This document shows positions 1 through 64,000 of a stretch of 64,000 nucleotides of DNA, one piece after another. Both the position numbers and the translations under genes were made by a program. The notes beneath the pieces are model-generated. The model saw only the letters and a program-made list of their open reading frames with translations, ran no database searches and had not been told where the DNA came from. Every line of letters starts with the position of its first letter. The first letter of the stretch is position 1. Source of the stretch: Umbilicaria muhlenbergii (lineage: Eukaryota; Ascomycota; Lecanoromycetes; Umbilicariales; Umbilicariaceae); assembly GCA_000611775.1 (NCBI GenBank), contig KK106983.1:3034808-3098807 (forward strand), read 5' to 3'.

Positions 1-47
1 CCTCGCCAATCGCTGACGATTTTATTGAAGGAGAAGCGCACAATTAC

Positions 48-1675
48 CTATAACAGCTCCATAGCCGCTGTGGCGTCTCGTTCTCCACGGGGAGACATGG
101 GAATTTCGGAGTCGGTCCATAATTGCTTCCATTGGTCCTCTGCTTGGAAGATTGGTTTTCCACTTGCAAGCGTCTTTTCAACAATCAGGATGGTGTTCTC
201 GGCGGAAATAGCGTCCTGAATGTGTCTATCGATGGAACCGGACATATATGTTTGGACATCGTGGACCTGTGCCAGGCCTATCACGTCCTCGTTCTTTACT
301 GGACTGCCATGTAGTTGGTGTAGGTGGTTTGACCGGTTGTGCTGGATGTATATTGACAGTCTCTTGCGGTTGAACTCATAATCAGGCCGAAGTGATACGT
401 CGCTCTTCTCTGTTGATCCCGATTTAACACTTTTCTGATCCTCGTCAGGATCCGCATGAGCACCCAATTTAGGTTCTAACCTCCGCGGTGTGTGGTACTC
501 GAGACTAAAGGCAAGGCGCAGGACGTTTCTAGTTCTATCATAGGATGGACGCCAAAACCACGTTTGCTTTCCCGACCTACGTTCTGTAAACGCATTCAGA
601 GCGAATTGTTTGAATTCCGTACCGTAACGATTGAAATCCATGCTGTCAAGCTTGAAGATAGAAAAAATGTCTTCGAGAATCTGTGGGTTATTTTGAACGT
701 GGCTGGAATTTGTTAGTATGGGAAGTCAAGTCAGACCTGGTAACGAACAAGACCCGTAAGTGTAGCGCATAATCAGATGATCTCTGCATGTTGTAAGCTT
801 AGAAAATGGACAGGTCTACCCGTACTTACAAAAGATGGATGATTGAGGAGAGCAAGCCCACTGCAGAGGGTTCTGGCTTGTGAGCATGAGTATAGACGGG
901 GACCTCCAGTAGTATTCGACTTGGTCGCATTTGTGTCTACAGATGAACTGGTAAGCTGAATCCGATGTCTGATAGACACTTCACCACCTTTTGCGCGGTC
1001 GACACCCTTCTCAAAGTCAATCACTAAAGCCTTCTCCTCAACCGTATGTACAGTAGCCTCCCTGACAGCAGGATATCCATGCGCTGCGATTGTTCTCCCA
1101 ATTTCTCCAATCTTCTGTCCTATGTGGGTGTTCTCCTTCTTTAGCAATCCATGTGCTATGTTTCGGCGTAAGATGCTGCGGCGTGAGATGCTGCGGCGTG
1201 AGCGCGCATGCGCGGTAGCAGGGTCCAATTCAGACTTCACATCTTCTAGAGAAGTTCCTTCAGCCTCTATTGCCTGGGGACCCGAGCCTTCAACCTTCAG
1301 CGGATGAATGGGGGAATAAATAGGATCGCTGTGGGGTGTACTTTGGGCCCTTTCCTCAGGAGAGCTGATATGATTTATAGGCTCGTGGAGAACAGCATCA
1401 TCGGAATTGAGTGGGGAATATTTTTTCGGACCTGTCAGGCTTGACGCGTCGTCCGAGTCAACGTCGAACATGTAGCGATCTACTCGTAGAGCTCTAGGCC
1501 AGTAGCGATCTACTCGTGGAACTCTGGGCCTTTCCCTGCGGAAAGAGCTTGACACGTCGTCCGAGTCAACGTCGATTCTGTATGAATTCAGAGCTCTGGG
1601 CCTTCTCCCGCGGAAAGAGCTTGGTGGGTCGCCCTCCTCATCCCACCAGGCAGCACTTCGAGCCGATCTCCTCAT
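48..1675 (-). CDS. Hypothetical protein, two exons, acidic/arginine-rich
   Basis: I do not recognise this protein. Exon 1 runs from an ATG at 1675 to 830. A GTAAGT donor follows, and a CACAG acceptor joins exon 2 (680-48), keeping frame across a 149-nt intron that contains a CTAAC branch-like site. The product is about 492 residues. The first 100 residues are low-complexity and carry an imperfect repeat built on VDSDD-SS and RPR-x-RVDRY blocks. An arginine/serine-rich patch (SRRSISRRSILRRN) lies near residue 165. There is no signal peptide or membrane segment. Another acceptor at 703 is visible but breaks the frame. A further upstream exon cannot be excluded. The model is moderately secure and the function is unknown. 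Confidence 0.5.
1440..1625. repeat. Imperfect in-gene repeat
   Basis: Two diverged copies of a block of about 75-110 bp lie in exon 1 of the first gene. Each contains gacgcgtcgtccgagtca or a close variant and encodes the VDSDD-SS and RVDRY motifs. A smaller internal duplication (tagcgatctactcgt) occurs twice. The copies stay in frame, as expected for repeat expansion within a coding region. Confidence 0.6.
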
Positions 1676-2213
1676 CAGCGCTATTTGAATTACCTAGCGA
1701 TGGGCCTGCTGCGAAAGGCCCGTTAGAGGTTCAGTCATGAGGGGCAATGTGTGATATGATATGCCAACGGCATGGCTCGCGGCTAAGGTGCAACGCCGCA
1801 AGCTTGCATATGCCCGCTTGAGAAAGAACTCGAACATTGTCACTAAAAGCACAGACAGACAGCTACTGTGGACAATTGCAATGACATTCGATTCGAAAGA
1901 ATAGCAAACGAGATAAAAGAATTGCATTGTACAAGAGCTTACTAAGGTAGTTGTGCTAGCCCTGAGCACTAACTACATAAAGTATGTTTCAGTCGCACGT
2001 CATGAGCCCCATAGTACCTTATTTGTGCAAACTCGTCCGAATGAAGAACGTCTCTAGATACCTTTTAGATCATCTAGCTCCGTTGAGGGACCACTGGCGT
2101 GCCATGTATTAAATCGCCTCAAGCGCCGATCGCTAGATGCATTCCCAAGCCCGATTCTCCTGGCCTTCGTTAACCAGTGCGCCCATCCCTCAAGCACCCA
2201 TCCTACGTCCAAT
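1676..2213. other. Intergenic, no gene seen
   Basis: This spacer lies between the start of the first gene and the stop of CSN6, both on the minus strand. It would hold the promoter of the first gene and the CSN6 terminator. The longest minus-strand reading frame here (1694-1969) has no recognisable features. Confidence 0.5.
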
Positions 2214-3537
2214 TCATCCCATCGCATACCCTTCCTCTACTATCCCCCTCCTCTGGGCATTCTCATTCAGATTCGTATAGAAATCATCCCCCACCGCCGA
2301 CTTCTTCGCCGACATTCGCGCCTGATCCACGATCCCAAACTTCCTCCCTAGCTCTCTTGCATCCTTGACACTCCTGCTGAGAGTCCCCAGCAGAGCCACG
2401 AGAGAGACGTCATTTTTCTCTGCTAGAGCTTCTTGCTCGAATGCGGCGCGGTCGGCGGGGACGAGCAGCGGGAGGCGGTTGATGAGCGCTTGAATGGAGC
2501 GGAGGATGGCGTGGTTGATTTCGGGTTGGGGTTGAGATGCTGTTTCTGATATAGGCTCGGCTGATGATGCGCCTGTCAAGTAGGATGGCGGGAGGCTGGA
2601 GAGGTAGGAGCGGAGGAGTTGGATGCGAGAATGGAGCATTCTTACTGCGTTAGCGCGGGCGGTGAGCGAGGCGATTACTGTGATTCTGTCAGTCGTGGCC
2701 AGCGCGTACTCAAGGGTCGTACATACGCTCTTCGTCTTCTGAAGAAAGGATAGACGAGTCATCCACACCATTCACTTCTTTCCTGGGCTCCGGTTCTTTC
2801 CCCTTGCCGTTCCCCACTGGCACTTGCGACGCTTGGCCCTTCGAGCCCTTCTTCGTTGTTGCATCCACGGCTGTGGCATTTCCACCACCCCTAGCGACAA
2901 AGTCCACGCTGATCATCTCGGCCTCGCCCGTTTCCACCGAGTATGGCAACTCCCTAAACCTAAGATTCACTGGCCCTTCCTCTCCATCCACCTGCATCGG
3001 CTTATCACCATCCCCTCCGGCCTGTGCTGTAGTGCTGTCATGCTCGTAGAGACTTTCATAGATCGACAGTGGTAGCTTTCCACCTACGGTTTCTCCCTCC
3101 AGTACCGTCGAAGGATGAAAAGCGAGGAAGACTGCAGACTCGTTGTAGTTGTGTAATATGTGTTGGTGAATCGGTATGTGTTGAGGTTGTGGTCCTAAGG
3201 TTGGAGCTGTGCTGAACCAGCCCACGAGATCGAGAGCAGGAGACTTATGGACGTCCTTGTATTGTTGTAACCGTTCCTTAAACCAGGCGTCGTGTAGAAT
3301 TACATCTCCACCATCCCCTGGTAGTACCAGACATTCAAAGGCATTCTCTAAGCTGATCTCGCGCCCATTCTGCTGTCCGAGCAGCGCTCCTACTATAGGG
3401 CCTTCATGCCTCCGGAGCGTGTGCCGCGTTATGTAGTCCGAGATTGTGAGAAGGACAAGAGGATGTAGGAGGATTCGTAGTCCTGAGTCTGCGGCCTTGT
3501 GGGTGGAGAGGAGGGGGTTCGTCGACTCTTCAGACAT
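2214..3537 (-). CDS. csn6: COP9 signalosome subunit 6 (MPN-domain protein)
   Basis: This is one of the two MPN subunits of the COP9 signalosome, which removes NEDD8/Rub1 from cullin-RING ligases. Exon 1 (3537-2727) encodes the MPN domain, starting around residue 22 with [15 protein letters not shown] and [16 protein letters not shown], both typical of CSN6. A 49-nt GTATGT/CACAG intron (2678-2726) leads to exon 2 (2677-2214), the helical C-terminus ([19 protein letters not shown]). Total length is about 424 residues. The position where active JAMM enzymes have GW-x-HTH reads GWFSTAP, so this subunit is catalytically inactive, as expected for CSN6. An acidic linker (SSEDEE) precedes the intron. 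eIF3f and Rpn8 are related MPN proteins but fit less well. Confidence 0.88.
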
Positions 3538-4135
3538 GATGTCGCGTGGTTGATTGATGTTTGTAGAACAAAGCGGTTCAGAGGAAGAGGCTCGGAAGAT
3601 TATGTCATGACCCGTAGTCTGTTACTCCACAGCACCAGTTCATGTAGGTAAGAAGGGGCGCGGCGAGGTTGGATCTGGTTACTGGTTCATGGACGTGAAC
3701 TTCGCAGCTCCTCATCCATGCCAAATGTTTGCTACGTTTGCACTTCACTTAAAGCTTAATCTCTAAGACATCTCTACGATAGGGCTGCTACCGCCAAATT
3801 TGATGCTGTTCAGTGGTAGAGAAGACAAATTCCCAGCACCATTGGAGATTAATATCCGGTTGAGACTCGAAGGGTAACTCTCAATCTAGGTGTCATTGCT
3901 AGCGCTTTTCCTATGATGCGCCTACAAAAGTTCCCCAAGCCATCCTATGCACGCCTTGCTTGTGCTAACCAGACCAATGTTCCAGGGTGGCGTCCTCTGC
4001 GCCCTCAGCTCTAGCCATGCCTTCCAAGCCAATGATAAGATCGCCACTTCCATGCCAGGCGCGGTCGTACGCAAAGTAGTCGAGCTGTTCAGAGCCCATT
4101 AGCACGACAGAGTCCCCCGGACCACCCAGTAGCCC
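3538..4135. other. Intergenic spacer
   Basis: About 600 bp lie between the CSN6 start and the stop of the next minus-strand gene. I see no convincing reading frame or RNA gene. The CSN6 promoter should lie in the first few hundred bases. Confidence 0.5.
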
Positions 4136-6202
4136 CTACAACTCCAAAGTCCCAACCCTGCCTCCAACTTCACTGGTACCACCCATTGGTCCTCGAACAA
4201 CTCGTCGTCCGACGGCCGCGACTATCTCCTGTAAGCCAATGGTGTCCTGCGCCACGTCCTTGAGCTTCTGATGCAGCAGAATAAGAGCATCGTGCTTAGC
4301 CACAGCGACACGGTATGCGGCACTTTCAGTATCGCCTCTGCCGCCAACGAGATTTGAAAAAGTCTGAGCCGGTCGCAGAAGGTACGGCAAGACAGCATCG
4401 AGAGCAGGGCTGGCTAATATAGCCAAGACTCCAGAGGGAGGAAGTTGTTGAATGGGGGAGCCGCACACGAGTGCTAGTTCTGACTCCGTGGGCAGATTAT
4501 ATCGAGATTGAGATGCAGGATCCTCTGTATCGTTGGGCAGTTGACGCCAGTTCGCACCGATGACAGCGCTCATCAACTCGATGGCTGCAAGCGCGTTGTC
4601 CTTGAGAGCAACTGCTTCGGCAGCGTTGACTACGTGCGTCCAGAAACCTGGATGTTGTCTAAGATAAAGGAAGTATAATACCCTTGCAGCTTCGGACTCG
4701 TTGGTAGAATTCTCAAAAGCTGGCTGATTTGACGACCTCTTTGAAAATACAGAACCTACCAGAGGGCCACGGAAAACAGCCGCTAAGGTATGTAGAGCAT
4801 CTGCATTTGCGGGTCTCGCAGGAATGAGAAACAGTGGAGTTGATCCTCCCATCGGAGGCACCAGGCATACTCGAGGTAGAGAAGCAAAAACATGCAAATC
4901 ATGCTTCGGTGCGTTGCCGTGTGCCCAGCAGCCCGACGAAACGCCATTCAGTACCGAGGAAAGACGAGCCAGGATAGCTTCCGCCACTGGCGGAGAGGTG
5001 TTCAACAAGTGTGAAGCATAGTTGGTAGCATATACCGAGATGTAGTTTGCAGACCGACTGTAGAGGTATGTAAGATCTAGCGAATCGTGTTTTGAGGGTT
5101 CGAGATAGAAAGACATTGATCGAGAATGAAGACCTCTTGAATTCAGGAACTCCAACATCGGGGAAGAATTGGGGTCTCTAGGCATCGAAGTTAAATTCGA
5201 AGTATAAGAAAGAGAACCTGTGCAGTCTACTTGCAGCAAGCCAGCGAAGAAGTCGACTAGAGTCATATGCATGAGTACATCGTCCTTGTAATCAACCATG
5301 TGTAGAGCCGCAAAATCCAAGAGACCTCCATCTCGGACGCCATAAGCAGCTTCCACTTCTGAACAGTGCGACTTGCTCCACGCGTCTGTTGCAACCGGCC
5401 GAAGAGCTAGGATAAACTCCAGAAGCCGTGCTTGAGCAATGGTCTTCTCCCTTTGGTTTGGCTGCGCAGCTTGCCCTACCGTCGAAATGCTGCAGATGGC
5501 AAATATCGAGCCGTAAATATCGCGATCATCGAATAATCTTCTCCACATCAGTCCTTGTCCAGGAGGCTCGTTCGGAGGGTCGTCAGTCATAGCTTCTATG
5601 TCGTGAGCCTCGCTCGCCGTATGTGGCGCGAAATCGATCTCCAGCAGACCCTTCAAGACTTTTGCGGCTTGCTGTGCAACCGCGGTATCTGGCGTACACA
5701 GCCATAACCTAACAAGAGCTGCCACTATCTCCGGCTTTCCGGCCACGACGGCGGCGTCGCTTGGTTCCTTCGCAGCCTTGCCTAGTAGTAAGAGGGCGGC
5801 CGAGTTTATGGGAGGTGACGGAGCGCTCAGGCCTGCAACAAAGTCGACAGGAGGTTGTATGGACAGGACATGGCTGAAGGTATAAGAGGGGGAGCGAACA
5901 AGGATCTCGATGAGGGTAGTGGCAGGGCATGGGTCTTGTTGAAGAGTTGGGAGGAGTTGCGATAACGCGTGGATTATTGTATCGCGGTCGTCTTGACTGA
6001 GGCTATCTTTGAGCGCATTAGCCTTCAGTTTCGCTGGTAGACTGATGTTGTTATGTCCATCGTGGGAGGACTTGCCAGAAACGGTGACTTGTGCACCAAA
6101 GGTATCCAGCAGCTTCTCGTCCAAAGCTTTGCTTGGATTCCCAGTCACATCAAGCAGATGCTGGTGCACCTGCGCGACGAGGGATGAGAGCGCCATCTTC
6201 AC
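4136..6202 (-). CDS. Hsm3/PSMD5-like HEAT-repeat protein (probable proteasome-assembly chaperone)
   Basis: Single-exon gene of 688 residues. It is almost wholly helical, with repeated Leu/Ala-rich ARM/HEAT-type segments, for example residues 95-210 with ATTLIEILVRSPSYTF and AALLLLGKAAKEP. There is no signal peptide or membrane segment. Length and helical-repeat layout match fungal proteins annotated as Hsm3, whose yeast member is a base chaperone of the 26S proteasome and was first found through mismatch-repair phenotypes; the animal counterpart is PSMD5. The assignment rests on overall resemblance, not on a catalytic motif, so it is tentative. The start could be Met1 or Met3 (MKMALSSL). Confidence 0.55.
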   Translation of the reverse strand: MKMALSSLVAQVHQHLLDVTGNPSKALDEKLLDTFGAQVTVSGKSSHDGHNNISLPAKLKANALKDSLSQDDRDTIIHALSQLLPTLQQDPCPATTLIEILVRSPSYTFSHVLSIQPPVDFVAGLSAPSPPINSAALLLLGKAAKEPSDAAVVAGKPEIVAALVRLWLCTPDTAVAQQAAKVLKGLLEIDFAPHTASEAHDIEAMTDDPPNEPPGQGLMWRRLFDDRDIYGSIFAICSISTVGQAAQPNQREKTIAQARLLEFILALRPVATDAWSKSHCSEVEAAYGVRDGGLLDFAALHMVDYKDDVLMHMTLVDFFAGLLQVDCTGSLSYTSNLTSMPRDPNSSPMLEFLNSRGLHSRSMSFYLEPSKHDSLDLTYLYSRSANYISVYATNYASHLLNTSPPVAEAILARLSSVLNGVSSGCWAHGNAPKHDLHVFASLPRVCLVPPMGGSTPLFLIPARPANADALHTLAAVFRGPLVGSVFSKRSSNQPAFENSTNESEAARVLYFLYLRQHPGFWTHVVNAAEAVALKDNALAAIELMSAVIGANWRQLPNDTEDPASQSRYNLPTESELALVCGSPIQQLPPSGVLAILASPALDAVLPYLLRPAQTFSNLVGGRGDTESAAYRVAVAKHDALILLHQKLKDVAQDTIGLQEIVAAVGRRVVRGPMGGTSEVGGRVGTLEL

Positions 6203-6568
6203 TTTTTATCTTCTCACGGCAATCAACTCAGTCGCAGTCATACCATCCCAAGCACGCTTCCAGTTGACGATGTCGCATGTTAAGAGGCTATGAAGTCATG
6301 GTGTTGTTGGTACCTTATTGTTGGTGTTGACCTGAGAGCCCGCACCACTGGGGCGGTGAAGGCGCCCAAACGGCCGGGCCCCACCAAGCCACGAAAATAA
6401 ATTTCCATGACTGACTCCCACTGCTCACAAATATATTCCCCCCAGCATTTTCTCTCCTCCCACTCAATTCCCCATAGTCTCAATCCGACGATGAAGATGC
6501 TCATCGGCACTTCCGTCTCCATCTCCAACTCTTTACGGTAGCATCGGCCTTGCTCGTGGCAGGCCAAC

Positions 6569-7566
6569 ATGTCACGAGGCAGAGGCGGTGGTCGCGGCGG
6601 TCGAGGCGGCGGCAGAGGCGGGGGTATGAAAATTGGTGGCATTGAGATTCCTTGGGACCCAGATCTGGGCCAGCTCGACAAGCCGAAGCCGACTCCTTTG
6701 TTCCCTCCTGTGAGTTGTCGCCAGAATCATCCTCCACCATCCTACATGGGAATCGCATAGCTCCCATCACGGTTTCAACTGCGAACTCTATCGGTTCTAT
6801 TGCTTGATGGGACGATGGATTATTGGGCGTGGATTCGAGAACTGAATATCTTTCAGGAGTACCAACCGTTACCGCCCAAACCCTTGACAAAGGACGAGAG
6901 AGCGCAGGTCGCGCGATTCCGCTCCCTACGAGATCGCATTCATGAGGGTCCGCTGTACACTGTACTCGGCGACAATGCCCGGGTTGGCAAAACCACAACA
7001 CCAGTCGCGGCGCAGTTCGACCCCTTCGAGGGCATGCCGACCTATAGCCAGAAATACACCAAGCGCCGACGCAAACTCCCCAAACTGGACACAAGACCCT
7101 ACGGTAAACCTCTAACCCGCCTCCAAACTGATTGCTATCACTCTTCTAATCCCACAAAGTCCTCAAATTCTTCCCCGCCGAACTCTGGTCCACCCTCGAC
7201 CCTCAATCCACCTCCACAAACCCCACCGCCGAAAAGTCCCGCGAAAAGAAACTCCAACTCTCCTCCCTCTCCAAAAAATCTACCCTCAACTCCTATGATC
7301 GCTCCCCTTCCCCCTCCGATAAGACCGCCGAGCGCTCCCGTAACCTCTTTGATCAACTCGCTAATGGCGCCGAGGAGGACGAGGATATGGCTGAACCTGC
7401 CGCGGACGAGGAGGATGTGCCACCAGAAGAGGACGTCGATGATGATTATGATGACGATGAGGATGATATGGCGGGGGATTATAATGCGGAGCAGTATTTT
7501 GAGGATGGAGGGGATGATGGTGGGGATGACTATGATGGCGGGGAGGCGGATGGGGGGGAGTATTGA
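6569..7566 (+). CDS. rpc31: DNA-directed RNA polymerase III subunit Rpc31 (RPC7 family)
   Basis: Three exons: 6569-6709, 6857-7103 and 7160-7566, coding for 264 residues. The introns (147 and 56 nt) have GTGAGT/TTTCAG and GTAAAC/AAAG ends and keep frame. The N-terminus is an RG-rich tract (SRGRGGGRGGRGGGRGG). The centre carries family hallmarks: FRSLRDRIHEGPLYTVL, an FDPFEGMPTYSQKY segment, and RPYVLKFFPAELW spanning the second intron. The tail from about residue 200 is strongly acidic (EEDEDMAEPAADEED, then Asp/Gly-rich). Rpc31 belongs to the Pol III-specific Rpc82/34/31 subcomplex used in initiation at tRNA and 5S genes. It converges on the next gene with only 89 bp between stops. Confidence 0.87.
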
Positions 7567-7655
7567 GTTGGGGGATCAGAGGGGCGGTTTGGAAGGGTGG
7601 ATGCTTCGAGCGCTTCAGCGATGCATACATGGGAGTTTGGAGATTGCAGCGGTGG

Positions 7656-8480
7656 TTATTTGTAGATACGAAGGAGCAAGGTACTCAAGTCGGTGTTCCA
7701 GCACCTTCTCAGCTCTTCGCCGCTTTTTGCACTCGTCGTGCCGTCGTCCCTGCTCGCTGTTTCAGACTCGCCCATGCCGTTTTCTTCGCTTTCGCCTTTC
7801 ACCTCTCTCCTTGGCGCCCCGTCCTCTTCTCCGTCGAGAGCTAGAGCCGCTTTCTCCCAATCTAGCTTCGCGCTCACAAATCCCAGCAGAGTGCCCATCT
7901 CCTCTCTCGTCAATATACCTTTCAGTCCACTCGCTTTCTTCCTCTGTTTCCCCTTTTCTCCACCACCATTTCCCTCCTTCGCCCCGGCTATCACCTTCCA
8001 GTCATCCCGATCCAACCTCATCATCTTCCGTCTCGCGCCCACACTCCGACGGTGCTTCCTCTTCGCGCCCCTTCGCACCTCTCGCCCGGCTACGTAGCCG
8101 TCGCTGTCACCGTCACTGTCCGCAAGCCCGGCACCAGTATCACGTCCCGACAGCTGCTCGGCTTTCTGCTTCAGCTCCCCCACGCTACTGCTTTCGCCCA
8201 AACTCGCCTTTCTTTGACCAGCTGCAGGGCTTTCGTGGTCGTTCGCGGTCTGTTCGTCTCTCGCGCCCGGATCGGTATCGGAAGAGGATTCGAAGTCTAG
8301 TGGCACTGAGACGTAGCCCTGAGACAGGGATATTAGGGCGCGGGTCGCGGCACGGCGCTGTGGTCGAGCGGGAGGCGAAGGTGATGCGGGTGGTCGGGAA
8401 GAGAGTGAGGACGTGGGAGGCGGTGGCGATGGGGCTGTTGCGAGTGTAGCGGTGGTGTGGTGGGGTGGGTATTCGTCCAT
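7656..8480 (-). CDS. Hypothetical basic/low-complexity protein
   Basis: Single-exon frame of 274 residues that I do not recognise. The N-terminal 45 residues are Pro/Ser/Thr-rich. The middle is acidic and Ser-rich, followed around residues 130-155 by a basic patch (RRGAKRKHRRSVGARRK) that could be a nuclear localisation signal. The best-ordered part is around residues 185-215 (LKGILTREEMGTLLGFVSAKLDWEKAALAL), which looks like two amphipathic helices. The plus-strand frame in the same place is a Ser/Pro/Arg-rich shadow without domains. It converges with Rpc31. Confidence 0.45.
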   Translation of the reverse strand: MDEYPPHHTTATLATAPSPPPPTSSLSSRPPASPSPPARPQRRAATRALISLSQGYVSVPLDFESSSDTDPGARDEQTANDHESPAAGQRKASLGESSSVGELKQKAEQLSGRDTGAGLADSDGDSDGYVAGREVRRGAKRKHRRSVGARRKMMRLDRDDWKVIAGAKEGNGGGEKGKQRKKASGLKGILTREEMGTLLGFVSAKLDWEKAALALDGEEDGAPRREVKGESEENGMGESETASRDDGTTSAKSGEELRRCWNTDLSTLLLRIYK

Positions 8481-9036
8481 CGTGTTTGTTTCTTTCGTGG
8501 ATATGGGTAGGGGTTGGATGGTGAAGGGGAGATGGTCGATGGAACTTGGAGGTATTGGGATGGTAATGAGGACAAGCAGGTGACATGAGGACGAGAATAG
8601 GGAAATGAAGCCGGTTCAGCTGGAAGAGATTTAGTTAGGTTGTGGATTAGGAGGACAAAGAATGTGGGTGGATGCAGGAGGGTATTGGTTGTTCGGGGAA
8701 AGCAATCGTGGTCTGTAAAGGACGCCCTAGGGTTTGTGGAGTGAGCAACGACGGCTCGTGAAATGGTTCTATCGATGGTGCTCGTGGTGGAAATTGACCG
8801 TTGCGATCCAGCGGTCGTCCAAGCATGATGATCAGGAATTGGCTAATCTCCAGTCTTCCTTGCCCTACCAATTTGAGAAAATCCTGTGCTGGCGAACTTG
8901 ATGGTTGAAATATCACCCGCAGGGCCTTAACCCATGCTCCGGGGTAATAACTTGGACAAGCAACATCTCCATCTTGAGCTCTTATCGTAGCAACTAGGCG
9001 CGGTTCCAATTGGACTTTGTATTGTTTGGCGAGCAC
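8481..9036. other. Intergenic spacer
   Basis: This stretch lies between the start of the minus-strand hypothetical gene and the stop of the Kre9-like gene, so it should contain the hypothetical gene's promoter. A 129-codon minus-strand frame (8647-9036) begins just after the Kre9-like stop. It has no recognisable features and is probably 3' UTR. Confidence 0.45.
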
Positions 9037-10065
9037 TCATGCCCTACCTTCCAATTCTACAGGCTCAAAATGGCCAGGGAGCTCCGCAGCTTTATGGTCC
9101 CCATGCACTTCTACCGCTTGACTTTTATTTTCCATCTCGGCAGGCCCACTTCCAGCAGAGAGCTCCTGGAGAGGGGGATGATATCCTCCTCCGGCTTGGG
9201 CGGCATGCTGGCGTCGACGCTTGACATTCCGCCAGAGGAGAAAGCCAAGGCCAGCGAGAAGAGTACAACCTAAAGGAACGCCCAGACCGGCGCCAAGTCC
9301 GACCGCCAGATTGTTTGAATCATGATCGCTCTCGGTTGTGGCCCCTGTTGCGGTGGGACTGGAAGAGGGAGTAGATTGTGATGTAGACGCAGTGGCAGCC
9401 GCCACCGTCGCAGTAGTACTGGTCGAGACGTTGACGACTTCCTCACCAGGAGGTCCGGCGGTGCCTGATATGGTCTCGATGCCCTCGTTGACGTTGGAGG
9501 GAAACGTTCCCGTCATGCCTAAGAGAGAAAAGCGAGAAGAGTAAACTAAGAATGTATTTCCAGCTCTGGTCACGAACGTCAATTGGACAAAGCTGTTGCA
9601 TAACAGATCAGTGTTCGTTCAAACGGGCAGGTAGAACTGTTGGAAGGGTGCTTTACTATGCATTCTTCACACTGGCTCCCAAACTGGGGTCTACGGTCGC
9701 AGGTGCAACGGTAGCGTCATCTTCATCATCATCGAATGATACTTGGCTCTGGTTGCCTTGGCTAAGAACCCCCAGTCGTACCTGGTAGAACGGATGTTAT
9801 CAGTTGGATAGGTTCTTGAAGAACGGCAAAGGAAGGTAAAGGGTGCACTCACAAAGTTGCTGGCTTCATTGCCACCAGCACAGAGAAATATCTGGTAGCT
9901 GGATATATTCGATGTTACAGGAGGAGTTCCGGAATCGACCCATGAAAGAGAGAAGTTGGCGGCTCCGGCTGTGTAATTCGCCCCCGCCATCGGTGTCCCG
10001 ATCTTGACGTCTGCAAAGACAGCGCAGCTCGCAGCAAGGAAGAGAGTGAGCGATCGGACCAACAT
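9037..10065 (-). CDS. Kre9/Knh1-family Ser/Thr-rich cell-surface membrane protein
   Basis: Three exons: 10065-9853, 9781-9657 and 9592-9037. The introns are GTGAGT/ACCAG and GTAAAG/AACAG, both in frame. The product is 297 residues. Residues 1-18 form a signal peptide (LTLFLAASCAVFADV). Residues 19-140 have the Kre9/Knh1 pattern: tP-x-aG-x-Y-tAG, FSLSWVDSGTPP, SYQIFLCAGG, then RFSLLGMTGTFP. A Ser/Thr/Ala-rich stalk (about 165-200) leads to one membrane helix at about 207-233 (VGLGAGLGVPLGCTLLAGLG), followed by a basic stop-transfer WRNVKRRRQ and a cytosolic tail of about 55 residues. The family is linked to cell-wall beta-1,6-glucan. The transmembrane helix with a real cytosolic tail differs from the GPI-anchored form. 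Confidence 0.8.
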
Positions 10066-10139
10066 GGTGGTCTACGTCTTGACCGTAGGTGGGATACGGG
10101 ATCACGCAGTGCTGCCAAAAGGAAGTAAACAGCAAAGGC

Positions 10140-10222
10140 AGGAAGAAGCACTTGGTGATAATGAAGACGGAGGATTCGGATCATGCACTGCATCGGGGGC
10201 GAAATTCAAGAATAACCAGTCG
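10140..10222. repeat. 83-bp direct repeat, copy 1
   Basis: The segment begins aggaagaagc and contains gcatcgggggcgaaattca. A copy of 82 bp lies at 10809-10890 in the same orientation. On the minus strand both can be read as DW-xxx-NFAPDA-xx-DP, so they may derive from one duplicated exon. Confidence 0.65.
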
Positions 10223-10559
10223 TTACCCCAGTAATTTGCTTCCAGGGGGAGTGTGAGAGCCACGCCGCAGCCGTATCGAAGGAGCATGATTCGTCGTTTT
10301 GTTGGCTAGGAGGGACGTGCATGGTGTGATCTGGTGTCATGTATCGGGTACCTTGTACACGTTTGCTCCAGCTGATGTTCCTTCCAACCTGCGCCGCATC
10401 TTAGTTGCAGACGGAGGTTCCAACCGGCGCTTCGATGCCGTCTATGGGGAAAGCCACTCTTGAGCAGGGCTAAGAGACGAGGCAGGACGCTTAATGCTCC
10501 GGTGGGCGGATTATTTCTACCGCTACAGTGGCGTGAGTGGATGCGAAGAGGTCTAGGTA

Positions 10560-10800
10560 GCCTCGGTCGGGTAGATGGGTGATATGATTCTGCTAGGGCT
10601 TTCAAAGACCCAGCCCGGGCAGAACATTTCAGCACTGTTCCATACTGTACAAGGAAGTGTTGACTACCACAACTACCTACAGGCTTCACATCACCTAACT
10701 CGGTGCAATGACTTCGGCACAAGGATTACCGACAAGCCGTATCTGTACAGCTACCACGCCCCAGAGCCCATGGATGCGTGTCCCACGGCTCCGAGTCCAC
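10560..10800 (-). pseudogene. Decayed relative of the cysteine-rich gene at 13.5-14.6 kb
   Basis: On the minus strand, 10800-10730 reads EPWDTHPWALGRGSCTDTA. This closely matches EPWAPTPWSLGRGSCTDAT at the end of exon 1 of the cysteine-rich membrane-protein gene about 3.7 kb away. The DNA matches over about 70 bp (gtatctgtacagctacc against gcatctgtacagctacc). Further along, WNSAEMFC at about 10640 resembles exon 2 of that gene (WSNSTACPTFC). The downstream CC-rich segment, Ser/Thr stalk and membrane helix are not found, and the frame soon closes. I read this as a partial duplicate that has decayed. Confidence 0.5.
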
Positions 10801-10808
10801 TACAAGAC

Positions 10809-10890
10809 AGGAAGAAGCGCGTCGGGATGGTTGATACCGAGGATCGGATCCTGCGCGGCATCGGGGGCGAAATTCATCAACACCCAGTCG
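10809..10890. repeat. 83-bp direct repeat, copy 2
   Basis: Second copy of the repeat at 10140-10222, about 670 bp away in the same orientation, with roughly a quarter of positions changed by eye. The two copies bracket the decayed cysteine-rich gene, which suggests a local tandem duplication. Confidence 0.65.
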
Positions 10891-11025
10891 CAAACACGTC
10901 TACAGTTCCCCAGGTCTTCTGTCTTCTCACGACGTGACATCAATTGCGGGGTCTGAAAGGGGGTTACTCAGGTCGTTAGCCACGTTGGGATGCTTGGTGA
11001 CTGTGCCCATCTACCCATCCACTAT

Positions 11026-11585
11026 CGGTAAATGTCTAAAATGACCCCCCCCAAACTTCAGAATTCCCAGAATAACCCCCATAACTCCATAGTTCCTCGT
11101 TTGACCCCCAGTGCCCCTGCAAATATTGAGGAATAGAAAGGAATTTCTCAACAACATTTCATAAATAGATTACTGAGCAATAAATGAATAATGATGACTC
11201 ACTCTCTTGCAAGTCTTGTTCCTCAGAGGCTCAATTAAGTGCGGGTGTAGAAACCAGACAAGGTACCACATAAGGAGGACATGTAATTATCATTAGATGT
11301 TGGATGGCACAGGCGGTAAACATTTTGTTAAGGTTATAGTTAGAAACTCAACTGAGAGAATGAAACATCAGAGTAGTGATCAAGAACCTGTTGAGAACTC
11401 TTGAAAGAAATTGAACAAATTAAATTCAGGAGTAAATTGTGAATTAAATTGATTTGGGCACAGCCTAAACACCCTGAATCATACAAATTGAATGCACGAT
11501 GTTGAGTCTGAAAGCATGTCTAGAGGCCTTGGGGGTCAAACGAGGAATCATGAAGTTGGGGTTGGGTCATTTTGGACATTTACCG
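11026..11585. mobile_element. Non-autonomous Mutator-like element (MITE), 560 bp
   Basis: The ends are inverted repeats. The left begins CGGTAAATGTCTAAAATGAC; the right end, reverse-complemented, begins CGGTAAATGTCCAAAATGAC. Similarity continues through CCTCGTTTGACCCCCA on both arms (11026-11118 and 11523-11585), with an extra stretch of about 25-30 bp in the left arm. The flanks repeat ATCCACTAT (11017-11025 and 11587-11595), i.e. a 9-10 bp target-site duplication, diagnostic of Mutator-like transposition. The AT-rich interior has no coding frame, so it must have moved with a transposase supplied in trans. Confidence 0.75.
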
Positions 11586-11768
11586 TATCCACTATCCAAC
11601 ATTCATCTTGGGATGCCTTCCATCTTCCATTTTCTGTCTCCTATTCTTCATCAACTATTCTATTACTCTCGACCATGAGTAAGTTTCGAAATGCTTGGTC
11701 AAGGGCATTGACCTCCGCGAAAGCAAATGCCTTTCACGAAGCATGTTGCTTTCTTCGTCCCCGAACCA

Positions 11769-12524
11769 TTACTTCTTCTTCAAGATAAAGCCAATCCAGC
11801 ACTTGACCCCTTCCCAATGCCCTCGCATCGCCCCAACCAGATTCGGATCTTTCGGACTGCCTTCCTGCACCTCAAGAAACTCCAATCCCCACTTTGATGC
11901 TTCCTTTTCAACATCCTCAATGGAATGGATATGACTTGGACCCCACACCAATTCCCCCGTATCTTTGTCGACGATGCTGGCATGCGTGGTTTGGGCCAGG
12001 TCGGAATGCGTCCCGGTCGTCATCAGAAAGCCGCCAGGCTGCAACAATTTGCTCGTGGCCTCGAAGAAGTCGGGCAGGGTGAAGTGCTCCATCACCAGCG
12101 TGCTGATGAGCCCAACGGCATCCAGGGCGCACTCGGGCGCGGTCGGATGGACCAGCGGGTTGTACACCTCGCACTGCACCTTCGCGGCTCGGGCATCCGG
12201 TGGAAGAGAGGCCAGGCGCTCTTGACATCTACGTCGGGCGATCTCTAGCATCTCCGGCGTCGCGTCTAGACCGATGATGGTCGCCGAGGGCACGCTGAGC
12301 AACTTCAATGTGTTACGGCCGGTGCCGCAGCCGAAGTCGATGATCTTGAGGTTTGGCGCCGAGTATGCTCCCCGCACGAGCGATAGGAACTTTGGAAGTA
12401 ACGTGGCCAGCTCGGCTTCATCGTGTCCTTGCACAGTGTTCAAATGCCCTTGATCATAATCGGCGACCCAGCGACTGTATAAGTCTTCTATCGGGATGGA
12501 CTTCACCTCTGAAGTGGCTACCAT
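11769..12524 (-). CDS. Class I SAM-dependent methyltransferase
   Basis: Single-exon gene of 251 residues. SAM-binding motif I is IIDFGCGTGRNTLKLL (about residues 60-75), followed by the acidic loop residue in IGLDATPEMLEIARRR. A motif-IV-like stretch (ALDAVGLISTLVMEHF) and a post-motif segment (LLQPGGFLMTTGTH) come next. This is a complete methyltransferase_11/25-type fold. The substrate cannot be inferred: there is no biosynthetic cluster around it and no targeting signal. The C-terminus is GHWEGVKCWIGFILKKK. It starts about 180 bp inside the right end of the Mutator-like MITE. Confidence 0.8.
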   Translation of the reverse strand: MVATSEVKSIPIEDLYSRWVADYDQGHLNTVQGHDEAELATLLPKFLSLVRGAYSAPNLKIIDFGCGTGRNTLKLLSVPSATIIGLDATPEMLEIARRRCQERLASLPPDARAAKVQCEVYNPLVHPTAPECALDAVGLISTLVMEHFTLPDFFEATSKLLQPGGFLMTTGTHSDLAQTTHASIVDKDTGELVWGPSHIHSIEDVEKEASKWGLEFLEVQEGSPKDPNLVGAMRGHWEGVKCWIGFILKKK

Positions 12525-13512
12525 GGTGGCTTCGGCTGTTGCTTGACAGATGAGCTCACAGCGCTGAAATTGATACGTTGGGCGAGTATGGGGTTACGTA
12601 CCTTGATCAATCGTTGTTTTAGACTCGGGCGGGTCCTTCCTTTCAAGAGTACTTGTGGTCTTTGCCTTGTATTTTCTCACCCAGTGCCCAAGTGCAGACG
12701 AGTGGAATGACGGAGATAGTCGGCGAACTGAACTCAGTGAAGCATCGGAGTGATGTAGCGGTGAAAAAGGAAAAGGTAGAGATGACATACGAAAGCGCGA
12801 CATGGAAGGCGTCATTCAGTCTTCAAAACCTTACGAGGCATGCAAATGTACGGAGCACATGCACTGAGACCTAGATCTGCGAACTAAGGTGGGTGTATGT
12901 GCATACCTTGACCTTGTCGATCTTGTACTCGCATACTCGTATCTTATGCCGTGGTGTCATTTTGAGTCGGATATCTTCGCTTTATCTTCTCGTCCTTCTA
13001 CGCTTGCTTATGTCTTCTTCTTTCTGAAGCCAGCCAGAACGCAAGTTGCATATACAAGCTACGCTGAATAGAAAAGACTAAATTATAGGGTGTGGGAAGA
13101 TCGAGTCGGCTTGCATACATGCTTTTATAGATTCGCCTTCTCAGCTCAGCGTGTAACCGAAGGCTGAGGTACCTATCGAACCCCCATTTCGGCCAAGTGT
13201 CTCTACACTACTACGCTGACACCATCGTACATACCAGTGGAATCATCACCGCGGACCACCACTTCTAAGACGCCTACAAACTTATGCACCCGATACAACT
13301 TCGCGTGCGCCCAAATATTGCCGCACGAAACCTAAAAGTACCGCGGAGCCACAAGAGCCAGCCAAATTCCAAGCATCCATTTCCGATATGCATGATGGAA
13401 AAAGTATAGAGGCCGACCGTTCTCTATCGACGTCCACCCTGCCGGTAATCAGCTCTGAAGCTCGAGAGCAATGGCCGCGGACTCGATCTGATAGAAAGCT
13501 GCTCCATCGCTA
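12525..13512. other. Intergenic, about 1 kb
   Basis: This stretch lies between the methyltransferase start and the stop of the cysteine-rich membrane-protein gene. Only short frames without recognisable features are present on either strand. The methyltransferase promoter should be at the left end. Confidence 0.45.
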
Positions 13513-14633
13513 CTAATCTTTCGCCGCTGGAAGCTCTCGACTCATCTCAGCTGCCGCTAGTTCCGCCGGGAGTTTAGATACCGCCTCTAATTCAACGAGA
13601 GCCTCGCCCGAGAGTTCCGGCTTGAACCATGGCGATCCGGCTGGCCTTGAAGTCTCGTTCGGCTGGCTTAAAGGAGCGGTCTCCTTTCGCGCTTTGCTGT
13701 TCCCCCGGCGATAAATGAACAGGGCCAAAGAAGCTAGGATCGCTATCGCGATTCCAACCGAGATAGCAACGCTGGCGCCAATCTCGCTGATAGACGAGCT
13801 TGTGGGCAATGGCGACTTGGTGGCTGCAGGAGGTGCAGTCACAAGAGTAAGCCCGGCTGTCGTCGACCCTGACCACAAGGGCTTACTCGGTGTGGTTGTG
13901 ACTAAGGGGTTGCTCGCTGTGCTTGTGACTGAAGGGCTACTCGCTGTGCTTGTGGCCGATGACTGCGAACTTGTGATTGATGACTGCGAACTTGTGAATG
14001 ATGACTGCGAACTTGTGAATGTTGACTGCGAACTTTTGACTGAGGACTGCGAACTTGTCACTGTGGAAGAATTGGCGGTGAAGCCACCGGGCATCACGAT
14101 ACCGAGAGTACTATATGTACCCAGGGTTAAAATGCTGAGCGTATTCGTGCAGCAACCGGCGTCACCTCCGCAGCAGTACGTCGAGTTGGAGCATTGGGAA
14201 ACCTGGCAACCGTTGTCTGGAGAGTCTTTATTTATCGAATGGCTAATTAGTAACATGCTCACCAGAGAAGATGTGACCTCGTGCTACTTACTGGCCTGAC
14301 AGAATGTGGGACAAGCGGTGCTGTTGCTCCCTACTTCGAGTGAGAAACGACTTCCCCACTTACTACCCCATGAGGATTGTACATACAAGTCGCATCTGTA
14401 CAGCTACCGCGCCCAAGTGACCATGGGGTCGGGGCCCACGGCTCTGGGAGGCCATGGCATAGTTTGTTCGAAAGACAGGCGAAGCCTATTGCACAGCAGA
14501 AGGTGTCACCGGCCTCTGTACCGCACGCGGTGTCCTCGCTTGGATTTCCGTTCGGGTAGAAGCATAGCGCTGACATGTAAGTTGCGAGATTTAGGCACAA
14601 TATAGTGTGGTAGAACAGGTATAGGACTCCCAT
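13513..14633 (-). CDS. Cysteine-rich secreted-type I membrane protein with Ser/Thr stalk
   Basis: Three exons: 14633-14387, 14330-14292 (39 nt) and 14225-13513. The 56- and 66-nt introns (GTATGT/GTAG and GTAAGT/AAAG) keep frame, giving 332 residues. An N-terminal hydrophobic signal (VLYLFYHTILCLNLATY) precedes a cysteine-rich ectodomain: CFYPNGN, FCCAIGFACLSNKLC, RGSCTDATW across intron 1, CPTFC, then GCQVSQCSNSTYCCGG-x-GCC. A Ser/Thr stalk with SSQSS repeats leads to a membrane helix at about 244-267 (VAISVGIAIAILASLALFIY) and a cytosolic tail of about 65 residues. This C-x-C ectodomain plus single helix is common in filamentous ascomycetes but functionally uncharacterised; a surface-sensor or wall role is inference. 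Confidence 0.75.
13920..14065. repeat. 21-bp coding tandem repeat
   Basis: About six degenerate units built on gatgactgcgaacttgtgaat lie in exon 3 of the cysteine-rich gene. They encode the SSQSS-x-TS repeats of the extracellular stalk on the minus strand. Units keep a multiple of three, so stalk length can vary without breaking frame. Confidence 0.75.
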
Positions 14634-16340
14634 GATGCTAACTGTTTGACTAAAGAGAACGAAGGATCAATACTATATTCCATCAAAGTTGACAACAAGG
14701 AGAACAAGATATGGGATTAAGGGTGCGGCCCAGGTGGTACATGACACAGTATGGAGCCCTGCTAGAGCTGAATACAACGACAGGGAACCTCTCAAGTACC
14801 GCCACGAGCGGACATATAGGAAATCGACGATGTTTACAGATAGTCGCCTTCTTCTGCATCATTCTAGGATTGTGAGTCTTGCGGCAGGGCGAGACGTATC
14901 TCTATTTTCAGACGTGCAGTAACTGCGGTAACTGCACCGCAAAAGAACGGCGGGCATGAATCTGCATGGCATAAAGCAAAACCGTGCTCGACGAGTATAA
15001 AATGACAAAGATCTTCGAAGACATTGCACATCTGAGATTGGGAGTCCTATGTTTGACCCTACTTGATATATCGCTGCCTATCGCTCGAAAGCGGTGGCGC
15101 TTATCGATGGTGTACTTGTACCTCGTACACTCCATAAGGAAACGAAAACGAAAACGAAACGCTCGCAGGCAGGGCCCGAGATGGCATTGTTGAACCGCAG
15201 CAGGAACCGCGGAAACCCTCTCGCAGTCTGTCATTAGCGCTGTCTCAACGATGAAATGGCGAGGCGCCCGGCACTCAGGTACGAGGTTTTCTATTTTCGG
15301 GTCCGTGAGTCCTTACCCCTGCCCGCATCTGCCTGATCGCCTTCCTCGCCATAGGAAAACTCAACGACCTCGGCGCCGAAGATTATCGACAGACGTGGGA
15401 CAGAGACTGTTTAATACGAGGATTGCAACGAGGGCATCAATGAGTGGTGGAACATAGTTCGGTGCCGCAGCTACTAAAGTTAATCGTTGGAATGCAAAGC
15501 GTTTTGCATATCATATCGATGCAGGAAATCGCATCCCACCAGCTTAAGCAACCCCTCCCTTCCTTTCACATTCTGCCTTCCCTCTTCCCCTTTACACTCC
15601 CCCTTCAGACGCTCCCTTCACTTCTTCAACCCTCGTCTACTTACACCATCCTCCTATCCCACCCCCCCCACCAACCCCACTATCACTCCACAGTTTGTTT
15701 CGCGCAGATAGGTCAGGTCGGCGAGGGAAGGGAGACTACACCCGCGTGGTTATTTAAGACGTGGGACGAGCGGGCGTGAGTCGTGGTGGAGGGAATGGAG
15801 GTGGAGGGGAGGTGGTGAAGGTTACAGATGGTTGAAGTGGGGTGGGGAGATGGCGCTTTCTCTTTAGAGGGCGAGGAGGGACGACAAGACTGCTGAGATG
15901 AGGGGGAGGGAGCGCGGAGCACCGGAGAGGATGTGGTTGGTACGTGAGGGAGGAGGGGAATAGCGTGTCTGAGGGCTCGTAGCCGGGCCTTGGTTGGCGT
16001 CTGGAGATGGTGAGGTGGTGCGGAGGTGGGAGGGGAGGGGGGTACTGGTTATAAAGGCGGATGGTTTGAGGTTGGATGGTCGTGGTTGGTGAGAGAAGGA
16101 AGGGGGTCTAGTGCTAGATCGGGTATGAGGTGGATCGGATGAGGCTGCATCCTTCCCGGTTAGCTGATTGCGGACACGTTAGCAGGCACGGCAGGGTCGC
16201 CAATCTTGTGATACCCTGAGCGGATAAAAGGCGTGTTATTGAGCTATATTAGTGCAGGCTATATTCTTATGGTTAAACTAATAGGCTTGAGCTCTGATTC
16301 ATAATCGTTACATCAAAGAACTTATGCAACTCTGCCGACC
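14634..16340. other. Intergenic, 1.7 kb with a long pyrimidine tract
   Basis: No gene is seen. From about 15,540 to 15,680 the plus strand is strongly pyrimidine-rich (runs such as cccctccctt and ctcccccttc), followed to about 16,100 by purine/G-rich sequence. Fungal promoters often carry CT tracts upstream of the start, but no start codon with a credible product follows on either strand. It may belong to a non-coding transcript or be an eroded gene. Confidence 0.4.
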
Positions 16341-17324
16341 TTAAATCGCCCGCCCGCCATCAACCTCAAGGTTGACCCCGGTGACAAACGCACTGTCTTC
16401 CGAGGCCAAGAAAAGGCATGCATTTGCTATATCCAACGGTTCGGTCAATCTGCCCATGGGTACACCCGACAAGAACTTCTGCACGTTCTCTGGCGTATGC
16501 TTCACCCCAGTGAATTGTTCGAAGAGTCCTGTACCGGAGAGAAGGGGGCAGATGCTGTTGATGCGGATTTGATGAGGCGCGTATTCAGCCGCGAGCCCTT
16601 TCGTTGCCTGCACACAAACCACAAGCATCATCAGCGACGAAGCGAGGTCATGGCCGCTCTGGGCCAACGGCAATGAGGTTTGTGGTAACGCACGTTAGCT
16701 ACTGCTCCTTTGCTGGCGTTATACCAAACCAAGCCAGGTCTCGGTCTTGTCGCTCCGACGCTTGCGATGTTGATGATGGATCCTCCTTGCTTCTGCTCTA
16801 GGAGCTTCGTTACCACAGCCGATGTGCCTAGGAAAACGCTCTTAACGTTGACATTCATGACCATGTCGAACTCCTTTTCCGTGACCTCCAGCGTGGGCTT
16901 GTTTTTGTACGAAGTCCCTGCATTGTTCACCAGTATATCCAGACGGCCATACTTGGAAATCGTGCCAGACACGAGTTTCTCCCAGTCCGAGGCGGAAGTC
17001 ACATCGGCTTGGACAAAAGAGATGTAGGAGGGATTGGTGGCTGCGACGCGCTCGCCGCCCTTTGAGTTGATGTCGGAGATGACCACTTTGGCCCCTTCGG
17101 ATGCGAAGCGGTAGGCTATGCCTTCGCCGAAGCCCGAACCGCCGCCTATGCAACAGTAGGGACGTAAGTCAGCCGGAAGTCGGAGCAGGGAGAGCGAGAT
17201 AAAGCCAAGTCACGACGTTCAGGGCTTTACCAGTCACAATGGCCACTTTGCCCTGTAGCCGCTTGCCGGTAGTCTTGCTCGAGCTTTCGGAGGTTGCCAT
17301 ATCTTTAATATCCGAGACAGACAT
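16341..17324 (-). CDS. Short-chain dehydrogenase/reductase (classical SDR, FabG-like)
   Basis: Three exons: 17324-17231, 17145-16694 and 16607-16341. The introns (85 and 86 nt; GTAAAG/CATAG and GTGCGT/TGCAG) keep frame, giving 270 residues. The cofactor site TGGGSGFGEGIA spans intron 1 (TG-x3-G-x-G). VISDIN ends beta-2, NNAG lies near residue 115, and the catalytic Ser and YNASK are present (NIASVG, then VWYNASKGAVAN). The C-terminus EDSAFVTGVNLEVDGGRAI is that of SDRs related to 3-oxoacyl-ACP reductase and 2,5-diketogluconate-type enzymes. Oxidation or reduction of a small alcohol/ketone with NAD(P) is expected; the substrate is unknown. Confidence 0.85.
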
Positions 17325-17770
17325 GATAGGGATCGCAGCGGTCTAAGCACTGGGACGAGATGACAGTTGTAAAATTGACAAAGTACGCATTAGACGGCCG
17401 GAGACAAGTGATGAGTGTGGGAAGTAGAAGTATTCATGGCAAGCCGGAGCTTTCTTTGCCTGAGGAGAGCCCCTCCCCACAGAGCCCCTCCCCAGCTCTC
17501 TCAACCATGTGGGGTAGCAGCATGATAAGGCTGAGATGTGGGGTTGACAGGGCGGATGCGGAAGCGGAAGAAGCCGCGGAGCTCGGGCTAGCGACTGGGT
17601 TTGAAGCCTTGATTTGAATACATCAGAGTACAGAACAGTATGTGTATACAATGACTCAGAATGACTTGGCAAAGACAACGGCAAATCTACAGGTCGATAA
17701 AAACGCGATGGTGGCAAAAAGGATAGATAACAGGACGTCAGCGGCGGTAGAAGCCGTCAACAACGGACAC
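17325..17770. other. SDR promoter region
   Basis: About 450 bp lie between the SDR start and the stop of the next minus-strand frame. No separate gene is seen. A minus-strand frame at 17656-17859 encodes a hydrophobic end (VLLSILFATIAFLSTC) and might be an alternative last exon of the neighbouring gene. Confidence 0.35.
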
Positions 17771-18508
17771 TTAGCAACCCCAGAATGGGGGACATCCGCC
17801 CATAGTCGAAGTGTCGCGGGGAGAGACGCCGCAGATAGAAGGGGTACTGTAGGCGCCATCGTACGAGCGAGGGATGTCCAGTGCGGTTGTGGTAGTCGGC
17901 TGCGTGAGTGCGCCGTCAGCGTCGATCGGGTCGTGAAACAGTGCGACTCTCACTTCTCTCCCCGAGCTACAATGGCCTCGACCCTCAAAAACATTCCTGT
18001 ACGCCGGCTTCATCCCGTCATCCGAATCGATCTCGCTCATGGGAGGGATATCCTCCGACATTTCTCTGGAGTACCTTCGTCCCTGCTCCTGCGCCGACGT
18101 GGCATGCTCTCTTTTCCTGTCCCGCCGATTGCCTAACGAGGTTCGATGCGCTTTGCAGGCCCGCAAGCTACTCCTTCTACGTGCCTTCTCGTGGCTGCTT
18201 AGCTCCAATGCTCTTTCGCCTAGGTCCTTGCTGCCAGAATCCCATGTTTGATGATTCTGGTGGCGTGGGGTTTCGTGGCACGTCCAGGAAAAGGAACCAT
18301 CCCCAGCTTGTTGGCCCTTGGATGGCGGGTTAGAGTTGAACGCAAGGGCTGCGTTTTCTCCAGCTTCAGCTTCGAATTTTCGGTCAAGGGGTGGAAACTC
18401 AAAGGGCTGGTCAATGGTACGCTCCAGTAGACGTTGTGCCAGCTCCGGGGATGGTGTTGCGGTCCCAGGAACAAGAGCGTACCTTCGTCCCGATGGTGCA
18501 CTTTGCAT
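17771..18508 (-). CDS. Hypothetical protein, basic, low complexity
   Basis: An open frame of 245 residues that I do not recognise. It is rich in Arg, Ser, Glu and Pro. An acidic EIDSDDGMKPAYRNVFEGRG segment (about 158-177) is the most ordered-looking part, and the N-terminus (SAPSGRRYALVPGTATP) has no signal peptide. A TACTAAC-like branch sequence just upstream of the ATG, with an AG nearby, suggests that one or more 5' exons may exist further right. A hydrophobic frame downstream could be joined by splicing. Boundaries are uncertain. Confidence 0.38.
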   Translation of the reverse strand: MQSAPSGRRYALVPGTATPSPELAQRLLERTIDQPFEFPPLDRKFEAEAGENAALAFNSNPPSKGQQAGDGSFSWTCHETPRHQNHQTWDSGSKDLGERALELSSHEKARRRSSLRACKAHRTSLGNRRDRKREHATSAQEQGRRYSREMSEDIPPMSEIDSDDGMKPAYRNVFEGRGHCSSGREVRVALFHDPIDADGALTQPTTTTALDIPRSYDGAYSTPSICGVSPRDTSTMGGCPPFWGC

Positions 18509-19495
18509 GTTTAAGGGTGGCCCGATGGTTGGGTTAGTATGGGAGTGGAAAGATTAATGACTATCTTGATTGTGTTAGGTGGACTATGTGCTGATCGAGA
18601 AGACTTTGGTACAATATTAATTAGTGATCGAAGATTACGGATCGTATCGTCAACGCGACGAGCATATAAGCAGAGACACAGAAAGCAAACAGAATATCCC
18701 GTGACAAACAGTATGTGCAAGACGGAAGCAGTTTGCGGCAGGCGACATGACGAGTGCGTTGGGATGATTGCGTGGTCTAGGGCAAAGTCAACAGAAGATA
18801 CAGACGTCATGTCTCGAAATGACGGAAATAGTAGCATTCTGGACATTGGCAGGATTTAAGACACAGTCCGTACCACGCCGAGGACAGCCCGAAGCAGGGG
18901 TGAACATAAGAGGCCACTTGTTAACGACCAGGACACTGATGAAGGCAGCAATCAAGAGCGTACAGTGTAGAATGGTTTTTGCAGACGCTGCATCCTCGGA
19001 AAGTGGCAATGGGCAAATTGCCTACGATGACTCGGATGAGCGCAGATACCAAGTGCTCTCTGCCTCGGTCCCGTACTCCCTTCCTACGGAGAAGACAGCG
19101 TCGAAGTAAGCAAGGCAGTCTCCCAACCCGCGCTGCATGACTGGAAGAAAGATCATCTGAGGAGGTCATTCAGACATCTTGGGTAGAAATGAGCACAATG
19201 AATGGAGCAGTCAAGTGACCGCTGAGGTAACAAAGACGTTGTTTTGAAATGGATGTGGAAGAAGAGAGAAGCGTGAGAAGAGCGACAAGAGGAGAAAAAC
19301 GAAGCTGTACCTGCATTCAGCCTGCTGTTCGTATTTGCACGTGTAGTGCCGTCATCGATCCGGTCTAGCCCCGTAGCGTTAGCGTGGGGGTGAATCTAGA
19401 AAAAAGGTGAGGTGATGCGTAACCGGCATCACCAGAATCGGTTGACTCACTCTTGTCCTACTCCTTTCAACGCAGGCATCAAGTATCAAGGAACG
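18509..19495. other. Divergent intergenic region upstream of MET2
   Basis: This stretch separates the minus-strand hypothetical gene from MET2 on the plus strand. Minus-strand frames with hydrophobic stretches (18511-18846 and 18788-19009) are seen but have no clear start or splice pattern. A CAACGCAG about 25 bp before the MET2 ATG could be the acceptor of a 5'-UTR intron. Confidence 0.4.
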
Positions 19496-21156
19496 ATGAC
19501 AGTGGACCACGGTGTGCCCAATGGCAATGGCGCGCCCAGTCTGAACAGATACCGTCAGTGTCCTCTTCCAAATCTCTCCGGATCTCGGCAGCTGCTAAAT
19601 CCCGTAGAGAGAACTTCCACACAGCCCGAGAACCCATTTGCCTCCCTTATACCTGACCAAGAGATTGCAATTATCCCATCCTTTACCCTCGAATCCGGTG
19701 TCATCCTTCGCAATGTTCCGGTCGCATACAGCACTCGGGGTAAGCTCTCGCCCGACCGCGACAATGCTATGGTGATATGCCATGCCTTGACCGGTAGTGC
19801 CGACGTCAGCGATTGGTGGGGCCCACTGATGGGAGGGCCTGGTCGAGCCTTCGACGTATCGAGGTTCTTCGTCGTCTGTCTGAACAGCCTGGGGAGCCCA
19901 TATGGAAGCGCAAGTCCAGTCACTTTTAAGGACGGAGACTCGACTCGAGAAAGATATGGGCCGGAATTCCCCTTGACCACAATACGGGACGATGTTAAGT
20001 ACGTGTCGCGCTTAGGTTGGAATGATTAGATTACTGATATTGTGACAGTATACACAAACTCATCCTGGACGATCTAGGGGTGCGCCAGATTGCCGCCGTC
20101 GTTGGCGGCTCTATGGGTGGCATGTTGGTACTGGAATACGCGTATTTTGGGAAAGACTATGTCCGTACAATTGTGCCAATAGCCACATCCAGCCGGCATA
20201 GTGCTTGGGGTATCAGTTGGGGCGAAGCGCAGAGGCAAAGCATCTATTGCGACCCGAAATACGATGACGGCTATTACTCCTTCGATGACCCTCCTTCAAC
20301 CGGTCTCGGCGCGGCCCGGATGTCCGCTCTCCTCACATATCGAAGTCGAAATTCCTTTGAAGCGAGGTTCGGGAGGAATACGCCTGATCCATCACGAAGG
20401 CAGAATATCAACGACAACCACAATTCTTCGGCGCCATCAAACGAGCACTGGGCGGTACACAATGAAGGCCATAAGAATGCGCGGACATCTCGAGCATCGA
20501 GCATAAATGGCATTGGATCGCGACCGTCAACACCAAATACAACGTCGCAATCTTCATCCAGTCCTGTTGGCGACACACCACTGTTTACCGATCCCCAATT
20601 CCACGGAGCAACGGCCCTGGATGCGCCAAAACCGCCTACGCCTCTGCCCGAACGGAGGCGCGCCGCAACGTACTTTTCTGCGCAGTCGTACCTTCGCTAC
20701 CAAGGCGATAAGTTTGTGAAGCGGTTCGACAGTAACTGCTACATCGCCATCACCCGCAAACTCGACACCCATGACGTGTCGAGGTATCGCGTAGCAGATG
20801 ACTCACCAAATCCGGTTGCCGAAGCTTTGGCCCAGATACAGCAGCCAGCACTAGTGCTAGGCATAGAGAGCGACGGCCTTTTTACCTTCGAGGAACAGCA
20901 AGAGATTGCGGCGGCGATACCAAACTCGAGACTGAAGACGATCGATAGTCCGGAGGGGCACGATGCATTCCTACTACAATTCGAGCAGGTCAACCGGCAT
21001 ATATTAGACTTCTTTAGAGAAGTACTGCCAGATATCATGGAAGCTCCGGGAGTGGATGTGGACGGCATGGATGGGGTTGAGGGAGATGGGGTGGGCACCA
21101 TGACCAAAAATAGCACGTTCGGGGAGGCGGAGGTAGAAGATATAACTGCTTGGTAG
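19496..21156 (+). CDS. met2: Homoserine O-acetyltransferase
   Basis: Alpha/beta-hydrolase-fold enzyme that acetylates L-homoserine with acetyl-CoA, committing it to methionine and cysteine synthesis. Two exons (19496-19998, 20049-21156) flank a 50-nt GTACGT/GACAG intron, giving 536 residues. Signature stretches are VICHALTGSADVSDWW, NSLGSPYGSASP and the nucleophile elbow GGSMGG with Ser about 189. The acid is Asp about 443 (GIESDGLF) and the base His about 472 (PEGHDAF). SSRHSAWGISWGEAQRQSI is typical of the family. Residues about 278-378 form a Ser/Asn/Pro-rich insertion of the kind found in fungal MET2. The ATG at 19496 (MTVDHGVPNGNG) is chosen; an in-frame upstream ATG lacks a family-like sequence. 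Confidence 0.9.
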
Positions 21157-21555
21157 TTTTCAAAGCAGTGTTACTCTGTAATGATCACTGTATCAAGCTG
21201 TACCGTACACATGGTTTGGATATTGGCGACTGACCGGCTTTGGGTGATTTGAGGCCATGTGCAAGTCATGTCAGGACGCTACGAGTAATACTATTAAGTA
21301 ATACTATTAATGGTTCTCGCCGAGATTACACTTGTGCCTTTGTTGCAATCAAGATTGTTCCACTGGATATTGTTGCAAAAGCGTAGAATCGCCGAAAACG
21401 GCCTAGGGCGTGAAGGCGGCAAGGAGGCACCACTCGTGCCCGCGCGCAGCATAAAGACCCAAAGACAGACGCGACCACTTGCTTTCCGACCTTTTCTCTC
21501 CAGCATTGCTCTCTTCCCCGTCGCAAATCTTACACAGCTCTTCCAATCGCGTACA
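21157..21555. other. Spacer between MET2 and the Acinus-like gene
   Basis: About 400 bp, with a short direct repeat (taatactattaa, twice) at 21,287-21,311. The reading frame of the next gene stays open upstream of its chosen ATG to 21,310, but that part lacks conserved sequence and is taken as 5' UTR. Confidence 0.45.
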
Positions 21556-23478
21556 ATGGTCGACTATAGCAAGCTGAAGGTCACCGAGCTCAAAGACGAG
21601 CTGAAGAAACGCGGGCTGCCCCTAACCGGTCTGAAAGCAGCGCTCGTAAATCGTTTGAATGAAGCCGATGCGAAAGCCCAACAAACACAAACCCCGGGAG
21701 GACCCCCGCAGCTGCGGGATGCTGTGAAGGATGCCGAGCATGTGGAGGAAGCTGCGCCGCTTGATGCGCCCGTGGAGAGCAAGAGCGAAGACGTCGTGCG
21801 CGCACCACCCATTGTGACAGCGACGGAACCAAACGTGAAAGATGCGGAAACGGAACAAGGCCCGACGAATGACGCTGAGGCAATTACAAAGGAAATGTCT
21901 TTAGCGCAAGCAATTGATGAGGCAGACGAAGCAGAGCATGCTAAGGAGGACGAGGCTATGCTGGCCGAGATATCCAAGAAGCTGCCTACCGAAGAGCCTT
22001 CAATAGACCCGCCAGCAGACGTCCCAATGGTCGGCGAAGAATCAGATAACAATGCCGCACCAACTATCGAAGATAAGGCCTCCAATCAAAGTCAAACCGA
22101 CAGTATCATCCCTCCACCAGCTGCATCAACATCCGAAGCCGCCCAGACGCCCATCGAGACCCCCTCACTCTCCGAACAGTCTTCACTCAACAAGGAGGAA
22201 GTTATGGAGGATACAAGGAAACGAAAACGAAGGAGCCAGAGCCCACCGTTAGTGGTTGAAACAGCGCAGAAGAGAGCCAAGGCCGAAGATGGAAGTCCGA
22301 GGGTCAAGTTGCCCGAGGATTTCGAAGCGGTAAGTGGAGTGAAAGGTGAACCTGAGAGTCACAAGGAAGACGCAATGCCCGATGTGGATATCGCAGAGAG
22401 CGCACTGGCTTTCAGGTCATCTTCAAAGGGAGATGTACTGAAGGATACCGGCATGCAAACAGACCGCAGAGAGGCCACGCCACCACCAGTGACGTCGGAA
22501 ATATCTACGAAACTTTCGCCTTCCGATACGAGATTCAAGAGTCTATTCACCGCACCTCTGAAGCGCGAAGTTTCACCCCCATCACAACCTGCTCATGAAG
22601 ACACCGAAGATCGAGTCGTTACCCCAGCCGTCCATCCCGCCACTGCTGCATTGTACATCCGTAACTTCATGAGGCCGCTTCAACCGGGCAATCTAAAAGA
22701 CCATCTAGTATCCCTCGCGACACCAGCAAACAGCTCCCCAACTCCAGACGTGGTCACCAATTTCTACCTAGATCCGATCCGGACGCACTGCCTAGCCGAA
22801 TTTACCAGCATCTCAGCAGCATCGCGAGTCCGGTCAGCACTGCACTCCAGAGTATGGCCAGACGAGAGGACGCGAAAGCCGCTCTGGGTTGACTTCGTGC
22901 CGGAAGAGAAGGTGAAGCAATGGATCGAGGTTCAACAGAGCGCGTCCAGCGGCAGAGGACAGGCGGCGAAGCGGTGGGAGGTTGTCTACGAAGACGAAGA
23001 AGGCGGCATCCAAGCTTATCTACAAGAAGCCGGCACTGCGCCGCGGGCAGCAGTACCCCCGTCAACAAGGACTGACGCTGGTCGCGGCGTTGTGGGTGCA
23101 CCGGCAGGGCCGCGGGCCAGTGGACTGGAGCAGCAAGTACGACAAGCAGATGCCGTCCCACGGCCGGATGGTGGAAAGGGCTTCAAAGCGCTCGATGATC
23201 TTTTCCAGTCGACGGCGGCCAAGCCGAAGCTTTACTTCCTTCCCGTTGCCGAGGAGGTGGCCAACCGACGTCTGGACAAGCTTGCGGCTGGCCGTGGGGG
23301 AGGGAGGGGAGAGGAGATGAGAAGGTTCACGTTCGAGGATGAGGTCATCGTGGACAAGGGACCGGAGTTTGGCGCTGGCTTTAGAGGTGGGTATAGAGGA
23401 AGGGCAGGTGGGTATTGGGGTGGGCAGTCTACGAGAGGTGGCGCGTGGAGGGGCGATAGTTGGCGGGATAGACGTTGA
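21556..23478 (+). CDS. Acinus-like SAP/RRM protein (ASAP/PSAP complex, splicing-associated)
   Basis: Single-exon gene, 640 residues from the ATG at 21556. Residues 5-39 form a SAP DNA/RNA-binding motif (YSKLKVTELKDELKKRGL, then GLKAALVNRL). A long acidic, disordered middle contains a KRKRRSQSPP nuclear signal. Residues about 364-455 form an RRM-like fold (ALYIRNFMRPLQPGNLKDHL, then THCLAEFTSISAASRVRSAL, VWPDERTRKPLWVDF). At about 545-562, LDDLFQSTAAKPKLYFLP is the RNPS1-SAP18-binding motif that defines Acinus. The C-terminus is RGG-rich. Acinus bridges SAP18 and RNPS1 at exon-junction complexes. The combination of SAP, RRM and RSB in this order makes the call firm. Confidence 0.85.
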   Translation: MVDYSKLKVTELKDELKKRGLPLTGLKAALVNRLNEADAKAQQTQTPGGPPQLRDAVKDAEHVEEAAPLDAPVESKSEDVVRAPPIVTATEPNVKDAETEQGPTNDAEAITKEMSLAQAIDEADEAEHAKEDEAMLAEISKKLPTEEPSIDPPADVPMVGEESDNNAAPTIEDKASNQSQTDSIIPPPAASTSEAAQTPIETPSLSEQSSLNKEEVMEDTRKRKRRSQSPPLVVETAQKRAKAEDGSPRVKLPEDFEAVSGVKGEPESHKEDAMPDVDIAESALAFRSSSKGDVLKDTGMQTDRREATPPPVTSEISTKLSPSDTRFKSLFTAPLKREVSPPSQPAHEDTEDRVVTPAVHPATAALYIRNFMRPLQPGNLKDHLVSLATPANSSPTPDVVTNFYLDPIRTHCLAEFTSISAASRVRSALHSRVWPDERTRKPLWVDFVPEEKVKQWIEVQQSASSGRGQAAKRWEVVYEDEEGGIQAYLQEAGTAPRAAVPPSTRTDAGRGVVGAPAGPRASGLEQQVRQADAVPRPDGGKGFKALDDLFQSTAAKPKLYFLPVAEEVANRRLDKLAAGRGGGRGEEMRRFTFEDEVIVDKGPEFGAGFRGGYRGRAGGYWGGQSTRGGAWRGDSWRDRR

Positions 23479-24442
23479 TAGATGTAGTGCGAATAAAATG
23501 TACTATGTTCCATACCGACGGGCTGGGTTGGAAATGTGATAGTAGTGGTACTAAGGAGCTAATCCTCGCAGAAAACCACGAGGGTCTAGTCTGAGGCCAA
23601 TAGAGCAACGAGAAGAGTAAAGTAAGGTAACAATGTCATTGTTATTACGAGAGCGTCATGTTTCAGATGCTCAGCCAAGATTAACGGAGTAGTCAATACT
23701 TCAAGTGGTTTCTAGGTACGGGAGTAGAATGCATGTGTAAATACGAGTACGGGATATGAAAATAGCCCTTTCGCAGGCGCCAGCCCCAATCCGCGTATGC
23801 CCATCGACCACAGTTCCACAAGAGAGAGAAAGTGGCAGCCTGGCCTGCCTGGCCTGCCAGGCTCAGCAAGGTAGTCTGCCACTCTGCCCAATTGACGCTC
23901 TCCAGCGACACTCGGCTGGCGAGGGTGCAGCTGCAATCCAACCGCCTCCGCCCCAACTTCCCCAAATTCCCCGACTCTCATGCTAACAGCACGCCTCCTC
24001 ATCCTCGCCTCGTCACCCTCGCCTCGTCGCTCTCTGGACTTTTGCTGGAGTGATTCTGCTCGGGCTAATGCGCTGTGCGCATGCCAATCTTCTTGTTGAC
24101 GCTGAAACGGAGTCACGACCACTACAAAGAAAGGCCTGCCAGCTGAAACGGGCGCATCAAGGAGCTTGAGGTACGCGCGGCTCGGCGCATCGCTGCATCC
24201 AACTTTCGTCAACTTCAGCATCAGAGGCTTTACACTGCCATAGCTAGCTTTATGCCGATTTTGGATACATCACTTTGCGGAGTATACCGAGTATCACACG
24301 CTGTGGCCTGCGCCCTTTGCGGCGCACGCTGAGGACGGCGTTGGAAGGCCACGTCCGTGATAGATTCACCACACCCTCCGGCGTGTTGGACACATTAATA
24401 CACCCATCGCAAGCGGTTAAGGATACATAGAGGGCCATTAAG
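23479..24442. other. Intergenic, about 1 kb
   Basis: No gene is supported. A short tandem repeat (ctggcctgc-type, around 23,839-23,865) lies in the middle, and cctcgtc-type repeats occur near 24,010. The stretch should hold the Acinus-like terminator and the promoter of the TMEM184-like gene. Confidence 0.45.
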
Positions 24443-26376
24443 ATGCATTGGCCCCAGTGCAATTCGACCCTGGAGCGTGAGAAGAGTAAGCAAGCTTTCG
24501 GGCACTCTGGGCGGACTTGCCAGATGCCTTGCTGAATAGAAGAACAGTCGATGAAGTTCCGTTATGGCACGGCTGGCAGTTCCACCAATTTGGCCTTGTA
24601 CTGGCCGCTGTCTTCAGCATCTTTTCCGTCGTCGTCTCCTTCTACCTGATATGGCGACACGCAACTCATTACTTAAAACCATGGGAGCAACGCCAGTGAG
24701 CCATTCCCAAAACTCCTCGCCCCGTCCGCGTCGCATCAAGCTAAAGAGAGGCATCATAGTATCATCCGCGTCCTCTTCATGGTCCCCATCTACTCGACCG
24801 TTTCCTTTCTATCCTACTACTTCTACCTGCACGCTATATACTTCGAGGTTCTGCGCGACTGCTACGAGGCCTTTGCTATCGCCAGCTTCTTCGCCCTGCT
24901 GTGCCATTATATCGCGCCGGACTTGCATGAGCAGAAGAACTACTTCCGGGCCTTGCGTCCGAAACCGTGGGTGCTGCCGGTGAGTTGGTTTCGGAGGTGT
25001 TGTGGCGGCGAACATGGCATTTGGAGGACACCGAGGAGTGGATTGACCTGGTTCAATGTGAGACGTCTTGTTTGAATGAACACGAGGGCATTGCACTAAA
25101 CTACGGGGGTAGATTATCTGGTTAGGCGTTTTCCAGTACTGCTTCGTTCGGGTCTTCATGACGATTGTGTCGGTCATCACCCAAGCGACGGGGAGGTATT
25201 GCTTGGAGTCATTGAACCCGGCCTTTGCCCATGTCTGGGTATCTTGTTTCCGACCCCGCGCATCGAAACCGTCATACTGACTAGTGCAGGTAATGCTCAT
25301 CGAAGGCGCCTGTGTTACAGTGGCCATGTTTTGCCTCATCCAGTTCTACTACCAACTCCGCGGTGATCTCGCCGAACACAGACCCCTTCTCAAAATCATA
25401 GCCATCAAACTCGTCATCTTCCTCTCGTTCTGGCAATCAGTAAACTCTCCCTCCCCTTGTCATGCCCTTACATCCACTCACAAACTTCCAGCTCGGCATC
25501 TCCTTACTCACCTCCACCGGCGCCATCAAAGCCTCCCCCCGCATCGCCTCCCCCGACATTAAAGTCGGCATCCCCTCCCTCCTCCTCTGCATCGAAATGG
25601 CCATCTTTAGCATCCTGCACCTCTTCGCCTTCCCATGGAAAGAATACGACGTCCGCCGCTCCGCTATCGTCGCCGCCGAATCCGGCCCCGGCTTCCTCAT
25701 GGACCCCAAGACCGCTTACAAGGGCGGCAGCTTCGGCCAACGAGCTCTCATGAACGCCTTCAATCCCTGGGATCTCGTCAAGGCGGTCGGCAGAGGCTTT
25801 AAATGGTTCGCCGTCGGTAGGAGGACCAGGGAACAGGACATCAGCTATAAGAACCACGCTCAAGCCGTCGGCTTGGAATCCAGCAGAGTCGACCCGGCGT
25901 TCCGCGCCCCGAAGCCGAGACCGTATCAACCGCTGCAAGACGACGACGAGCAGGAACTCTTGGCCCGCGCCCAGACTAACCCTTTCGCCGACCCGGATCC
26001 CCTCGGCAGACCCTGGGCCGCGGCTGATGGCGCAGGCGATATCGGCGCGGTGGGCAGCGCGGGTCTGCATGATGATCGCTCGGATCATCTCCGCACGACG
26101 CATCCTACGCCCGGAACTATGAGGCATTATGGCGGCCAGGAATTGGGCGTTGTGGAGAGGCCGACGGAAGTGGGGTTGGGGCAGCAGGATACGGGATATC
26201 ATGGCGCGGCTGTTACGCCGGCGCTTGGGGGATCGAGGCCGCATCAGGTGAGCGTGGAGGATGGGCATGAGGATGGGTGGGACGTTTGGGGGGGGGTTGG
26301 TTCGAGGGGGGCGGGGCCGGGGACGGGGGGCGCGGCGAGGGCGAGGATGGAGTTTGATGGGCAGAATAGATTTTAG
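24443..26376 (+). CDS. TMEM184 / organic solute transporter alpha-like membrane protein (DUF300)
   Basis: Six exons: 24443-24485, 24524-24695, 24760-25057, 25113-25238, 25290-25439 and 25492-26376, coding for 557 residues. All five introns keep frame; the first is only 38 nt. The protein begins MHWPQCNSTLERE and has about seven membrane helices over residues 25-300. Family landmarks are LKPWEQRHIIRVLFMVPIYS, YFEVLRDCYEAFAIASFF, CHYIAPDLHEQKNYF and GIWRTPRSGLTWFN. The last 250 residues are a hydrophilic tail (FNPWDLVKAVGRGFKW, then acidic and Gly-rich). Fungal members are linked to vacuolar membranes, but transport function is inferred from the OST-alpha relatives. Confidence 0.87.
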
Positions 26377-27660
26377 GGTTGGGTTTGGGGTAGGGTTTCT
26401 TGTTCTGATGTTATGATTCCCGCCCACGAGAAGGATGTGTTTCGAACGGTGTTGGGGCGTATAGGGGCATGGAAGGGGCATCTTTCTTGGCTACTGCATT
26501 ACCTTACACATCAACCTCGTTCAGCACAGAGTCGCCAGAGCCACGAGAGTAAGTGCAATTAACCTCACCATAGCGCGATTGCTGGGGAGGACTGTGGCTG
26601 GCATGCTCAGCCAGGCATTGGCGTGGCCAAACCGGTTAAGCTAACCTTCTCTCCTTCGCTCAACCCCTTTTCGCCAGGGATGGCTCCCATCGGGGGTGTC
26701 GAATATGGCGGAGGGGAATTAGGGCATTGGCGCCTCCTGGGGCTTGACTGGTCTTGCGCTACTGTACCTTGCACATCTCATCTATGAACGTGACGATCGC
26801 AGCCTCGATATCAGCACCCAGGGATGTAAGATTGTCCGCGTTTTGCGAGTTTGCCTTTTCTTTGTTGATGGATGTGGGCTGGAGGGAAGAGTGTTTTGAT
26901 AGCGCTTGGGGTTGGGAGTGTTGTCTCTTGTACTCGTACCGAATGTTGGGGGGTTTCGACGGACGAGGCACTCTGGTGTTAGCGCTCAGGCGTGATGCTG
27001 TTTCTATCTCTTGGCTGTTTTCTTTCAGTGAGGAGACGACTTGCGAGCAGGTGCTTTGACAGAACCCTGATACTTGAAACATCATTATCCGTATTTCATG
27101 TCTATGTTTATGTCTTTTTCGACGCCTATGGGTTGACGTCCAGGCGTAAGACTTTCGTACTCTTTGCAGTCGGTTGGCTTCTTCTCGGCACGGCGTCCGA
27201 TCCCAGTCGCAATATAGGGCGAGTTGCTGTTGCGATAGCGATGCCATGTATTTCTCTCTTTGAAAATATACAGCTCGCAACACTGTCGTTATTATATTTT
27301 CTACTATGTCCCTCTCCTCGCTCTTTCTTTTTGCTTTCGCCGCATCTGCTGGTAAACGTTCGTGCTATAACACGGGAGGAACAGGCTCTCTGCAGTCACT
27401 CGCCGTGCTCATAGTGTTTCTACTACTGCAACAGCGGCAGCGCTTACGATCTCGGACAGCACTATCTTGAGGGGCTGGATGGAGCGATATGTCTGTAAAT
27501 ATCGTCTAGAATTTTAGTTGCTTCCTCACTCACTGACAGCTTTACAGTTACAGTCATCAGATGAACAACGGGTACTATGAGTAAATCATTTGCACCTATC
27601 ATGTATCCTCGGGCGGCAGTAAACTGCCGCCCGTCCGCTTCTACCATCGTTACCTAAGGA
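26377..27660. other. Gene-poor stretch, one weak minus-strand frame
   Basis: About 1.3 kb without a confident gene. A minus-strand frame at 26,759-27,283 (174 codons) is basic and Ser-rich and ends in an amphipathic helix (LGADIEAAIVTFIDEM). It could be a fragment or a small unrecognised gene. Codon use is unremarkable and no splice sites extend it. Confidence 0.35.
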
Positions 27661-27679
27661 GACAGCCAGCAACTAACCA

Positions 27680-27810
27680 TCCTCATCCAACTCCTTAGGC
27701 AGCCAATCAAGCTCCATCTTCTGCGCCGAGCAGAGCATCCTCAACCCCGCCCCCGCGTAAACCCCCATGGCCGTCTCACCCTCACCGAGCCTCCTTACAA
27801 ACCCCCCCTA
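27680..27810 (-). pseudogene. Probable 3' remnant of an unidentified gene
   Basis: On the minus strand, about 40 codons read smoothly to a stop: VRRLGEGETAMGVYAGAG, then LRMLCSAQKMELDWLPKE, ending LDEDG. The upstream part runs into C-rich sequence (ccccccctaa and similar) without a continuing frame. The style is that of an enzyme C-terminus, but I cannot name the family. Confidence 0.3.
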
Positions 27811-27924
27811 AGTCGAGTCCAATCTCAAGCGTCTGTCCGCATCAACCCCCCCTTTCCCCCAGCACACTCTCTCCCCGCCCCGGCGCCCTCACTCCCCGCG
27901 AGCGCTGCGAATAACAATAAAGTA

Positions 27925-28301
27925 CATTCGCAGGCTTCTGCGACTACCTCAGCTGCATCGGTGACCGCGCCGGCTTCTTCTGCGGCGGTCTCCGCAAAGA
28001 TTTCGACCGGATCGTCAGTTTGTTGAATGAGATCGCGACCTTCGTGCGGAATATCAAGGGTGGTAACTCGCCGGAGGATATCGATGCCAATACAGAGAAA
28101 CTGTTCTTTATGACGATCAGTGCGGTGGTCGGTTTGGTTAGTGCGGGTTTACAGTTGGTTGAGAAAGGGCTTTTTGTCGCGGCATCGGTGGCGGAGGTGC
28201 TTTGTGCGGTTGCGGCCGCGTCTACGTTGGGGAGTTGTGGCTTGTACGCTTGTATTTTTCTGTGTGGCTACTGGTGTGGGAGCGTTCGACGTTTGAGCTG
28301 A
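27925..28301 (+). pseudogene. Fragment of a hydrophobic/helical protein gene
   Basis: A plus-strand frame reads FCDYLSCIGDRAGFFCGG, then DFDRIVSLLNEIATFVRN, DANTEKLFFMTISAVVGLV and two hydrophobic stretches (LQLVEKGLFVAASVAEVLCA and beyond). It has no start codon of its own and degenerates after 28,301, so it looks like one exon of a lost gene. The family is not recognised. Confidence 0.35.
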
Positions 28302-28699
28302 CACAGATGATGCTGGGATTGCAGTGTCTGTCAACTATAAGCCGAACTGTAACGCCCTATCTAATTAACGCCGTTCTTCGGAGATAGAGTGGTCGACCAG
28401 CCCTAATTCTTTTGCACCTATGTAAGCGTCCCCAAGTTCGGAACTTCCGCCTGGTCTGCAATATTAATATGGTCTTCTACCCCCACAGACTCGCCACCCG
28501 CTCTTATAACGTCTATACCGAATTGTACATTTCCCCTTTGTATTTCTTCCACCCTTCCTCCTTTCAACCTGCATCTTATCCAGCTGACTCCGGCGCCCTA
28601 GTTTCCGCACCTGGATCTCCGCCGCCGAATGCACCGCTCTGTCGCCCGCGCCTGAATATCCCTTCACTGTTGTGGAATTCGTATGTTTCCTTCCTCCTA

Positions 28700-29501
28700 T
28701 CCTGCTCGTCTGACCTCATCTGATTCAACTTTCTACAGACCGAAGGAGAAAGCCGCAAGCCGACGTGCAAAGAGTCGTCGCCACTTGTGTGGCCGCACAA
28801 AAGACAGCTAAGGATTTCGAGCAGATTTGTATTATCCGTTCGTCACATCTCCCCGACCTTTCCTCGGAGATTCGTGATAATGCTGACGATAAACAGGGAC
28901 TGCTATGGCGGAATTTGAACCATACTACGTCAAGGATATTGTTTCCGCGCCTCCATGTTCCCACACGCTGCTTACTCTCGCATCTAACAAGACTATCACT
29001 CCGTACTATTGCAAAACGGCCAGTACCGTCACAGTTTCCACCATCGTTACCGTACCGTGCCCGCGTTATCCGGGTAGTCTAGCAACATCTTCGCTTGGGG
29101 GTGTATCGGCACAGGTGGAGACAGTATCTGGGGCGGCTTCGGATTAGACAATGGCCGCAGAAGGAGCTTCAGCTGGTTCTTCATCAGGGACTTAGAACGC
29201 AGCCGACTGTGCTGCCCTTGCTCTATCAGTCATTCACAATGCTACGAGCACTGCCGTTCCTATTCCATCCGCAACTCAAAGTGCCGTTGACACTGCCGCC
29301 ACTGCTGAAACCGTGGCAACCAAGTCGACATTGACCGAGAGCGGTGGGACCGCGACAACAGAGGCTGTTCGTACCTCCCCTTCGTTGTCTCTGATCATAT
29401 TTACTGGCGCTGCGGATCGGGTTGGAGGTGGCGCTGGAAGTGTGGGTCTGGTGGAGGCGGTGGTTGCAGCGTTGGCTTTTTTGGCTTTGGGAGGATTGTA
29501 G
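28700..29501 (+). pseudogene. Inactivated Ser/Thr-rich cell-surface (GPI-type) protein gene
   Basis: From 28,905 to 29,501 one frame reads through a Ser/Thr/Val-rich protein (TVTVSTIVTVPCPRYPG, ATSTAVPIPSATQSAVDTAA) ending in a GPI-signal-like tail (GGGAGSVGLVEAVVAALAFLALGGL). It is interrupted by two in-frame TAG codons, near 29,145 and 29,190, each of which a C-to-T change from CAG would explain. Upstream, ATCVAAQKTAKDFEQIC at 28,780-28,835 precedes a probable intron with a TGCTGAC branch site and AACAG end (about 28,830-28,897). The class is a secreted wall or surface protein; no named family is certain. Confidence 0.45.
28783..28835 (+). repeat. Duplicated exon fragment, left copy
   Basis: About 50 bp (acttgtgtggccgcacaaaa onward) match 33,856-33,907 (acttgtggccgcacagaag onward) in the same orientation. 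Both read V/LAAQK-x-AK-x-FEQIC. The two copies flank the NOD-like receptor gene. Confidence 0.55.
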
Positions 29502-29791
29502 GCTTGGGTAGACTGGGAAAGTTGCGGCTTGGTGGGTGGTTTGATAAAGTCGGTGTCGTATTTGGACAGTGTCTTCGGGAAATTTGAGGGTAGTATTTGC
29601 GCTTGTGCTTTCGTTGATATGGTATTTTCCACCAGGGAGTAGCTTGGGTTGGCGAGGCTCTTGCTGTGCCGGAATTCGGCCAGGTGTTATACCCAGCTCA
29701 CTTATGGCTATTACGCTGAAGAGCTTGGAAATCACTACTCAAGCTCGATAACGCCGCAAATTGCGCGGTGACGTCGTAACTCGTTCAGGAA

Positions 29792-32700
29792 CTAGTCGCT
29801 GATTGTGCAGAGTGCGAGCGACTGCTGGCTTTCTGTTCCTGTAACATTTGGAAGCTCTGACTCTTCCTCGTTGAGAGCTAAGTCGTCACGATAGACTGCA
29901 AGCTCCGCGATGCATATAAGGGTATCTAGGTGTTCTTCTCCTTGTATTGTCTTGCGGAGCCTGACGGTTAGTTCACCCAGGTCCACTGCACTCTTGAACC
30001 TTCCTAAGCCGTGATATATCACAGCAAGGTTGCGCATGGCAAGCAGAGTATCCGGGTGTTGCTCTCCAAGTACCTCTCTCGATAGATCAACGACTGTTTC
30101 TTGCACACAAACAGCATCTTCTATGTGATTTGCTTCGAAATAACAATGTGCAAGGCGGTCTATTCTGTTCACAGTCGTTGGGTCCTTCTCTCCAAGTACA
30201 TCTTTGCTCATTTTGACCACGGTCTGTTGTAAACGAATAGTGTCTTCCGCTTGACCAGCGGCGCTGTAATACTTGGCAAGTTCAGCCATTCTCGCCAAGG
30301 TCTCAGGGTGTTCCTCGCCCAATACGTTTCTGGAATCCCTGACAACAACTTCCTGCAGCTCCACAGCATCTTGGAGGCGCCCCGAGTTATGATAATGATG
30401 GGACAGCCAAGAGCTGCATATCAATGTGTCAGGGTGTCGCTCTCCCAAAACTTTCTTGCTTAGTTGAACCAGAGTTCCTTGCATGTGTGCAGCTTCGTCA
30501 ACACGGCCCAAGTTTCTGTAAGCTGCTGTGAGCTGGTTCATTGTATGCAAGGTATCAGGGTGCTCTCTTCCATGGATTTTAATTTTACCCTCGAAGACAG
30601 ATTCCAGGAGCGCCACTGCATCCTGCCCTCGGCCTGAATTGCGGAACAAGCACGCAAGATCACCCTTTGCCCGCAGGGTATGACGATCATCTTGACCCCA
30701 GCGTCGATTGCTAGCTTCTAGCACCTTCTCCAAAATCGGTGTAGCCTCATCAGATTGACCAAGTGCTTCGAGAGGCAGCGCAAGATCACGCATGGCAAGT
30801 ATAGTAGCCGGGTGCTCCGTGCCGAACATCTCTTCCCTCAGGTTCAGCACTTCTCTAGCTAGACTCAAGCTCTTCTCGTATTGGCCTAAACCATAGTAGT
30901 AAGATGAAAGATCACTCATGCTCTTCACAGTGTCAATGTGTGTTTTGCCCAGCGTGCTTTTCTGCACTTCCAGAGCCCGCTCTGCTATGTTCACAGCGTC
31001 TTGACCGTGGCCCATTGCACTATAGCTGCGACTGAGATCATTCATCGCCACCAGTGTCCTCCTATGTTCATCGCCTAGCCTGGTTTTGTGCCACTCTAAT
31101 ACTTTTGCTCTCAAGACCATGGCTTTTTCGATATGGCCGCAATCTTCGTACATTTGTGCAAAACCGGAACCTAGGATGAGTTTGTCTATTCCATAATCTT
31201 CAGAAAACAAGTCATCCTCACGGGAGAGAAGGCATGAATCAATGTGAGGTAGAAGATATCGCTCATACTCATAATCCTCTGCTCGTAATGTTTCCCAAAC
31301 TCGAGATACTCCCATCAAAACAGTAGTTGTTCTCCATGATAGTTCCTGATCCGCTTCAGTCATCCGATCCCTCGCCCATGCGTGTACCAGTGGATGCATC
31401 GAAATATGGCCGTTGGATTGCTCAACAGTGACAAGGGAGAATGACGTCAAAAGATTGACCGCTTCCCGAAACAGAAATGGATCCCAAATGCCTCCTTCTT
31501 CTTGGAAGACCATGCTAGGCAACATTGCCTTCACCCCTCTCGACAGCTGCCATTCCGGGATTTTTACGAAAGCTTTATTAAATATTACCTCTGATATTCC
31601 GTCGAAGTGAAGGAAAGAAAATATTCGGAGCAGGTCAATTGCGTTCTGGCTCGTCTCACTGCACAACTCCTCAATGATACCCACTGAGACTTCCCACGTC
31701 GTGTAGACTGTATACTTGTATTGATCCGAGGCTTGAACGCTCTGACGACTCAGCAAATGTCTCCGACGACGTCCAAAAACACTGCAGTAATCCTGCATTT
31801 TCACAATCCCTTGCCTGATGACTGCACCGGCTTGAACGATGGCAAGTACAAGATGGCCTAGTGTCGCAACAACCAATTTCGCGGAAGCACGTGCATCAGG
31901 GTTCGAGGTGTCTTTGGCTGCGGCCGCCTTGAGGAGAAGTGTTGTGGACGCTCCAGCCTCCATCGAGCCAAATCGGATTTCGCCAATCGTTGCATGGATC
32001 CTGCAATCTGGGTTTCGAGTCGTGACTAGGATTATTCCTCTCTCAGAGACTGGAAAGTATCGAGAGACGTCTGACTGTGGGTCGTCTGCGTTGTCGATGA
32101 TGAGAAGCCATTTCTCACGGGTATTGGAAAACCATCTTTTCGTTGCTTCAAAATTCTGCTGGAGTCCGAGTGTACCGGCGATTTTCAAGAAACTTTGCTC
32201 AGCAGTATCGTTGCTGGTAGCGTCGATCCAGAAAAACCCCCAAAAACTGGGAAAGGTTAGCATTGATAGTGTATATTGACACAAGAATCTGTTGCGCGAA
32301 CTTCTCTCGATTGTCCTGCGCAAATTTCAAGCACAACTGAGTCTTGCCTGATCCGCCGAGGCCGTATACTACAAATACTTTCTGCTTCTTGATGTTATCG
32401 TCAATCCTGGGTGGGAAACACGCGTCTTGTAATTGTTGTGAAAGCTCTTCACGGCCTGTGAAGAGAGAGCTCACACTATGTTGAACATCATAATGCACGT
32501 TGTACGGGGCTACATGATTAGTTAGCCTAGCCTTTTGTGGGCCTTGTTGCCGGATGGCTAGAACAATGATAGTCATGCTACTAAATTACCGCCAACTTTT
32601 GGAGACTTGGTCTTTGCCCTCAATATTCGTAACACCCTTTTATAGACCTTCTCATAAACGTCGCTCTCTCGTGCTGCAAACTTGCACATATCACTGTGAC

Positions 32701-33650
32701 TTGCGTCCACTGGTATTTGATCTTCTCTATCAACTTCAAGCAGCGCAGAATGCTTCTCGACAATCTGCTGGTGTTAGCCAGAAAACGCAGAGGTGTCTAA
32801 ACTGTCACCATGACTCACCAGTGTCGACAGCGGCTTTGTGGGTCTCAGCTCATAAAGGCTGACCACAGCATATTTCTTCAACTGGAATTTAAATTCCGAT
32901 GTTAGTCTCATCAGCGAATCGCTGTTACTTTGCAAGGCGCTGACAAGCTTGGAAGTGGGTGCATTGGTGACTCCTTCAGCGACCTTGGTAAGAATGCTGG
33001 CGTAATTTGCTTTCTCACTGCCTCGATGCGGTGTACCGAGGAAGAAGATGCCAATCGTGCGTTCATATATGCTCTTGTACTGGTCTTCTATACGCGCGGA
33101 AAACAAGGCCTGGCATAAGAACTGTCAGCGCCGACTTCCCTATTCTGCTTCAAGCGCAATGTACCTGCTTCACAATGATACCACCAAGCGAGTGTGCGAT
33201 AAAAATAAGAGGCCTCTGCATCTCCTGTTGCCGGTATTTCAATCTCTGTGTTGTTTCCGGAGTCATTCCAAGCGACCTACATCATCATCTTCCCGCTTGT
33301 CGATCAAGCTGCTGAGTAGATCTCTTGCATGATCGACTATATCTCCTGTTGTATTTCCGAACGCGGCGGCAGCGTTGTATCCAAAGCTCATGACGCGTGC
33401 ACCAGGAACATCCAGCGGAAGGAAGTCCTTGAGCCAGAACGCTTTGGTGGTAGGTTCAGTCCATGTTTTTGTCGGATCACCATTCAGCCCGTGGACAGCG
33501 ACGATGCTAGAGGACGAACGAGATTAGGCTTGCCTAATCCAACAGCAGATGGTGGAAAAACTCGAAACCGTACTCGACTTGAAGTGCCTCAGCCTCCCCA
33601 GCTGGCGCCTTGCCGGCTGCTGCAGTCGGGGCTACGACTGTTAACCCCAT
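29792..33650 (-). CDS. NOD-like receptor: alpha/beta-hydrolase (lipase-like) - NB-ARC - TPR
   Basis: Seven exons (33650-33574, 33506-33281, 33245-33165, 33109-32819, 32767-32590, 32509-32302, 32246-29792), all phases consistent, about 1171 residues. Exon 3 may instead start at 33215, since the first choice gives a 35-nt intron. The N-terminal effector is a lipase-like hydrolase: VDIVAVHGLNGDPTKTW, IAHSLGG (Ser about 120), GIFFLGTPHRGS, and DASHSDMCKFAARESDVY. The NB-ARC has Walker A GLGGSGKT (about 334), Walker B LLIIDNADD (about 400), GIILVTTRN, and MHPLVHAW (about 637). From about 720 follow some ten 42-residue kinesin-light-chain-type TPRs (GEEHPETLARMAELAKYY style). Fungal NLRs of this build act in non-self recognition and incompatibility. 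It looks complete. Confidence 0.88.
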
Positions 33651-33855
33651 ATCAATGAAAGCGTTGCCCTCCAAATGAGTGAACGTGATCGTATTCTCTC
33701 TGTTGACTATCTGAAGCCGGTGATGGTAGAACCGGATGAATGATTTGCAGAGAGGATAATATTACTAAGGGGGATAAATGAGCGAGACTGTGCCGCACGG
33801 ACTACGGAGCGAGCTGCAGGGATCAGGGCAGGGAGATGAATTTCCGCCCCAATCT

Positions 33856-33907
33856 ACTTGTGGCCGCACAGAAGCCGGCTAAAAGCTTTGAGCAGATTTG
33901 CAACATC
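33856..33907 (+). repeat. Duplicated exon fragment, right copy
   Basis: Short copy of the surface-protein exon at 28,783-28,835. It lies about 200 bp beyond the NOD-like receptor start and exactly at the change from GC-balanced to AT-rich sequence. Confidence 0.55.
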
Positions 33908-34848
33908 AATTCATCTTGTCTTATCAAGTTTTCCTTGAAAGAACTTCTTCATCATACTGACAGTAGACAGACAAAGCCCTTGCAAACTTACTCTGAATAA
34001 ATCACTGCTTTCTCAAGTAAAGAATCCTCTCTCCATATCATGACCTTGAAGATGTACTAAACATGTTTGTAAATCTCATCTTTGGTAAGAGGTTAGAACT
34101 CTATAAATTTCTTTAACATCAGTGATTTGCTATTGTATACCCTGAAAAGTTTCAAAATGCTACTTTTTCCCTCAAACTCAATTATTTTTTAGTTTATACC
34201 CCTTCCTCAGAATAGAGATCTATAGACTAATTTTAAGTGTTTAATTTATATGTTTCAGGCTTAAATGTCTTTGAAAGCTCTGTTTTTGACTGCTCTTCTT
34301 GCAGTGAATATGAAGTACCCCTCACCCGCGCCCTCCTGTCAAAAAAAAAAAATAAAGCACGTCATTTGCGGTTGAATAGTTAAAAAATAACTCATAGACT
34401 ACATCAACTGTAGTATTTCTTTGAATTTCATTAAGTTAAAAGAACAGTTCTGACAATGAGAGGTTTAAGAAAACTTTTTAAGTGTTAAAGAAACATCTGA
34501 CAAGAAGGAAAAAACTCAATTGTAAGAGAAAGTGCTTGAGAAAAGAGGAAGTAACTTGAAGATTACATGTAACAAGCTTTAAGATTTTCAAGAAGAAGTT
34601 AAAGTTTGTATAATGTCAATGAAGTGAAGATTAAGATCTTGTTAATTAATTTATTTTATGCTTTTAAACATTAATTACATGATGAGGGTATAGAATAAAA
34701 AATAACTGAGTTTAAGAAAGAAAGTGACATTTTAAAACTTTTCAAAATATATATAAGCAGATTATCACTTTAACATCATTTACCTCCTGTTTAAGAATAA
34801 AAACTAATTACTTAAGATCAAGGTTTTTATCTTCTCAGGTTATTGATT
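33908..34848. other. Start of AT-rich block, no gene
   Basis: About 940 bp of AT-rich sequence without a reading frame of note on either strand. It contains an A-run near 34,345 (aaaaaaaaaaat). No repeat shared with the rest of the block was found by eye. It is probably eroded transposon sequence. Confidence 0.4.
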
Positions 34849-34855
34849 TGTGAGC

Positions 34856-35310
34856 TGTGAGCATTCAGTGTACAGAACTCATCAGGTGTTAGTTCAGAAT
34901 AGAAAAAATTATATTTAACAACAGCATGACCTTGTGAAGGTAACTTTCACTAGTGAATCAATCTCATGAGGGAGCTCAGTCAATAGACATCACTCTCAGC
35001 ATTTCATGAAAGTGATTAAAGAAGTTAACATCATTGATGACATCTCATAAAGATGTGATTCAGTAATGAACACCTCATGAAGACAGCTTCACTGAGGTGA
35101 CTGCTTCATGAGATCTTCCTCAGGCAGGCTAACTTCAGAAGGAATATATTATGAGGTTAAAACATGTCTCACTTTTTTTCTTAACAATAATTCTCTACCT
35201 ACTAGCAATATCATATTATTGTGAATCATCAATTATAAGTTTAAGTCATTATTGTCACATAGCTTCATAATTCCTTAATTAAGATATTACCTCACAGTAG
35301 TACACTTACA
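34856..35310 (+). repeat. Element A 5' LTR (455 bp)
   Basis: Begins TGTGAGCATTC and ends ACACTTACA (TG...CA). It matches 41622-42056 plus 48659-48678, and the LTR of element C at 48684-49131. Confidence 0.88.
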
Positions 35311-38300
35311 GTTTTATTGCTTCAATTCATTGTAAGAATGCTGTTCAGCAAGAATGATTAAAAGCTCATGAGCTCCTCAATCAACCTTCACAACAATTTC
35401 ACAAACTACTTCAGAAACTTCATAAGCAACAGTTAATGATGATTTTATCATTTTTAACTCTCAGTCATGACACGCCACTTCTACATTCTCTGAGGAGTTC
35501 ATCACAATGAATATCAAAATTCAACTTGTGAAGATTCAACTCATGAGTGAGAAGGAACATACTAGGCAGACTGAGCTTAAAACTTATAAATGATTTACAT
35601 CAGATTTATCTTCAGCTCTGAAACACACCTGCTATGAAAAGTGAGTCAAAGATGAAAACCTTTATCATACAAAGGACTACCCTCACTTTCAGCAGTATGT
35701 ACATCAAATTGAGCACCTTCTCATGAAGCTTCACCTTGAAGAGTCAGATTGATATCTGAACTACAAGATTACAGAGTGATGAGTCACATATTGTGAAAAA
35801 AAGAGCTTAAAAGATACCTGAGAAAGTCAGAAGAACTTTTTAAAGTCTCTTTTAAAAAATTATGATAATCAAGTGTATAACACATGAATGAATTAAATGA
35901 ATTGTCACAAGCTGAGCAGTGAATCTGATGATGAGTATCTTCACAGGTCAGATAAACTTCTGACATAAATAAGAAATGAGATGAAGAATTATCATTAAAT
36001 TCAATTAATGATCTTCTTCAAGGGCTTGAATCACATCATGAAGCAGAAGATTCATGAACACTCTGTGTTTTCAAACTCTCATGAAGATTTGATTACACTC
36101 ATGAAGAAACTTCATCTCAGCATCAGGACTGAAACTCACTCATGAGTAATAATCATGAACAGTGACTTCAGCAGAAGCACCTCTGTGAACATCATGAAGC
36201 AGAAAGATCACAAACTTACAACATTCATCATCATTACATTACATAATTCAGAATCCTCATGAGGAATGTTCTTTAACAGAGACTGCAACTACTGTGATAA
36301 ACATGAACATAAAGAACTGAACTGTCTTAAGAAGAAGTCAAACAACACTGTGAGCAGAACTCTGTCAACTGATTTAGTTAACAATAATAATCATGTCACA
36401 GCAGTCTCTGAGGCTATCATGAAGATCATCATGAAGTTAAAATCAGAGAAGAGTGCATCCTTTAAAACAGAGACATGATTATGACTTGCAGTACATCTTG
36501 CAGGAAAATCACTTTCAGCTGTTCTTAATAATGTTAATGACCTCAATCTCCTTTACAAGAATATTGTGAAGGGCTTATCTTCAGTCTTTAAGATGTTATC
36601 ACTTCATCATGTTGAAGAAGATACCTTGTGAACTTATTTTGTTTATCATGAAGTAGTAAAGGTTCAGGACTCTTTCAGAGTCTGAAAATAAACTTATGAA
36701 TCTTTTACCTCTGCTGACTTAAAGATGCCAGTAATCTTAGAATTATCATGATTACAATGAAATAATCTGAAGGTTGACTTCATCAATCTTACAGTACAGT
36801 GAAGGTCAGATGCAAAGAACTCTTTAATGACTTCATTACTGAAAAAGATCATCATAAAAGGCCTCATGAGAAAACTTAAAAACCTTAAGATAAACTACAT
36901 GATGCAGAGATTGCAGGTGATAAATTTTAATGAATTGAAAAACTTCATGAACCTGATTCTTGAAGCTTACAAGAGCCTCATGAAGATCTTTTTAAAAACT
37001 CAAGTGAAAACTCTGCCTCCTCATCACAAAAGAGATCACTCAATTAATCTGCTGAAGAAAACAACATCATCTTTTGACCTTATGTACAACCTTTTCATGA
37101 AGGAGTTGACTGTATTATGAGAGTATTTGAATATCAACCTCATGAATGAGTTTATTCAGCTGTCATGATCTTTTACAGAAGCATCAGTGTTCTTTGTATT
37201 TAAAAATGATGAAGGCTTGCAGCTCTGCATGAATTATCAGAGGTTAAATGTTATTACTTAAAAGAACTGATACCCTCTATCATTAATTAATGAGATCATG
37301 AATCATGTCTGTGATGCTCAGATCTTTATGAAGATTGATGTCAAAAACACCTATTATCACATTCACATACATGAGGGTGATGAGTGAAAGACAGCCTTTC
37401 ATACTAGATATGAATTGTATGAATATTTAATTATGCTTTTTGAGCTTATCAATGCTCCTGTGAGTTTTCAGTCTTATATTCATGAAGTTCTTCATGAATA
37501 TTTAAACATCTTCATGATTGTATTCCTGAATGATATACTGATTTACTCAATGAAAGAGAGTCAGCATGAACAGCATGTTCAGATTATCTTGAAAGCTCTG
37601 CTCATAACAGAGTTGTTCACAAAGCTTTTTAAATACTTATTTAATGTGAAGCATGTGCCCTTCTTGAGATAAATTATCACAGATACAGGGGTTGAAATGA
37701 AGATGAATCACATATTCATCATTATCAACTGATCAGAGTCAGAAAGTGTGCATGAAGTGTAAACATTTCTGAGCTTCATGAACTTTTATTAAAGGTTCAT
37801 ACAGAGCTTCTTGTGTATCACTGCACCTTTCATGAAGATCATTAAAGGGTTTAATGCAAAATCAAATAAGAAGTTAATCTCACAAAGGGCAGGCTTTCTG
37901 TCTTTGAAGACACAGACTGCCTTTAAAATTCTTATATGAACTTTCACTACTGCTCTGTTCCTGCAGCATTTCAACATCACATTATCAATACAGCTTGAAA
38001 TGAATGCCTCAGGGTATGTGATTTCAGGCATTCTCTCACAAAAGCATCTTGATGAGTGAAGAGTTACAGCCTATTTCTCATGAAAGATGATACTCATGAA
38101 ATGAAAGTATGAAACTCATGATGAAGAACTGCTCATGATAGTTGAGAGTTTTCATCATTAACAGCATTATTTAAAAGGATTCACTCATTCAGTTGAGGTG
38201 CTATCAGATCATTCAAGCTTGTGAAGCTTTATAATTACTCATAAGCTCTCATGAAGACAGATTTAATGAGTGTTGACTTTATCAACTTATAATTTTGTTA

Positions 38301-40499
38301 TCACTTATTGAAAGGGAAATCTGAATTCTGTTAACAGCCCTTTATGAAGACCTGATCATTAATGTGAAGTAGAACAAGAGAATTAAATTAAAAATATTTT
38401 AATGTTGCAACAGATGCTGTTCCTGACAGTAACTTTAATTTCAGTTGAGCTTAAAGATAATTTATTAACTCAAGAGGTACACCTTCATGAGGTATTAATT
38501 ATGAGCACAACAAGTCCTCAGCAGTGAAATCAACAGAAACAGGCCTCTGAGGCTGTTTTAAATAAAAGATCTTATGAGGAGGTTAACATTTTTCTCATTG
38601 AAATGTTACTTGAGTTCTTGCAGATTGATCCCCTCATGAAGCATATGCTGAAACAGATCACTGCTCATGAAGTTAATTCAAGAATGTCAGGTTCTCACTC
38701 ACTCTGATCATGAAAAAATGATCTTTTATACTTTGACTCAGTGCTTTATATACCTCATGTGAAGTCATTATGACTTAAGATTATTAAGAAGCATCATGAT
38801 GAGTCACTTGCAAGTCACCTCATGACAGAGAAAATCTTTGCCCTGATACATGCAAAGTACTACTGACTGAACATGCAGAAGCAAATTCAAAGTTACTGTA
38901 ATTCTTGCCTTATCTGTCAGAGAGTCAGAGTTATTCATGAAAGACAACTTGAATTATTACAGCTCATATTTATTCTGAAGAGACCTTGAGAGGTACTCAT
39001 TCTAAACTTTATAACTGATCTTTCAGAGAGCCATGCTTATGAGGGTGTGTATGATGTCATATTGATGATGATGTGCAAATTCTCAAAAATGGCACATTAT
39101 ATTTCAGCCAGAAAGAACTGAACTGCTGATCAACTCACAGAGACCTTTGTTAAAGAGATTATTAAACTGCATGAAGTCACTCAAGCTTTAATTTCAGATT
39201 ACAGATTTGTTTTTACCTCATGACTCTGAGTCAACCTGATGTTCATGTTGAAGATTAATCACTGATTGAGCACTGCCTTTCATTCACAAACTGATGAGCA
39301 AACTGAATAACAAAATAACACACTGAAACAGTACCTGTGAAGTTATGTCAATTATCAACAGAACAATTGAGCCTCACTTTTAATATTAACTGAGTTTGCA
39401 TACAACATGAGTTTACACTCTTCTACTGAAAAGACACTGTTTGAGGTTGTCTATGACTTCATATTTAGATCAGATATGCTCACTGTGAAGGAACTCATAA
39501 AGTACTCTGCAGTTAAAGAAATTATCACTGAAGCTGAGCAGCTTGTGAAGCATCTTCATAAGACTTAAATAAAAGTCTGCAGAGCTCTTGTGAAGTCTCA
39601 AGAGTATCAAGTTAAACATTATAATCAGTCTCACCTTGATGTGACTTATAAAGTCAGACAGTTAGTCTGATTAAAAGTCAAGAACATAACTCTGAAGTGA
39701 TTTTCATGAAAACTGAATTGACAGTATTATGAACTCTTTCAGATTGTAAAGAAGATTAAGAACATTACTTATCAGCTGAAACTACTGAAGGAACTTTATA
39801 TTCATGATGTGTTTCATGTTAACCTGCTTCACAATCATAAATCATGAGCAGATGAGGATACATCAGAGTTTAAATTACTTCACCTCATGAAGAACTCAGC
39901 TGAAAGGGAGTGAAAGATTAAGATTATAACAACCTCATGAATTGTGATCAGCTCTGAGGATAAACTTGTTTTATAATATCACATTATGTGAAAGAAATTC
40001 TCAAAGATTACTTAAGAGCCTGTGAATAACACCTGCAACTTTAAGAAATTAATTAAAAAGTTTCATGAGGACTTCTCTGAGACTCTGTGAGTCATAATCA
40101 ATGTTGATACATGTTCATGAGGAAATTAAACAAAGGGCTAAGATCTCTTCTGCTCATTAAAGCACTAAACTACTGAAGAACTGAAAATGAAATCACTTCA
40201 TGAAGTCTGAAGGCTCATGAAGGAATGAGTCATGTTGACTTTAATTTATCAAGACTTATTAATTCTTAACATTATGAAGAGATTCAACTCAGAGTTAAAG
40301 TCCTGCAAGAAATAAACTCTCACAGGAGCTGATATTTATCTTTAAAAAAACTTGAACATCTCAATCATCATCAGTTTGTTGCAGTGATATTTCCCTTCAA
40401 TGAAGCCTGTGAGTCTTCACCTTCACAGAGGTGTTGAGTTTAAACAGCAGCTGCAGCAGCTTTATAAGTCTTGCTCACTCAGCATTTTTTCTGCTTACA

Positions 40500-41210
40500 C
40501 GCCTTGCGCGCCTCCTTGTGACCCTCAGGGTCAGGGTTGACTGAGGGCAGAGACAAGAGCAGAGGTGAACTCAGTTCCTGTGAAGAAGATGATGAGGCTG
40601 AAGGTGACAGAGATGAAGCTGCAAATGATTAACAAAAACACTTCATGAAAATGTATCATAAAGTCATACAAAGGAAGATGCAGGTCTTGCTGATGTGCTG
40701 ATGACACTTCATGCACTTGATGATGTGAGGGGAGAGGAAACAATTCTTAAAACAGTTAAGATTGCATCTTGTGATGACAACAACACATGATTCACAGGCC
40801 TGAGGAGGGATGTCCTCAGTCTTTATGATTATTATCATGAAGGTCAGTTGTGAAGCATTCTCATGAAAAGTGATCATGAAGATCACTTATAAACTGTCTC
40901 ATGATCTTGTTCATAATCAGTGAGCTGAACAAGCTGCTGTGAGATGATGTAATCATGAAGCTGAGCCTCTTCATGAAGGGCTACCTCATGAAAGGTTTAA
41001 TTATAAGGGGCTGAGTCAAAGGCCTGCATGAACAGAGGAAACAAACAAGAATCACAGATGATTTGCTTAAGAACATTAATAATGTGATTAATGCAAAGCA
41101 TGATGAGCTGTACTGCTGTTAGTGAAAAGACATCATGAAGGCAAGCATCATGAAGACAAGCATCACAGGAGCAAAACATCATAAAAAGCATCATAAGAAT
41201 CATTATCATG
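40500..41210 (-). other. Antisense cysteine-rich stretch in element A
   Basis: Between the chromodomain-like end and the polypurine tract, the strand opposite to pol has coding-like character. Around 40,656-40,886 it carries closely spaced cysteines in pairs (ACESC, RCNLNC, KCMKC), suggesting a zinc-binding protein. Sequence at 40,490-40,560 keeps CpG and GC content better than the flanks. It is decayed along with the element and is described only as a fossil part. Confidence 0.45.
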
Positions 41211-41607
41211 AACTTACCTGATGAGGGTGAGAGGATTGAAGTTGCAAAAGTTGCTGACAGTGAAAACTCTGACCTTATGACTCATGTGAAGTCATTCATG
41301 ATGCTTAACAAAGTGAATCTGAATGACCTCATGAACAGCTGAACAGGCTTACAAATGAGCAACAATCATCATGAACACTGAGTCAGTGTATAAATTAATC
41401 ATAACTTCACAAACATCTTGTGAAGGGAGACTCTTTTTCTCATTAAGTTTTAATGAGCTTCACAACATATTTTTTTTTACAATTTTAATTTTTTTTTTCT
41501 GATTTACAGGGTCATTTTTTTTACTATTACTGATGCATTGTGAAGTGCTTCTCAGTGAAGGCTTGCAACTGTGAACATCATCATACTCATGAGGGCATGA
41601 GCCTTTG

Positions 41608-41620
41608 AAGGGGGGGGGTA
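41608..41620 (+). other. Polypurine tract of element A
   Basis: gaagggggggggtaa lies directly before the 3' LTR start at 41622, the position expected for the plus-strand primer of an LTR retrotransposon. Confidence 0.75.
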
Positions 41621-41621
41621 A

Positions 41622-42056
41622 TGTGAGCATTCAATGTACAGAACTCATCAGGTGCTAGTTCAAAATAAGAAAAATTATACTTAACAACAGCACAGCCTTG
41701 TGAAGGTAACTTTCATTAGCAAATTAATCTCATGAGAGAGCTCAGTCAATAAACATCACTTTCAGCACTTCATGAAAGTGATTAAAGAAGTTAACATCAT
41801 TGATGACATCTCATGAAGATGTGATTCAGTAATGAACACCTCATGAAGACAGCTTCACTGAGGTGACTGCTTCATGAAATCTTCCTCAAGCAGGTTAACT
41901 TCAGAAGAGATATATTATAAGGTTAAAGCATGTCTCACTTTCTTTCTTAACAATAATTCTCTACCTACTAACAATATTATACTATTGTGAATCATCAACT
42001 ATAAGCTTAAGTCATTATTGTCACATAACTTCATAATTCCTTAGTTAAGATATTAC
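41622..42056 (+). repeat. Element A 3' LTR, main part
   Basis: The first 435 bp of the 3' LTR. The last 20 bp lie at 48659-48678 after the nested element B. 435 + 20 = 455 bp, equal to the 5' LTR, which fixes the insertion point of B exactly. Confidence 0.88.
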
Positions 42057-42489
42057 TGTAACGGGTGATGTCATAGTGACGGGGATAGTACAATCATTCA
42101 ATGAACTATATCAATGTTCATCTAATCACAGTGCTTGGTTCAATGAACTACTGATCACATGTAGACTTGAATAGGCTAGAAGGCAGTAGACTTATGAGAT
42201 TACATTTGATACATGAGTTGAGCACAAGCTCCTAACTATGAATCTACCTGTGATTATATAATACTTTAAAAGACTCATGTGTGACTGTACTGCTTTATGT
42301 GTGTAATCTTACTGCTCAGGGTGCTCATGCCCTGAGCATCATGAGCAGTTGAGTGCTTGAGGTGCTCATGCCCTGAGCATCATGAGCAGTTGAGTGCTTG
42401 AGGTGCTCATGCCCTGAGCATCATGAGCAGTACCACATATACACCTGCTACATGTACTGACAAGGTACTGTTAAGTGAGAGGTGTAACA
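42057..42489 (-). repeat. Element B LTR, 3' copy in element orientation (433 bp)
   Basis: TGTAACGGGTGATG...GGTGTAACA. Contains a 41-bp tandem array. Same length as the partner at 48221-48653. Confidence 0.88.
42312..42432. repeat. 41-bp tandem repeat inside the element B LTR
   Basis: Nearly three units containing ggtgctcatgccctgagc and atcatgagcagttgagtg. Each unit holds an imperfect palindrome (gctcatgccctgagc) that could form a hairpin. The same array occurs in the other LTR at about 48,476-48,596. Confidence 0.8.
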
Positions 42490-42599
42490 CTAGCTTCCTC
42501 CTCAACATTTTCATCCTTGAAAACTCAACCTTTTCTATGCTTTCATTTGATATTAAAAAGAAGAAGTCATTCACTTTCTGTCATTCTCATCTGACTGAT

Positions 42600-43080
42600 T
42601 CAATCATCAAGAATGGATGAACTGTCATGTGAACATGCAGTCACTGCCTAACTGATGGCAAGGAGTGTAAGGTGTCAGATGATTGTGATAAGTGTGATGC
42701 TTGCATCAAGCTGAGCATCTTCTGCGACTTGTTCATATCTTCAGAGGAGATCAATAAGGTGAGTGTGAAGATTCATCACCTGAAAAAGAAAAAGGATGCC
42801 GTCATGACACAAAAGTGAGAGATGAGGGTGAAGAAAGAGAGACTTCACAAACAGATCACTTTCTTAAGAAAGAAACAGTCAGACTTGATCTGTACTGAAC
42901 TTCAGAACATTGAAGAGTTGAAGATGAATGAGCATGCAGCTGCTGTGACTGCTGATTCTTTTATTAAGCCTTCACTCAACTTTCTTGCACTTGAGGCTTT
43001 CAGCTTCAGTGACATGAACTGACTTCCTGCAGGTTTCTTTGATGGAACTGACGCAGTTTCACTGCACAATGAGTGAGATT
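42600..43080 (+). other. Antisense cysteine-rich stretch in element B
   Basis: On the strand opposite to pol, between the end of pol and the 3' LTR, a coding-like stretch has a zinc-cluster-like spacing of cysteines (CSHCLTDGKECKV, then CDKCDACIKLSIFCDL) followed by a Lys/Glu-rich probable coiled coil (VKKERLHKQITFLRKKQ) and ELQNIEELKMNEHAAA. Similar C-x2-C plus coiled-coil proteins are, from memory, common as orphan predictions in fungal genomes. Treated here as a fossil part of element B. Confidence 0.5.
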
Positions 43081-46000
43081 TTCCTCTGATTCTCATGTGT
43101 TTCCTCCACTGTCATATCCTTTTCATTTGATCAAGTAGTGTGACTCATCATTTATGTTTTGCTGATCTAGAATATCTTCTACCTTGAATTCAGCATCTTG
43201 ACTCTTCAGGTTGATCTCTGATGATTTCTCTTGTACTGATGTTTCCAGGTCTGCTGGTTTGAGTAGTGATACATGAAATACTGAATGTATTCACATAGTG
43301 GGTGAGAGTTCAAGCTCATAGTTGACGCTTCCCTTAATCTTTGCAATTCAAAAAGGTCTCAACTTCATGTGGTTCAATTTATTGCTAGGTCATTTAGTCT
43401 TGATATTGTGATGTAGAAGGTATACTTTATCCTCTTCTTTAAGAGTAGGTCCTCTATCTCTCTTTTTATTATAATATATCACTGATCTTTCTGAGGCAAA
43501 TCTGATGTCTCTCTGCAGCATTTCATGCAGGTCCTTGAAGTGATTCACTTATATTCTTGCTCTCTGTGCTATTGTTACTAATCCCCTGACCTCATTCATA
43601 GCCGGGTTGAAACTGTAATTGATGTAGAATGATGATACTTCAGTTGTCTCTGTTGCTGCTGAGTTGTATGTTAACTGAGTTATCAGTAAGAGTTCTACTC
43701 AATTAGTTTGCTGATAATTAACATAACATCATAAGTACTGTTTCATGATTTGATTTAATTGCTCTGTCTGCCCGTCCGTCTGAGGATGATATGATGTTGA
43801 TAACTTGTGGTGTATTCCCAATTGGTTCACCAATGATTTTCAGAACTTGAAGGTAAAGAGTTTATCCTTATCAGAGATTATCTCCTCTGACAGTTCATGA
43901 TTGACTGCTATAACTCTTAAAAACATGTATGTGAGTTCCTCTGCTGATGATGCTTCATTATAAGGTATGAAGTATCCGTACTTCATAAGTTTATCAGTGA
44001 TAATTAATATTGAATCATAGACTGCTTTCATCAGGGGTTCTTTCAACTTTGATAACTTAATCATAAAGTTTAATGCAATATTCACTCATGGTCTCAATGA
44101 TGTTCTTGATGACTTAAGTAAATCATATGACTTATATTGATCTGCTTTGCTTCTTCAGCAGATGTTGTATTTTTAAATAATCTCCTCAACCTTTTTCTTC
44201 ATGTGAGGAAAGTAATATGTCCTTGTGAGTTGTTCTATCATCTTGTCAATTCCTTGATGATCATGTGTTTTGTTGAAATGACTTTCTTTCATTAGTTTCT
44301 GTTGAAGACTAACAGGAATGTAAATCAAGTCTTGAAAAAGTAATAAGCTTTTCTCCTTTTCAAATCTTTCATGATCTTTAATATTCTGAAGAACCTGCTG
44401 TGTTAGCTTATCATTCTTCAATGCTTTTCAAATCTCATTTTCAAAAACATCATCCTCAACCTGTATGATGAGGTTGAATTGTCTGTTGAAAGACATATTC
44501 TCTTGCTCATTCTCTTGAAGGATAGCATGACTGATGACTGACTTATCTTGTAAGTAATCAGCTCATTAACTGAGAGCATTCACTTTGATGTTCTTCAATC
44601 CTTTTTGATAATGAATTCTGAAATTGTACTGTAATAATTCTTCTGACCAACGTACCTGTCTTCAATTTAAGACTTTCATTGTTGTGAAATACAACAGATT
44701 TTTGTGATCTGAGTATACCTGAACCTCATGTTTAGGTCCTTTCAGATACACATGTCATTGTTTAAATGCATCAACAATAATTAACAGCTCCTTGTCATGT
44801 ATCTTATAACTCATTTCAGCGCTTAAAAACTTTCTTGAATAAAAAGCTACTGGCTGTAGACGTCCCTTATTGTCTGATTGATTGATGCATGCTCTTATAG
44901 CTCCGTCTGACGTGTTCATCTCAAGCGTAATAGGTTTCTCAGGGTTGAAACTCATGAGAATTGATTGAGAAGTGAATCTCTTCTTCAACTCATTGAAGGC
45001 TTTCTGTGCTTCAGGTGATCACTTGAATTTCTGATCTTTCTTGATCAACTCTGTTAAAGATGATGTGAGTTTTAAATACTTTTTGATAAACTTCCTATAG
45101 AAGTTTGTGAACTCAAGGAAGGACTGTACTTCCTTGACATTCTTTGATATTGATCATTCAACCACAGATCATATCTTCTCAGAGTTCATTTGTAACCCTT
45201 CTGGCGTTACAATGAAGCCTAGGAAGTGTACTTCCTTGAAATGAAAAAGACTCTTCTCAGGCTTTACCTGTAGTCCTGCATCTTGAAGTGCTTGTAGGAC
45301 TTTTCAAACATGCTGAACATGCTGCTTCTTCATTTTGAAGTAGATCAGTATGTCATTGAGGTAGATGACTATGAACTGATCTAAGTACTCTCACAACATG
45401 TTATTAATAAAAGCCTGGAAAGTTGCTGGCGCGTTTGTCAATTCAAAAGGCATTACCAGGTACTCATAGAGTCTGAACCTTGTTCAGAACACTGTTTTTC
45501 ATTCATCTCCTTCTTTGATATGAATCTGGTTGAAGGCTCCTGAAATATCAAACTTGGTAAATCATTACGCTCCTTGAAACTGATCCTGCAGTTTCAAAAT
45601 GAGCAGCAAAGGGTAACTGTTCTTGATGATAATGTTGTTTAATGCTCAATAGTTGACACACAACCTGAGTGAACCATCTGATTTTGGCACAAACAGTATT
45701 GAATATTCAGCTGAAGATTGTGATTCCTGTATGAATCCTTTTCACAAATTCTCCTTCAAGTATTCTCACAAAGCATTTAACTTCTGAGGTGACAATGAGT
45801 AGATAGATTGCTTTGTTGGCGTGTAATCTTTCATGATCTTAATTTCATGATCTCATTCTTAATGTTTCAGCAAGGCGTCCTGATCCTTTACAGTCATAAA
45901 CAATTCTTCAAAGTCTTTATATTCTTTAGGGATAGATAACTTGATAACAGAGTCTCAGTCATCATTGATTCACCTGCTTCACAGTATCTTTGCATCAGGA

Positions 46001-48220
46001 TTCTTCAGTTCCTCATGTGTTTCTTCTGCTGACATAGTGAAAATCTTCACTCCTTCAGGTAAGTTCAGGACTGAATATAACTTGTTCAGATTATCACTCT
46101 TAATGAAGTATATCTCATTTTCAGCTCAATCAATCATCAGATTGATCACTTGAAGTCATGATATCCTCAGGACTATATCACTTCCTGATTACTCTGTTAT
46201 GTTGAATTGAATCTTCTCCCAATGTTGATCTAAACGCATGAGCGTGGAAACCGTCTCTCAGTTTACTCATTCATCATTATGCTTTATAAAGGTCTCATTG
46301 AACCCTTGAAGTTTAAAGGGATTCTGCTTCACCTGTGTCTGAATTGCATGTTTCACAGTAAATTCTGAGTTCATGAAGTTCCCTGTGCAGTCACTGTTTA
46401 TCAACAGTCAGGCTGGCTGGCTGTTGACTTTGACTTAAACATGAAAATTGCTCATGTCTTTCTGTGCTGCAGCAGTGAACTCCTTCTGTCATTTACTACC
46501 TGAAGGCTTCAAAGTAAGCATCTTCAAGAGCCTCTGACCTGAAGGACCTCCTAGTTTTTTGAACTGAAGAAGAAGAAACTTAAGTTCTTTCTTACATACT
46601 TGAAGTCTTTCAGATTCACTCTCTGAGCTGAATGTTTGCTCAGATCTCTCTTGAAGTATTCACTTCAGAGTTCTCATACTTTCATGTGAAGTTCTCATGA
46701 GATGTGTGCTCTGTCAGGGGTAACATATCCTCCTCTGATGATGAACTGAGAACCTTTCAGAGGTATCTCCTTGATTATATCTTGATAATTAATGTCCTCA
46801 TGGTTTTGCTTCTGTGTAAATGCATCTCAGATAATGTAAAGAATCTGATTCTTTATCTCTTTTATCTGCTTCACATACTCCTCTTTCTTACTGAGGGCAT
46901 CAAGTATTTCAGTGTACATTTAAATTCACCTTTCTTCATGAGTAGCTAATCATTCATTATTGTCTTCTTTCATAAGTTCCTCTGAACCTTCAGAAGATGC
47001 TACTTTCATGAACTCTTCCTCTTCACTAGATGAGGGTATTGTATCATCACTGTCAACATAATTATCTTTCAAGTTGAACTGTTCTCACTTGTCTTAATGT
47101 CATTCTATGTTTGTGATGAGGTTCCTGCAAGAGGCTGCAGCATATTCTTTTGCCTTCTTTGATTGACATGAAAATCATTCAGAGTCATCTTTGTCACTCT
47201 GATGAACTGTGCAGCTGTCATCATAACAAGCTGTTCAGGACATAGTGTTGTGCTGAACTGATTATTTCAGTGCTGACTCCTTGAGAGCGGCGGCATATGT
47301 CTTCTTTTTTGATGGAAAGATTTTTGTCAGGACTCAACAATTGCGTGTGAAATGTTTTGACTTTTCACAGTTATAACAATTTCCTTTAATTTTAGTACTC
47401 TTAAGTAACTGCTTGATTCCTCTCTGGAATTGATTTCTCTGAAATGTCACATTGATTTCCATTGGCTGAGGGCTGTAATAAGGTTGATTGTTATACTGAG
47501 TGCTCTTGTGAGGCTTGTTCACTTTCAGTGATACATAATTCTTCTGGCTTTTCTTCATAGATCTTTCATACACGCGGTTGTTGATAATGACTGACTTTTC
47601 AATCATCTTGACCAAGGTACTTGGTCACTCTGATTAAGAGATTTCATCTTTGATGAAATCCTTCAGGCCTTTGTAATACTGCGTGATCAAGGCAGTGTCA
47701 TCTTAATTTGTGTACATGATGTGTCTCTGAAAGTTTGCTGCATACATCATGACAGCTTCTTTCTGCACAATATTGCAGATTTCTCATTTCATGATTCTTT
47801 CCTGATTAATAATCTTAAACACAATTCTTATCTGCTTCTTGAATTCCTTTAGATTGAAGAAGATCTCATTCATCTCATCTTCATGATCCTTCTTCTCATT
47901 TTTCATATAGTCTCAGAGGGTCAGCTCAAACCAATTGAGGGCATCAGATCTCAAATAAAAGAATGCATACAATATCTTGTCAGACTCCTTCTTGAACATG
48001 ATATGATTGAGGTGAATGTAAGTATCAAGCTGAGTGAGGAATGAACTCAACATCTTATGTTCCCTTAAGAACTTGTCTGATGATGAGATCTTGATCTTCA
48101 TCCCTGATGATGTCAAGCCCCTCATGACTGACAGGTCACAGCTGAAGGCTGTCATCTTTTTAAGAAACTCATGAGTCACAGCTCATTTCATGACTGATAT
48201 CTTGAGATTGATGCTCAAAG

Positions 48221-48653
48221 TGTAACAGATGATGTTGTAGTGACGGAGATAATACAATCATTCAATGAACTATATCAACATTCATCTAACCACGGCGCTT
48301 GATTCAATGAACTACTGATCACATGTAGACTTGAATAGGCTAGAAGGCAGTAGACTTATGAGATTGCATTCAATACATGAGTTGAGCATGAGCTCCTAAC
48401 TATGGATCTACCTGTGATTATATAATACTTTAAAAGACTCATGTGTGATTGTACTGCTTTATGTGTGTAATCTTACTGCTCAGAGTGCTCATGCCCTGAG
48501 CATCATGAGCAGTTGAGTGCTTGAGGTGCTCATGCCTTGAGCATCATGAGCAGTTGAGTGCTTGAGGTGCTCATGCTCTGAGCATCATGAGCAGTACCAC
48601 ATATACACCTGCTACATGTATCAACAAGGTACTGTTAGGCAAGAGGCATAACA
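48221..48653 (-). repeat. Element B LTR, 5' copy in element orientation (433 bp)
   Basis: TGTAACAGATGATG...GGCATAACA, paired with 42057-42489. Ends directly at the ATTAC target duplication. Confidence 0.88.
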
Positions 48654-48658
48654 ATTAC

Positions 48659-48678
48659 CTCACAGTAGTATGCTTACA
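48659..48678 (+). repeat. Element A 3' LTR, last 20 bp
   Basis: ctcacagtagtatgcttaca matches the end of the 5' LTR of A (35291-35310). It is directly followed by the TGAGC target duplication and then the rest of element C's LTR. Confidence 0.85.
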
Positions 48679-48683
48679 TGAGC

Positions 48684-49131
48684 ATTTAATATACAAAACT
48701 CATCAGGTGCTAGTTCAAAATAAGAAAAATTATATTTAACAACAACACAGCCTTGTAAAGATAACTTTTATTAATAAATCAACCTCATGAGGAAACTCAA
48801 TTAATAAACATTACTTCTGACACTTCATAAAAGTGATTAAAGAAGTTGACATTATTGATGACACTTCATGAAGATGTGATTTAATAATGAACATCTTATG
48901 AAAACAGCTTCATTGAGATGACTGCTTTATAAAATCTTCCTCAGACAGATTAACTTCAGAAGAAATATATTATGAGATTAAAATGTGTTTCATTTTCTTT
49001 CTTAATAATAATTCTTTACCTATTAACAATATCATACTATTGTGAACTATCAACTATAAGTTTAAGTCATTATTGTCATATAACTTCATAATTTCTTAGT
49101 TAAGATATTACCTCATGATAGTACACTTACA
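48684..49131 (+). repeat. Element C 5' LTR, bases 8-455
   Basis: 448 bp that complete the 7 bp at 34849-34855. More diverged from the A LTRs than these are from each other, in line with its greater age. Confidence 0.83.
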
Positions 49132-49535
49132 GTTTTATTGCTTCAATTCATTGTAAGAATATTGTTCAGTAAAAATAACTGAAAGCTCACAAGCTTCTTA
49201 ATTTATTTTTATAATAATTTCATTAATTACTCCTGAAACCTCACAAGTAATGATTTAAGATGATTTTATTATCTTTAATCTTTAGTTGTGACACATCACT
49301 TCTACATTCTCTGAGGAGTTCATCATGATGAATATTAAAATTCAACTTGTGAAGATTCAACTCATGAGTGAAAAGGAATGTACTAGGCAGACTGAGTTTA
49401 AAACTCATGAATAATTTACATTAAATTCATCTTCAGCTTTGAAACACACCTGTTATGAAAAGTGAGTCAAAGATAAAAACCTTTACTGTATGAAGGACTA
49501 CCTTCACTTTTCAGTAATATATACATTAAATTAAA

Positions 49536-49901
49536 TATAACAATTGAGTCATTAATCCTCTGATCACATGAAGTTATCTTTATATGATTTAAAGCTTCAT
49601 CAGGTACTTAATATCACTGAGTAAAAGCTGTTACTAATAGTAGAAATTATTATATTAAGTTGAGCATGAAGTTTTTAATTATGCAGAAGTTGAGCTTATT
49701 TATATAATAATTTACAAACCCCTCTGCTCTTTAATAATCATGATGATTAATGTTTAACTGTCTTAATCATAGTGATTGAACTGACTGATGCTCAATCATC
49801 TCAATCATAGTGATCAAAGTGGTCAACGCTCAATCAACTCAATTATTATAAAATTTATTTATTTCATCCTGTGATTCTTGTTGACTCAGTTCATTATAAC
49901 A
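49536..49901. mobile_element. Solo LTR D (366 bp) inside element C
   Basis: The ends are TATAACAATTG and TTATAACA. The flanks TTAAA (49531-49535) and TTGAG (49902-49906) occupy the place where element A has a single uninterrupted ttgag, so they read as a decayed 5-bp target duplication. No internal retrotransposon sequence remains, consistent with LTR-LTR recombination. The family differs from the A and B LTRs. Confidence 0.65.
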
Positions 49902-50427
49902 TTGAGCACCTTCCTGTGAAGTTTCACCTTGAAGAGTCAGATCACTATCTGAACTACAAAATTATAAAGTGATGAGTCACACATCATGAAGAAAAGAGCT
50001 TGAAAGATATCTGAGAAAGTTAAAAAAACTTTTTAAAGTCTCTTTTAAAAGATTATGATAATCAAATGTATAATGTATGAATGAATTAAATAAATTATCA
50101 CAAGTTAAGCAGTGAATTTAATCATAAGTATTTTTACAGATTGAATGAACTTCTGATTTAAATAAGAAATGAGGTGAAGAATTATCATTAAATTCAATTA
50201 ATGATCTTCTTCAAGGGCTTAAATCATGTCATGAAGCAGAAAATTCATAAACACTCTGTGTTTTCAAACTCTCATGAAGATTTGATTATACTCATGAAGA
50301 AACTTCATCTCAGCATCAAGACTGAAACTCACTTATGAGTAATAATCATGAACAATGACTTCAGCAAGAGTATCTCTGTGAAGATTATAAAATAAAAAAA
50401 TTGCAAACTTACAACATCTGTCATCAC

Positions 50428-50469
50428 TGTAATGAGTGATGTCATAGTGACTGAAGTAGTACTGTCATT
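50428..50469. repeat. Scrap of a second element-B-type LTR
   Basis: tgtaatgagtgatgtcatag onward matches the first 42 bp of the B LTR. It is cut short by element E. Confidence 0.6.
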
Positions 50470-50676
50470 TGTTACAGTTAATTATTTCACTTCATAAGCA
50501 GGCCTGAAACTGTTGCAAGAAGTGAATTATTTGAATTTAAAAAAGTACAAAGAAGAAAGCAGTCTTGTGAGTGCAGTCATGACATAAATATCAAGGTGTC
50601 AAGACACACTAATTTTAATTTAATTTAACATCAAGTAGTTCAATATTCATCTGTGTCAGTTGATCATGTCATAACA
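50470..50676 (-). repeat. Element E LTR (about 207 bp)
   Basis: TGTTACAGTTAATTATTTC at one end and CATGTCATAACA at the other. Its reverse complement aligns along its whole length with 59002-59218. Confidence 0.78.
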
Positions 50677-52799
50677 TCACTTCTCTTCAGACAGGAGGAC
50701 TGTCCTCAGTTTTCATCTTAAATTTTTCATCTTGACTGCCTCTTGAATTCTTTATTGATCATCATGTTGTTTTCATTCATCAAGTTCAGCTCTTCACCTG
50801 ACTTGTAAGCATTTAATTAAACTTGTAGTCTCCTCAGTGGCTTCACCCTGTTCAGATAAGCATCATGATAATCTTTTACCTTTTAAGGTGACCCTATAAA
50901 GTCATCAGCATCATATCATTCAGAGTTTAAATCATATCCCTCTCAAGTCACTTGATATTGCAAGACATTGTTGTGAATTCAGCTTGCTAGAATTTTTTTC
51001 ACTGTGTACTCAGGTTGATCATTAACTTCAGTTGATGACTCTGAGTCTTGAATTTAATTCAGCATTAAATCATCCACTGCTTTTCTTAAATGATCAGCAT
51101 GAAAGATGTTGTTCATCTTCATGTGTTTAAATAACTTCAGAACATAGAAGTGATCTTTCATGCTGAGAATTCAGTAAAGGCCTGCCATTTAATGATTCAA
51201 CTTTAAGTTAAATCTTTCAGTGGTTCAACTCTTTCAAGTAATGTAAACTCAGTCTTTAATGAAGAAGTTTAATTTCCTTCAATGTTTATTTGCTTGATCT
51301 GTCATTTTATTTTAAGCCTGTTTCAGGTTTTCCTTTGCTCATTTAACTGCATCATGAGTCTTAATAGTGAAGGTTTGAGCTTTTTCTCTTGTCAGTTGCT
51401 CTCTTATGATATTTAAGAATTGCATTCACTCTCTTTAATGAAAGTGTAGATGAGCAGTTTATTTTAACTTTAACTCATAAGGTGATATGCCTGTGAACTC
51501 ATGAGTGAGAATCACTTGAGTAAAGTTCATTACTGATAAAAGATTGAATCAGTTGTTCTGAAAGTGATTTATAAAGAGATGAAGCTGTTGATTGATGTAC
51601 TGATTCAGTACCTCAGTGCTTTCATCAGTCTGTGAGTGATATGCTGTTGAAAGCTTTTGCTTTACCCTCACAAGCTTGCAGAGTTTATTTATGAATGCTG
51701 AGATGAATTAAAACCCTCAGTCTGACATTGCTGTCTCAGGTGTTTCATAGATTTTTTAAATATACTCATAATATAATTGTACAACTTAAGCTGCTGTAAC
51801 TGTCTTCTGACATGACAGTGAGAAGGCCCTTTTTTTAAAGTAATTAATAATGATGAATATGTTATCAAAGCCTTTCTTGTCCTGTGAGAAGAATTTAAAG
51901 TCAAATGAGACATGTTGTCAGCACTTATCTTCAATTAATAACAGATGAAGTAAGCCTGAGGTCTTATCTCAGAGTACATGTATTCAATGACATGTTCAGC
52001 AGTTCAAAATAAAGATAAAACAGTCATTTGACAGATCTGATTAATAATACTGAATTAATAATAACTTTGTCATCTTAATCTTGCCTGAGTGTGCTGTCAC
52101 TGATGTTGAGTGAACCTCATTAATCAAATGAGTCTGCAAAGTGTTCACATTCAGCATCATGAGCTTTTTAAATCATGTAAAAAGGCTGTTTTAAAGCTTT
52201 CAGCCTCATTTCTTCTTTCTTGTCATTTGACAGTACTGGTTTAGTGATTCATGAAAACAGTTGACTTGCAGAATCTGATTCATCAGCTGATAAGAATTTT
52301 TCACTTGTTCAGCCTCATTCAGTGAATTATTCTTAATGTTCATTGAACTCTCATCTATTGCAGTTATTATGTAATTAAAATTCAGAAATAATTATGTCTG
52401 TGCAGTGATCTCCTTTTCTTTCTGAGTGATCAACTCATCATGTTTTTTTGTCAGAACATCAACAATGATGTTGATTATTCTTGAGTAGTAAATAATCTTG
52501 AAGTTGTAGTCTGTCACAATATCAGCTCATTTAGCCTGTCATGAATTAAGTAATCACTTGATGATAAAGTACTTCAGAGCATGATGATCTGTAATTGCAA
52601 CAAAAGGGGTTGTTTGTAAGTTTAATAACATATCACATCATTCTTGAAGAGCTTTAACAACTGCTAGCATCTCTTTGTCATGAATCTCATATTACATTTC
52701 CTCAGGCAACATTGTTTTTAAGAAGTAAATTACAGGTTTTCACTTATCATCTTTCTGTTGTTGAGTAAGCACTTCTGCAACAACTTTGCTGCTGATGTC
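50470..52799 (-). mobile_element. Element E: 3' half of a Ty3/Gypsy fossil
   Basis: The LTR (50470-50676, TGTTAC...ATAACA) is the reverse complement of the element F LTR at 59002-59218. Leftward-reading pol remains as integrase (about 51,350-51,960) and part of RNase H (about 52,450-52,795). The element stops at 52,799 in a region that corresponds to about 62,892 of element F, so roughly the gag-RT half is absent. Broken many times; inactive. Confidence 0.75.
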
Positions 52800-52969
52800 T
52801 AACCTTAATTCTCACCCTGTACCCAGGTGGGTACAGTAAGGCTGACAGAGTATATTGTATCACAGTATCAGTACTTCTCAGCCATTTCAGCCTTACTGTA
52901 CACAACCCCCTGTAATTGCTTGTACACAACCTTAACTTTTGACAGAGATGTTGAATAAAGAAGCTTGAA
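52800..52969. repeat. 170-bp direct repeat, copy 1, with inner hairpin
   Basis: Starts taaccttaattctcaccctg and ends aagcttgaa. Nearly identical to 53266-53435. Inside, 52834-52898 (65 bp) begins CAGTAAGGCTGA and ends in its inverse TCAGCCTTACTG, flanked by TA on both sides, as in Tc1/mariner-type miniature elements. Confidence 0.8.
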
Positions 52970-53265
52970 AGAAGAAAGTTATAAAGCAGTCTGAGTTCTT
53001 AAATATGCAGTTCTGCCTGTCTTTTTATCTTAAGAACTCAGAAAGTTATTAATTATGTAAATAAGTCTCAAGTTTTGATGTTCTGTCTTGATTTTCAGGG
53101 TCTTCTCACTATTCAGAGTCAGAACTTCGCACTTAAAGACTTACAACACATAGAACTTTAACACCTCAGCAGTTATGACAAAATGTTATATGAGAGAATT
53201 GTAGAGATCAATAAACTGAGTAGTTCTTACACTGAAAGAATTGTCATAACTATAGAAGTCATTAC
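52970..53265. other. 296-bp core between the 170-bp direct repeats
   Basis: AT-rich, no coding frame and no match elsewhere in the window by eye. Together with the repeats it makes a 636-bp unit inserted at the break of element E. No target duplication is visible, so the type (TRIM-like or recombined repeat) is open. Confidence 0.5.
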
Positions 53266-53435
53266 TAACCTTAATTCTCACCCTGTACCCAGGTGGGTAC
53301 AGTAAGGCTGACAGAGTATATTGTATCACAGTCTCAGTACTTCTCAGCCATTTCAGCCTTACTGTACCCAACCCCCTGTAATTGCTTGTACCCAACCTTA
53401 ACTGTTGACAGAGATGTTGAATAAAGAAGCTTGAA
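53266..53435. repeat. 170-bp direct repeat, copy 2, with inner hairpin
   Basis: Same length as copy 1, with only a handful of differences (for example gtacccaacc against gtacacaacc). Its inner TA-flanked 65-bp hairpin lies at 53300-53364. The copy ends against a G run that opens the GC-balanced island. Confidence 0.8.
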
Positions 53436-54217
53436 GGGGGGGGTGCGGCGTTGCCTATCCTGCGGCGTTGCTGGGTACATTACGTTACACCAAAAGATAC
53501 CAGATACTCCCTCATGTTGTGGAACTTCAACATTCGCTCAACCTTCGTCACCCCCGGCCCTTGGAGTCCACAGACTGCTAGCCGTTGGCTGGACCCGCGT
53601 GATGACTGCGTTGCTTGTCTGCATCGACACTTGCCTTCGTTGCGTGCAAGGCCAGGCATACCCAGCCATGGTCGATCAGGGCGTAGTACGTTCACTTGCG
53701 CCTTGGGTAAGTTAAGTCCTTTAAGGCAGATTCGCTGCCTTCAAAGTCTAGGATGAGAAACATGATATGGCACGAAAGTGAACGCTATCAGGGCGCAGCT
53801 CCTTCAAACACCTTGCAGAATAGCCATCTCTCGCAGTTAGACTCCTCCAGGTCCAAAGACTGCAACAAACAGTGAATATGTGAAGGATCCTACTCGAATG
53901 TCCATTGGCACCTCATGCGGTCCTGATGATCCACGGTCAATAATCATATGACTAGTACGGAGCCGTACACCATAAGTCTTGACTCCTTGGCATTGTAGCA
54001 CTACTGCATGCGCCATGCAGGTCGGGTGCAGGGGGGGTTACAGGGGGTAGAGCAGGGGTAGAGCAGGGGTGTGAATTTTCGCTCAATCTTGATATATTGC
54101 GGAAGAAGCGGTTATAGAGCGCAAGAAAGGCGGCTATAGACTGAAGAAAGGAGGGGATATATTTCTTTAGTTGCCTTCATAGCTAATTAGTTAGAATAGT
54201 TCATAATAATCATCATT
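53436..54217. other. Left part of GC-balanced island
   Basis: About 780 bp with normal GC content and CpG inside the AT-rich block. Short frames at 53,431-53,756 show no recognisable domain. Near 54,030-54,075 a G-rich repeat (gtagagcaggg, twice) precedes the transposase region and may be the eroded left end of the transposon. No matching inverted repeat was found on the right. Confidence 0.4.
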
Positions 54218-55782
54218 ATGGTGGCCAAATCACATGATACAGGGACCAGAATTCAAGCTCTGGCTTTAGCAGAGTATGGTGCTCCTACAGCAATTGTGGC
54301 TGACGTAACTGGCTTATCTGCACGGTCAATAAATCGCCTAAAGCAGACTGCTCAACAGCGTGGGTTTGAACCAGAGAAATCAAAGGTTATACTCACCAAA
54401 CATGTGGAGGACGCCCCTTGATCTGGACGCTTTAAGAAAATAACCTCAGAGCAGGAGGAGGACGTTGTCAAGAGGGTTAAAAAGGACTGTTATGGCAGGG
54501 AGATGTCTAGTGCTGAATTGAGTGCTGTATTCAAGCTTTCTCCCATGTCAGTGCTTTGAATTCTTCATAAAAGCAGGCTTCACAAATGAAAACCGACCTG
54601 GAAGCCTGTTTTGACGCAAGACATGTGAAACCACCGCCTTGCTTTCACTGAAGCTCACAAAGACTGGATCATAGAGGACTGAAAATGAGTCATATGAAGT
54701 GATGAAACTAGCGTTATACTGAATCATTGACGAGGGGGGTTAGGGTTTGGCGTACTGCTGAGGAACAGTATGACTGGACTTGCATTTGACGGTGATGAAA
54801 GGGAGCCTCTGAATTCATGTGGTGGTCCTGCTTCTCATATGACAAGAAAGGGCCCTTTCATATATGGCAGTCAGAGACAGCCGCTGAGAAGTTTGCCAAC
54901 AAAGAAATAGAGAAAATGAATAGAGCGCTGGAACCAAAGGCCAAAGAAGACTGGGAGATTGCAACAGTCATGAGAAGAATGAACTTGACCTGCCCTGAAA
55001 AGCCTCCTGGATGAGCTCCTACCTGGAGGTTCAATGAGGCAAATGGAGCAGTTGTACGGAAGAAAGGAAAGGGGGGTATTGACTGATGGCAGTATCAGCA
55101 GCATATTCTTAAGGACAAGCTCATACCTTTTGCTCAAACATGTGCCCGAAGTCGCCCTGATACTCTCATTCAAGAAGATGGAGCCCCTAGCCACATGTTC
55201 AAACATCAGCAACAAATCTTTATGGATGCTGGAGTCCTCCGCCTGATATGGCCAGGCAATTCTCCAGACCTTAATCCCATTGAGCCCTGCTGGCCCTGGA
55301 TGAAGCGTCGAACCACCAAGAAAGGGGCTCCCCGTAACCGTATTACCGCTAGTAAGGCGTGGACGAAAGCCTGGAGAGACCTTGAGCAATGGCAAATTCA
55401 GCGCTGGATCAAACGAATTCCTAGGCATATTCAGCGAATTATTGAGCTGGAGGGTGGCAATGAGTATCAGGAGGGCCGTGTGGATGGAGACTCTCACCCT
55501 TGAAAGACCAATCGACGACGGACCAAGGCTCCAGATTCTGCTGGACAAGCCAGTCAAAACCCTGAGCCAGTTGAGGCTACTCCTTCTCCTCCTTCTCCTT
55601 CACCTTCTCCTTCATCTCCTCCTTCCTCTTCTCCGCCTCCTCCTCCTTCATCAGAGCCACAATCACCCTCTCCTCCACGACGAAGACGAGTTCCTAGAGC
55701 CAGAGCAGCGCCAGCAACAGCAACAAGGGCTCAGGCCCGCAAGGGTGGTCGTCCACGTGAGGGCAGTGAGGTCCTGAACTAA
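54218..55782 (+). mobile_element. Tc1/mariner-type DNA transposon, broken transposase
   Basis: One frame carries a helix-turn-helix start (ALAEYGAPTAIVADVTGLSA, then RSINRLKQTAQQRG) and a DDE_3-type catalytic end: S-DETSV near 54,697, QEDGAPSHMF near 55,180, and WPGNSPDLNPIEPCW near 55,250. The catalytic acids are therefore visible. After the core the frame continues as a Pro/Ser-rich tail and a basic AT-hook-like end (KGGRPREGS). Numerous in-frame TGA codons interrupt it; at the conserved WSDE motif the Trp position itself reads TGA. A frame shift near 54,800 is likely. Inverted terminal repeats were not identified. Non-functional. Confidence 0.8.
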
Positions 55783-55810
55783 TGACAGCGGCGTTGACGA
55801 GCCAGCTGTT

Positions 55811-55885
55811 ATGAGGGCGGCGGCGGCGGCGAGGCAGTGAGGCGGCGGCAGGGAGGCGGCGGCAGTGAGGCGGCGGCAGTAAGGC
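55811..55885. repeat. GGC-rich microsatellite
   Basis: Repeats of ggcggcggc with gaggcagtga units directly behind the transposase frame. Strikingly GC-rich within an AT-rich block. Confidence 0.7.
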
Positions 55886-56271
55886 TTGAATTCATGATCC
55901 CTATAGGCGTGTTAGCATGCTTAGAATACGTTGAATTGACTCACCAATTCGATAACAAAAAGCAGTTCGATTTTCACGATTTTGAAAGAATTACTTACGG
56001 CTCCGTACAGCCAAGCGATATCCATGGCGATCGTGGCGTAGCTGTGGCTGGGAGCCTCAGGCTAGCCTATATTAGTCATCCCGAGTCAACGCGTATTGCC
56101 TCCTCCTCATCCCTTAGCCAACGTTCAACAACCACCCACATTCCTCCAGCCAGTACTTTTACCACGTCGAGTTAAACCGCCTCTTGAGACATAGTAAACT
56201 CTTACACCCTCTTGCAACTCCCTGCAGTTGAATGACCTATTTCCGATCGGTCAGGTGCATGTTGCCACGAG

Positions 56272-56639
56272 ATGGCTAATGTCTTGCAAGATGACCGCAT
56301 CGTCATCGAGAAGTATCCTTTAGAACACTCTCTAGATCATTTAGGGGACGCACTTCGAAAGGCAGAGGAATTTCACGATGCAGCTGATGATTCCTCTGAT
56401 CAAGCACGGCGAAAAGCAGCATCTGGACTTCTCGTTGCTTTAATAGGTAACAATGGCACTATAACCCATATTGCTCTTTGGGCTTCTATATTAACAGTCA
56501 AATTTAAGTAGGCTCAGAAGCATCCGGTCATCTTGGCTCAAAGACTGGGAACCACGATGTTGCTTCTGACTTATTCAGACTCCGTCAACGTGTGCAGAAG
56601 GCAAATCATGATTTTTTATTGCAGAAAAGTGAATTTTAG
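56272..56639 (+). CDS. Small two-exon hypothetical protein, apparently intact
   Basis: Exon 1 is 56272-56446 and exon 2 is 56512-56639, joined by a 65-nt intron with GTAACA donor and AAGTAG acceptor and exact phase. The product is 100 residues and I do not recognise it. The first 60 residues are Asp/Glu/Ala-rich and helical (LDHLGDALRKAEEFHDAADD, SSDQARRKAASGLLVALIG). The second exon gives SEASGHLGSKTGNHDVASD and FRLRQRVQKANHDFLLQKS. No signal or membrane segment. It lies in the GC-balanced island between a dead transposon and retrotransposon fossils, yet shows no stop in frame. It could be the surviving start of a longer, truncated gene. Confidence 0.5.
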
Positions 56640-57645
56640 CAAAAGTTTACTTATTATAAGTTTTACTGTTATTATAACACTGTGTGTGTACTTGTTTAAA
56701 CAATTGTTTTAATAATTATTTTTTTATCACAAAATTTTGATGTTCTGCTCAAGATTTAAGGTTGAGCTTAAAGCGCTCAGAAGGTGCTAAGAGCAGCTGT
56801 TAACTGAGACATGAGATCAGAAGCTCAGAGCGCTCAAAGTGTTAAAAATTAACTTAAAGTTAACTTGTTAAATTGCTGATGTCACATGTGATGATAAGAG
56901 ATCTTGTCATTTATGAAACAACTGATGAAAGCCTGAGTTTACTCTTAAGGAATTTAATTTGAACTTTACAAAATGATGATTCATTTGTAGAAGTAACATG
57001 CAACGCTGATTATACATCAGTGAAGTGCAAGGCTAAAGCTGAAAGTCTTTAAAGATTTAACTTCAAAGGCCTTTTATTTCATGTGGAACAAATATACATT
57101 TCAGAAGAAAAGTTAATAAAAGCAGAGATTTTAAAACATCATGATGATGATGTCTTGACAGGGCATTTCAGGGTAAAAAGAACTTTTAAATTAATTAATC
57201 ACAAATATTATTAAATTAATATAAGTCAAGATGTTAAAGATTATGTTGCATCATGTGACATCTGTTAAAGAGTAAAAGTGCTTAAACATCATCCTTATGA
57301 TGAGCTACAGGCGTTGCCTCAGTCAGAAGAATCATGACAGCAAGTCATAATGAATTTTATCATTAACTTGTCATCAAGTAAGTGCAAGAATTGCATTTAT
57401 GATGTGATCTTAATGATTATAAATCAGTATATGAAAATGACTCAATATATTCAAATCATGAAAATGATTACAGCAACAGAGTTAGCTGACTTATTCTATG
57501 AGGAAATAATATGCTGATTTAATGTATCAAAAGAGGCTGTCTCTGATTAAAGATATTAAGATCATGCAGAGCTCATTATGCAGATATGATAATTAAGAGA
57601 TTAATTTTAAGAAGTCATTAAGTGATGAGCAAAACTACATATGTG
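56640..57645 (+). mobile_element. Fragment G: Ty3/Gypsy integrase remnant
   Basis: From about 57,000 to 57,600 the plus strand keeps traces of the RNase H-integrase spacer, an HHCC-type zinc-binding region (HHDDD, GHF, CDIC) and the integrase core (MNFI near the first acid). No LTR is found on its left. AT-rich and heavily decayed; a fragment only. Confidence 0.55.
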
Positions 57646-57719
57646 AGTGTTGCAGAATTAGCTGAACGCGCTAAACTCAATCAAAAGTTAATGTAAATTA
57701 CTTAATCTTATCATGCTTT

Positions 57720-59001
57720 TAACATTACCCCCCTCTCTGAAAAAGCATCATTCATGATGTTGCTGCAAAAATAACATTAAAATGTAACACCCTTGCCCTG
57801 TTGCCTTGAATGACTTAACTTTAGCATAACTTGTTGAGGTATTTATAATGAAATTCCTTCAGCACTTCTGTTGAGCTGTTAAACTCACCTTTGTCTGCAT
57901 AATATCACTCATTATTGCAGTCAATTTCATGTTATTTGACCTTGTATTGAAGCCTGTCATGATATCATCTTAAGTTAAGAATATCATCAACCTCTTAATG
58001 CTCCTCCTCATCTTTCATCACAATGAAAGTCAGTGAGGGTGTATGCTGACCTGAAAGAGGATCAGTGACACATGAGTGAAGCAACTTGAGGCTGAAGATG
58101 TCATGAATTCACATGATAATAAGTAGCTTCAGTTGATAGGCGGCTCTCACTCATTCTTTAACATGAAACAGTCTCAACTGCTTGTCTTTCAGGTCATGAC
58201 TTAATCATGTGATTTTAATGTTACAGCTTAACAGTCATATCATGTCTTTTACCTCATAGCTGACATCCTTTCAATGTTTATTCACTTGTGCTTTTATAAA
58301 TTCCCTGCTCTTCTTCAACTGCTGCTTACTGAAATCAAGAATTTTCTGCATGTGAGTTGTTATGTCCTTCACCTTCACTGACTGAAGTCATTCACGGGTG
58401 AATTCATAGGTAGTAGTGTCAGGATTAAAACTCATGCATGAGTGAAAGCCTTTGTTAAGGTAGAAAGGTGAGAGTGAGGTCATTAAAGAGCAGTTGTTAT
58501 TATCACTGAACTTAATCATAAGCAATCATTTCACTCAGTCATCTTGCATGTAGTTACAGTATGTTCATAAACTCTGTTTGACATCTTGATTGATCTGTTC
58601 AGTTTGGCCGTCAGTCTCTGAGTGATAAGCAGTTGATAAGTTAGCCTTGATTTTCAGATGTTTACACATACTTCATCATAAATTTAAGATAAACTGAGGG
58701 CCTCAGTCTGAAGTAATAAAGCTGAGCAGGTCATGTAAGTGATAAATGTTTTATAATATAAATTATATTAACTTCTTCATTGAGGTTCCTTCATCTCTTA
58801 AATGACAGAGAACATAATGCCTTTCTTTAAATAATCTGTCAATGAGGATGCAGATAGTGTTATAGCTCTTTGATATTAACAGTTTAATTATAAAGTTCAT
58901 GACAACATTCTGTCAGCATTGTTGCAGGATAAAAAGTGACATCAGAAGTTCATTAATGACATCATGAAGTGATTTACTTCATTAACAGTGATGACAGTTT
59001 C
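57720..59001 (-). mobile_element. Fragment H: Ty3/Gypsy integrase remnant with polypurine tract
   Basis: On the minus strand the integrase core with the GQTE-type motif region is near 58,600, and its C-terminal part runs to about 57,800. At 57,727-57,740 a polypurine tract (minus strand gagaggggggtaatg) precedes a probable 3' LTR start TGTTAAAAGC at about 57,723. The LTR's other end was not found. The right side is cut by element F at 59,002. Confidence 0.55.
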
Positions 59002-59218
59002 TGTTACAACATGATCAATTAACACTGATGAATATTAAACTACCTGATGTTAAATTAAATTGAGATTAGTGTGTCTTGACACTCTGACATTTATGTTGTG
59101 ATTACACTTACAAGACTGCTTCCTTCTTTGTACTTTTTTAAGTTCAAATAACTCATCTCTTGCAACAGTTGTAGGCCTGCTTATGAAGTGAAATAATTAA
59201 TTATAACATTAGAAAAGT
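59002..59218 (+). repeat. Element F 5' LTR (217 bp)
   Basis: TGTTACAACATGATC...TTAATTATAACA. Reverse complement of the element E LTR, allowing for about 10 bp of length difference. Confidence 0.78.
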
Positions 59219-62200
59219 ACCTACACTCTTTTTGACCTCTGAAGGTGACAGAATATCAGCTGAGATAAACATGTATATTAATGAGAAAATTCTTCCTCAA
59301 TATCATCAAACATCTCAACTCACAGTCTACTAAGTGATCAGGAGATTCCTAGAACATTTTAAATTTATTAATTAATTATCAACAATCAATTCTCAAGTCC
59401 TGTGAGAAGTAAGCAATGAATGATTAAGAAGTACTCTGTCACAGTGATAAATAATTATAAGAAGCAGTCACAACAAATGAAAAGTTCTGCAATATGTAAG
59501 CACCCTCAAAGACTTATTTGTAAGCACAGACAACTGCAGTAGAGGCAGTTAAAAGAGCAAGATTCTGAATTGAATAATCTCAGCATTAAGAGTTGATGTC
59601 TGAAGCACTGAAGAAATCATGATTAAATCACACTGAGAGGAAGAGATCTTTTCTTAATCTGAAAGATTATCCTTGACTGAAGAACAGCCAGATGATCATG
59701 AGAGATTAAAAACAGTAAACATTATGAAGATGAACTCTTGAGATGAGGTGACTCCTGAAAACTTATAATGATGAGCAGCACATGATCTGAAGAACACTTG
59801 TCATTTAATGTTAAAGATGTTAAATCAGAGAGATTCATACAAGGCACAGATACAGAATTTAAAAGAACAGAATAATCAGAAAAACTCTCAGATAAAAAAA
59901 TTAACAACTGAGAAACAAGAACTGAAACAGAATATGTTGAAGTTAACTTGATGATTTAATAATTCTGAAGCAGAGTGATCAAGAGAAGACACATTTAAAT
60001 TAAACATGAGTGACACAATGAAGAAGCATTCAGCAAAGTTTTCAGATTCATTAATTCTGAATGATGATCTTAAGCTCATGTTTCAGGTATGAGATGATCA
60101 GATGAAGAGCAAGTTATTAATCAATGATGATTGATTCAATCAGTCAGATCAAGATGAAGCTGAACATGTTAAAATGACTTACATCAAGATGTGAGTTAAC
60201 AGCAAGGCTGCTGAACATCTTTATTCATGACTGAAGGCTCAGTCAAGAAGAGAGATTTATATTAAGAAGATTATTCAGTACCTGAAGAACATCTTCAAGA
60301 ATTCAGATCATCACTTGAAGACATGAGAGCAACTGAAGAAGTTCAAGATGTCTTATTTTAAAAACTTTAACATGTTTCAGTCAGAGTTTCTATAACTGAT
60401 GAACTCAGTGAAGATGTCAACAGATCAGTGAAAAGAGGAAATTCATGACAAGTTATATAACTCACTTCAAGTTCAAATGAAAATCTATGTCACTGATGAG
60501 GACATGTCATTTGACACTTATTATAAAAAGGCTCAACAGTTCATGAGAGATCTTGTTAAAGTAAGTGAAAGAATTAAGAAATGAAAGAATCAGCAGAAGC
60601 TGCAGAGAAAATAATCAACTTTTAAATTTAAAAAGAAGATAATCACCACAATCACTGCTGTTGCATGAGAAGCAATTAAGTTAATGTTAATTAACATAAC
60701 TTATTATATTTATAATAAGAAAAAACACCTGATGAGGAATTATCCTGATAAGTTAAAGAAAGCTGAGGCAAAGACTGTAAACTCTGATCATTCAGATTTA
60801 AAAAATGAGCTACTTTAGATGAAGTCTTCACTCTAAAGTCAATGAAAGAAGCAAAGATAAGCAAGATGAAAATGTTAAACATTTTAAAAAGATCATCATT
60901 GACTTAAGATTATCAACTTGCAGTCAACAACTTAATCATAAAGGTAGCAGCTCTGCTAAACATCAGTGTTGTTGAAAAGACTTTCATTCACAAGAAGCAC
61001 TTTAAATTTGTGAAAAAGCATCTGCAGTTATACATCAGGACAGCACAGAGGTCAGTTCTCTTAACAAGATATAATAATCAAAATGCTGAGGTGATCTTCA
61101 GAGCATTTACAGCAAATTTAATGATTAATGAAAAATGAATCTCTACTCACTTCTTGTTTTATGACATCAGCAGGCATGATGTTCTGATTGAGAGAAAATG
61201 ATTCAAGAAGACTAAAGTATTAATTGATTATTTTAATTGAAAGCTGATTTGACCTGAGGAGGCTCAATATCAGGCAAGCAAGAACTTAATGATATTAAGA
61301 TGAGAATTACAATTATCAAAAGTCAAATCAGAACATTAAGCAAATGCTGAATGACATAATAATCTGCATGAAGCAGCAACATCAACTCAGATCTTAAGAA
61401 GAGCAGAAAGAGATGAAATCATAATAATGTTTAATAAAGCTGACCCTGAGGATACTGAACATTCAACAAGGTTAAATGAGTAAAAGAAAAAGTTCATGAA
61501 ATCACTTAAAAAGTCAGTCCTGCAGCTACAGGCACAATCAAAGACATGAAAAACTCAACAGCAGATTAACATTAATGAGATGAAAAAACAGCTGAATGAA
61601 AAGAAAGGTTTAATGAATCACATGAGTAATTTAATGAATGAAGGTCAAAGTTCATTAAATGTAAAGAAATCAAAGGATCATAAACCTCCTCTTTATCAAG
61701 AAGTGAATATTGCACTTCTGAAAGCAGAAAACTTCTTACACAATGTCAGAAGAGAAGAGATGATTATTAATGTCATTAACATTCATGAGGTTAATCACTT
61801 AATAAAAAACTGAAGAAATCCCTGTCTGCTGTTGCAGAATAAAATGAAGTTGAATTAAAAAGTAAAGGAAAAATTACCTCATCAGTATTAAGAGTTTGTG
61901 AAGGTTTTTAACAAGACAGCATCAGATCAGCTGCCTTTACATAAGAAAAAAGTGAATCATGATATTATCTTGAAAAATGAGAACAATCTGACCTTAAGTC
62001 TCTTGTACAGCATGTCACTGAAGCAGTTGAAGTTAATCAAGACTTACCTTGAAAATCACTTGAAAAAAAGTTTCATAGTCCTTAATGATGCTCCTTACAT
62101 GTCATCAGTTCTCTTTGCAAAGAAACTTGAAGAGGGGTGATGTTTTTATGTTGATTACTGAAAGCTTAATGTAATCATTAAGAAGGATAAGTACCCCTTG

Positions 62201-64000
62201 TCTTTAATTGAAGAGACTTTAGCATGACTGATTAAAGTAAAGGTTTTTATCAAGCTGAATGTTAAGCAGGTGTTCTACTGAATACAGATGAAGAAGTTTA
62301 TCAAGAATTTAATCACCTTTCAAATGAGGTACAGATTTTACAAATACAAGATTTTATTTTTCAGCCTTTGCAACAAACTCACCTCCTTTCAGAGGTATAT
62401 TAATGATATCTTATTCAATTATCTGAATGATTTCTGCATGATTTATGTGAATGATATTTTGATCTACTTGAAGGATCTGTTGAAACATGATGCTCAAGTT
62501 AAAAAAGTGCTTCAACATCTTAAGAAAGCAAGCCTACAAGTGAACATAAAGAAGAATGAGTTCAACATTCAATTTATCAAGTTTCTGAGCTTCATCATCA
62601 GCACTGAAGATATTATAATGAACTCAGACAAAGTTTTTGTCATCAAAAACTGACTGTTATTAAAATCAGTCAAGGAAATTTAATCCTTCTTAAGATTCTG
62701 CAACTTTTATTATTACTCATTAAAAAAATGAGGTTGAGTTGTACATCTGTTGACAAAGTTGACTGCAAAAGGGGCCTGACACCTCTTAGAAGAGCTGAAA
62801 ATTCAAGTTTTTGAGAAGGTAAAAAAGCTGATGTTATCAGATGTTATTCAAGCTCATTACTCACCTTATTTGAAAACTTGAATGAAGACAGATGTCAGCA
62901 GTGAAGTTGTTGCAAAAGTGCTCACTCAACAACAGAAAGATGATAAGTGAAAACCTGCAATTTACTTCTCAAAGACAATGTCACCTGAGGAAATGTGATA
63001 TGAGATTCATGACAGAGAGATGTTAGCAGTTGTTAAAGTCCTTCAAGAATGACATGACATGTTATTAAATCTACAAGCAGCTCCTTTTGTCACAATTACA
63101 GATCATCATGTTTTAAAGTACTTTATCATCAAGTGATTACTTAATTCATGACAAGCTAAATGAGCTGATATTGTGACAGACTACAACTTCAAGATTACTT
63201 ATTACTCAGAAACAGTCAACATTGTTGTTGATGCTCTGACAAGAAAACATGATGAGTTGATCACTCAGAAAGAAAAGAACATCACTGCATGAACACAGTT
63301 ATTTTTGAATTCTAATTACATAATAACTGCAATAGATGAGGGTTCAATGAATGTTGAAAGTGATTCACTGAATGAGACTGAACAGGTGAAAAATTCTTAT
63401 CAGCTGATGAATCAGATTCTGTAAGTTAATCACTTTCGTGAATCACTGAATCAGTGTCATCAGATGACAAGAAAGGAGGAACAAAGCTGAAAGTTTTAAG
63501 ATAATCTTTTTACATGATTTGAGAAGCTCATGATGCTGAATGTTGATGCTTTGCAGACTCATTTAATTAATGAAGCTCATTCAACACCTGTGATGATACA
63601 CTCAGGCAAGATTAAGATGACAAAGCTGTTGTCAGTTCAGTATTACTGATCAGGTCTGTCAAATGACTGTTCAGTTTTTATTTTAAACTGCTGAACATGT
63701 CATTAAATGCACATACTCTGAGACAAGACCTCAGGCCTACTTCACTCTTTATTAATTGAAGATAAGTGCTGACAGCATGTCTCATTCAACTTTAAATTCT
63801 TCTCACAGGACAAGAAAAGCTTTAATAATATATTTGTTGTTGTTGATCACTTTGAAAAAAGGGTCTTCTCACTGTCATGTCAAAAGACAGTTACAACAGC
63901 TCAAGTTGTGCAATTATATTATAAGTACATCTGAAGAATCTATGAAACATCTGAGACAACAATGTCAGACTGAGGGCCTCAGTTCATCTCAACATTCATG
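59002..64000 (+). mobile_element. Element F: Ty3/Gypsy fossil running off the right edge
   Basis: 5' LTR 59002-59218, then a leader, a gag capsid-like region about 60,080-60,640, a decayed knuckle region near 60,700, reverse transcriptase about 62,050-62,700, RNase H about 62,850-63,250 and integrase from about 63,500 to the window end. Same family as element E, opposite orientation. Broken in many places by the same transition-type decay; the 3' end lies outside the window. Confidence 0.8.

Follow-up and report, generated by a model that had tools for sequence, protein, structure and literature searches.

A RIP-like decay of repeated DNA in Umbilicaria muhlenbergii with an apparent C-(G/C)-A target

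Introduction

Surveys of repeat-induced point mutation (RIP) in fungi rely largely on TpA/ApT and on the depletion of CpA/TpG, and Clutterbuck 2011 is said to be the main dinucleotide survey. The order of preference of RIP in Neurospora crassa is quoted as CpA>CpT>CpG>CpC (PMC5496416), a survey of the fungal kingdom from 2025 describes RIP-like defences as sharing a CpA preference (PMC12543289), and RIPCAL is, according to its authors, not designed for detecting trinucleotide bias (PMC2621366).

A stretch of 64,000 bp of the Umbilicaria muhlenbergii genome, hereafter the window, raises the question of which cytosines are lost when transposons decay in this fungus, and by what kind of process. 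Its second half is an AT-rich block, for which an earlier note, made by eye, had claimed that CpG and CCA/TGG were lost and CpA/TpG kept, through conversion of C to T at CCA and CpG sites of both strands, and had suggested a genome-defence mutator with altered sequence preference. In the present study the composition of the window, the differences between repeat copies and the methyltransferase genes of the genome (34.79 Mb, seven contigs) were analyzed with regard to this claim.

Results

Composition and features of the window

The edge of the decayed block against gene DNA was placed near 33,880 by tiles and a recount around it. CCA/TGG/CGA/TCG, with a mean of 73 per kb before ~33.88 kb, average only 2.5 per kb in 26 of the 30 one-kb tiles beyond it, and TCA/TGA rises from 32 to 92 per kb in the same recount; in the 26 non-island tiles from 34 kb on, CCA+TGG+CGA+TCG amounts to 0–10 per kb, and to 0–3 in 20 of these. 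The remaining four tiles form an island at 53,000–57,000 (GC 0.41–0.53 by 1-kb tile), which is mutated only lightly. The decayed DNA thus comprises a block at 33,880–53,000, where C(G/C)A and CpG are nearly gone and TCA/TGA is in excess, and a second stretch with the same signature at 57,000–64,000, reaching the end of the window. The adjoining gene DNA, that is the gene half of the window, is unaffected in 250-bp and 1-kb tiles and in di- and trinucleotide counts.

Counted on both strands for 33,850–64,000 (block) against 1–33,850 (gene part), the observation made by eye proved stronger than stated. CpG/GpC is 0.18 vs 0.89. The block is not uniform, 129 of its 182 CpG sites lying inside the island. 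TpA is without excess over ApT (0.67 vs 0.72), and CpA/TpG is kept, with (CpA+TpG)/(ApC+GpT) at 1.58 vs 1.22. Observed/expected values are low for CCA/TGG (0.29 vs 1.14), CGA/TCG (0.10 vs 1.09) and CTA/TAG (0.31 vs 0.69), while CCT/AGG stays common (1.27 vs 1.00) and TCA/TGA is very frequent (2.35 vs 1.10). The block contains 142 copies of the palindrome TCATGA, against expected numbers of 10 (base composition) and 72 (second-order Markov model); the gene part has 12.

An LTR element, gypsy-type as judged by eye only, lies on the plus strand at 34,856–42,056; its LTRs (34,856–35,290 and 41,622–42,056) differ by 33 transitions and no transversion, and genome-wide its family counts no fewer than 40 scored LTR matches. 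It is abutted by a second LTR-like element (42,057–48,653, plus strand), whose terminal direct repeats (42,057–42,489 and 48,221–48,653) differ by 30 transitions and no transversion. A further, partial copy of the first family lies at 48,679–50,426 (plus strand). An inverted repeat pairs an arm of 1,110 bp at 51,691–52,800 (plus strand) with one at 62,890–63,999 (minus strand), with 147 transitions and five transversions between them. The island harbours a lightly mutated copy of a Tc1/mariner-type DNA transposon (54,200–55,850, plus strand), two relatives of which elsewhere in the genome have frames matching DDE_3 and HTH_Tnp_Tc3_2. The conserved Trp codon of its transposase WSDE motif, at 54,695–54,697 on the plus strand, reads TGA, as had been noticed earlier; among five other copies compared, one has TGG and four have TGA. 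The first decayed positions, 33,880–34,123, were without a second match in a genome search that skips common words, and their decay would need leakage, older repeats or a match missed by the search.

Differences between repeat copies

As in RIP, change between copies is C:G-to-T:A on both strands, here near-exclusively. Transitions account for 27,053 of the 27,563 pairwise differences among nine full-length LTR elements, for 192 of 193 between the near-pristine Tc1/mariner copy L038 and the copy L040, and for all 291 between L038 and the decayed copy L041, 289 of them with C or G in L038. Polarity is imperfect: three lightly mutated pieces show nine of 122 transitions in the opposite direction, plus three transversions. 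Both C>T and G>A are present in all eight comparisons, with clearly unequal counts only in the related copies L046 (7, 22) and L048 (13, 29). Strand-wise runs, sought as a mark of a single round of RIP, were not found in these eight comparisons, C-to-T and G-to-A being interleaved as at random (lowest P 0.053).

Copy length and mutation load were compared as well, the minimum repeat length for RIP in Neurospora being ~400 bp. Six deletion derivatives of 299 bp comprise four identical copies, one with two and one (L057) with 10 C:G-to-T:A changes, and four copies of 1,356 bp differ pairwise at 26–64 sites; no clean length threshold was seen. L038 and L039, near-identical copies of 1.6 kb with five differences, are almost unmutated, so that repetition alone has not yet triggered mutation there.

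Sequence context of the mutated cytosines

Composition alone cannot reveal the mechanism because the sites wanted most have already been consumed, and the preference at +1 looks weak among pairs from the window only and among the nine LTR elements. Context was resolved from lightly mutated Tc1/mariner copies. A DNMT5-type gene and its old duplicate (L027 and L028; 956 bp, 79% identity) were also considered as a polarised pair but set aside, since they resemble ordinary old divergence: 56 of 180 differences are transversions, C>T (34) and T>C (31) are similar in number, and contexts are weak (CpC 20/90, CpG 20/99, CpT 15/110, CpA 15/127, with CCA at only 6/38).

The three light pieces have 1,622 cytosines, of which 113 are mutated, among them 66 of 224 in C(G/C)A and five of 431 in CpA; 20,000 shuffles of these hits gave at most 31 for C(G/C)A and at least 14 for CpA. 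CpG is the most mutated dinucleotide (51/256) and CpC reaches 48/454, yet the base at +2 matters within each class: CGA 32/74 vs 19/182 for other CpG, CCA 34/150 vs 14/304 for other CpC, CTA 6/44 vs 3/436 for other CpT. Sorted by the base at -1, the mutated fractions are 35/471 for T, 25/287 for A, 28/455 for C and 25/408 for G. A second, related transposon family repeats the +1/+2 context (CGA 32/76, CCA 50/160, CpA 7/563), the LTR family gives the same order, and in each of the five copies set against L038, whether light or heavy, CpA ranks lowest of the +1 classes. In a logistic model of 4,377 sites and 424 events from seven comparisons, L041 excluded, dropping a position cost 2dlnL of 324 at +1, 368 at +2 and 26 at -1, about 16 each at +3 and +4, and less than 9 at other positions (at most 9 from -2 to -5). 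Mutated TGG codons for Trp, followed at 16 sites in up to five copies, became TGA in 33 cases, TAA in four and TAG in none.

By these sequence contexts the target is 5'-C-(G/C)-A, which almost turns the Neurospora order around. A depleted set of CCA plus any CpG was rejected, as CGA is mutated more often than CGC, CGG and CGT, and CCA more often than the rest of CpC, and as CTA, too, is depleted. The change at CCA and CpG on both strands that had been proposed stands, with its target amended to a trinucleotide read at +1 and +2.

Spread through the genome and methyltransferase genes

The window is nothing special: 15 of 60 one-kb tiles from six arbitrary 10-kb samples of the genome carry the same signature. 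The substrate/product ratio, (CCA+TGG+CGA+TCG)/(TCA+TGA), was computed for 236 one-kb tiles and cut into classes at 0.2 and 1. It is two-humped, with 109 tiles below 0.2, 117 above 1 and only 10 between; the medians of the outer classes, which are defined by the ratio itself, are 0.018 and 2.18. Mean GC of the 109 decayed tiles is 35%, and their TpA/ApT nowhere exceeds 1.05. None of the 236 tiles reached the RIPper thresholds, though 109 are plainly decayed; with CGA and CCA as targets rather than CpA, standard RIP tests miss this decay.

The search for Rid/Dim-2 methyltransferases suggested in the earlier note yielded candidates of both types, besides a DNMT5-type gene. The DIM-2-type homologue, a gene expected where RIP operates, is a frame of 1,323 aa with E 1.1e-178 to PDB 9bap, a DNA (cytosine-5-)-methyltransferase of 1,456 aa which we take to be Neurospora DIM-2; its BAH match lies just below the cut-off. 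A further PF00145 gene at G000:C4:3522938 consists of two frames joinable by a GT-AG intron and is called a candidate RID-type gene by exclusion and by a motif.

Discussion

In our view the decay is probably the work of a RIP-like mutator directed at repeats, whose DNMT-type enzyme would have changed its target and would act from C to T at 5'-C-(G/C)-A-3' on either strand. Repeated DNA would be hypermutated, presumably with duplication as the trigger and before meiosis, by an enzyme that is most likely of DNMT type, with RID as first and DIM-2 as second candidate and 5-methylcytosine as a likely intermediate. The two bases 3' of a cytosine would decide whether the enzyme picks it (+1 G > C >> T > A; +2 A >> G, T, C). 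As transitions build up, first C(G/C)A and later CpG/CpC would nearly run out, and the end state would be AT-rich DNA rich in TCA/TGA with CpA and TpG kept. Of the mutator that had been suggested, the altered preference is borne out, and a defence triggered by repeats is plausible. Repeat families are mutated and the gene half of the window is not, but 33,880–34,123 is decayed with no other copy found.

The decay may be seen much as a variation on the known fungal RIP defence, differing in its target, C-G-A and C-C-A instead of C-A. With RIP of Neurospora crassa (RID, and DIM-2 in old heterochromatic repeats) it has in common C:G-to-T:A decay of transposons to AT-rich blocks, a DIM-2-type gene and a candidate RID-type gene, but here the order runs CpG>CpC>>CpT>CpA, and A is strongly preferred at +2. 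That dinucleotide preference varies is shown by Trichoderma reesei, where CpA and CpG rank about level and are followed by CpT>CpC (PMC5496416); however, CpA is top there and bottom here, and CpC last there and second here. Paecilomyces variotii (Eurotiales), where experiments have demonstrated RIP, likewise has a two-part genome with AT-rich transposon remains, but with a CpA-to-TpA bias and ~20% GC in the AT-rich parts (PMC6300479), against a mean of 35% in our decayed tiles. A trinucleotide target is shared with Microbotryum (Pucciniomycotina), whose RIP-like mutation is at TpCpG, TCG to TTG (PMC5381629). There a 5' T counts, whereas here 3' bases do (CGA to TGA) and CCA is mutated; no deciding T at -1 was found, and CpC is mutated at 48/454. 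Moreover, basidiomycetes are reported without Dim-2 (PMC7862722), in contrast to the DIM-2-type gene here. Loss of CpG is also known from CpG methylation with deamination and from Rhizoctonia solani AG8, the latter with CpG-biased mutation, a moderate 3' G bias and genes also affected (PMC4014442); here the gene DNA examined is unaffected, with CCA one of the main targets, and CpG-only methylation with deamination does not fit CGA at 32/74 vs other CpG at 19/182, with CCA at 34/150. A paper on Coccidioides transposons reports low GC, and mutation contexts were not found in its excerpts (PMC5872316). Among the matches listed in our literature search for the pattern, none concerned CpCpA, CpNpA or CpHpA, and the sole CpGpA was the complement of the TpCpG of Microbotryum.

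The rival that survives best, though we consider it rather doubtful, dispenses with a repeat trigger: in vegetative growth DIM-2, or some other DNMT, would methylate heterochromatin at C(G/C)A, and the resulting 5-methylcytosine would deaminate over time. DIM-2- and DNMT5-type genes in the genome, the random interleaving of mutations on the two strands and the decay of some block DNA with no other copy found agree with it. However, 289 C-to-T changes in one copy without a transversion suggest a brief rate far above background, four of the six short (299-bp) derivatives are identical, and spontaneous deamination is described as not actively directed at repeats (PMC4014442).

Improbable in our judgement is a pair of processes, DNMT5-type CpG methylation with deamination and a separate CCA mutator. 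The DNMT5-type gene and the rank of CpG as most mutated dinucleotide would suit it, but CGA, CCA and CTA have the effect of A at +2 in common in the light pieces, so that one enzyme reading +1 and +2 accounts for all. Base-composition bias, biased gene conversion or an APOBEC-like deaminase would yield the C-to-T bias as such and are very improbable, as the adjoining gene DNA is unaffected and the context lies 3' of the target, AID/APOBEC enzymes reading the bases 5' of it; a 5'-reading deaminase was rejected on this context. Ordinary CpA-type RIP at an advanced stage, in keeping with AT-rich, transition-only decay of repeats and with a DIM-2-type and a candidate RID-type gene, is refuted by the polarised contexts and has next to no chance, as CpA is the lowest +1 class in five copies, TpA/ApT peaks at 1.05 in decayed tiles and none of 37 mutated Trp codons reads TAG; nor are the marks of canonical CpA RIP present, namely preference for CpA (5/431), raised TpA/ApT and lowered (CpA+TpG)/(ApC+GpT), with RIPper at 0/236.

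Returning to the RIP-like mutator, it seems on balance to have switched its target from the CpA dinucleotide to a C-(G/C)-A trinucleotide read at two 3' bases, turning Trp and Arg codons into TGA stops, leaving CpA/TpG intact and staying invisible to CpA-based RIP indices. If this is true, fungi scored as free of RIP may use a C-(G/C)-A mutator, and the target specificity of RIP would be a trait of the RID/DIM-2 enzyme that can evolve. The two-humped substrate/product ratio could be applied to all fungal genomes at once. If an enzyme of RID/DIM-2 type has a different, sharp target, comparison could map which residues determine the sequences chosen in RIP.

Results

The AT-rich block (33,850-64,000) differs from the gene half of the window (1-33,850; the whole is G000:C3:3034808-3098807 in a genome of 34,788,950 bp and 7 contigs) in the way the earlier note had read by eye. 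Counted on both strands, CpG is lost (CpG/GpC 0.18 in the block versus 0.89 in the gene half), CpA and TpG are kept ((CpA+TpG)/(ApC+GpT) 1.58 versus 1.22), and TpA is not in excess over ApT (TpA/ApT 0.67 versus 0.72). The same note's loss of CCA/TGG, high frequency of TCA and TGA and persistence of CCT/AGG were likewise recovered as observed/expected values (CCA 0.29 versus 1.14; TCA/TGA 2.35 versus 1.10; CCT 1.27 versus 1.00), as was its excess of TCATGA, with 142 occurrences in the block and 72 expected under a second-order Markov model. On both strands CGA stands at 0.10 versus 1.09 and CTA at 0.31 versus 0.69. The sum of CCA, TGG, CGA and TCG is 52-92 per kb (mean 73.3) in 33 gene tiles of 1 kb and 0-10 (mean 2.5; at most 3 in 20 of 26) in the 26 tiles beyond 34 kb that are decayed, and mean TCA+TGA per tile rises from 32 to 92. 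The block edge lies near 33,880, the preceding 121 bp having a GC content of 0.57 and 8 CpG, the following 244 bp 0.34 and none; 129 of the 182 CpG of the block fall in a lightly affected island at 53-57 kb.

The gene half holds ordinary genes, including COP9 subunit 6-like and RPC31-like proteins; some 1.5 kb short of where the transposon block begins, an 844-aa frame on the minus strand (29792-32326) combines DUF7779 with numerous TPRs in an NLR-like architecture. The block comprises inverted repeats, a Tc1/mariner-type copy (54.2-55.85 kb) and an LTR element (34,856-42,056), whose LTR has at least 40 scored genome matches. A second LTR-like element (42,057-48,653) adjoins the latter exactly and is followed, 25 bp on, by another, incomplete copy of the first LTR family, an arrangement of nested or tandem insertion. 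The end of contig C6 lies within an LTR of the studied family (G000:C6:2235196) and that of C4 less than 200 bp from a Tc1/mariner copy (G000:C4:4557220), so repeats, not telomeres, may be what terminates the contigs. An AT-rich region elsewhere (L031:4400-5700, G000:C1 ~2,004,400-2,005,700; 18% GC, minimum 12% per 500-bp window) has short AT tandem repeats, a TpA/ApT of 1.06 and 0 CCA/TGG/CGA/TCG versus 51 TCA/TGA; no Rfam match was found in L031, and the region represents either the extreme of this decay or AT-rich DNA from a different source.

Among nine aligned full-length LTR elements 27,053 of 27,563 pairwise differences are transitions. Polarity could be taken without reconstruction from two 1.6-kb Tc1/mariner copies, L038 (G000:C2:6573474) and L039 (G000:C1:164636), which differ at 5 positions and stand nearly free of the destructive mutations of their variously decayed relatives; they moved recently, and the mutator has not yet followed. 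Against L038, the decayed copy L041 shows 291 differences, every one a transition, and in 289 of them L038 has the C or G; for L040 the figures are 192 of 193 and 185. Three lightly mutated pieces, namely the window copy L037 together with L042 and L043 (the last two apparently halves of one element, separated by about 15 kb), show 113 transitions with C/G in L038, 9 with C/G in the other copy and 3 transversions, the polarity thus being imperfect.

In these light pieces T stands at 113 of 1,622 cytosines of L038, and the hits depend on the two following bases: at +1, G 51/256, C 48/454, T 9/480 and A 5/431; at +2, A 76/382, G 14/388, T 14/464 and C 9/387; as trinucleotides, CGA 32/74, CCA 34/150, CTA 6/44 and CAA 4/114. 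C(G/C)A received 66 hits (maximum 31 in 20,000 shuffles) and CpA 5 (minimum 14), and hence the transition contexts proposed in the earlier note for examination are not dominated by CpA to TpA. Switching the reference to L039 shifts class counts by at most 2. The heavily mutated L041 gives CCA 69/70, CGA 30/36 and CpA 29/202. A second, ~70% identical family, with L044 as least mutated reference against three copies, gives CGA 32/76, CCA 50/160, CTA 6/47 and CpA 7/563, its polarity being less sure because 16 transversions also separate L044 from L046. The polarised data cover two transposon families, which are related to each other. In the LTR family, which is close to saturation, the cytosines that still vary follow the same ranking (+2 A>G>T>C, +1 G>C>T~A). 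When positions -5 to +5 were fitted in a logistic model (4,377 sites, 424 events, seven comparisons), nearly all effect fell at +1 (2dlnL 324) and +2 (368), with 26 at -1 and ~16 each at +3 and +4, events not all being independent, as hits are partly common to copies (17 between L037 and L042). Among private hits C(G/C)A is still ahead (9/94, 13/45, 11/49), and CpA or CpT without a following A is lowest (1/375, 1/224, 0/154).

Mutations at 16 TGG codons of the main transposase frame, compared across as many as five copies, number 37, of which 33 give TGA, 4 TAA and none TAG, in contrast to CpA-type RIP, which would make TAG first. The codon read agrees with the earlier note that the Trp of the WSDE motif is TGA in the window copy.

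Repeats were hit and the gene DNA examined was untouched. Among six 299-bp derivatives of the second family, MITE-like with an internal deletion and both ends retained, four, on contigs C1 and C5, are identical, one has 2 and one 10 C:G-to-T:A changes, whereas any two of four full-length copies are separated by 26-64 sites; this is compatible with a length threshold, though not a clean one. The decayed stretch 33,880-34,123, without a further copy in the genome search, is compatible with leakage, older repeats or a miss by that search. Since C>T and G>A hits alternate randomly along copies and only two of the eight comparisons, both of related copies, show clearly unequal strand totals, there is no clear sign of RIP acting strand-wise in one round; those two, against L044, are L046 (7 C>T, 22 G>A; P 0.008, uncorrected) and L048 (13 and 29; P 0.020, uncorrected).

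The earlier note had suggested looking for Rid/Dim-2 type methyltransferases, and a PF00145 search of the genome gave four matches. A RID-type candidate consists of two frames joinable by a GT-AG intron, its label being assigned by exclusion and by a motif characteristic of that type. A 1,323-aa frame is DIM-2-type (E 1.1e-178 to PDB 9bap), and a DNMT5-type gene carries a methylase followed by SNF2. The fourth match is an old, stop-broken partial duplicate of the latter (L028:3880-4818, G000:C1 ~6,526,880-6,527,820; 79% identity over 956 bp to L027), and its divergence is of the ordinary kind with many transversions. The enzyme behind the mutations is probably encoded by one of these genes. 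Basidiomycetes lack DIM-2 according to PMC7862722, which makes an ascomycete host probable.

Discussion

Canonical CpA RIP is excluded by the order CpG>CpC>>CpT>CpA. The main rival, slow deamination of methylated DNA, is opposed by 289 transitions without a transversion between L038 and L041. In the sections of the literature drawn upon, Neurospora RIP follows CpA>CpT>CpG>CpC and T. reesei CpA~CpG, CpT>CpC (PMC5496416), P. variotii CpA (PMC6300479), Tuber, Botrytis, Magnaporthe and others CpA, CpT or CpG (PMC4352252), Colletotrichum truncatum families CpA and CpT (PMC6180176) and Microbotryum TpCpG (PMC5381629); as far as these sections go, the present order with A at +2 matches none of the systems named. 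The C(G/C)A pattern may already be in print, e.g. in Clutterbuck 2011. By RIPper thresholds, as quoted in the relevant part of PMC7882544, 0 of 236 tiles were positive, though 109 are plainly decayed.

Of the RIP-like mutator with altered preference proposed in the earlier note, the altered context and the RIP-like working stand; membership in RIP is putative, as are repeat triggering and premeiotic timing. In its action the process resembles RIP, and, since its signature occurs in 15 of 60 tiles from six arbitrary 10-kb samples elsewhere in the genome, it extends beyond the window.
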